Below, piece by piece: positions 1 through 31,759 of a stretch of DNA of 31,759 nucleotides; positions within the stretch are counted from its first letter, which is position 1, and every line of letters begins with the position of its first letter. The DNA is from a virus. Both the position numbers and the translations under genes were made by a program. The notes below the pieces were generated by a model that saw nothing but the letters and a program-made list of their open reading frames with translations, was not told the DNA's origin and ran no database searches. Location: positions 12,794 to 44,552 of IMG/VR virus record IMGVR_UViG_3300029319_000108; one strand, written 5' to 3'.

Positions 1-115
1 TATTACGATGCTTTCTAGCCTGGCCTTTAAGCACCGTATCCTGTAAGTCTAACTCTCTTTTTAAATTCTGAATTAATGCTTGCGTTCTCGCAAGACCTAC
101 TCTCTTTGAACCCAT
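1..115 (-). CDS. Partial conserved phage protein after the capsid gene
   Basis: Only the first 38 codons are inside the window; the gene runs off the left edge. The visible N-terminus begins MGSKRVGLARTQALIQNLKR and is basic and helical-looking. I recall this type of N-terminus from proteins encoded just after gp23 in marine T4-like phages, but that is memory and not a search. The start is fixed by a strong ribosome-binding site, AAGGGAGGG (minus strand, about 122-130), seven bases before the ATG. It follows the capsid terminator, so it probably has its own promoter (see the CTATTTA element at 174-180). A capsid-associated or other structural role is a guess from position. Confidence 0.7.
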   Translation of the reverse strand, partial: MGSKRVGLARTQALIQNLKRELDLQDTVLKGQARKHRN

Positions 116-141
116 TTTAAAACCCTCCCTTGGCTTTTCGC

Positions 142-166
142 CATTTATAATCATGTTAGAAACATG
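142..166 (-). other. Small hairpins in the leader of the post-capsid gene
   Basis: The minus strand between the capsid terminator and the start at 115 contains CATGTT-TCT-AACATG (152-166). Just below it is GGC-GAAAA-GCC (about 131-141). The spacer between them carries TATAAATG (142-149), which resembles a T4 late promoter box. The hairpins could shape or stabilise the 5' leader. They are short, and no function is shown by the sequence alone. Confidence 0.35.
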
Positions 167-173
167 GGCACCA

Positions 174-180
174 TAAATAG
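174..180 (-). promoter_or_regulatory. Putative late promoter element CTATTTA
   Basis: The minus strand reads CTATTTA in the context GCATTCTATTTATGG, 59 bases upstream of the start at 115 and directly after the capsid terminator. It is one of ten related heptamers found in gaps before virion genes. The promoter role is inferred from this recurrence and from its position after a terminator. Confidence 0.45.
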
Positions 181-198
181 AATGCGCATAAAAGAAAA

Positions 199-224
199 CC
201 CCGGTATCTCGAAAGATACCGGGG
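199..224 (-). terminator. Strong intrinsic terminator after the major capsid gene
   Basis: The minus strand has a perfect 11-bp stem, CCCCGGTATCT / AGATACCGGGG, closed by a TTCG tetraloop and followed by TTTTCTTTT. It begins about 28 bases after the capsid stop codon. This is a textbook rho-independent terminator and marks the end of the head operon. Confidence 0.93.
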
Positions 225-252
225 CTCAATTCAAACTAAATTAGTTTAGTTC

Positions 253-2001
253 TTAGCTAGTAGCACCAGACTCACCTAAGAGGCCACGAACAACAACCAA
301 ACCATACATATCAGGTCTGACCATTTTCTTGGCGTAACGAGTCATGACACCCTTACGCGGTACGAAGTCTTCCACACCAAAGATGGTAGGAGTGACCTGT
401 AGAGGTACGTAAGGAGCGTATACATAACCGCTCTCTAGGAAGCTGTTACCCTTGCGACCAACCAACACGAGGTTACGCGGGAAGTAAGGATCAACATAGA
501 CATCATACTTCTTGCTGAGATTACCAACTCTCTCTGCGCCAGCAACACCTCTAGCATCATCAACAGTCACATTTGCGCGGAAACCGGCAGTGAACTCAAG
601 AATGCTAGCAACCTCCGGAGAAGTTACGAGGAAGTTTGCGCCACCACGAAGAGTCTTTCTGTGGATGTTGGCCGACACGTCGTTGACTGTCTCAAGAAGT
701 GTCTCGTACCACTCGGATACAGTGCCTGTGAAGTCAGGAGCAGCCGAAGAAGCACCAATCTCAAGACCGGTATCTCTTGCCACGAAGAGGCCCGGTGAAC
801 GTGACCAGTAGTAAGTACCAGCTGTAGCACGCTTGATCAAGTCTTCCATAACCTCACGATCAATCTCAAGAGCAATCTGCTCAGAAAGAATTGATGTAAG
901 CTCAACCTCTGCGTCAAGGTTGTGGTAGGCGTTAAGATCTTGTCCTAGCTCCGGAGTCCACTTAGCCTTGAGCTTTTTGGTCATTGCGGTGACGGACACG
1001 GAATCAACCTTAAGGTCGATCTCCGGAATTCCCTCATCGTTCTCAAGACCCCAAGTGCTCTGACCAACGACGGCGCCAATCGCCTCTGCGGATCCCGCAG
1101 CAGGGGTGCCGGCAAAATCATCAGTCTCTGGGAACTTACAAGCACCACCAGTAGAACCGGTAAGCGTTTTCGCGAGGAAAGCTGTCGTCTCAGAACCCGT
1201 AGCAGCAACAACCATAAGAATGTGGTTCTGGGCAGTACCACTGAACTGGGTCAGTCTTCGAACAACAAGGCCATCTTGACCAGCGTTCGATCCTGAACCG
1301 GCAGAAAGCTGCCAATTCATTGCAACGAGATTAGCTTTGTTTAATTGAGCGAATTCGCTGGTTGCAATTTTACCAACAACAACTGCGGAGCCACTCGGGA
1401 TATCCGGATCGAACTCACAAATGCTAGCAATGTCCGTCTCACCGGGGAAAGCTTCTACTGAGCCGTGAAGCGATATCGCACTAGAGGCAAGAGAAGTAGA
1501 ACCTGTGGGGGAAGAGTAACCATTGCTGAGATCATAGAAGCTGCTCTGGAAAGAACCAGAGGTGGCCTCTGAGTTAAATCCTAGATCCATACCGCCGGTG
1601 ATCTCCTGACCGACCTTTGCGCCGCCGTAAAGCGACTCATTTGCTACACGAACACCACGAGTGTCGGTGTATTGGAAATCCAAGAAGAAGATGAGTCCAC
1701 TGGGGAGGCTCATCGGTTGGACGCTAACCAACTCGTTAGCAATCAAGCCACCAAAAACACGACGAACAATCGGGAAAGCAACAGCTGCGAAACCCTCGAC
1801 ATCGCCTTGTGCCATCGTGGAAGCCTCACGGAGAAGCTCCTTGGCTTGGTTCTCAAGAAGGCGAGCCATATTGTTTTTGGAATTCTCACCTTGTAGACCT
1901 TCGAGAAGACCAGTCTTCTCCCACTTCGAGAGTAGAGCAGCGCCTTCTTTTTTCATATCGCGATTAACGATACCTTCTGTTAATTTTTCAAGTACTGACA
2001 T
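253..2001 (-). CDS. gp23: Major capsid protein, T4 gp23-like
   Basis: This 582-residue protein forms the hexamers of the phage head shell. Recognition rests on the gp23-type segment VQPMSLPSG at residues 94-102, followed by LIFFLDFQYTDTRG. The C-terminal half also fits, with YDVYVDPY and SGYVYAPYVPLQ before a basic tail. T4 gp23 is 521 residues and is cut by gp21 after an [L/I]-x-E site. Here LLRE|A at residues 57-60 fits and would give a 59-residue propeptide, close to the 65 residues of T4. The start has a clear AAGGAG site, eight bases before the ATG. It lies 63 bp downstream of the scaffold gene gp22 start-to-stop cluster with only 11 bp between the genes, and is closed by a strong terminator. 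The extra length relative to T4 probably reflects an insertion around residues 150-300. Confidence 0.95.
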   Translation of the reverse strand: MSVLEKLTEGIVNRDMKKEGAALLSKWEKTGLLEGLQGENSKNNMARLLENQAKELLREASTMAQGDVEGFAAVAFPIVRRVFGGLIANELVSVQPMSLPSGLIFFLDFQYTDTRGVRVANESLYGGAKVGQEITGGMDLGFNSEATSGSFQSSFYDLSNGYSSPTGSTSLASSAISLHGSVEAFPGETDIASICEFDPDIPSGSAVVVGKIATSEFAQLNKANLVAMNWQLSAGSGSNAGQDGLVVRRLTQFSGTAQNHILMVVAATGSETTAFLAKTLTGSTGGACKFPETDDFAGTPAAGSAEAIGAVVGQSTWGLENDEGIPEIDLKVDSVSVTAMTKKLKAKWTPELGQDLNAYHNLDAEVELTSILSEQIALEIDREVMEDLIKRATAGTYYWSRSPGLFVARDTGLEIGASSAAPDFTGTVSEWYETLLETVNDVSANIHRKTLRGGANFLVTSPEVASILEFTAGFRANVTVDDARGVAGAERVGNLSKKYDVYVDPYFPRNLVLVGRKGNSFLESGYVYAPYVPLQVTPTIFGVEDFVPRKGVMTRYAKKMVRPDMYGLVVVRGLLGESGATS

Positions 2002-2012
2002 TTTAAATCTCC

Positions 2013-3065
2013 TTAATTATTTTTTAAGCCAGCGAGAAGTCTCATCCTATCAACGAAAGGATCAGTTCTCTTATCCTCTTTACGAGGAAGGAATGCTGAA
2101 GAACGCTTAGTTACTACTTCGTTCAGCGATTTTGGCTTAGGCGTTGAGGCGCTGCCCACTGCACTTTGAAGCGTTTCAAAGATAATTTTAGTTTCTTCAA
2201 CGGTTTTTGCATTAGAAATAGTTTCGACAATTTTATCTTTCTGTCGCTCATTTAACGAGGCACTATCTAAAACACGATTCTGGTACAATAGCTTTGCGTT
2301 GGAAAGGTTGACTTCTTCTAGTTTTTCTTTCATGCTATTGATTAATGTTCGGTATTTTTGGTTTCGCTCTGTTTCTTTTTGGAGCTTTCTATCTAGTTTT
2401 TGAATTCTCTTTTCGTAGGCTTCTTTTAAGTTTTCAATCTCTAGTTCTAGGGACTCTCTTTTAAGATCCTTCGCGCCGGCATCTTTTGCGGCTTTTTTCA
2501 TTGGCTCTTTTTTGTCTCCATCTTTATCCAGATCTAGGAAATCAGGCTTAGCCTCTTCCTCAAGCTCTTCTACTTCGTCGGTCTCTTCTAGGGTTTCCAA
2601 ATCTTCGTCAGAGGCTGTCTCCTCTTCAAGTTGTTCTTCTTCATCGTCTTCAAGGAGTGCTCTAATGACGTTTTCATCAAGCTCAATCTCAACGTCTTCG
2701 TCAACCTCTTCGGCCAACTCTTCACGGGCAGTCATCTCGGATGCATCAAGATCACCCTCTGCTTGAATTTCTGCTGCCATCATCTCTTCTAATTGATCTA
2801 GATCAAGAGTCACATATTCCTCTTCATCTGTTGTTACAGAGGACGGCAACTGCTCGACTACCGCTTCTCCAGTGTCTTCTTCAACAGTTAATTGAGCATC
2901 GTCGCTTTCTAGGTCAAGATCCATCTCGTCTTGTTCGAGAATTTTCTCTACCGCAGAACGAATGTCATCTGCATAATGTTCAATTATTGTTTCTTCGGCG
3001 CTCTTTTGAGCGGCTTCTTTTAGGGCTTCGGCATCAATTATTGCCTGTTCGAGCATGTTGGACAT
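2013..3065 (-). CDS. gp22: Prohead core scaffolding protein, T4 gp22-like
   Basis: This 350-residue scaffold assembles inside the prohead and is destroyed by the gp21 protease during maturation. Residues 45-175 are extremely rich in Asp and Glu. Residues 200-255 form a charged coiled coil. Residues 254-304 carry the conserved gp22-type block (LSNAKLLYQNRVLDSASLNE), and the C-terminus (SSAFLPRK then DPFVDRMRLLAGL) is also typical. An in-frame ATG eight codons further upstream exists, but AAAGGAG (minus strand, 3074-3080) lies correctly before the ATG at 3065, so I use that start. The gene sits directly before gp23, as in T4. Residues 178-189 carry an EF-hand-like DLDKDGDKKEPM motif. Confidence 0.92.
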   Translation of the reverse strand: MSNMLEQAIIDAEALKEAAQKSAEETIIEHYADDIRSAVEKILEQDEMDLDLESDDAQLTVEEDTGEAVVEQLPSSVTTDEEEYVTLDLDQLEEMMAAEIQAEGDLDASEMTAREELAEEVDEDVEIELDENVIRALLEDDEEEQLEEETASDEDLETLEETDEVEELEEEAKPDFLDLDKDGDKKEPMKKAAKDAGAKDLKRESLELEIENLKEAYEKRIQKLDRKLQKETERNQKYRTLINSMKEKLEEVNLSNAKLLYQNRVLDSASLNERQKDKIVETISNAKTVEETKIIFETLQSAVGSASTPKPKSLNEVVTKRSSAFLPRKEDKRTDPFVDRMRLLAGLKNN

Positions 3066-3100
3066 AATATAAACTCCTTTTGAAAACACTACATCACAAA

Positions 3101-3107
3101 TAAGTAG
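3101..3107 (-). promoter_or_regulatory. Putative late promoter element CTACTTA
   Basis: The minus strand reads GATTACTACTTATTTG, 36 bases upstream of the gp22 start, in the largest gap of the head cluster (3066-3249). This C-variant of the recurrent CTAYTTA heptamer would place a promoter just before the two most abundant head proteins. Confidence 0.45.
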
Positions 3108-3150
3108 TAATCATTTTGATTAAAAACCGTTTTTACTAGGAATTACAAAC

Positions 3151-3249
3151 CTAACCGGGCATGCCATCCGAAACATCCAGACTGGTGTGTGGCTCATTGG
3201 GAACCGACACACCAAATTTGAAGTTCTTATTGAGACTGCCCATATCCTG
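3151..3249 (-). other. In-frame open extension behind an amber stop
   Basis: The upstream 139-residue protein ends with GAG-TAG, and the same frame then stays open for 33 codons beginning CAG-GAT-ATG until a second TAG. The extension reads QDMGSLNKNFKFGVSVPNEP and continues to ...SLDVSDGMPG. It could be a readthrough tail, the remnant of a longer gene cut by a nonsense mutation, or a separate 30-residue ORF from the internal ATG at 3243. TAG is a normal stop elsewhere in the window (the gene ending at 3943), so global recoding is unlikely. A 33-codon open stretch is not rare by chance. Confidence 0.35.
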
Positions 3250-3669
3250 CTACTCGGGAATTTCTGTTAGGCCCGATCCAGTAAGGGCATACATACTGCC
3301 TGTCGGAATGTTTGTGAGAGAGGCATATAGCATAAAGCCCGCATTGGCATCTGTGTTAGTGATAAATATCTCTTTACATTTTACATCAAACGTAAAAGTA
3401 TCTTCATCAGAACTTAGTGAAATATAGTGGAAAGCGTCTAACACCTCGCCGGGGTCACTATCACTATTAAAGTGTATTTTAATTTCCTTGTCGTCTGCGG
3501 ATCCTGAATTGACAACTGTTATGCTCTTTGTTACATAAGGAAATTCTACTTTATGTTCTGTGCCGGCGCTTCCCATATCGGTAGTACCCGTTAGAAAAGG
3601 ATGACCAGAAATTTGATACGACCCTACATTTCTTAGTCCGACTCCATGTCCTGGATATGTTACTGCCAT
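3250..3669 (-). CDS. Small beta-rich virion-like protein, unknown function
   Basis: I do not recognise this 139-residue protein. It is mildly acidic, rich in Gly, Ser, Thr and Val, has no membrane segment or cysteine-motif, and looks like an all-beta domain. Its N-terminus, MAVTYPGHGVGLRNVGSYQI, and its position between bS21 and the scaffold gp22 suggest a capsid-associated product such as a decoration protein. That is inference from context. The start is supported by GAGGAG, about eight bases before the ATG. The stop is amber and is followed by an open in-frame extension of 33 codons, described separately. Confidence 0.75.
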   Translation of the reverse strand: MAVTYPGHGVGLRNVGSYQISGHPFLTGTTDMGSAGTEHKVEFPYVTKSITVVNSGSADDKEIKIHFNSDSDPGEVLDAFHYISLSSDEDTFTFDVKCKEIFITNTDANAGFMLYASLTNIPTGSMYALTGSGLTEIPE

Positions 3670-3694
3670 TTCATTCTCCTCGTAATTTCAATAA

Positions 3695-3701
3695 TAATTA
3701 G
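3695..3701 (-). promoter_or_regulatory. Weak variant of the late element (CTAATTA)
   Basis: The minus strand reads CCACTAATTATTATT, overlapping the bS21 stop codon and 26 bases upstream of the next start at 3669. It differs by one base from CTATTTA. Placement fits the other elements, but the match is weak and the sequence is AT-rich. Confidence 0.25.
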
Positions 3702-3931
3702 TGGTTCTTAAACCTATTCTCTCTTTCTCTTTGTAATTTATCTAAAACTTTTTTTCTTCGCAGGCGCTCTCTCTTCTTCTTCAAGGAGGGCTTTTCGTAC
3801 CTACTGTTTTCAATAAAAGATTCAATTACTCTTGCTTTCTTTGTCTTTTTAGAAAAGCGTCGAATCATCTTTTCGGCCGGTTCATCCCTGTATCTTGGTT
3901 TCACCTCTACATTAATTGGTCTTTTCGACAT
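3698..3931 (-). CDS. rpsU: Ribosomal protein bS21 homologue encoded by the phage
   Basis: This 77-residue, very basic protein matches the bS21 family, a small 30S protein near the anti-Shine-Dalgarno end of 16S rRNA. The family pattern is visible: V-x-V-x-x-R with an acidic-Pro step (RDEPAEKMIRRFSKK), then a K-A-R-V-I-E-S-F-x-E helix, then RYEKPS and a KKKRERLRRKK basic tail. Bacterial bS21 is about 70 residues, so this is full length. A good GGAAGGTGACTT leader precedes the ATG, 11 bases after the upstream stop. Phage bS21 genes are known in uncultivated phages and are thought to exchange with host bS21 to favour viral translation. Its place inside the head operon implies late expression. 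Confidence 0.9.
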   Translation of the reverse strand: MSKRPINVEVKPRYRDEPAEKMIRRFSKKTKKARVIESFIENSRYEKPSLKKKRERLRRKKVLDKLQRERENRFKNH

Positions 3932-3942
3932 AAGTCACCTTC

Positions 3943-4377
3943 CTAGATTAAGTTTTTCCACTTTTTTCCATTGCCAACGGCCATGATACCTGAAATATCA
4001 ACTCCCGCGTCACTTGGATCGACACCAGCTAAAGAGCCTTGCGCTGTTGATCCGGCACCTGGAGTGCCCCCCTTACTAAGAGGCTCTGTGCCTTCGAATA
4101 GATCGACACCTTTAAAGCCAGTAGCATCTAAAAGCTTTCTTTTTTTCTCTCGTTCTTCTTCCCACTTTTGCTCAAGAATTCTCTTTTGTTCTTCTGGGTT
4201 AATTAGTGATTGTTTTTGTTCTTTTTGTACAGCCGGCTGCGTTGGGGCTCTCAAAGATTGTGTCCCCTTAACCACTTCCGATATTACACCAGATAGCACA
4301 CCCTCTTCGAATAGTACTTCTTTAATACACTCTTTTATTAATGGCTTGAGTGTAGACTTTAACTGTGATTTTTTCAT
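3943..4377 (-). CDS. Unknown protein with a possible capsid-targeting N-terminus
   Basis: This 144-residue protein has no recognised domain. The N-terminus is an amphipathic basic helix, KSTLKPLIKECIKEVLFEE at residues 7-25. It aligns without gaps to the N-terminus of the protein at 22385-22819 with 11 of 19 identities. Residues 50-85 are a charged helix (EEQKRILEQKWEEEREKKRK) and the rest is Gly/Ser/Pro-rich and probably disordered. It overlaps the gp21 protease stop by four bases (ATGA), so it is translationally coupled to that gene. The helix holds [I/L]-x-E triplets (IKE, IKE, LFE) of the kind T4 gp21 cleaves. An internal head protein or minor core protein is my inference. Confidence 0.75.
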   Translation of the reverse strand: MKKSQLKSTLKPLIKECIKEVLFEEGVLSGVISEVVKGTQSLRAPTQPAVQKEQKQSLINPEEQKRILEQKWEEEREKKRKLLDATGFKGVDLFEGTEPLSKGGTPGAGSTAQGSLAGVDPSDAGVDISGIMAVGNGKKWKNLI

Positions 4378-4991
4378 TTAACGCCTCTTAAAACCTCGTT
4401 CAGTGCGCGATTAATCTTGTCGCCTTTTGTGAAAATCTTGTTTAAATTCTTTTCTTGATTTTCTCTCATTAAATATGCACCGGGAGCAGAAGGCTCAGAA
4501 ACCGCATCAAAACAAATTAATTGTAAGTCCTCTTGTACTACTTGGGCGCCGCCCATTCCTTCTTGAAGGGATCCCAAGGCTCGTGAAGAAAAGCCAAACT
4601 TAACCCCACTCTCATACAGGCCACGAAGGACGTCGCCGGCTGGAGTGTTCAAGACTTGAATAGTTCCAAGAACGTCATTGCCGTCCCACCAAATTCTATT
4701 AACCATGTGGGAGGCGTTCTTGAGACTAATAACCTCGCCGTCGGGATGGTCGCACTCTCCTAGCGCTCTCTTTTCGGCAACTAGTTTTTGATAGTTTTCG
4801 ATTTCTCGCATCAACACTTTGCGAGGATAAACTCGGTGGTTTCCATTAATGGCCTCGGCTTCTTGAAGCTTAGCCGCAAAAACCAACTTTCCCTCTTTTA
4901 GCATTTTCTTTTCGCCTTCAGTGAGATAATCTTTACACCCTCGATCATCGCACCTTAATTCGTAAAATTCTCTTAAAAGTCTTTTAGACAT
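4374..4991 (-). CDS. gp21: Prohead core protein protease, T4 gp21-like
   Basis: This 205-residue serine protease matures the prohead by cutting the scaffold and capsid propeptides. Family features are visible: AINGNHRVYP at residues 47-56, GECDHPDG with the presumed catalytic His82, GFSSRALGS with the catalytic Ser at 135 or 136, and FDAVSEPSAPGAYL with Asp162. T4 gp21 is about 212 residues, so the length is normal. The start is preceded by GAGGG, seven bases from the ATG. It sits between prohead proteins and the scaffold gene, as in T4. Its presence means the [L/I]-x-E sites in neighbouring proteins are plausible substrates. Confidence 0.94.
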   Translation of the reverse strand: MSKRLLREFYELRCDDRGCKDYLTEGEKKMLKEGKLVFAAKLQEAEAINGNHRVYPRKVLMREIENYQKLVAEKRALGECDHPDGEVISLKNASHMVNRIWWDGNDVLGTIQVLNTPAGDVLRGLYESGVKFGFSSRALGSLQEGMGGAQVVQEDLQLICFDAVSEPSAPGAYLMRENQEKNLNKIFTKGDKINRALNEVLRGVK

Positions 4992-5071
4992 TTATAAACC
5001 CTCATTTTGCGGGCGCAACCCGCGCGTTACTAGAACCCTTACAGCACCGACGAACAGGTTGTAGCGACCAT

Positions 5072-5368
5072 TTATCCGTCCAATAGCTTGTGCTCATATT
5101 TAACTCCATCATCTCCAAATACTGTACACAGGACATATGATGTCCCAGAACTTAACCATCCTAATAAAAACAAATTAGTCAAGTTATACTCAAATGTAAA
5201 TAGTTCTGTGTATTGATTAATCCCAAACAAAAAGGTGCCCACCCAAAAGCCTAAACACATTGGACATCTAAAAAACTTTTGAGGAGGTCTTATCTTATCA
5301 AAGATAGTTCCGTAGGCAAGAATTTGTGTAAGGCCATAAGCCACTAGAATAAAATATATTAGATCCAT
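5072..5368 (-). CDS. Small membrane protein, DUF1360-like
   Basis: This 98-residue protein has a hydrophobic N-terminal segment (about residues 3-20). It then has the CPMCLGFWVG motif at residues 35-44, a second membrane segment, and a third hydrophobic stretch near residues 65-82. The C-P-x-C-x-G-F-W pattern is typical of the DUF1360 family of small membrane proteins, some of them phage-encoded, with no firm function. It lies eight bases after the preceding gene and 80 bp before gp21, so it is co-transcribed with prohead genes. Membrane location is clear; a role in assembly or host-membrane modification is open. Confidence 0.75.
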   Translation of the reverse strand: MDLIYFILVAYGLTQILAYGTIFDKIRPPQKFFRCPMCLGFWVGTFLFGINQYTELFTFEYNLTNLFLLGWLSSGTSYVLCTVFGDDGVKYEHKLLDG

Positions 5369-5376
5369 TCAAGCCT

Positions 5377-5910
5377 CTATTCGTATATACCATAGAGACC
5401 ATACGCAGCATTATAGCCGGCATAATCCGCATTGCTACCCTTACGCTTTTCATGAGGCACTTTTCCTAGCTCCGTAGAGTGCTCATCATCGGGCTCAAGA
5501 AGCTCTTTTTCAATTTCCATTTCATAATGCTGGACTGATTGATAGTAGGGTGCTTCCTTGTGAAAAAACTTGGCAATTGAATAAATTGCGCTTTGTACTG
5601 AATCGGCCCCTTCGGGATCCGCACTTTCAAGCAAAACGCCTTCTAGCGATCCATAGACATTCCCGCCTCTAATTGTGGACGTGTCAATTACTCCTTTTTT
5701 AGAGAGGAATTCAAAAAATCTAGATTGAGTGGCATATACATGGTCACTGTACTGTTCTTTGGATAAAGCTAAAATTTTATTCTTTTTTCCGGAAACAACG
5801 ATATCCATCTCAGGGTGGTCAAAAATCATGATATCCCCATCAAGTGATTTACGGGCTTTCAATTCTACAACCGCATCAATCTCTGGTTTAACTGTAATCT
5901 TAATGCTCAT
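5377..5910 (-). CDS. Unknown prohead-region protein
   Basis: This is a 177-residue protein if it starts at the ATG at 5910. A longer frame goes 29 codons further but lies wholly inside the preceding gene, and the start at 5910 has AAGAGA about ten bases upstream and the short 11-base overlap usual here. It begins MSIKITVKPEIDAVVELKAR. The N-terminal half is mixed alpha/beta, a helical segment follows, and the C-terminus is rich in Tyr and Gly (NADYAGYNAAYGLYGIYE). I recognise no domain. It occupies the slot of T4 genes 67 and 68, between portal and protease, so a prohead core or virion role is likely by position only. Confidence 0.72.
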   Translation of the reverse strand: MSIKITVKPEIDAVVELKARKSLDGDIMIFDHPEMDIVVSGKKNKILALSKEQYSDHVYATQSRFFEFLSKKGVIDTSTIRGGNVYGSLEGVLLESADPEGADSVQSAIYSIAKFFHKEAPYYQSVQHYEMEIEKELLEPDDEHSTELGKVPHEKRKGSNADYAGYNAAYGLYGIYE

Positions 5911-6730
5911 CGCCAAAAATCTCTTGTATAAGTGTCTGAATTTTGAGAATCTGCTGTAAAGATTCTTTATTAACCGGCTGTTCATTAACTCCTTCAAGGT
6001 AGTTAATAATCATGTTCATTTTATTGGACATTTGTTCGTCGTTTTTAATCTCTTCAATTTTAAGTGATTCTTCTAGCTTTTCTTTGAGGCGTCCCAGCTC
6101 TTCATTGAGGTGAAATTTAAACTCTACTCCGTTGTTCATGAAGGACGTGACGTATTTGTTTAATAAGGCTCTCTGTTCTTCAAGGAGTTCGCCCCCATAT
6201 TGCTTATTAAATTTATTTACAAATGTCTTTACAACAAGTCTGGAAACTTTAATTTCTTTTTCTTCTTTTAGCATATCTTTTGAGGAAGTCAACTTTCTTA
6301 GGACATGCTCTTCTAGAAGAACTCTTGACTTTGCCGATACATCATCACCAAATATCTGTGACAAAGTTGCTAAATCTTTATAATTTGGAACAAAATTGGA
6401 ATAAACGCCACTTGAAAGGGTTTTATTTATTTTGCCAATTACCACGCTTTGTTCATTAAATATTTCTTTTGAGTCAAGTTTTTTATATTCTTTTTTTACT
6501 TCTTGGATTAGTTTTTCTGCTGGGAGGGGATTCAGTTTTTGACTTTGCGAGAGTGTTTTATACAAATCCAATTCCTTTCCTAGTGTTCTATTCTTGGAAA
6601 AACACTCCTTAAGAATTGCGATTGCCTTATCTCTTCTATCAAAATCTTTAGCAATTGTTTGTTTGACCACCTCCCTTACTAGGGTTTCGTACAAAAAAGC
6701 GGTATTTCTTTTTTTATTATGTCTCGGCAT
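5900..6730 (-). CDS. Helical prohead-region protein, unknown function
   Basis: This 276-residue, almost entirely helical, lysine-rich protein begins MPRHNKKRNTAFLYETLVRE. The ATG at 6730 overlaps the portal gene by 14 bp, matching the tight coupling of the cluster; an upstream ATG eight codons earlier would overlap more and adds nothing family-like. Long charged helices (about residues 15-70, 150-200 and 215-270) suggest a core or scaffold-like component. It takes the place of T4 gene 67/68 next to gp20. I have no sequence motif to name it. Confidence 0.75.
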   Translation of the reverse strand: MPRHNKKRNTAFLYETLVREVVKQTIAKDFDRRDKAIAILKECFSKNRTLGKELDLYKTLSQSQKLNPLPAEKLIQEVKKEYKKLDSKEIFNEQSVVIGKINKTLSSGVYSNFVPNYKDLATLSQIFGDDVSAKSRVLLEEHVLRKLTSSKDMLKEEKEIKVSRLVVKTFVNKFNKQYGGELLEEQRALLNKYVTSFMNNGVEFKFHLNEELGRLKEKLEESLKIEEIKNDEQMSNKMNMIINYLEGVNEQPVNKESLQQILKIQTLIQEIFGDEH

Positions 6731-8681
6731 TGTCTTTACGCTCCAAATCTTCAAGTATCATTTTAATATCTCGGTTGACTTCAAAAAGCCTAATCTCTTC
6801 CTGTTTATAAATAGTGTTCTTGTTTTCAGAAATGCCTTTTCCAAGCCCTAACAACTCTTTTGCGCCCGCAGGAAGGTAATTGTGTACCGTTTGTCTCTTG
6901 GGTAATCGCGCGACTTCAGGGGACTGCATATGTCGCTTTCGTGGGCCTATTGATTTTCTTTTATCATGTGTAACTGGCTTATACCAACCATGAGATTTGT
7001 CCGTAGTTGTTTTGCCAGTCTTCTTGTTTATATATGTGACCGGCTCATCACGCTTGCCTGGTGCCTCCATGCCTGGTGCTGATAAGAGTGCGGTATCACC
7101 ACCCTCTGGGGCGGGCGATTCAGGTTCGGGGGCTGCTTCAGGCTCTGGTGTTTCTTCTTCTCCTCCGAGATCAGCACCCAAGTCACCTCCTAGATCAAGG
7201 CCGCCGCCGGTAAACGCCCCTTCCCCTTCTGGTGCTCCGGTTGCCTCCAGGGCAGCTGCGGCATAACGATCATAGAACAATTCCCTTTGATTTCGCAAGA
7301 AGTCTTCCTCGGACATGTCAAATAGATTTCTCGCAATCCATCGCTTGCTGAAGAAGCCCTCAGCTGCCTGCGCAGCAACACTAAACTTGGTATTCCACTG
7401 CTCTAATTCTTGAAGTTCCGCAATCTTCGAAGGGTTGTGTAGCTTAAGCTTGAAGGATAACAGATCATCACCTCTGAAGCCTAATGTGTAAAGGTGAATA
7501 ATACCAATCTTTTCTAGTTCAGAAATGACAGCGCGCTGTAATCGCTGTACTGTCCTAGCAAATCGGATGTCCTTTTGCGCTAAAGTTGCCTTGTCTTCGT
7601 CGGCACCTTCCGACCTGGAGAGATATGAGGCGGGAATCTTAAGAGCAGAGAATAATTTATCTCTTAAATATTTAACGTCATCAATATCTCCAGTATAAGT
7701 TCCACCCGGTAGACTTTCAATCTTTGTTGAGGCCCCTCCACGAACTGGAATATAGTAATCTTCCTCTACGCTCATAGGATTGTAACGAAGATCCACTCGG
7801 CCAGTGTCCGGATCCACAATTTGGTTTCTTTTCATTGACGTGATCACTCGTTGCATATATTGCTCGACATCTTGAGGGGGAATATTTCCAACATCAACAT
7901 AAAAGATTCTTCTCTCTGGTGCGCGGACAATACGATAGGCCATCATCGCATCCTCTAACAATATAAGTTGTCTCCAAATTCGGCGTGCTCCATCTAAAAC
8001 AGAAGTTCCATAAGGGGCGAACTTATCGTTTCCTAGAATTCTAAAATGCGCAACTTGCCAATTCTCAAAAGTGACGCCGCCACTATTCCATTGGAACTGT
8101 ATATAGTTTGGATTATCGGGATCTTGACCTTCCATTCTCTCCACCTCGGCACTGGGGAGTCCTATCACCTGTCGAATACCCAACTCAGCATCGATGTCCA
8201 AATAAAGATAAAAATCGCCATATTTACACATGGTTCTGGACCATCCGAAAAGATTAAACTCTACATTTAAGACATTATAATAAAGCGTATTTAATAGTGA
8301 TTTAATCTCTTCGTCAGCAGTCTCAACCATAAGCATTTTTTGAATACTATTGTGAGTAGTCATTTCGTCAGCATAGATATCCAGAGCAGAAGCAATCTCT
8401 GGTGTGTATTCCATTTGTTCAAAATCGGAATATCTTTGTAATCTGCCTTGCGATTGCATCGTAAAGCTGGACATGTTATCGTAGGGATTATAACCTTTTC
8501 TTTCGAACTTTTGACCTCCAACATCTTTGAAAGTCTTGGCATATTTATCTAATCTTCTTCTTCTTAATTGACGAGTGTTTTGTGATCTAATATTAATAAG
8601 CGGGCCGGAAAACAAACGTGTCAATCGCTTATAAAGCGGTGAGTCTGGATTTCTTGTAGGTTTAGAATTTTGCGGTGCCAT
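6717..8681 (-). CDS. gp20: Portal vertex protein, T4 gp20-like
   Basis: The portal dodecamer nucleates the prohead, is the DNA channel and docks the terminase. The 654-residue sequence shows gp20 signatures: EIASALDIYADEMT at residues 95-108 and AYRIVRAPERRIFYVDVGN at residues 248-266. It also has QIVDPDTGR at 287-295, NPMSVEEDYYIPVR at 301-314 and an ESLPGG loop at 322-327. T4 gp20 has 524 residues, so this one is about 130 longer. The extra part is C-terminal: a Gly/Glu/Pro/Ala-rich stretch (about residues 490-555) followed by a basic segment and a final acidic helix. The start has an AAAGGGA site and lies three bases after the terminase stop. Confidence 0.95.
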   Translation of the reverse strand: MAPQNSKPTRNPDSPLYKRLTRLFSGPLINIRSQNTRQLRRRRLDKYAKTFKDVGGQKFERKGYNPYDNMSSFTMQSQGRLQRYSDFEQMEYTPEIASALDIYADEMTTHNSIQKMLMVETADEEIKSLLNTLYYNVLNVEFNLFGWSRTMCKYGDFYLYLDIDAELGIRQVIGLPSAEVERMEGQDPDNPNYIQFQWNSGGVTFENWQVAHFRILGNDKFAPYGTSVLDGARRIWRQLILLEDAMMAYRIVRAPERRIFYVDVGNIPPQDVEQYMQRVITSMKRNQIVDPDTGRVDLRYNPMSVEEDYYIPVRGGASTKIESLPGGTYTGDIDDVKYLRDKLFSALKIPASYLSRSEGADEDKATLAQKDIRFARTVQRLQRAVISELEKIGIIHLYTLGFRGDDLLSFKLKLHNPSKIAELQELEQWNTKFSVAAQAAEGFFSKRWIARNLFDMSEEDFLRNQRELFYDRYAAAALEATGAPEGEGAFTGGGLDLGGDLGADLGGEEETPEPEAAPEPESPAPEGGDTALLSAPGMEAPGKRDEPVTYINKKTGKTTTDKSHGWYKPVTHDKRKSIGPRKRHMQSPEVARLPKRQTVHNYLPAGAKELLGLGKGISENKNTIYKQEEIRLFEVNRDIKMILEDLERKDNAET

Positions 8682-8684
8682 TTT

Positions 8685-10271
8685 TTATCCCTTTAATAAC
8701 CAAATAAACTCTTTATTGGTGTTGCGCTGATCGACAGCTTTTTCAAACAACTCTACGTGTTTTGGTTTTTTCATTCCAGGTATGCGAGAATCGATGTGTG
8801 TCTTACTACTCATTATAGAACCTATCATAGCTTTTTTATACTCTAAATCTCGCTGATTTTCCACTAATGCAGTATCTCGTACCCAACAGCCAATAGCGCA
8901 AGCCATAATTAAGTCATCGTTATAGCCTCTTTGCGCCTCTGCTCTACCGTTCCTCCAAATAAACGTATCTAATTCATTAACTAGACGTTTAGAGTAAATA
9001 GTAAGTAACTTGTTTCTTATGAATTCTTCAAACTTAGCGATAATCAAGGGGCGAGTTTTGAGCGAAGTTGTAAAGCCAGCGACCGAACTAGAATGACTTT
9101 CAGCTGTGACTTGATCAATATATTCATGTGTAGATTTAATGGAATGATAAAGATTTGGATATGCCTTTTCTTTTAACTTTTCTAGTACAGCAAAGCCCAC
9201 TGTATTGTTTTCCACCACTACCATCGCATTTCCGTACTCTTTCCCAGCGTCGTTGACTATGTTTGTGAACACATCCGGAGTTACTTTGCCTTGATATTCC
9301 GCAATGATTTCCATAGTTTCTAATTTAAAAATGTGGAACACTGATGAGTCTTTACCATCGCCTCTTGCAACGTCAGCCACAAGAAGATAAGTACCTTCTG
9401 GTTGAAACTCTTCCCATATCCAAAAGTTTCTATCAAATCCTGTTCTGTATTTTGGTTCTTTTATTTTCGCTTTTAATTTTGTTATGTCCTCGCCATAAAT
9501 TACAGTATCGCCCGAAGTGTTAAAGTTACATTCGTACTCTTGGGCGATTTGGCGACGGCTCATATTTTTTGTTTCTACTTCAAACCACTCATGATCACGG
9601 TCGGGATGAACTTGCCACGGAAGGTTTACAGCATGAAATTCATTTTGGCCACTTTCCGCTTTGATATAGGTTTCGTGAAACCAATCACCAACACCATTTG
9701 GGGTTGAAAGGGCGATACAACGACCACCAGTAGAAATTGTAGGATAAAGACCGGTCCATAGTTCTTTAAGATTTTCAATATGCGCAGCCTCGTCAATAAC
9801 GAGAAGGGACAATGCTTCTGAACGACCAGCATCGCCGGATGTTGATGACGCCTTAACCTGGGAGCCATTTGTAAGTTCAAAAGAATTTCTATTATCTATT
9901 GAGATTTCTGAGATCAAAAGCCACTTTGGCATATGCTTGATCATCATTTTGACTTTTTTAACTAAGTTGGCTGCTGTGTTTAACTTTGTCGCAACAACAA
10001 GAATGTTCTTATCGCGATGGAAAAGCATCAACCAGGCTACATATGCTGCTACAATCGTAGAGATACCCAATTGACGGGCTTTCAAAATAACTGAAAACCT
10101 GTAGTCATTAAAATCTTCTAATAAATCAGTTTGAAAATCATAAGTTTTAAAAGGAATTAGACCTTTTTCAGGGTGGGGAATCCTAGCGTAGTTGTTTATA
10201 AAGTAGTTCGGATCTTTGCCGCACCTGACTACTTCTTTAAGTATCTCTTTCTTTGTGAGCTTGTAACCCAT
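8685..10271 (-). CDS. gp17: Terminase large subunit, T4 gp17-like
   Basis: This 528-residue motor-nuclease pumps DNA into the prohead and cuts the concatemer. The ATPase half has LKARQLGIST at residues 63-72 as the Walker A-type loop; the Lys before Arg-Gln is common in terminases that lack a classic GKT. Walker B is LLVIDE at 156-161 and the coupling motif is ALSTPNG at 187-193. The RNase H-fold nuclease half shows Asp300 (LLVADVARGDG), Glu354 (VVVENNTVG) and a late Asp pair in YNDDLIMACAIG. T4 gp17 is 610 residues. The ATG overlaps the upstream stop by one base (TAATG). In T4, genes 18 and 19 lie between 17 and 20; here the portal follows at once. Confidence 0.95.
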   Translation of the reverse strand: MGYKLTKKEILKEVVRCGKDPNYFINNYARIPHPEKGLIPFKTYDFQTDLLEDFNDYRFSVILKARQLGISTIVAAYVAWLMLFHRDKNILVVATKLNTAANLVKKVKMMIKHMPKWLLISEISIDNRNSFELTNGSQVKASSTSGDAGRSEALSLLVIDEAAHIENLKELWTGLYPTISTGGRCIALSTPNGVGDWFHETYIKAESGQNEFHAVNLPWQVHPDRDHEWFEVETKNMSRRQIAQEYECNFNTSGDTVIYGEDITKLKAKIKEPKYRTGFDRNFWIWEEFQPEGTYLLVADVARGDGKDSSVFHIFKLETMEIIAEYQGKVTPDVFTNIVNDAGKEYGNAMVVVENNTVGFAVLEKLKEKAYPNLYHSIKSTHEYIDQVTAESHSSSVAGFTTSLKTRPLIIAKFEEFIRNKLLTIYSKRLVNELDTFIWRNGRAEAQRGYNDDLIMACAIGCWVRDTALVENQRDLEYKKAMIGSIMSSKTHIDSRIPGMKKPKHVELFEKAVDQRNTNKEFIWLLKG

Positions 10272-10795
10272 TACGCGACATTTTCGGGCTTCTTATCTGA
10301 ACTCAAAGAAAGGAACTCCTTAAATCTTTCTTCGGGTGTGTTGCCGTCATGGAGGGCTTTGGTTTCGCCCATGCCACCAATAGTATACACCTTGGTTGCT
10401 TGAGTCCAAGTTCGAATGCGAGACATATTTTGTACCATAATATCGGCCGGCCCATCCTCAGTTAAAGATAAACTCTCTTTGGTGATTGATTTATACTCTG
10501 TTTTAAGAAATTTAGCAATATCGGCAAATATCTGTTCTATTTCTCCATCTAGTTTAGAATTGTGGAATTCTTTTAGCGCAAGCTCTGACTGGTAGCTAAC
10601 AATCAATTTGGGGCCGCTAATACGCACCCTGAAGCCGTCCATGACTCTAGAGTCGAGAATCGCATCTCCTTGTTCTCGCCTCAAGCCGATTGTGCGATCT
10701 TCGCCGTCCGCACAATATTTTCCATATTGTGAACCATCATAGGCATTTGCCGCTGCCTGATTGATTCCTTTTATAATGTCGTATACAGTTGCCAT
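10271..10795 (-). CDS. Unknown protein in the small-terminase position
   Basis: This 174-residue protein begins MATVYDIIKGINQAAANAYD. It has a mixed alpha/beta middle with RVRISGPKLIVSYQSELALK and a Ser/Lys-rich C-terminus. AAGGAG precedes the ATG at a good distance, and both ends use TAATG one-base overlaps, so it is translationally coupled to the zinc-ribbon gene before it and terminase after it. T4 has the small terminase gp16 (164 residues) here. The length is similar, but I see no convincing gp16 coiled-coil core, so small terminase is only a positional candidate. A structural or adaptor-like protein is equally possible. Confidence 0.75.
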   Translation of the reverse strand: MATVYDIIKGINQAAANAYDGSQYGKYCADGEDRTIGLRREQGDAILDSRVMDGFRVRISGPKLIVSYQSELALKEFHNSKLDGEIEQIFADIAKFLKTEYKSITKESLSLTEDGPADIMVQNMSRIRTWTQATKVYTIGGMGETKALHDGNTPEERFKEFLSLSSDKKPENVA

Positions 10796-11181
10796 TAATT
10801 TTGCTCCTTAACTGGTCTCCAGCCTTTTTTCCACCTTTCCTCTCGATCTTCTACATATTGAATATAGCATTTGAAACAGCATTCAAACTTATTCATATAT
10901 AGATCATCTTTCATCTCAAAAGAATAAATGTCACAGACAGGACACTTTCTCTTGCTTTTCCTAGTAATTAGATTTTTAGGCAGGAAAAAGCCGTCTTTTT
11001 CAACTTTATCAGATTGTTCCTCTTTTTTCTTCTCTTCCTTATAAAATTCTTTAACTTGTTCTAGGTATTCTTCTTCTTTTTCATCGGTCCAAAAAGCCTT
11101 GGGATTGACAATGGTTTCGGTGCCGAATTTCTTCGCTATTGCCTTTTCAATTTTAGCTATCTTATTTAAGTCTTTTTTCAT
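10795..11181 (-). CDS. Zinc-ribbon protein upstream of the terminase cluster
   Basis: This 128-residue protein starts at the ATG at 11181, two bases past the preceding stop (TAATATG). A longer frame to 11226 would overlap the preceding gene by 44 bp without gain. Residues 1-65 are highly charged helices rich in Lys and Glu. Residues 80-105 hold CPVC...CCFKC (Cys80, Cys83, Cys101 or 102, Cys105), a likely four-cysteine zinc site. The C-terminus is basic and aromatic (REERWKKGWRPVKEQN). A nucleic-acid or protein-binding role is plausible. The link to packaging is purely by its coupling to the next two genes. Confidence 0.78.
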   Translation of the reverse strand: MKKDLNKIAKIEKAIAKKFGTETIVNPKAFWTDEKEEEYLEQVKEFYKEEKKKEEQSDKVEKDGFFLPKNLITRKSKRKCPVCDIYSFEMKDDLYMNKFECCFKCYIQYVEDREERWKKGWRPVKEQN

Positions 11182-11182
11182 A

Positions 11183-11527
11183 TTAATGTTCAAAAGAAAT
11201 TGTTTGCCACTCCCCATCTGCAACAATTTTCAAGCGATGGGTGTCTTCTTCGTAAAGCATCAGGCCATTCAAGGCCGAAGTGGCTGTGGGCTTGTTGCTG
11301 CTTAATACCCTTGGAAGCAACACGCCAGCGTCGCTAGAGGATATTTCTAATATTGCCCCTGCTGCGGGGGTCGGGGTGCCAACACCAATTCTATTGTTAG
11401 GGCCGTCGACAACAAGCGTATCGTCTTGTCCGTCCATATAGACCATATCGTCACCACTACCTAGATCAATCTCGCCATCTACAATTAAGGATCCAGTTAT
11501 ATTAGCATTAGTACCATATTCAGACAT
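11183..11527 (-). CDS. Short fibre-tip-like protein
   Basis: This 114-residue acidic protein begins MSEYGTNANITGSLIVDGEI. It then has short Gly/Asp-rich beta repeats (DLGSGDDMVYMDGQDDTLVV) followed by RIGVGTPTPAAGAILEISSS and a C-terminal strand cluster ending in GEWQTISFEH. The IGVGTxxPxA..LEI pattern is common in phage fibre and virion surface proteins just before a receptor-binding or trimerisation head. It follows the large S74 fibre gene after a terminator and has its own CTATCTA element and GAGG site, so it may be expressed separately. A fibre tip or fibre-associated role is inferred. Confidence 0.68.
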   Translation of the reverse strand: MSEYGTNANITGSLIVDGEIDLGSGDDMVYMDGQDDTLVVDGPNNRIGVGTPTPAAGAILEISSSDAGVLLPRVLSSNKPTATSALNGLMLYEEDTHRLKIVADGEWQTISFEH

Positions 11528-11560
11528 CTTAGCACCTCAAAAAAATATTATATCACATAA

Positions 11561-11567
11561 TAGATAG
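11561..11567 (-). promoter_or_regulatory. Putative late promoter element (CTATCTA variant)
   Basis: The minus strand reads AAAAACTATCTATTATG, 34 bases before the start at 11527 and just after the terminator at 11573-11599. It has one mismatch to CTATTTA. Because transcription is stopped immediately upstream, a promoter is needed here for the packaging and head genes. Confidence 0.4.
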
Positions 11568-11572
11568 TTTTT

Positions 11573-11599
11573 AAAAAAAAGGGAGGCTTCCTGCCTCCC
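11573..11599 (-). terminator. Strong intrinsic terminator after the large tail fibre gene
   Basis: The minus strand has GGGAGGC-AGGAA-GCCTCCC (stem arms 11593-11599 and 11581-11587) followed by eight T residues (11573-11580). It starts 24 bases after the fibre stop at 11623. It separates the fibre and lysis block from the packaging and head block. Confidence 0.93.
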
Positions 11600-11622
11600 C
11601 GAAAACACATCTCTAAAAGAGA

Positions 11623-14115
11623 TTATTTATCTAATTTGGCCTTAAGAGCGTCAATCTGTGCAGATTGCTCTTGGATAGCAGCGACGAGTACGGAAGTCAA
11701 GCGACCGTAATCAACACCGTATAGACCTTCCTCGTTGCCGTGAACAGCCTGTGGAATGGCTCTCGCGAGTTCTTGGGCCATGAAGCCGAAGTCTCTTGAA
11801 CCATCTTTCTTCCAGGTGAAGTTAACAGCATTGAGAGAGTTTACAGTGCTGAGCGCGCCCTGAATCGGAGCAACATCAGTCTTGAGTCTCTCATCTGAAT
11901 AAGTTACGAAGGCAGCAGCACGAATCTTGTTTTTCGCGCTTGAGCCATCAGCAACATCAACAGCATACTCACCACTAGCGTCACCACCAATTGTGATGTG
12001 GTTGCTGCTACCATCTTGAGTGAACTCTAGACGGTTTTCAGAAGCATCATAAAGCATGAAGTGGTTGGCACTTCCACCGAAAAGCTTGAAGTCTACACCA
12101 GCGCCATCGCCACCTAACTCTAACATTTTAGAAACAACAATGTGCTCATCGCCATCATCAGTATTGAAAGACATGTAGGTGTTTGAACCCTCTTTAATTT
12201 CCAACGCACCATTCTGGTTGTCTGTCAAAGAGATGTCCATCTGAGAACCGTCAGCCTGAATGCTATCGAGTGAAATCGCACCAACATTTGTGATGTCGCC
12301 ATCAGAAACGCTTAGTGATGTTCCAACGAGAGCAGCGAAAGTACCAGCAGCTGCGGAGTTAGCACCGATAACAGTACCATCAATAGCACCACCATCAACA
12401 TTGATGTTGGTCATTGCCTGGCTGTTACAGTCCATGGCAGAACCAAGCTGGTCAATGTGACCAACGTCAACGTGAGCAGCTGACCATTGTAGTGCTGAAC
12501 TACCGAGTGCGCGGGCGCTATCAGTAGAAGGCACTAGGTCAGAGTCAAAACGACCAGTAGCGGTAATAGTGTCACTTGTAGCATTACCCAAATCAACGTC
12601 ACCATTGAGAGTAGCAGCACCATCAATTTGAACACCAGCGTCGAATGTCGCTGCCTCGGTAACACCGAGTGTACCACGAACGTTTGTCTCAACACCAGAA
12701 GCAGCGAGATCAACAGCACCAGCAACGTCAAGAGCGCCATCTGCGTTAATTGCTCCACTAACATTTAGTGCGCCAGCAGCAGTAACGGAACTAGCGAACT
12801 GGGCAGCACCAGAGCCAGAAAAGGTTGTGGCCACGAGAGCGGCGAAAGTACCGGCAGCTGCCGAGTTTCCACCAATAACGGTACCATCAATGACACCAGA
12901 GTCAACATTGATGTTGGTCATTGCTTGACTGGCGCAGTTAAGTGCGGCACCAAGAGCGTCAGCGCGTAGGTCATCGATGTAAGCAACACCATCAAGATAA
13001 AGATCCTTGAACTCAGCACCAGAAGCACCAAGATCAACATCATTGTCAGTCTCCGGTCGAAGAACACCATCCTGTAGGCGCATCTCGGTTGTTCCACCAA
13101 TATTGAAATCCATAGCACTGTTGGCGTTGTCCCATAGCATTGCCATGTGACCAGAAGAATCAGCACCACCACCAACTCTAAGACCACCACCATCAGCATT
13201 TGCTGCGGAAGCGCTTAAAGCAGCGACAATTCTTCTATCAGAGACCTCAAGGTCACTAACAGTTTGTGTAACACTATTAATAGTATTAACATCTAAGGTA
13301 TCAATTTGAGCATACGTAGCTGTTAGGTGAGTAATTGTGCCAAGCGCCTTGTTGCTGTCAAGAACAAGAGCCTTGCTAGCGGCAGCGGTACCAGCAGTAA
13401 CACCATCAAGATAACCAAGCTCGGTAGCATCAAGTGTAGTGGCATCAAGAGTAAAGCTTGTGTCACAAGAAAGAGTACCAGCGACAGTTAAAGCGCCATC
13501 GGCCAAGGTCATTAGATCAGAGTCAGAATCACAACCAATGGTTGAGCCATCATCCACTTTTAATGATTTGAGCGCTGTGTCGCCATCAGCATCAACAGCG
13601 AAACCAGTCATTGTGACCGTGCCGGCAGTCAAGTCACCAGTCATATCTAGATTACGGAAGCCAGAAGCATCCTTACTAGCATCAACAACAACAGCCTTGC
13701 TGGCTGCGACAGTACCATTAGTGATACCATCAAGTTTTTCCAGATCAGTCTCGTTGAGATCAGCGGAACCAATAATAAACGAAGTACCGGCAGTTACTGC
13801 GCCGGCGGCAGTGATGTGACGGAAGCCAGTGGCATCCTTACTAGCATCGACAACAACAGCCTTGTTGGCTGCTACGGTACCGTTAGTGATACCGTCAAGT
13901 TTTTCCAGATCAGTCTCGTCAAGATCGGCACTACCGATAACGAAAGAGCTTTCCGCCTCAACTGAACCAGCGGAGTTTAAACCGCGATTAAAGTAAACTA
14001 ATTCTGAGCCAGCGGAGCCAGACAGGTAAATAGAACCTGAATTTGCTGGTTCGGAGCCAGTATATCTTTGTAGATCTACATATTTTCCATATGAACTTAC
14101 TGTAGCTATAGACAT
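11623..14115 (-). CDS. Large tail fibre with S74 intramolecular chaperone
   Basis: This 830-residue fibre is rich in Ala, Gly, Asp, Ser and Thr. The shaft (residues 55-265) is built of repeats with the core DLEKLDGITNGTVAA. A middle region repeats MTNINVD-G-IDGTVIG-NSAAAGTFAAL twice. The end is a Peptidase_S74 domain: SDERLK at residues 740-745 supplies the Ser-Lys dyad, followed by FTWKKDGSRDFGFMAQEL and a C-terminal coiled coil. In this family the domain helps the shaft trimerise and then cuts itself off just before that serine. AAGGAGG lies ten bases before the ATG. A CTACTTA element sits in the gap upstream and a terminator downstream. Confidence 0.9.
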   Translation of the reverse strand: MSIATVSSYGKYVDLQRYTGSEPANSGSIYLSGSAGSELVYFNRGLNSAGSVEAESSFVIGSADLDETDLEKLDGITNGTVAANKAVVVDASKDATGFRHITAAGAVTAGTSFIIGSADLNETDLEKLDGITNGTVAASKAVVVDASKDASGFRNLDMTGDLTAGTVTMTGFAVDADGDTALKSLKVDDGSTIGCDSDSDLMTLADGALTVAGTLSCDTSFTLDATTLDATELGYLDGVTAGTAAASKALVLDSNKALGTITHLTATYAQIDTLDVNTINSVTQTVSDLEVSDRRIVAALSASAANADGGGLRVGGGADSSGHMAMLWDNANSAMDFNIGGTTEMRLQDGVLRPETDNDVDLGASGAEFKDLYLDGVAYIDDLRADALGAALNCASQAMTNINVDSGVIDGTVIGGNSAAAGTFAALVATTFSGSGAAQFASSVTAAGALNVSGAINADGALDVAGAVDLAASGVETNVRGTLGVTEAATFDAGVQIDGAATLNGDVDLGNATSDTITATGRFDSDLVPSTDSARALGSSALQWSAAHVDVGHIDQLGSAMDCNSQAMTNINVDGGAIDGTVIGANSAAAGTFAALVGTSLSVSDGDITNVGAISLDSIQADGSQMDISLTDNQNGALEIKEGSNTYMSFNTDDGDEHIVVSKMLELGGDGAGVDFKLFGGSANHFMLYDASENRLEFTQDGSSNHITIGGDASGEYAVDVADGSSAKNKIRAAAFVTYSDERLKTDVAPIQGALSTVNSLNAVNFTWKKDGSRDFGFMAQELARAIPQAVHGNEEGLYGVDYGRLTSVLVAAIQEQSAQIDALKAKLDK
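12328..12929 (-). repeat. Two-copy coding repeat in the fibre gene
   Basis: Two copies of about 95 bp lie at roughly 12328-12424 and 12835-12929 and encode MTNINVD-G-IDGTVIG-NSAAAGTFAAL. They match closely at the DNA level, for example the shared run TCAACATTGATGTTGGTCAT on the plus strand. They are fibre shaft modules and could recombine with each other to change shaft length. Confidence 0.75.
13330..13947 (-). repeat. Three tandem-like shaft repeats in the fibre gene
   Basis: Units lie at about 13816-13947, 13651-13782 and, more diverged, 13330-13458. The first two encode GSADL-ETDLEKLDGITNG and a following VVVDASKDA-GFR, with a 55-residue period. They share most bases, including the run CAAGTTTTTCCAGATCAGTC on the plus strand. 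The third keeps only the LDGVTAGTAAASKA core. Confidence 0.8.
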
Positions 14116-14167
14116 GTATTTAATTCCTCCTTATAATATACGTCGACCGCTTTGTGAACGGCTATCA

Positions 14168-14174
14168 TAAGTAG
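14168..14174 (-). promoter_or_regulatory. Putative late promoter element CTACTTA
   Basis: The minus strand reads GCCTCTACTTATGATAG, 53 bases before the large fibre start and 15 bases past the stop of the preceding fibre gene. It belongs to the CTAYTTA set. Confidence 0.4.
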
Positions 14175-14188
14175 AGGCAAAAGAAGGT

Positions 14189-15268
14189 TCAGACCTTGGA
14201 CTTAAGAACTTTTATTTCGTCTTTTAAGCTATCTATTTGTTGTTGTTGAGATTTAATTCCTTCAAGCAAAATTGGGATTATTCGTGTGTAATCCATGCTC
14301 AAAGCTCTGGGGGGTTTTTGGGCATTTTCGCTGTCCCACTCTACAATATTAGGTAGTTGCGCCCCTACCTCTTCGGCAATAAAGCCATAATCTTTTTCTT
14401 TATTTTTTTTCCAATCAAACGTGACACCGCGCAAATTTGTGATAATATCCAATGGGTTATCAATTACTTCTACATTTTCTTTAAATCTAGCAGATGAATA
14501 AGTCAAATAAGCGTTGGCCTTCATTCTCCCGGTTGTGTCTGCGTTATCTGGAAGAGTGATGGCGTGAGTTATATTTTCTGGTGGCATGCCGACACCAAAA
14601 TATCTGTCGACACATACAGACGAACCAGATAAAACAATACCATTGTTAGATCCAGATATTTCTAGATATTGGCCGGAACTGTCCTTAAATTGGACATATG
14701 AATCATCATCGTCCCCAAAGAAAAGCTTAATGTCATCCCCAAAGGACATTGCTGTGGCCTCACCACCGTTAGATGAAGGGACAATTTCAATACCACCCGC
14801 AATTCTAAGAGGAGAAGCTCCCTCAAGAGTGCCTCTTATTTGAACTGTGCTTCCTGATAGTACAATTCCATTAGAAGATCCGGAAATAACAAGAAAGTCA
14901 TCAGAAGCTTCTCTATATTCTATATATGCATCGTCATTGGCGCCAAATCTAATTTTCTTATCATCGCCAAGGTTTAAATCACCAGCAATCTCCATGTTGT
15001 TGCTGCCGTCCATGGTGATCACCGTGCCGCCAGATCCTTTAATATCGTTGCCAGTTACTGTTAGATCACCCGCGATGGCCATGTTATCGCTATCATCGAT
15101 GGTACACCCAGAATTCTGAATTGTTTTGCCGCCGGCGCCATCGTATCGCGTGATTGCGTTATCGGTACTTGACCCAGGGCCAGAAACATCGCCGGTACCT
15201 TCACCAGTGGTCCTATCATCGATTATCTTATGTAGCTTTTGACGACTATATCTGGCGATCTTGGCCAT
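14189..15268 (-). CDS. Second tail fibre with S74 intramolecular chaperone
   Basis: This 359-residue fibre begins MAKIARYSRQKLHKIIDDRT, probably its attachment end. A Gly/Asp-rich shaft follows with two copies of a module reading roughly F-G-DD-x-Y-x-[QE]-[FY] ... [LV]-x-ISGS-NGIVLSGS. The C-terminal S74 domain has the Ser258-Lys263 dyad in SSARFK, then VTFDWKKNKEKDYGFIAEEV and a terminal coiled coil (QQQQIDSLKDEIKVLKSKV). S74 domains in the two neighbouring fibres are diverged from each other, so they are old paralogues or were acquired separately. A GGGGAAAA site and a CTACTTA element precede the start. Confidence 0.9.
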   Translation of the reverse strand: MAKIARYSRQKLHKIIDDRTTGEGTGDVSGPGSSTDNAITRYDGAGGKTIQNSGCTIDDSDNMAIAGDLTVTGNDIKGSGGTVITMDGSNNMEIAGDLNLGDDKKIRFGANDDAYIEYREASDDFLVISGSSNGIVLSGSTVQIRGTLEGASPLRIAGGIEIVPSSNGGEATAMSFGDDIKLFFGDDDDSYVQFKDSSGQYLEISGSNNGIVLSGSSVCVDRYFGVGMPPENITHAITLPDNADTTGRMKANAYLTYSSARFKENVEVIDNPLDIITNLRGVTFDWKKNKEKDYGFIAEEVGAQLPNIVEWDSENAQKPPRALSMDYTRIIPILLEGIKSQQQQIDSLKDEIKVLKSKV

Positions 15269-15291
15269 TGATTGTTTTCCCCTGCGTAAAG

Positions 15292-15298
15292 TAAGTAG
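15292..15298 (-). promoter_or_regulatory. Putative late promoter element CTACTTA
   Basis: The minus strand reads TTAACTACTTACTTTACG, immediately after the TAA of the lysis-block protein and 24 bases before the second fibre's start. Same heptamer as at 3101 and 14168. Confidence 0.45.
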
Positions 15299-15757
15299 TT
15301 AATTGACTTCGTTAATAGCAAAAGCAACACCAATCGTCAAGCCGATTCCTGCTATTACCCCGCCAGCAAACCACCACATTGAGTAGTCATTTGGAGTCTC
15401 GCTAGCAATTTCACTCAATCTTTCTATCTCTTGATTCTTGATTTCTAAAATTGAATTATGTCGTTCTTCTGCTGATTCTAAAGTTACTTTCATGTTATCG
15501 AGTAGAAGATTCATTCTTTGTGTCTCTTTCTCTACTTCAAATTGAATTCGCAAACCACACTCTTCTTGTGAGTGATCTTTATCTACAAATATTTGTGCTG
15601 CTGCGATTGTATTTAATAGCACCCCAGAATAGGGAGCAGCTTCGCCTTCTTGAATTCCAGCTATTCTTGGTTGTGGTGGGAGTTCTGGAACGTCAGCGAA
15701 TAGGGGAATTGGGAAGATTAAAAGTAAACTTAATACTAATGATATAATTGGCCTCAT
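15299..15757 (-). CDS. Exported protein with C-terminal membrane anchor, lysis-block candidate
   Basis: This 152-residue protein has a signal peptide (residues 1-21, hydrophobic core LVLSLLLIFPIPLF, likely cut after FA). A Pro-rich stretch follows, then a coiled coil (about 70-118) and one C-terminal membrane helix (about 127-148, WWFAGGVIAGIGLTIGVAFA). There is no lipobox cysteine, so it is not a classical o-spanin. Signal peptide plus C-terminal helix recalls single-protein spanins, but those are lipoproteins. Its ATG overlaps the stop of the coiled-coil membrane protein before it (TAATG), so the two are made together and may act as a pair in envelope disruption. Confidence 0.75.
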   Translation of the reverse strand: MRPIISLVLSLLLIFPIPLFADVPELPPQPRIAGIQEGEAAPYSGVLLNTIAAAQIFVDKDHSQEECGLRIQFEVEKETQRMNLLLDNMKVTLESAEERHNSILEIKNQEIERLSEIASETPNDYSMWWFAGGVIAGIGLTIGVAFAINEVN

Positions 15758-16161
15758 TATTCCTCGTATGTTAATCCATATTTATCGGCCAACATCTTGG
15801 CCAACTCATCAGGTCTATTATGGTATTCTTCTACGATTTTTTTAACTTCTTTTTTCTTTTTGTTGTCCAGTTCTTCTTTTTTAATTTTATGCTCTTCTTC
15901 TAACTTTCCTATTACATCAATGTATTTCTTTATGATCTCGTCTCTTTTCTCAATCTCATCTTTGTGAGATTTATTAATTACATCAATTTGATCTTCATAA
16001 CTTTTATTTCTCACATTTAAGACATTTTCCGCAGCATCTCTTCTCCGAAAAACAATCCACAAAACAAGAGTATAGATAACAACAGCTGGTGCGTACCAAT
16101 GGTGCTTAATCCATACCCATGCTTTCTTTAAAAACTTTTTAAATGCAAGCCAAGTCAACAT
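15757..16161 (-). CDS. Rz-like (i-spanin-type) coiled-coil membrane protein
   Basis: This 134-residue protein has a short basic N-terminus, one membrane helix at about residues 22-38 (WYAPAVVIYTLVLWIVF), and a long charged coiled coil from about 45 to 112. That is the topology of an inner-membrane spanin: N-terminus in, coiled coil in the periplasm. It shares TAATG overlaps with both neighbours, the small holin-like protein before it and the exported protein after it. No endolysin domain is visible. Spanin is the best reading, from topology and neighbours and not from sequence identity. Confidence 0.75.
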   Translation of the reverse strand: MLTWLAFKKFLKKAWVWIKHHWYAPAVVIYTLVLWIVFRRRDAAENVLNVRNKSYEDQIDVINKSHKDEIEKRDEIIKKYIDVIGKLEEEHKIKKEELDNKKKKEVKKIVEEYHNRPDELAKMLADKYGLTYEE

Positions 16162-16355
16162 TACTTGCCATGCTTCCAGGTTGCTGCTATATCAGCCAAA
16201 CCTTGTGTTCCAATGTATACTAAAGAAATAGCCACCCAGTCATCAGAAGAAAGAGGTGCGGTCTCCCAAAACATAAAACTTGTTGCGGTCAACCACACCA
16301 TCAACTTCCGAGACATGATTTTATCTATTCCTTTGTCTAAAATCTGCCTCATCAT
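16161..16355 (-). CDS. Small holin-like membrane protein (first)
   Basis: This 64-residue protein has a basic amphipathic N-terminus (MMRQILDKGIDKIMSRK). Two membrane segments follow, about residues 18-32 and 42-58, with a short acidic loop (PLSSDDWV), and the tail ends WKHGK. Size and two-segment topology fit a class II holin. GAGG lies seven to eight bases before the ATG, and the stop overlaps the Rz-like gene. Functional assignment rests on topology and on the adjacent lysis-type genes. Confidence 0.7.
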   Translation of the reverse strand: MMRQILDKGIDKIMSRKLMVWLTATSFMFWETAPLSSDDWVAISLVYIGTQGLADIAATWKHGK

Positions 16356-16364
16356 TTTACACCT

Positions 16365-16595
16365 CTAATTTTTTCTATTAAAAATTTCAGCTAAAACCCA
16401 TACGGCAACCAAGCCGACGAGCCCTTCAGCACCCAAGGTTTTTGTGACGGCAAGAACATTGCCGACAACATCCACCGGAAAGAATGCAACACTAGCACCA
16501 AATAGCACCTGAAGCACAACGGCCAATGCTAATACCGCGAGTCCTAACTCGGTAAGCTGCCGTGCCCATCCAGTAGCAGTTTGTAGTTTATCCAT
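16365..16595 (-). CDS. Small holin-like membrane protein (second)
   Basis: This 76-residue protein has two clear hydrophobic segments. The first is about residues 16-40 (LGLAVLALAVVLQVLFGASV) and the second about 56-71 (EGLVGLVAVWVLAEIF), with an N-terminal amphipathic region and a basic end. AAAAAGGAGG precedes the ATG, among the best ribosome-binding sites in the window, and a CTATTTA element lies 30 bases upstream. It opens the lysis-type cluster. Holin or antiholin is the likely role; which of the two small proteins forms the pore cannot be decided from sequence. Confidence 0.7.
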   Translation of the reverse strand: MDKLQTATGWARQLTELGLAVLALAVVLQVLFGASVAFFPVDVVGNVLAVTKTLGAEGLVGLVAVWVLAEIFNRKN

Positions 16596-16624
16596 AATAG
16601 TTTCCTCCTTTTTATGGCTGTAAG

Positions 16625-16631
16625 TAAATAG
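16625..16631 (-). promoter_or_regulatory. Putative late promoter element CTATTTA
   Basis: The minus strand reads GAATACTATTTACTTAC, 30 bases before the start of the first lysis-type gene (16595) and after the stop of the beta-helix gene. Exact match to the consensus. Confidence 0.5.
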
Positions 16632-16653
16632 TATTCAAAGAGTTAAAAAGAAT

Positions 16654-17886
16654 CTATTCGGTCTGATCCACAAGGTCAGAAGCGTCGCCTCCGTTGGAAT
16701 TAACATAGGGTATATTGCCGGCTATATCAGTAAACTCCTGTGTTGATTCTTGGGGTGCCCTTCTCAATGAGGGTGGTCCCTTTATGGCTAAAGATAGCGG
16801 CGGCTCAGCAGATGAGTCATTTTTGGCTCTATAGTTGCTGGCCAGGTTTTTATAACCTTGTATCACAAAATCCCCACTAAAGTTAGGCTGTGGTTGTGTC
16901 TCATAGTCATTCCAGTACGGAGGAGGGAACTCAAAGCATCCAATATCAGGAGCAGCCCCTTCTGGTCTTGTGGCACCAGATATGTCAACAACAATACCAT
17001 CGAAAGCGATACCAGCATCAACCGCAGGCGAACTGGCCAGCAAATCGTAATTTGCTGCTATCGTTGCGTCAGATCCCTTTGCGTCTCCGTTTACGAATAG
17101 GGGGTCTGTATCTATAATATCTCCCGTTCCAGCACTTCCATTGGCATTGTCAGCATAATTTCTAAAATCTTCCCCAGAGACATCTAATAGGTTATAGGTA
17201 TGATCGTCAGAGCCAATTCCTTTACCAGAACCAGTAACAATACAATCTATAACCTTTGACCAAGCGGCCACTATCAATCCTGTGTTTGAGGCACCTCGGT
17301 GGATAAATGTAGAGAAACTTGCTGTATTGGTGGTGGGAGTATATCCCTGCAATAATGGGTTTGTACCTGCGCTTGCTGTTATTAAGCAATTGCTTATCTC
17401 TAGTCCGTTTTCAGAGTTTATGGGTGTGGCAGTGCCATCAAAATATAAAACGGATTGCTTTATTGTGGAGGGTGTCCCAGTGTTGTCGTAGGTGTGAGAA
17501 CCTAACTTGGGAGTTTCATGAATAAAGCACCCTGATATATGAAATTTACTATAACTAGAGTCGCCTTTATAAATAGTTTGCGACGTTCCGCCTTTTATTT
17601 CCAGTCCAATAAGGGTCAAGTTTTCACCATATACTGTAGCAAACTGAGAGCCTCCCGTTGAATCAATAACTGGTCGACCTAATTCGCTCGCAGTATGGCG
17701 TATTGTTAATTGATCGGTAGATATAGTTAATTGATTTTCTGAATATGTGCCTTCATCGATAATCTCTATGACATCTAGTCTAGTTCCTGCTGCGCTAATT
17801 GCCGAAGCAATGGTTAACTTTGGCGCAGTTTGATCGGTGCCTGCGTTAGAATCATTTCCATTTTTAGCAACATAGTACGTAGCCAT
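16654..17886 (-). CDS. Right-handed beta-helix virion protein, tailspike-like
   Basis: This 410-residue protein begins MATYYVAKNGNDSNAGTDQT, the usual entry to secreted and phage beta-helix proteins: Y-V-x-x-x-G-N-D-x-N-x-G-T, then a P-x-x-T-I-x-x-A-I step. Rungs with LTIRHTA, LTLIGLEIKGG and FHISGCFIHE follow, and near residue 300 a closing P-D-I-G-C-F-E motif as in polysaccharide-lyase-like helices. The last 90 residues are a separate Pro/Ser-rich segment (YWNDYETQPQPNFSGDFVIQ) that may be a connector. No catalytic residues are evident. It may bind or cut cell-surface polysaccharide. The ATG has a GAGG site and a CTATTTA element upstream. Confidence 0.8.
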   Translation of the reverse strand: MATYYVAKNGNDSNAGTDQTAPKLTIASAISAAGTRLDVIEIIDEGTYSENQLTISTDQLTIRHTASELGRPVIDSTGGSQFATVYGENLTLIGLEIKGGTSQTIYKGDSSYSKFHISGCFIHETPKLGSHTYDNTGTPSTIKQSVLYFDGTATPINSENGLEISNCLITASAGTNPLLQGYTPTTNTASFSTFIHRGASNTGLIVAAWSKVIDCIVTGSGKGIGSDDHTYNLLDVSGEDFRNYADNANGSAGTGDIIDTDPLFVNGDAKGSDATIAANYDLLASSPAVDAGIAFDGIVVDISGATRPEGAAPDIGCFEFPPPYWNDYETQPQPNFSGDFVIQGYKNLASNYRAKNDSSAEPPLSLAIKGPPSLRRAPQESTQEFTDIAGNIPYVNSNGGDASDLVDQTE

Positions 17887-17903
17887 TTATAAACCTCATT
17901 CTG

Positions 17904-17910
17904 TAAATAG
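17904..17910 (-). promoter_or_regulatory. Putative late promoter element CTATTTA
   Basis: The minus strand reads TATTCTATTTACAGAAT, 18 bases before the beta-helix start and just past the hairpin at 17913-17930. It would restart transcription after the DNA-metabolism island. Confidence 0.45.
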
Positions 17911-17912
17911 AA

Positions 17913-17930
17913 TATGAAGAAATCTTCATA
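17913..17930 (-). terminator. Hairpin at the end of the DNA-metabolism island, possible weak terminator
   Basis: The inverted repeat TATGAAGA-TT-TCTTCATA lies 36 bases after the SbcCD-like stop codon and is followed on the minus strand by TTCTATTT. The stem is perfect but AT-rich and the loop is too small, so it would open by a pair or two. It may be a weak terminator or boundary element between early and late genes. Confidence 0.4.
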
Positions 17931-17965
17931 CCTATAACTAGTTTAGAGGTTTAGAATATCCGCCC

Positions 17966-20900
17966 TTATGTCTCAGCTACGTGCGCATACCCGTCCTGTT
18001 TGTTGATTGTAATTTCCATATCAACACAGTCCTTCAAAGAGTCCAGGTGTGAAATAAGCAGTACTGTTTTAAAATACGACTTAACAATTTCCAAAATGGA
18101 GACAAATCCATCCATATTCTCCGCATCCAAAGCAGTCCCAGGTTCATCTAAAATAAATATATCAGATTTAGGCAAAGATGATACAGAAAGCAACGCCAAA
18201 CGAATGGCCATAGAAACAATGGTCTTCTCTGCGCCGGAACCCATTTCAATTGGTCTGGGTTCGTGTTTTGGGTGTTTTATGAACACTCTTAAGTGCTTGT
18301 CATCTGCCTCAAAGAACGCTTCAAATTCTACAATGTTCGCTAGTACTTTCGCGATCTCTTCATTAATGACTGGCAATTTTCTTTTGATAATATCATATGC
18401 AATCCCATTTGGATGCATGCAACGCATATAAAGATCATAAGCTGAAAACTCCTCCCGTAAATTAGCCAACTCTTGCTTTTGGTCTTCCAGGGATTTAAGT
18501 TTCTGCTCTAATGAGCCGTGCTCTTTATAAAACTCCAAAAGTTTGCGCTGACACTTTTCTAATTCTCTTTCCTTCTCTATATAAATACTCTTCTCTTCCT
18601 CAAATTCTTTGATGAAGGTTTCCTTGTTTTCAATAACCTCCCTATTGGAGTGATATTCTTCAGACTTTTCTTTTAAGCCCTCCAGTTCTTTTTCTAACGA
18701 TTTAATCTCAATGTTGGTCTTATCAACTAATAGCTGATCAGTAGAGATGTCATTCTCAATTTGGTTCCTTCTTGTAAGAAGTTGCTGGTACTTGGCAAGA
18801 TGTTCCTCAATCTTTCCCACATTAAGATTATCAATTTCTTGAATTGTTGCTGTCTTGTTGTTCTCTAAAACAGAACACTCTTTGTTTGTGATGGAGAGGT
18901 TGTCGACAGCCACATAAGCATCCTTAATAAATTTACAGTGCGAATACTCCGATCCACAAGGCACTTCCTTTAAAAGCTCCGCTTTCTTTTCCTGGTTTTG
19001 TATTTCCAGTTCTTTTGTCTTGATCTCATTAATAATTTGATCTAACTTATTCTGCTGTTCCTCGGCTGTTTCTTTTCTCTCTTGGAGGTCGGCAGCATCA
19101 AAGCCCTCCAAGAAAGTTTCAATCTTTTCAAGAAGTTCCTTGTTTTCTCCTACCTTGTCGCCAAGTTGAATTGTCTGTTCAATTTTATCCGTAATGATCC
19201 CTTCGTTGCTGGAGATGCTCTTTTCCACCGCTTCAATGTTAATTACTTCTGCTGGAATAAGATCGATCTTTTTCTGTATTTCATCGGCCTTGTGGCGATG
19301 AAGATCGATCTCTTCTTTTAGCTCCTCGCAGCTTTGAGAGTGCTTTTCAGTTTCTTTTTCATTTAAGAGAAGATTAGTATATGCCTCTGTGATGTCGCTA
19401 TCAAACTCTTTTCCCTCCAGTCTCTTTAGGGCACCGCGCAGATCTGATGCATCATCTTTGGCTAATTTATACTTTTTATCGAACACCTCAAGATCAAGAA
19501 ACTTTGCAAGAATTTCTTTTCTTCGTGTTGAGCCCTCGCCAATAAACTGAAGCGCTCCAAGCTGAGAAGACATCGAAGTTAAGAGGAAATCCTCAACTGC
19601 TCCAAAGTGCTTGCGAATGTGTTTGTCGGTCTGATTTCTGCTAAGGCCATTTAAGCTCTCAGTCTCTTCCATTACGGCGTCATAGCACTCAAAGTTGACG
19701 TCAGTCTTGGCTTCAAGCGTCTCGTCACCCTTCAATCGTTTAATGTACTTCTCTGCTCTTCTATCAACCGTATATTTCTTCTCTCCAATAGAGATGGTTA
19801 CTCTTCCGCCACCTTCTTCTTTGTTCTGGTTGATGACGTTGAGGTTTTTCCTTTCGTTTTTAGAAGTAGAATTAAAAAGAGTAAAAAGAATGCTATCAAT
19901 AATGCTAGACTTGCCAGAAAAGTTTTTACCAAAAATGCCCACGATTCCAGCAAGCTTATTAAAGTTAATAACATTTTCTGGCCCATAGTTAAAGAGATTG
20001 TCCCACTCAATCTGTTCAAGCCTCCAGTTAACATTACGATTGACTTCTTCTGTTTCTTCAATCGCAACATTATATTTGCTATTTAATCTAAATACTTTCT
20101 TAATTAAATCATCGTCCGGATTATAATCTTTTAAGTACTCTTCAATTAGCTCTTCTTGGATCACTGGATCTCGAAGGTTGTCCTTTTCTAAATCCTCCGT
20201 TAATTCTTCTACGTTCCCTCTTTGTCCAGAAGCGCGATTTAAAAATGTAATACTCTCGGGACTAAACCTATGCTTGGCAACCTCAACGGCCTTCTTCATT
20301 TTATCAATGGGAAGGTTGTTGTTTGAGACTAGACGAAGGCGCGCACCAGTCTCTACGTCTGCTTTTGTTGGGATCCTTCCAGTTGGGGTTAATTCCAGGG
20401 TTACGAATGGCTTCGGGTTTTTAAGAATAAAGTGCTCAACATTCCAATCGTCTTTATCCTTAATGTCCCAAATCAAAAAGCCCTTATCGTTTGTCTCGCC
20501 GTGGTTCTGCTGGACCGTGCTCCCACAATATCTAATTCTACCTTTAAGATCCAGCGCTTGATTGGTCTTGTGAATATCTCCTAGAAAGGCAAAGTCATGG
20601 CCCTTAAAAATGGACATGTCGTTTTCGCCATGGTCCATCTTCCATCCCAAATCCGTTTCACAGCCGCTAATTGAGCCGTGGTAAAGGGCAATATTGACCC
20701 TCTCCGAGTTGGTTGGCGCAACCCAACTGTCCCTATCAAACACCGACAAAACATTTAATGTAAAAAAATCATCCAGATTTACCTCTCCTGAATTTTTAAG
20801 TAGAAATAAATTGGGTAGATTTAATGCTTCTACAATAGGAGTTAGGGCGTCCTGTCTGCTTTTGTTTTTTAGATTTCCATCATGATTGCCAAGAATAATA

Positions 20901-21121
20901 TAAGTTGGCGCGATGGCTTCAAGGTTTCTAAAAAAATCTGAACACAATTCAACAAACTCTGGGGAGATTTGCGTCTTTGTGTGGGCAATATCGCCGCAAT
21001 GAATAATATAATCTACTTTTTCCTCACGGAGTGTTTCATATAGCCGGTCGAATACTGCTCGGTATTCAAAGTGATATTTTAAATTTTTAATATGTGTGTC
21101 AGCAATATGCGCGAATTTCAT
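17966..21121 (-). CDS. Fused SbcD-SbcC (gp47-gp46) recombination nuclease-ATPase
   Basis: This single 1051-residue chain carries both halves of the Mre11-Rad50-type complex that resects DNA ends for recombination and replication. The N-terminal metallophosphoesterase (SbcD, Mre11, T4 gp47) has Asp8 and His10 (ADTH), Asp43 (CGDIAH), GNHD at 78-81, His148 (YHGS) and GDIH at 181-184. The Rad50-like ATPase begins near residue 365: Walker A GIFGKNFSGKSS at 395-406, coiled coils to about 890, a hook-like apex with Cys722 and Cys729, signature GSGAEKT at 961-967 and Walker B FILDEP at 989-994. T4 encodes these as separate proteins of 339 and 560 residues. The ATG at 21121 has AAGGAAAA upstream and a TAATG overlap with the preceding gene; a 16-codon longer frame lacks such a site. 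Confidence 0.95.
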   Translation of the reverse strand: MKFAHIADTHIKNLKYHFEYRAVFDRLYETLREEKVDYIIHCGDIAHTKTQISPEFVELCSDFFRNLEAIAPTYIILGNHDGNLKNKSRQDALTPIVEALNLPNLFLLKNSGEVNLDDFFTLNVLSVFDRDSWVAPTNSERVNIALYHGSISGCETDLGWKMDHGENDMSIFKGHDFAFLGDIHKTNQALDLKGRIRYCGSTVQQNHGETNDKGFLIWDIKDKDDWNVEHFILKNPKPFVTLELTPTGRIPTKADVETGARLRLVSNNNLPIDKMKKAVEVAKHRFSPESITFLNRASGQRGNVEELTEDLEKDNLRDPVIQEELIEEYLKDYNPDDDLIKKVFRLNSKYNVAIEETEEVNRNVNWRLEQIEWDNLFNYGPENVINFNKLAGIVGIFGKNFSGKSSIIDSILFTLFNSTSKNERKNLNVINQNKEEGGGRVTISIGEKKYTVDRRAEKYIKRLKGDETLEAKTDVNFECYDAVMEETESLNGLSRNQTDKHIRKHFGAVEDFLLTSMSSQLGALQFIGEGSTRRKEILAKFLDLEVFDKKYKLAKDDASDLRGALKRLEGKEFDSDITEAYTNLLLNEKETEKHSQSCEELKEEIDLHRHKADEIQKKIDLIPAEVINIEAVEKSISSNEGIITDKIEQTIQLGDKVGENKELLEKIETFLEGFDAADLQERKETAEEQQNKLDQIINEIKTKELEIQNQEKKAELLKEVPCGSEYSHCKFIKDAYVAVDNLSITNKECSVLENNKTATIQEIDNLNVGKIEEHLAKYQQLLTRRNQIENDISTDQLLVDKTNIEIKSLEKELEGLKEKSEEYHSNREVIENKETFIKEFEEEKSIYIEKERELEKCQRKLLEFYKEHGSLEQKLKSLEDQKQELANLREEFSAYDLYMRCMHPNGIAYDIIKRKLPVINEEIAKVLANIVEFEAFFEADDKHLRVFIKHPKHEPRPIEMGSGAEKTIVSMAIRLALLSVSSLPKSDIFILDEPGTALDAENMDGFVSILEIVKSYFKTVLLISHLDSLKDCVDMEITINKQDGYAHVAET

Positions 21122-21390
21122 TATTTTCCTTCGTTTTTCTCTGGCGAGTAGGATGAGAAATACTTCCACTCCCCGCTTGCAATCCTTTTGGCCACCTCTG
21201 ATCCTGTAAATTCCCCGACAAAAATATCAGTCTTACTTGACCACCTCATCTCAATGAGATAACCTCCAGATTTACTATATGTCTTTTTAATTACCACTCC
21301 CATTTTTCCATCAGCAATATATAAGTCACCAACATTAATATATTTGCCGGCAGGAGTGAACATTTTTTTAAGAAGTTTGGTGACGTTCAT
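21121..21390 (-). CDS. Small beta-rich protein of the DNA-metabolism island
   Basis: This 89-residue protein is taken from the ATG at 21390. A GTG five codons upstream is possible, but it would overlap the -10 box described below and has GAGG only two bases away. The middle reads NVGDLYIADGKMGVVIKKTY and then a YLIEMRWSS strand, like a small SH3 or KOW-type barrel, and the C-terminus is Lys- and aromatic-rich. I know no family for it. Its stop overlaps the SbcCD-fusion start (TAATG), so its translation should feed that gene. No Shine-Dalgarno sequence fits the ATG at 21390; leaderless initiation is suggested. Confidence 0.7.
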   Translation of the reverse strand: MNVTKLLKKMFTPAGKYINVGDLYIADGKMGVVIKKTYSKSGGYLIEMRWSSKTDIFVGEFTGSEVAKRIASGEWKYFSSYSPEKNEGK

Positions 21391-21396
21391 GGATAT

Positions 21397-21424
21397 ATTA
21401 TACACGACCTCGTGAGAAAGTCAA
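21397..21424 (-). promoter_or_regulatory. Sigma70-like promoter with leaderless geometry (upstream of the small protein and SbcCD fusion)
   Basis: The minus strand has TTGACT (21419-21424), a 16-base spacer and TATAAT (21397-21402). The -35 includes the TGA stop of the primase gene. The -10 ends six bases before the ATG at 21390, so transcription would begin at or next to the start codon. A near-consensus hexamer pair in a 30-base gap is unlikely to be chance, though start-site data are needed. Confidence 0.6.
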
Positions 21425-22353
21425 ATAGATAATGCCTCGTACAATAAATAACTATCACTATCCATAATTGTGGCATTTTCTTTTCGTGCTAAAAATTCTT
21501 CTTTAGTCATCTCACCGACGTCTTCGCAACCAGAAGTATCTATGTTCCAAGTTTCGATACCATATTGTATCAAAGAACGGGCAATCTTTAATGTCTTTTT
21601 TTGTGCGTCGGCGTCCAAAGCGAGGTATACAACTGGATTGTGCTTTAGGATGGCCTGAAACAGAAGAGAACCTTCATATAGAGTTGAGCCGAGAAGAGGA
21701 ATAGAATTCTCTGCTTTGAAGGCGTCGAAGACTCCCTCCACAAGTATAATCGGTTCATTCCAGAAAATACTTAAGCGATTAAATACAATATTTTTAGAAA
21801 CTGGTGGATTTTTATACTTCATCCAATCATCTGTATAAGATCGCGCAATGAAATAATCACAATAACCTTCGTCGTTAAAAGAAGGCACAATAACCCTGTT
21901 TCTGTAATTGCCCTCATCACAAAATCCAATTTTCCATTTGAGAATATCTTTGTCGGTAAGCCCTCTCTCCCTAAGATACCTTAAAGCTGGCATTGCAGTT
22001 CTCGGTAATCTTTTGTTTGCGAGGCAGATATATTCTTCCGGAAGCTTAATTCGTTGTACTTCTTGTTCTTCTACTTTTTCTTCAAAGATATTCTCGAACT
22101 CTGAAATTTCAACGTGACTCTCAAAGCTTTTCCAGTGTTGCTTATGTGAGTGCTTCCCAAACCTTCGTACAAGAAAATACAAATTTCTTCCACGATTGTC
22201 GCAAACCCAACACTTGTAGGTGTTTTTAGGAATATTTACGGATAATTTGCGTTTGTGGTGCTTACAAAACGGACAGAAGAACAAATGCTCATCGTTAGAG
22301 CGATAATGTTCTCCAAGTATTTCTGCGAGGATTTGAAGCTTTTCAGAATCCAT
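21421..22353 (-). CDS. gp61: DnaG-type DNA primase, T4 gp61-like
   Basis: This 310-residue primase makes RNA primers for lagging-strand synthesis. The N-terminal zinc ribbon is CPFC (Cys27, Cys30) and CWVC (Cys48, Cys51). A helical linker follows, then the catalytic core with a TOPRIM fold: IILVEGVFDAFK with Glu206, then VYLALDADA with Asp247 and Asp249. The order and spacing match DnaG and gp61 primases; T4 gp61 has 342 residues, so the length is normal. No helicase domain is attached, so a separate DnaB/gp41-type helicase should exist elsewhere. The ATG has no Shine-Dalgarno sequence and lies six bases after a sigma70-like -10 box. Confidence 0.92.
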   Translation of the reverse strand: MDSEKLQILAEILGEHYRSNDEHLFFCPFCKHHKRKLSVNIPKNTYKCWVCDNRGRNLYFLVRRFGKHSHKQHWKSFESHVEISEFENIFEEKVEEQEVQRIKLPEEYICLANKRLPRTAMPALRYLRERGLTDKDILKWKIGFCDEGNYRNRVIVPSFNDEGYCDYFIARSYTDDWMKYKNPPVSKNIVFNRLSIFWNEPIILVEGVFDAFKAENSIPLLGSTLYEGSLLFQAILKHNPVVYLALDADAQKKTLKIARSLIQYGIETWNIDTSGCEDVGEMTKEEFLARKENATIMDSDSYLLYEALSI

Positions 22354-22359
22354 GTAGTA

Positions 22360-22388
22360 ATTTTATCACGTAGGGGTTAGGAAATCAA
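22360..22388 (-). promoter_or_regulatory. Sigma70-like promoter with leaderless geometry (primase)
   Basis: The minus strand has TTGATT (22383-22388), a 17-base spacer and TAAAAT (22360-22365). As at 21397-21424, the -35 overlaps the upstream TGA stop and the -10 ends exactly six bases before the ATG. No ribosome-binding site lies between. Confidence 0.6.
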
Positions 22389-22819
22389 GGCATCTCTTTT
22401 ACTAATTTAAGTAATTCCAACTTTCGTTCCAGAGCGGCCCTTCTAGAACGCAATTCTTCGCCTTTTCTATAAACTCTTGGATCGCTTGATTTTTCGTAAT
22501 ACTCTTCTGGTTCTGGGGCGTCATCTAGTTCCTCTGCTGTTCTGGCCATTTCAGCCGAAAGATCTAGACCTGGGGCGATAAACTCTTTGTAAAGTTCAGC
22601 AACAGGTTCAAGGTTCTCGGGGGCCGGTCGGCGTAGACCAATGCTGGAGAGGTGATAATTAAGAAAACTCTCTAGGGTGTCCGCATCGCTTAGATCGCGA
22701 TTATAAGGGCTCTCGCCAAATTCTATGTAGGCTTGCCGTAAATCAGTAGCCTCTTCTTTCAGAACCTTAGCAAACTCTTCTTTAATAATCTGTTTTAGTT
22801 TTGATTTAGTTAGTTTCAT
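22385..22819 (-). CDS. Unknown protein with a possible capsid-targeting N-terminus
   Basis: This 144-residue, charged, mostly helical protein starts at the ATG at 22819, which has AAGGAAA seven bases upstream; a frame extending 23 codons further would lie inside the RuvC gene. Residues 5-23, KSKLKQIIKEEFAKVLKEE, align with residues 7-25 of the protein at 3943-4377. Both peptides contain [I/L]-x-E triplets. The rest includes an acidic stretch (ELDDAPEPEEYYEK) and a C-terminal Arg/Leu helix (SRRAALERKLELLKLVKEM). It overlaps the RuvC-like gene by 14 bp. If the N-terminus is a prohead-targeting sequence, this would be an internal head protein despite its early-gene neighbours. Confidence 0.75.
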   Translation of the reverse strand: MKLTKSKLKQIIKEEFAKVLKEEATDLRQAYIEFGESPYNRDLSDADTLESFLNYHLSSIGLRRPAPENLEPVAELYKEFIAPGLDLSAEMARTAEELDDAPEPEEYYEKSSDPRVYRKGEELRSRRAALERKLELLKLVKEMP

Positions 22820-23393
22820 TGGAAATTTCCTTATTGTAACAAGTGTATTTTTTGCCCTCTTCAGATAAATAGTGTCCAGCCTTAGCAATTACAATAGAAT
22901 CAGCAATATCGTAATATTTAGGCTTAGGATTGCCCTTTTTCGTATATTCCACCGAGAACCCATCTTCGTTGTCTAAAAGCCATTTCATAACAACTTTCTT
23001 TGCTTTTTCGCCTCTTTTTACCTTTATTCCACAAGCTTTTCTTGCCTGAGAAGCTGTGATATAGTTGGGTGCGCCTGTAAACAAGTCCATGCCAAATATA
23101 TCATAACAGATCCATGAAATTATTCCATTAAATCTTTGTAGGGAGGCCATAGTTTTTGCGGAAGAGCCACCAGAATTAAAAAACATAAACGGCTGTTCGA
23201 TGTATATTGAATTAATTGGGTACTGTGCCTTGAAAAATAGAAGATCGTCCTTAATAAAAGAAGCCTTATCAAAGATCTTCTTAAACTTATTTTTGTTTCT
23301 CATATCCCAAGCATCACAGCGTATTATTTCACCTTGATGGTCTAAAATAGTAAACCCTGTAATGCTGGTGCTTATGTCCAGCCCAAGTAACAT
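22806..23393 (-). CDS. RuvC-like Holliday junction resolvase
   Basis: This 195-residue RNase H-fold protein begins LLGLDISTSITGFTILD, with Asp6 in the first catalytic strand. Glu66 lies in SIYIEQPFMF, KVKRGEKAKK is a basic segment at 124-133, and Asp162 and Asp165 lie in YDIADSIVIAKAG. This D...E...D..D pattern matches RuvC and related phage resolvases, which cut branched recombination intermediates. T4 uses the unrelated gp49, so this phage has a different resolvase. The ATG lies five bases after the stop of the tail-protein gene and has no clear ribosome-binding site. Branched-DNA trimming before packaging is a likely role. Confidence 0.88.
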   Translation of the reverse strand: MLLGLDISTSITGFTILDHQGEIIRCDAWDMRNKNKFKKIFDKASFIKDDLLFFKAQYPINSIYIEQPFMFFNSGGSSAKTMASLQRFNGIISWICYDIFGMDLFTGAPNYITASQARKACGIKVKRGEKAKKVVMKWLLDNEDGFSVEYTKKGNPKPKYYDIADSIVIAKAGHYLSEEGKKYTCYNKEISNETN

Positions 23394-23398
23394 GTTTT

Positions 23399-24628
23399 TT
23401 AAATATCCAGCTTTAGTTTAAAAGTATAATCCCTATCTTCCAGTTTTTTAACTGGTTTCGCAAGATTTGCGACAGCGATTAAGTTCCTATCCTTATCGTA
23501 TATTCCTATTTTACTAATAAAAGTTTGCTTTGCGAATGAAGCAGAGTAATCACAGAAAGAACTGCTTATTGTGTTTTTAATTTGTGTGTTGTCGTTTTCT
23601 ACATAACTCAGTGAGCTAGTGGCAGCGAAAAATGAAGCACTCTCATACACTTTGTAAGTTGGGTTGTTTGAGTGGTTCAAAAATCCCTTGTCTGCATGGG
23701 CCAACATTGTTATTGTCGAAACCGGATTGGTGCCTTGAAACTTCACCTGAAAACTGGCCGATGTAGTCAGAGCATCCCCAGCGGGATCATTTCCATCGTT
23801 CGCGCCAGCTGCAAAGTCAATCCAAGTTCCAATTTTTGCGCCGCCTGGGCCAAAATCCTTTGACTCTTCAGTCAAATTCCAACTACCAGTTATAACCAAG
23901 AATCCTTCATCATATAATACGACGCCGGCGACAGAACTAGATCCTTGCGTTTGAGCATAAGCAGTGCCGGAAGTTTGTACCAATGTGCCATCTTTATATA
24001 TATCCTGTGCTCTCGCAACCAATGTCCCAGAAAGATAAAACTTCAAATCTACTGAGCCTTTCTTAATCGTTGAGCGATAGAATATCGAGGGAATGCTAAT
24101 CAAATTAATTTGCTGATCTGATTTGTCCCCGAGAGACGAAGAATAACTATAGTGATCACTTAAATAAGTGTAATAATTTAAAGTATTTTTAAGGGCCACC
24201 ATATGCGAGCCAGTTCTGCTCGTGGTGCTATGGCCACTACTAAAATATTCTCTTACAATACTTGAAGACATTGGATATGAGCCACTAATCATATCGCCAT
24301 ATTGAAAGCTTGTATTAAAACCAGTTTCTGTAACTGTTCCAATAGAAGTTAAGCTACTGTCCTTAGAGACAAAAGGAAATATCTTAGCTTTAGTGCCAGT
24401 CTGACCGTCTGTGTTGAAAGTGTGGGCACTCGAATCTCTATCAATATTCAACTCAAAAAGACTGACATTACCAGCAGGCACCATGGTAACATTGGCATTA
24501 TATGCGCCGCTTATGGTTGTTTCATTATTTAGAAAGATACTTCCTGACCATACATCAAAAGTAAATTCAGGATAAGTTTTTAAGACATTGTAGGTGATGT
24601 CTTGATTTCTAAACGGGTAATAAGGCAT
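23399..24628 (-). CDS. Tail or baseplate-like structural protein A, C-terminal paralogue of its neighbour
   Basis: This 409-residue protein is rich in Ser, Thr, Tyr and Phe, with no cysteine-based or enzymatic motif, like phage beta-structured virion proteins. Its C-terminus (SKIGIYDKDRNLIAVANLAK, then PVKK and TFKLKLDI) matches that of the next protein upstream (TVGLYSADNELLAVAKLSEP, LKK, TLRVRLDY). Both also have an N-P-T-Y step shortly before. I recall this ending from structural proteins of marine T4-like phages but cannot name the virion part. The gene starts a few bases after its paralogue's stop. The long middle (GSSSVAGVVLYDEGFLVITG) looks like an inserted domain. Confidence 0.75.
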   Translation of the reverse strand: MPYYPFRNQDITYNVLKTYPEFTFDVWSGSIFLNNETTISGAYNANVTMVPAGNVSLFELNIDRDSSAHTFNTDGQTGTKAKIFPFVSKDSSLTSIGTVTETGFNTSFQYGDMISGSYPMSSSIVREYFSSGHSTTSRTGSHMVALKNTLNYYTYLSDHYSYSSSLGDKSDQQINLISIPSIFYRSTIKKGSVDLKFYLSGTLVARAQDIYKDGTLVQTSGTAYAQTQGSSSVAGVVLYDEGFLVITGSWNLTEESKDFGPGGAKIGTWIDFAAGANDGNDPAGDALTTSASFQVKFQGTNPVSTITMLAHADKGFLNHSNNPTYKVYESASFFAATSSLSYVENDNTQIKNTISSSFCDYSASFAKQTFISKIGIYDKDRNLIAVANLAKPVKKLEDRDYTFKLKLDI

Positions 24629-24632
24629 AACA

Positions 24633-25679
24633 TTAGTAATCTAATCTTACTCTTAATGTTAACTCATTGCTGGGTGTCTTTTTAAGAGGTTCTGAAAGTT
24701 TTGCTACCGCTAATAGCTCATTATCTGCGGAGTATAGCCCGACGGTTGTAATATAAGAAGTTGGCTCAGCGAAAGGATTATCTCCTTTGACTCTGATTTT
24801 ACTGGCCGTCAAGTAAGTTGGGTTCGCAGAATAGTTGTAATCGCCAGTATTCGCTCTACAGAAGTAAATTGTCGAGTTTAACTCCGTAGTGTTATTGAAT
24901 TCAAGATTTTTAAGTCTGTTTCTCACGCCATTGGCAAAAGTCTCTATATTCGAACCTGTGAGTACCCCTTCCGGACTAGCACTACTAGTAGTTGGCGCTC
25001 CGAATGCGCCGTCGCTGCCGGTGGCTCTGGAGAAGACAGAAGCAGTTAGAACTGCAATTCCCGCTTGATAATAGATGTGTCCAACACCGCTATCTGAATT
25101 TGGAGTAGCGGAACTGGTGTAAAGGATTCCATATTCACCGGTGGGGGAATTAACCTTGAAGCTTGTCGCAGCACCATAATCACTAATCGTTACCGTTCCA
25201 GAAGGCGCATCACTAACTCCATCAACATATAGTGTGGTTGTGAAGCTGCCTTTCTTTACTTCATCTTTAGATAGAAGTCTAGCAAAATTAAGAAAGAAGC
25301 ACTCTTTCATTTTGGTGCCGCCGGCAGTTATATCGCCATCTTGATCAAAGTTTTGGATGTTTCCTGTTACGTCATGACCCACTAAAACTTGTGCCATCTG
25401 ATTGTACACGTTAATCTTTTTGGCATTTTGGGGATTAGTCGAGGAAGAAAGAGTGGAATTTGAAGAATATCCAGCTGTTATATCAAAAATATGATTTGCC
25501 GAAGAACTTAAAAAAGGATAATCATATACCGATTGAAACATGCCATGGGCGTAGTTCTTAATATTGTTGTCAGCATATGTGCCGGAAACAATCGTGCCCG
25601 TAACCGGAATAGCCTCGTGTAATAGCGTTCTTGTTGAAGCTATATCGTTATTCATAAGTGTTTTAAATGTAGTAGCCAT
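24633..25679 (-). CDS. Tail or baseplate-like structural protein B, C-terminal paralogue of protein A
   Basis: This 348-residue protein begins MATTFKTLMNNDIASTRTLL. It is Ser/Thr/Asn-rich, predicted mainly beta, and has no membrane segment. The last 40 residues are homologous to those of the protein at 23399-24628, so the pair probably arose by duplication with divergence. GAGGAAGGGATAC precedes the ATG. It sits between the preceding structural gene and its paralogue with very short gaps, so all are one transcript. A place in the baseplate or tail is an inference from company. Confidence 0.75.
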   Translation of the reverse strand: MATTFKTLMNNDIASTRTLLHEAIPVTGTIVSGTYADNNIKNYAHGMFQSVYDYPFLSSSANHIFDITAGYSSNSTLSSSTNPQNAKKINVYNQMAQVLVGHDVTGNIQNFDQDGDITAGGTKMKECFFLNFARLLSKDEVKKGSFTTTLYVDGVSDAPSGTVTISDYGAATSFKVNSPTGEYGILYTSSATPNSDSGVGHIYYQAGIAVLTASVFSRATGSDGAFGAPTTSSASPEGVLTGSNIETFANGVRNRLKNLEFNNTTELNSTIYFCRANTGDYNYSANPTYLTASKIRVKGDNPFAEPTSYITTVGLYSADNELLAVAKLSEPLKKTPSNELTLRVRLDY

Positions 25680-25696
25680 GTATCCCTTCCTCTAAA

Positions 25697-26629
25697 TTAC
25701 TGTTTCTTAATAAATCTCACCGGAACATCAATTCTATATCCAGTGGTGGCGCCAGTTATTCTAATTGTCGTGTCGATAAGACGAATATCGGTTGAGCCGA
25801 ATGTTGCCGTAGTTCCCAACTGCGTAAACAAATAGTCGCTCGATCTCAAGTTAACCGATGAAGCAATTCTAAATTCGATCTTTGTTCCTCTAGGTCCACG
25901 AATATTAGCATCGGCAACATCTGTATCTTCCGTGTTTTGCGGCTTTGGCGGTATTTGATTGATATATGGAGCACCAGAAATATAGTAACTGGCAATATTG
26001 TCATCATCAATAAAAGCTGGTGTGGCATTTGTTGCTCCATCAGGAGTTGTAAGAGCGCCAAATCTATTGTCCATTTCTATGATGTATTGTGATTCACGAA
26101 GCTCCGGATCAATCGTGTAACTAGCAGGGATCTCTGTGGTATCCAGTCCCTGATCGACTCTAATTGTTGTGTTGCCGCCTTGCGGATTAAGGCCATTCAA
26201 ATATTGGCCAGCATCATCAGTCTTTCCACTTCCAAGAGAGTCCAGCGTATCCTGATCAACCAAAACAGCAAAAGATCCTGATGCGACTCCTGTATCAGAA
26301 TTTGGCTCGTATTGAGTGTTTGTGGTCTCGTTTAGTTTAAGTATCGGCAAGTAAAGAAGATTATTATTCGAAACGGTTATCAATTTCGATTTCATTGTCG
26401 CTGTATTATTAGTAAAGGCTTCTAGAACTGGAGTTTGTAGAATTTCTAAGTCGTAGTATGCAGAACCGCTAGTGTGGTCTGAATTGTACGTGGTGTAGTC
26501 AATCTCGTCATCTCCGAAAGAATATTTAACGATCTTGAACGAGCCATCTCCTCTGGCCAGTCTCATTCTTCCGGTATCAGTTAGTACCGCGTCAAGAATA
26601 ATGTCGCCACTATTATCTAAAAATGCCAT
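25697..26629 (-). CDS. Conserved phage structural protein, unknown position in virion
   Basis: This 310-residue protein begins MAFLDNSGDIILDAVLTDTG, then RMRLARGDGSFKIVKYSFGD and EIDY. I recall this N-terminus in structural proteins of marine T4-like phages, but the exact virion location is not known to me. The body is beta-rich with many Thr, Asn and Asp residues; the C-terminus (TTIRITGATTGYRIDVPVRF) looks like a strand pair. AAAGGAG lies eight bases before the ATG, and an exact CTATTTA element is 21 bases upstream. Confidence 0.75.
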   Translation of the reverse strand: MAFLDNSGDIILDAVLTDTGRMRLARGDGSFKIVKYSFGDDEIDYTTYNSDHTSGSAYYDLEILQTPVLEAFTNNTATMKSKLITVSNNNLLYLPILKLNETTNTQYEPNSDTGVASGSFAVLVDQDTLDSLGSGKTDDAGQYLNGLNPQGGNTTIRVDQGLDTTEIPASYTIDPELRESQYIIEMDNRFGALTTPDGATNATPAFIDDDNIASYYISGAPYINQIPPKPQNTEDTDVADANIRGPRGTKIEFRIASSVNLRSSDYLFTQLGTTATFGSTDIRLIDTTIRITGATTGYRIDVPVRFIKKQ

Positions 26630-26649
26630 AATAATACTCCTTTACTTAT

Positions 26650-26656
26650 TAAATAG
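26650..26656 (-). promoter_or_regulatory. Putative late promoter element CTATTTA
   Basis: The minus strand reads TATAACTATTTAATAAG, 21 bases before the start at 26629, in a 33-base gap. Exact match to the recurrent heptamer with the preferred preceding A. Confidence 0.5.
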
Positions 26657-26662
26657 TTATAT

Positions 26663-29563
26663 TTAGGAAGTTTTGTCCGTTTTTTCTATAATGTCCGGTC
26701 TTTTTACGTTGATGTTGATGTCCATTTTTTTACCTGTTTTATTTGAAGTGAGGCGAACCTTGAACTTCTTACCAAAAACGTCTTCCTTTTTGCCCTTAAA
26801 TCCAAAGCTAAGATTCGAACCGTCAATCTCCTCGGCCGAAGAAAAATTAGACAATAAGCTATTTTGATCGATAAATGATTGCGCAAAAGACGGCTTAATT
26901 TTAATATACTTCATAAGCTGTGCTGTTTCAGATCTAACTTCTGGTGGTGCGGCTCCGATGTAAAGCATGTTTAAAACCAAATAAGGTGCTGAGTCCGGAG
27001 TATCAACTATCCTGACTTGAAAAACCGGAGTTGGATTTGACATATTGCCGTGTATATCTCTTACCCTGAACATATAATAATAGTCTCTATTGGGCAAGAG
27101 AGTGTCTATAAATCCAGTTTGTTTCTCTGAATTTAGTGGTGTTCTCGGTCTTCTTGTTTGCTCAATCGGTTTAAAGTCTTCATAAGAAGTTGGTTTTTTA
27201 TCAATCCTATAAGCCTCGAAGAATCCACTAAACTCGTCCGTCTTGTAAATTATCGGACCTCCTGTTTTATCTTGGGCCTCTCTTATATACTTCATCTCTT
27301 CTTCTTCGTTGGGAGACAAAACAATGGGATCTAGATTATATTCCCCACCCATAAAGTTGAAATTAATGAGTATTTGTCTGTTCTCTCCTTTGAACGGTAA
27401 GATGTTTATATCTGGAAAAACAGGCGGTTTGTCCTTTATTACCGTCTTCTTTAGATCTGTATATCGATATGTAACTTCCAGAGTGTCGTCGTCCACTTGG
27501 ACTGTGTTTTTTGCGCTCGTCGTCAAAGTGTTGAAATAAGGGAAGCGCAATAATTGTAGTGCGGGACTGAATCGGTATCTCGCTTGTCCAGTTTCGATTG
27601 AACCTTCACCCTCGTAGTTGTTGTAATTTGTATATGAAGTGCCTACCACAAATGTATGTGCATATACTTGGTAGTAGTAGTGCTCTCCGTATTTAACTTG
27701 AGTGTCGACATACTTTAAAACGTTTAGACTTCCATCGTTGGGGATGAACATGTTCTGTACAAACTGTGCTGTATTATTATTAAAGTTACCATAATTATTT
27801 CTTGGAATCTTGTACTTGACAATTTCGTAAAACAAAATTTCTGAATATGCCAACTTGCCACTATAGATATCTTTCACGTCTCTCAAGTGCTTATCAACAA
27901 ATTCAGCAAATTGTAACTTGAATTTAGTTTCACGAATGAAATCAATAATGTTGCCAGCTGACGTAGTAAAGTTCTCTTCGCCGTACAAAACTATAGAATT
28001 TGCGGCAGAAGCTACCGTTTTATCTTCTGGTATTTCAGGATTTAGCTTTTTAACCATCGCCTCAACGCTTAAATCAGTATTCTGTGAGTCGAAAACTTCA
28101 TTGAGATCGAAAAATACAACATTTTGCTTTCTCTTGGCTATGGCGTCCCCATCTAAATCTATCGTTTGCTTCTGAATGTCTTCCTGGGTTACTTGCGCCT
28201 GCTCATTGAAGAATAAGAACTGCCTTGCGGGAGCACCAGTTAACGTCTTAACCTGGCCGCTGGGGTCTACTATCTTCGAAGATAAAGACATCATTATGGT
28301 TTTCATGAATTTATCGAAGAAATTAGCCTTCTTAAACATACCTAGAACTGGTCCAGTGTTTGAAACCGGTATATCTATTTCAACGTGCATTGGAAATGAA
28401 GACTTGTAGTCCGAAGATTGCTTCAAAAAGTCCAAATGATTAATAGAAATTCCAGTAGTAGCTGTTCGCTTCGTATTCTTCAATTGAGAAAGAAAGGCTT
28501 TTTCACGATTTTTCTTGAAAAAAGTTGCGTACCTATTCAAATAAAAACTAATATTAGAAAGCCCAATTGGCTCATCCGAGGGCCATATTTGCTGTTGATC
28601 ATAGCTTATTAGTGATCGAAGGTTTGTTAAGTTTATGTTTTCATTTTCGTTTGCTATTTCATGTAAGAATGTGTATATGTTCGGAAGAGTATACTCGGGA
28701 TAGTTATCCCCTTGATTTTCACCTATCGTTTCTTCATAGGGCGTCAAATAAAAGTTATAATCAGACACCAAATTAAGATAGCTTGAATTAACTCCATACT
28801 TTTCGTATATTGTGCGTGCGTATCCATCAAACTTTGGAAGGTCTAGGGTGGTAACAACATCTATACAAGAAAGGTCCAATGTGGGCAAAATAAGATTTTT
28901 TGTTTCCTCAAGGGTTAGTGGGCTATTGTTTATATCGAACCCTGGATATATATTTTGCTCATAGTGAGTAAATAAAGTTTCAAATTGGGGGCCTTGTCCA
29001 AACCATTTTTCCTTTGGCGTAGCTAAAAGACCCTTTCCTTCTTTATATTCAATGGCACCTCGCTCATATCCCTTTCCTCTGTCTAAAACAGAATAACTCC
29101 AATAGGCTCCAAGGAGGGCGCGGACAGCATCTAAAGTAGATACGTACTGCGAAGTTAACGCAGAGCTGTTCGGAAATTTATCATAAATTTTAAAGAGTCG
29201 CGATGCCCTAAAAGTGGGGTCTTGAACGTCGCCGCTCAAATAGGCAGTAGAAACATTCACATGATCAATCCATTCATTGTACATATCCCACCCCTGATCA
29301 TAGGCAGTTATTTCAGGTATCGCAAATTGAACTAGAGTATCATACCCTAGAATATGAACTTTATTGGGAAATGTCGCAACAACCATCTCGGTGCCTTTTG
29401 GCATACCTGTAGGTCCGGTAGGGCTTCCTTGGGAGCCAACCGGGTCTGACTGTGCTGCCGCGCCGGTATCTGTCTGAGGCGCATTCATGTCCGCGTCGGA
29501 ACCTTGTAGTGGTGCGCCACCGTCAAGAGGATTATTAAACAAATTATTAGGAAAATCAGGCAT
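26663..29563 (-). CDS. Large virion structural protein, probably tail or baseplate
   Basis: This 966-residue protein has a disordered Gly/Pro/Ser/Asp-rich N-terminus (residues 1-58, including VGSQGSPTGPTGMPKG). A long mixed region rich in Tyr, Asn and Phe follows. Around residues 790-870 lies a segment resembling a fibronectin type III-like domain (LLPNRDYYYMFRVRDIHGNM, then SNPTPVFQVRIVD). The C-terminal part is basic (KKFKVRLTSNKTGKKMDINI). The size and composition fit a baseplate wedge or tail-associated protein. I cannot match it to a T4 gene. AAGGTGG precedes the ATG. Confidence 0.78.
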   Translation of the reverse strand: MPDFPNNLFNNPLDGGAPLQGSDADMNAPQTDTGAAAQSDPVGSQGSPTGPTGMPKGTEMVVATFPNKVHILGYDTLVQFAIPEITAYDQGWDMYNEWIDHVNVSTAYLSGDVQDPTFRASRLFKIYDKFPNSSALTSQYVSTLDAVRALLGAYWSYSVLDRGKGYERGAIEYKEGKGLLATPKEKWFGQGPQFETLFTHYEQNIYPGFDINNSPLTLEETKNLILPTLDLSCIDVVTTLDLPKFDGYARTIYEKYGVNSSYLNLVSDYNFYLTPYEETIGENQGDNYPEYTLPNIYTFLHEIANENENINLTNLRSLISYDQQQIWPSDEPIGLSNISFYLNRYATFFKKNREKAFLSQLKNTKRTATTGISINHLDFLKQSSDYKSSFPMHVEIDIPVSNTGPVLGMFKKANFFDKFMKTIMMSLSSKIVDPSGQVKTLTGAPARQFLFFNEQAQVTQEDIQKQTIDLDGDAIAKRKQNVVFFDLNEVFDSQNTDLSVEAMVKKLNPEIPEDKTVASAANSIVLYGEENFTTSAGNIIDFIRETKFKLQFAEFVDKHLRDVKDIYSGKLAYSEILFYEIVKYKIPRNNYGNFNNNTAQFVQNMFIPNDGSLNVLKYVDTQVKYGEHYYYQVYAHTFVVGTSYTNYNNYEGEGSIETGQARYRFSPALQLLRFPYFNTLTTSAKNTVQVDDDTLEVTYRYTDLKKTVIKDKPPVFPDINILPFKGENRQILINFNFMGGEYNLDPIVLSPNEEEEMKYIREAQDKTGGPIIYKTDEFSGFFEAYRIDKKPTSYEDFKPIEQTRRPRTPLNSEKQTGFIDTLLPNRDYYYMFRVRDIHGNMSNPTPVFQVRIVDTPDSAPYLVLNMLYIGAAPPEVRSETAQLMKYIKIKPSFAQSFIDQNSLLSNFSSAEEIDGSNLSFGFKGKKEDVFGKKFKVRLTSNKTGKKMDININVKRPDIIEKTDKTS

Positions 29564-29583
29564 TTGTAGCCACCTTGAACATC

Positions 29584-29859
29584 TTAATACTCTCCTGCCG
29601 GGCTGCTATATGAACTGCGGGGGCCGGCCATGCGTCTCTCTTCTTCATTCGTTGGCCCCATGCGAACTCCGGATTCCTCTAGAGGGCTTATTGCGACGGC
29701 GATTGCTGAGGCTTCCGGAATAACCGTATCGGTGCCCATCACTTCTTGAGTTAGTAAAAGGCCCATGGCAGTGTCGGAAACATCAAACATGTAAGCAGTA
29801 CTTACATATTCTGCTTTCATATCGCTGCTATCCATTAATTGTGTTAAATCAAAGGACAT
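29584..29859 (-). CDS. Small unknown protein of the tail block
   Basis: This 91-residue acidic protein begins MSFDLTQLMDSSDMKAEYVS. It has an Ala/Thr/Met-rich middle (AYMFDVSDTAMGLLLTQEVM) and a flexible C-terminus (RRMAGPRSSYSSPAGEY). The start has GAGGAAG and an exact CTATTTA element 19 bases upstream. It may be a small virion component or chaperone for the large protein after it; nothing in the sequence decides. Confidence 0.65.
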   Translation of the reverse strand: MSFDLTQLMDSSDMKAEYVSTAYMFDVSDTAMGLLLTQEVMGTDTVIPEASAIAVAISPLEESGVRMGPTNEEERRMAGPRSSYSSPAGEY

Positions 29860-29877
29860 CTTATCTTCCTCTTATTT

Positions 29878-29884
29878 TAAATAG
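29878..29884 (-). promoter_or_regulatory. Putative late promoter element CTATTTA
   Basis: The minus strand reads AATTACTATTTAAAATA, 19 bases before the start at 29859, in the 46-base gap after the stop of the first gene of the window's right side. Exact match. Confidence 0.5.
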
Positions 29885-29905
29885 TAATTGCATTAAAGTT
29901 TAGCC

Positions 29906-31759
29906 TTATGTGTCGTAGCTTTGGCCACCGCCAAATATAGAGGTTGCGAAAGAAATATTCTCTTGTTGCTCTTCTTCACTTTGACCAAACGCAGCAGCGG
30001 CAAATTGAGCATCTTTTTTCTTTTGTTCTTCTTCTTCTTTTTTAGCAGCAGCAAGCAGAAGACCGGTTTTTACCGCCTCTTTCACTTCTTCTTCTGTCAG
30101 TCCGGAATTTTCGGCTGCTGCGGCAACTGCTGCTGCGGCTGCTGCGGCTTGTGCGGCGGCGGCCTCCTGGGCAGCTGCGGCAGCTTGACCAGCCATTGAA
30201 GCAGCAGCGGCGGGGGCTGCTCCTCCAGTGGTGCTTCCTTGTGTTAGAGCAGCTGCTTCTTGCATAGTCTTTTCAGTTGCCGCACTTTCCACCCAACTAG
30301 ACTCCAATACTGGAGTTTCAAACACATTCTCTGTGGGTGTTCCTACGCTAGCCAGGGCTACAAGTTCTTCCGGAAGATCTATCAAGCCGCCCTGGAGAAG
30401 AAAATATTGTCTATAGAGAGGAAGATCTAGCATGCTATAAGCTTTATCGTTGGATAGGGTGTTTCTATATTTATGTAATCTACATAAAACAACTTTCCCA
30501 GCTTGAATCTGGTTTAAAATCTCCGGAGTTAATCTTTTCCATTCCATTGAAGAAATGCTGTTTCCATACTTCTTGTCATAAGTTTGAGCATCGGTTGCTT
30601 TTCCCAAATCATAGGGGGTATACCCACTTAAATATTGTACCTCCGCAATGTTCTGATGTCTGAACCAAAAGTTTCCATATCTTGATAATTCTAATTCGCC
30701 GCCGATATAAGAATTATATACCAACTCTAAGGGCGTTTCATCTGTGAACTTCATTGTTAATGCTTTAATTTGATTCGGTAAATCATTAACAGCCTGAATG
30801 CCTTTGTTAGAGAATTCTCTGGCCATGAAGCGATTGAATCTAGAATTAGGGTCGCTAGGATCGTACTCTTTTTCTATGATATCCATTTTATTGAGTAAAA
30901 ATTCATTACTATTGAACAAAGAGAGCATCAAAGTAGATAAATCTAAATCAGGCACACCTAGCTGTCCAGCAATTTTTTGTACCTCTGGTTGTGCTCCAAG
31001 ATTTTGAGACTCAACTGGCTCATTTTGGCCACCTAGCTTTGGACTATCAAGAACTCCCTGCGGAGACGATATTATCTGTGTGTCCGCTTGGTTGCTAACT
31101 GTTTCCACTTGTAGAGTCTTATCCTGCTTAAAAGAAACGCCTTGATCGGCAAAAAATTGAGTCATTTTAAACATAAACTCGGATAGTGTTTGGTCTTGTA
31201 GTCTTGGGTCTGTAAATATCTTTTCGCCGCCGGTATAGTTCCCCAGGACGCCCTTCTTGTACCTGATGATATTAACTATCAGCTTCCGATATGTATTTTC
31301 CTCTCCAGCGTCTTTAATGTAGTGCGGTAGTTTTGTTCCCGCTTTTGGAACCGTTAAGTAAGAAAAAGCAGAATTGGATATGCGTGCCGAAGGGATTATC
31401 TCCTCTTTATTTCCAACCACTGCCTTGGCGCTCGTTGAAAAGTTTTCTGTATTTAAAGGCCCTAGCTCAAGCTGACTATCGTTATCAACCGCATCATCAG
31501 TAAAATATTTTCTGCTTTCTTTACTCACTCTGGCCACAAAATCATCGAAAGAGACTGTTTTAAGCGCACGAGTCCCATAGACCGAGGAGGTCTTTACATC
31601 CGAAAGGAAATCATATCCTGCGTCGTTACCTCTAACATCGACTTTGGTATCAAAAGTGTGAGCATGAGAAATAACCCTTCTACCACCAGATGACGCCTTT
31701 ACTCCTGTTGTGGTTTGTGTCGCGGCATTCGATCCTCCAAAAGCGCTTACTTTAGGAAT
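29906..31759 (-). CDS. Partial large structural protein with alanine-rich C-terminus
   Basis: The frame is open from the right window edge to the stop at 29906, giving at least 617 residues; the true start lies outside. A GTG at 31537 could be mistaken for a start, but the 74 codons before it are open and protein-like (VISHAHTFDTKVDV; GYDFLSDVKTSSVYGTRALK), so the gene continues. The central part is globular and Leu/Tyr-rich (YLSGYTPYDLGKATDAQTYD; KVVLCRLHKYRN). The last 130 residues are low-complexity: poly-Ala with Gln and Glu, then a KKEEEEQKKK helix. No enzymatic motif is seen. It heads the visible tail block, and a virion role is likely. Confidence 0.82.
   Translation of the reverse strand: MPKVSAFGGSNAATQTTTGVKASSGGRRVISHAHTFDTKVDVRGNDAGYDFLSDVKTSSVYGTRALKTVSFDDFVARVSKESRKYFTDDAVDNDSQLELGPLNTENFSTSAKAVVGNKEEIIPSARISNSAFSYLTVPKAGTKLPHYIKDAGEENTYRKLIVNIIRYKKGVLGNYTGGEKIFTDPRLQDQTLSEFMFKMTQFFADQGVSFKQDKTLQVETVSNQADTQIISSPQGVLDSPKLGGQNEPVESQNLGAQPEVQKIAGQLGVPDLDLSTLMLSLFNSNEFLLNKMDIIEKEYDPSDPNSRFNRFMAREFSNKGIQAVNDLPNQIKALTMKFTDETPLELVYNSYIGGELELSRYGNFWFRHQNIAEVQYLSGYTPYDLGKATDAQTYDKKYGNSISSMEWKRLTPEILNQIQAGKVVLCRLHKYRNTLSNDKAYSMLDLPLYRQYFLLQGGLIDLPEELVALASVGTPTENVFETPVLESSWVESAATEKTMQEAAALTQGSTTGGAAPAAAASMAGQAAAAAQEAAAAQAAAAAAAVAAAAENSGLTEEEVKEAVKTGLLLAAAKKEEEEQKKKDAQFAAAAFGQSEEEQQENISFATSIFGGGQSYDT

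Follow-up and report, generated by a model that had tools for sequence, protein, structure and literature searches.

Gene content of the window and its relatives

The window, i.e. the whole stretch of 31,759 nucleotides analysed here, corresponds to bases 12794-44552 of a 44,552-base IMG/VR record, which is a fragment. In the window PHROG matches were obtained for the prohead protease, major head protein, portal, tail fibres and large terminase, and in the record outside the window for tail sheath, tube and tape measure. By these matches the window covers virion genes of a phage related to T4. Megablast comparison of the window with phages gave no match; by terminase comparison the nearest cultured phages were Flavobacterium phage immuto and Microcystis phage Mel-JY01 (approximately 44% identity). 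Viral contigs were rich in relatives of the portal protein. Eighty relatives were scored, and four near-complete marine relatives (G001, G002, G005 and G006, 185-190 kb) were available. Kinship among the sequences inflates the counts reported below, although de-duplication at 60% identity was applied to the sites. A simple script assigned the gene starts.

Some genes of the minus strand deserve mention in their own right. A single 1067-aa protein (17966-21169) matches both the SbcD-like and the SbcC-like subunits of the T4 recombination nuclease, which in T4 are two separate proteins, gp47 and gp46. Within the head gene cluster, a 77-aa protein (3698-3931) weakly matches ribosomal protein S21, and in Mel-JY01 an S21 match likewise lies near the prohead protease. 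The adjoining tail-fibre genes 11623-14115 and 14189-15268 match the same C-terminal tail-fibre families. Directly before the prohead protease gene there is a tiny conserved reading frame (4992-5071), which ends in LQPVRRCCKGSSNARVAPAK (RPVAHCCGGSSIARVTPALEEK in the relatives' version); it is below the usual length limits of gene calling and is unannotated.

Enrichment of the heptamer in gaps of the gene strand

The original prediction held that CTAYTTA, recurring in gaps before virion genes, is likely a diverged late promoter, and all heptamer sites that it listed are present in the window. There are 16 copies of CTAYTTA, 15 of them on the minus strand, which is the gene strand. The total is ordinary (10.8 expected by shuffling, with 7 of 100 shuffles reaching 16), thus the signal lies in strand and place. 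Gaps account for 2.9% of the bases, yet eight of the 15 gene-strand copies fall in them (P 3e-9), and the gaps of the other strand hold none; shuffled gaps contained 0.47 copies on average and at most 4 in 2000 shuffles.

The strand-specific enrichment holds in a wider set. In the 44.5-kb record, including the 12.8 kb outside the window, CTATTTA was the top 7-mer of the gaps, present in sense orientation in 9 of 24 gaps and in none antisense. In the 80 relatives, too, it was the most enriched gap 7-mer, with a sense copy in 76 of 220 gaps and an antisense copy in none; it ranked first in the whole sequences of G001, G002 and G006 and second, after CTAATTA, in G005. In aligned sites the fourth position was A, C or T and rarely G, and the box is therefore written CTAHTTA. 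In the gaps of the own record CTAHTTA was found in 13 of 24, and the T4 box TATAAAT, in sense orientation, in one. The median distance between box and gene start was about 30-36 bases; for T4 TATAAAT it is 35.

A second element upstream of the box

When 137 de-duplicated gap sites were aligned on the box, GG was found at -21/-20 and TTT at -17 to -15 counted from the C. In T4 numbering (T-13 A-12 ... A-8) these positions are approximately -35/-34 for the GG and -31 to -29 for the TTT. The element has the form aGGcwTTTw, and its centre lies near -32, some 18 bases before the box. In promoters that follow a terminator, the GGGG-TTTT end of the terminator can coincide with the -35 position, as at 174, where a terminator hairpin (about 195-224) has the -35-like GGGGTTTT (195-202, minus strand) as its 3' end. 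That the GG..TTT pattern consists merely of terminator tails was rejected, as a hairpin ends there in 15 of the 137 sites and the signal persists in the other 122: GG at -21 occurred in 33 of these (2.9 per position expected, P 1e-25) and TTT at -17 in 48 (6.2 expected). The EM gain was 198 for gap sites vs 105 for in-gene controls. The signal is partial, GG being present in about four in ten sites and TTT in approximately half.

The boxes do not coincide with host sigma-70 promoters (TTGACA + TATAAT): none of the gaps in the four relatives holds both box types; host-type TTGAC promoters occupy separate gaps (Fisher 2e-4).

A promoter model trained on the relatives alone was scanned over the 44.5-kb record. 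The top 20 matches were all on the gene strand and 12 of them were in gaps; the best was a copy embedded in a gene, at 6808 (see below).

Sites in the window and their conservation

All sites described here are on the minus strand. The boxes CTATTTA at 174-180, 17904-17910 (before gene 16654-17886) and 29878-29884 (before gene 29584-29859) and CTACTTA at 15292-15298 (before tail-fibre gene 14189-15268) were identified by motif count and model scan; a -35-like GGCTAAA of the 29878 promoter lies at 29899-29905. CTACTTA at 14168-14174, before tail-fibre gene 11623-14115, had a weak score. For other sites orthologous gaps could be compared: a sense box was present in all 17 (0 antisense) for CTACTTA at 3101-3107, which precedes gene 2013-3089 and has by site alignment a -35 element GGTTTTT at 3122-3128, in 6 of 7 for CTATTTA at 16625-16631 (before gene 16365-16595) and in 4 of 4 for CTATTTA at 26650-26656 (before gene 25697-26629). 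Orthologous gaps retain the box down to approximately 42% protein identity, though the gap sequence itself has diverged.

Two further sites had been listed as near-matches. CTAATTA at 3695-3701, before gene 3250-3669, proved to be a true site, as the fourth position allows A, and a sense box was present in 15 of 17 orthologous gaps. CTATCTA at 11561-11567, before gene 11183-11527, is doubtful, given its low score (3.6) in the relatives-trained model. The description that nearly every gap has a box before a virion gene was slightly overstated: a sense box is absent from the 80-bp gap before the prohead protease gene and from the 31-bp gap before the primase gene, and some of the genes downstream of boxes are not known virion genes. 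Genes that have no box in the window mostly have none in the relatives (major capsid protein 0/30, protease 0/52, portal 4/83, large terminase subunit 1/71).

In-gene copies had been treated as background. This did not apply to two of them, which are conserved at synonymous positions and on that ground are read as probable embedded promoters. The first is CTATTTA at 5197-5203, upstream of the prohead protease and within the small gene 5072-5368: in all 51 orthologs that keep the leucine its codon is CTA (13% expected), while neighbouring codons vary. The other, CTATTTA at 6808-6814 near the 3' end of the portal gene, is the top-scoring model match, and in the model scan it has a -35 element GGCATTT at 6830-6836; the box is kept in 61 of 74 orthologs (0 antisense), and the ACT codon was found in 50 of 50, compared to a usage of 34%. 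The copy at 22866 is not conserved, the box being carried by 2 of 14 orthologs, and the copy at 8995 was ambiguous by the codon test because the large terminase protein is conserved there.

A diverged gp55-like sigma in the relatives

A gp55-like sigma, for which the original prediction proposed to look, was found in a diverged form in full-length relatives; the window's 44.5-kb record encodes none, and Pfam Sigma70_ner had no match in it. The link between sigma and box is therefore drawn from the relatives. The profile phrog_234 matched the canonical set (T4, S-PM2, P-SSM2, S-WAM1, HTVC008M, KVP40, Melnitz, phiN3 and Cr30) with E 1e-50 to 1e-72, and 9 of 12 long marine-type relatives with E 2.5e-9 to 2e-4 (immuto 0.008). 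The diverged proteins are approximately 230-240 aa long, about 50 aa longer than T4 gp55, and in profile-profile comparison they matched canonical gp55 with E 2.5e-9. A profile built from ten rows, immuto among them, found immuto (9e-82), LR756508 (7e-49) and Mel-JY01 (8e-41), and weakly the canonical gp55 of S-PM2 (7e-8) and also of phiN3. The diverged sigma is encoded by all four near-complete marine relatives tested as well as by immuto, Mel-JY01 and LR756508; 520 viral-contig stretches encode it.

With Pfam sigma families the diverged sigma does not score, and its sequence links to gp55 alone; searching PDB sequences with its profile found nothing. L085, L174 and their relatives carry the protein with no convincing Pfam match and a weak PHROG match, hence standard annotation will miss it in most such phages.

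In the search with the predicted structure sigma factors filled the VIA list, and domain 2 superimposed on sigma-A domain 2 with 2.6 A over 95 residues. Together with the phrog_234 match, the structural alignment shows that the region 2 fold is present. The extra C-terminal domain, modelled alone (pLDDT 91), had its best match with region 4 of sigma-H (Z 7.8, 2.7 A, 73 residues), a Z in the range where chance matches between helical folds occur; further region 4 rows followed below sigma-H, and Foldseek gave no significant match for this domain. The models are suggestive of a sigma region 4 fold.

Changes in the box and in the sigma

In T4, gp55 contacts A-12 by Y97, A-9 by N13 and H95, and A-8 by T99 (PMC7892883). 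Aligned on the T4 box TATAAATA, CTAHTTA differs at -10 and -9. In an alignment of distant sequences, on which this comparison rests, the equivalent of N13 is N in 9 of 9 canonical and T in 17 of 19 diverged sigmas, that of R57 is T in 19 of 19 diverged sigmas, that of T99 is S or Q (S in 18 of 19), and Y97 is kept in all canonical and diverged sigmas. Since N13, which contacts -9, is replaced while the base at -9 is changed, the residue change may fall at the pocket for the changed base.

Across phages, box type tracks sigma type. Gaps of canonical phages have ATAAATA in sense orientation, those of the window group, immuto and Mel-JY01 CTAHTTA or TATTTAT; phiN3, Cr30, S-WAM1 and RM378 gave too few matches to be judged. 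The exception is LR756508, which has the same sigma type and neither box in the 50 kb examined. Reading the box as the reversed T4 TATAAATA was considered, since the immuto TATTTATA is exactly that reverse complement; a change of two central bases is the simpler explanation.

Immuto and Mel-JY01 share with the window group the diverged sigma family and sense TATTTAT in late gaps. They differ in that the box may lack its C in immuto and usually does so in Mel-JY01, that a clear -35 signal was seen in neither, and that Pol III alpha was not found. An altered late box is also known, from published description, in another T4 relative, Aeromonas phage Aeh1, which has a/gC at -13/-12 (PMC2988020), whereas the window group changes -10/-9 and adds C at -14.

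Possible uncoupling from the sliding clamp

In T4, transcription of the late genes depends on gp33 and on the gp45 clamp, and the late promoters lack a -35 element (PMC2988020). In the four near-complete relatives, immuto, Mel-JY01 and LR756508, neither gp33 (phrog_254, which found T4, S-PM2 and phiN3), nor gp45 (phrog_223 and PF02768), nor a bacterial beta-clamp domain was detected; T4 gp45 had no match in the four marine relatives by phmmer and BLASTP. That gp33 and gp45 were not detected may be due to the limited reach of the profiles. Pol III alpha is encoded by LR756508 and by all four marine relatives, in the latter in place of T4's polymerase, and G001 has DnaB helicase in addition. G001 also encodes a GroEL-type chaperonin, an IMP dehydrogenase and a ribonucleotide-reductase-like protein (L100:10997-12568, L100:5716-6735 and L099:15237-17093).

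Because absence judged by profiles is weak evidence, clamp independence of late transcription in this group is put forward as a hypothesis. The further reading, that the driver would be sigma region 4 and the -35 element rather than the sliding clamp, and that gp33 and gp45 would be absent because marine members use a Pol III-type polymerase, seems to us evenly poised between right and wrong.

Interpretation

The reading of the heptamer as a diverged late promoter is supported by these observations, with firing late in infection as its presumptive part; the -35 element, the extra sigma domain and the two conserved in-gene copies, which are probably promoters, go beyond it. We consider it likely that CTAHTTA as -10 and aGGcwTTTw as -35 element are read by the host RNA polymerase carrying a gp55-related sigma. 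In the proposed mechanism CTAHTTA would be the -10 element of late promoters in this T4-related group, and a phage sigma of gp55 ancestry, bound to the host polymerase, would read it together with the -35 element. Domain 2 would melt the DNA, taking A-12 and A-8 as gp55 does, but with T instead of A at -9. The C-terminal domain, acting as region 4, would hold the beta flap and the -35 element, and its DNA contact would replace the roles that gp33 and the sliding clamp gp45 have in T4.

The sigma-E -35 motif is GGAACTT, and the GG of the present element looks ECF-like, which would suit late promoters read by an alternative sigma of the host or by some other phage factor, rather than by the gp55-like protein. 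This is unlikely, however: the diverged sigma is encoded in all four marine relatives, immuto, Mel-JY01 and LR756508, box type follows sigma type with LR756508 excepted, and the TTGAC promoters lie in other gaps, with zero overlap. A short conserved word before genes would equally befit an operator for a phage activator, the polymerase using another, unseen box; we hold this to be very improbable, because the distance to gene starts equals that of the T4 late box, the heptamer aligns with the T4 box except at -10 and -9, a -35-like partner stands at the right spacing, and no other box is prominent between heptamer and ribosome-binding site. Least probable of all is a role in the mRNA, for instance in processing or as a leader signal, for though the heptamer is strand-specific and upstream of genes, both the fixed-distance GG..TTT partner and the embedded, synonymously conserved copies far from start codons suit DNA recognition better.

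The proposed gp55-related sigma with its two elements resembles two known systems. With T4 late promoters (gp55, gp33, gp45; PMC2988020, PMC7892883) it shares an A/T-rich -10 box, the start distance, the virion genes and, in the relatives, a gp55-related sigma that retains Y97. It differs by CTAHTTA in place of TATAAATA, the -35 element, the extra domain of the longer sigma, the undetected gp33 and gp45, and Pol III alpha in marine relatives. The predicted layout of domains 2 and 4 and a -35 element with GG are shared with two-domain bacterial sigmas (sigma-H, ECF group), from which the diverged sigma differs in that its sequence ties to gp55 and Pfam sigma families stay below score.

No report was found that connects CTATTTA with a late promoter, and TATTTATA was met as T4 template strand and in unrelated papers; in the open-access literature searched (subscription papers and preprints being outside this scope) the CTAHTTA box and this sigma form are unreported. 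Late promoters of uncultured phages are usually sought with TATAAAT (PMC3037559, PMC9004378).

Judged from comparative evidence, the late genes of many uncultured T4-like phages from the sea, which form a large group, very probably have CTAYTTA as their start signal, and CTAHTTA gives a practical rule by which late genes can be marked in uncultured phages. The results suggest that in this group virion genes are switched on by a non-textbook route. The T4 late promoter is the textbook case of a promoter that has no -35 element and needs the replication clamp; a related, widespread marine group whose promoters have a -35 element and whose sigma is longer offers a natural comparison for the joint change of sigma and box. 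If the clamp is indeed dispensable there, the coupling of late transcription to replication, which is the rule in T4, would not be general across T4-related phages.
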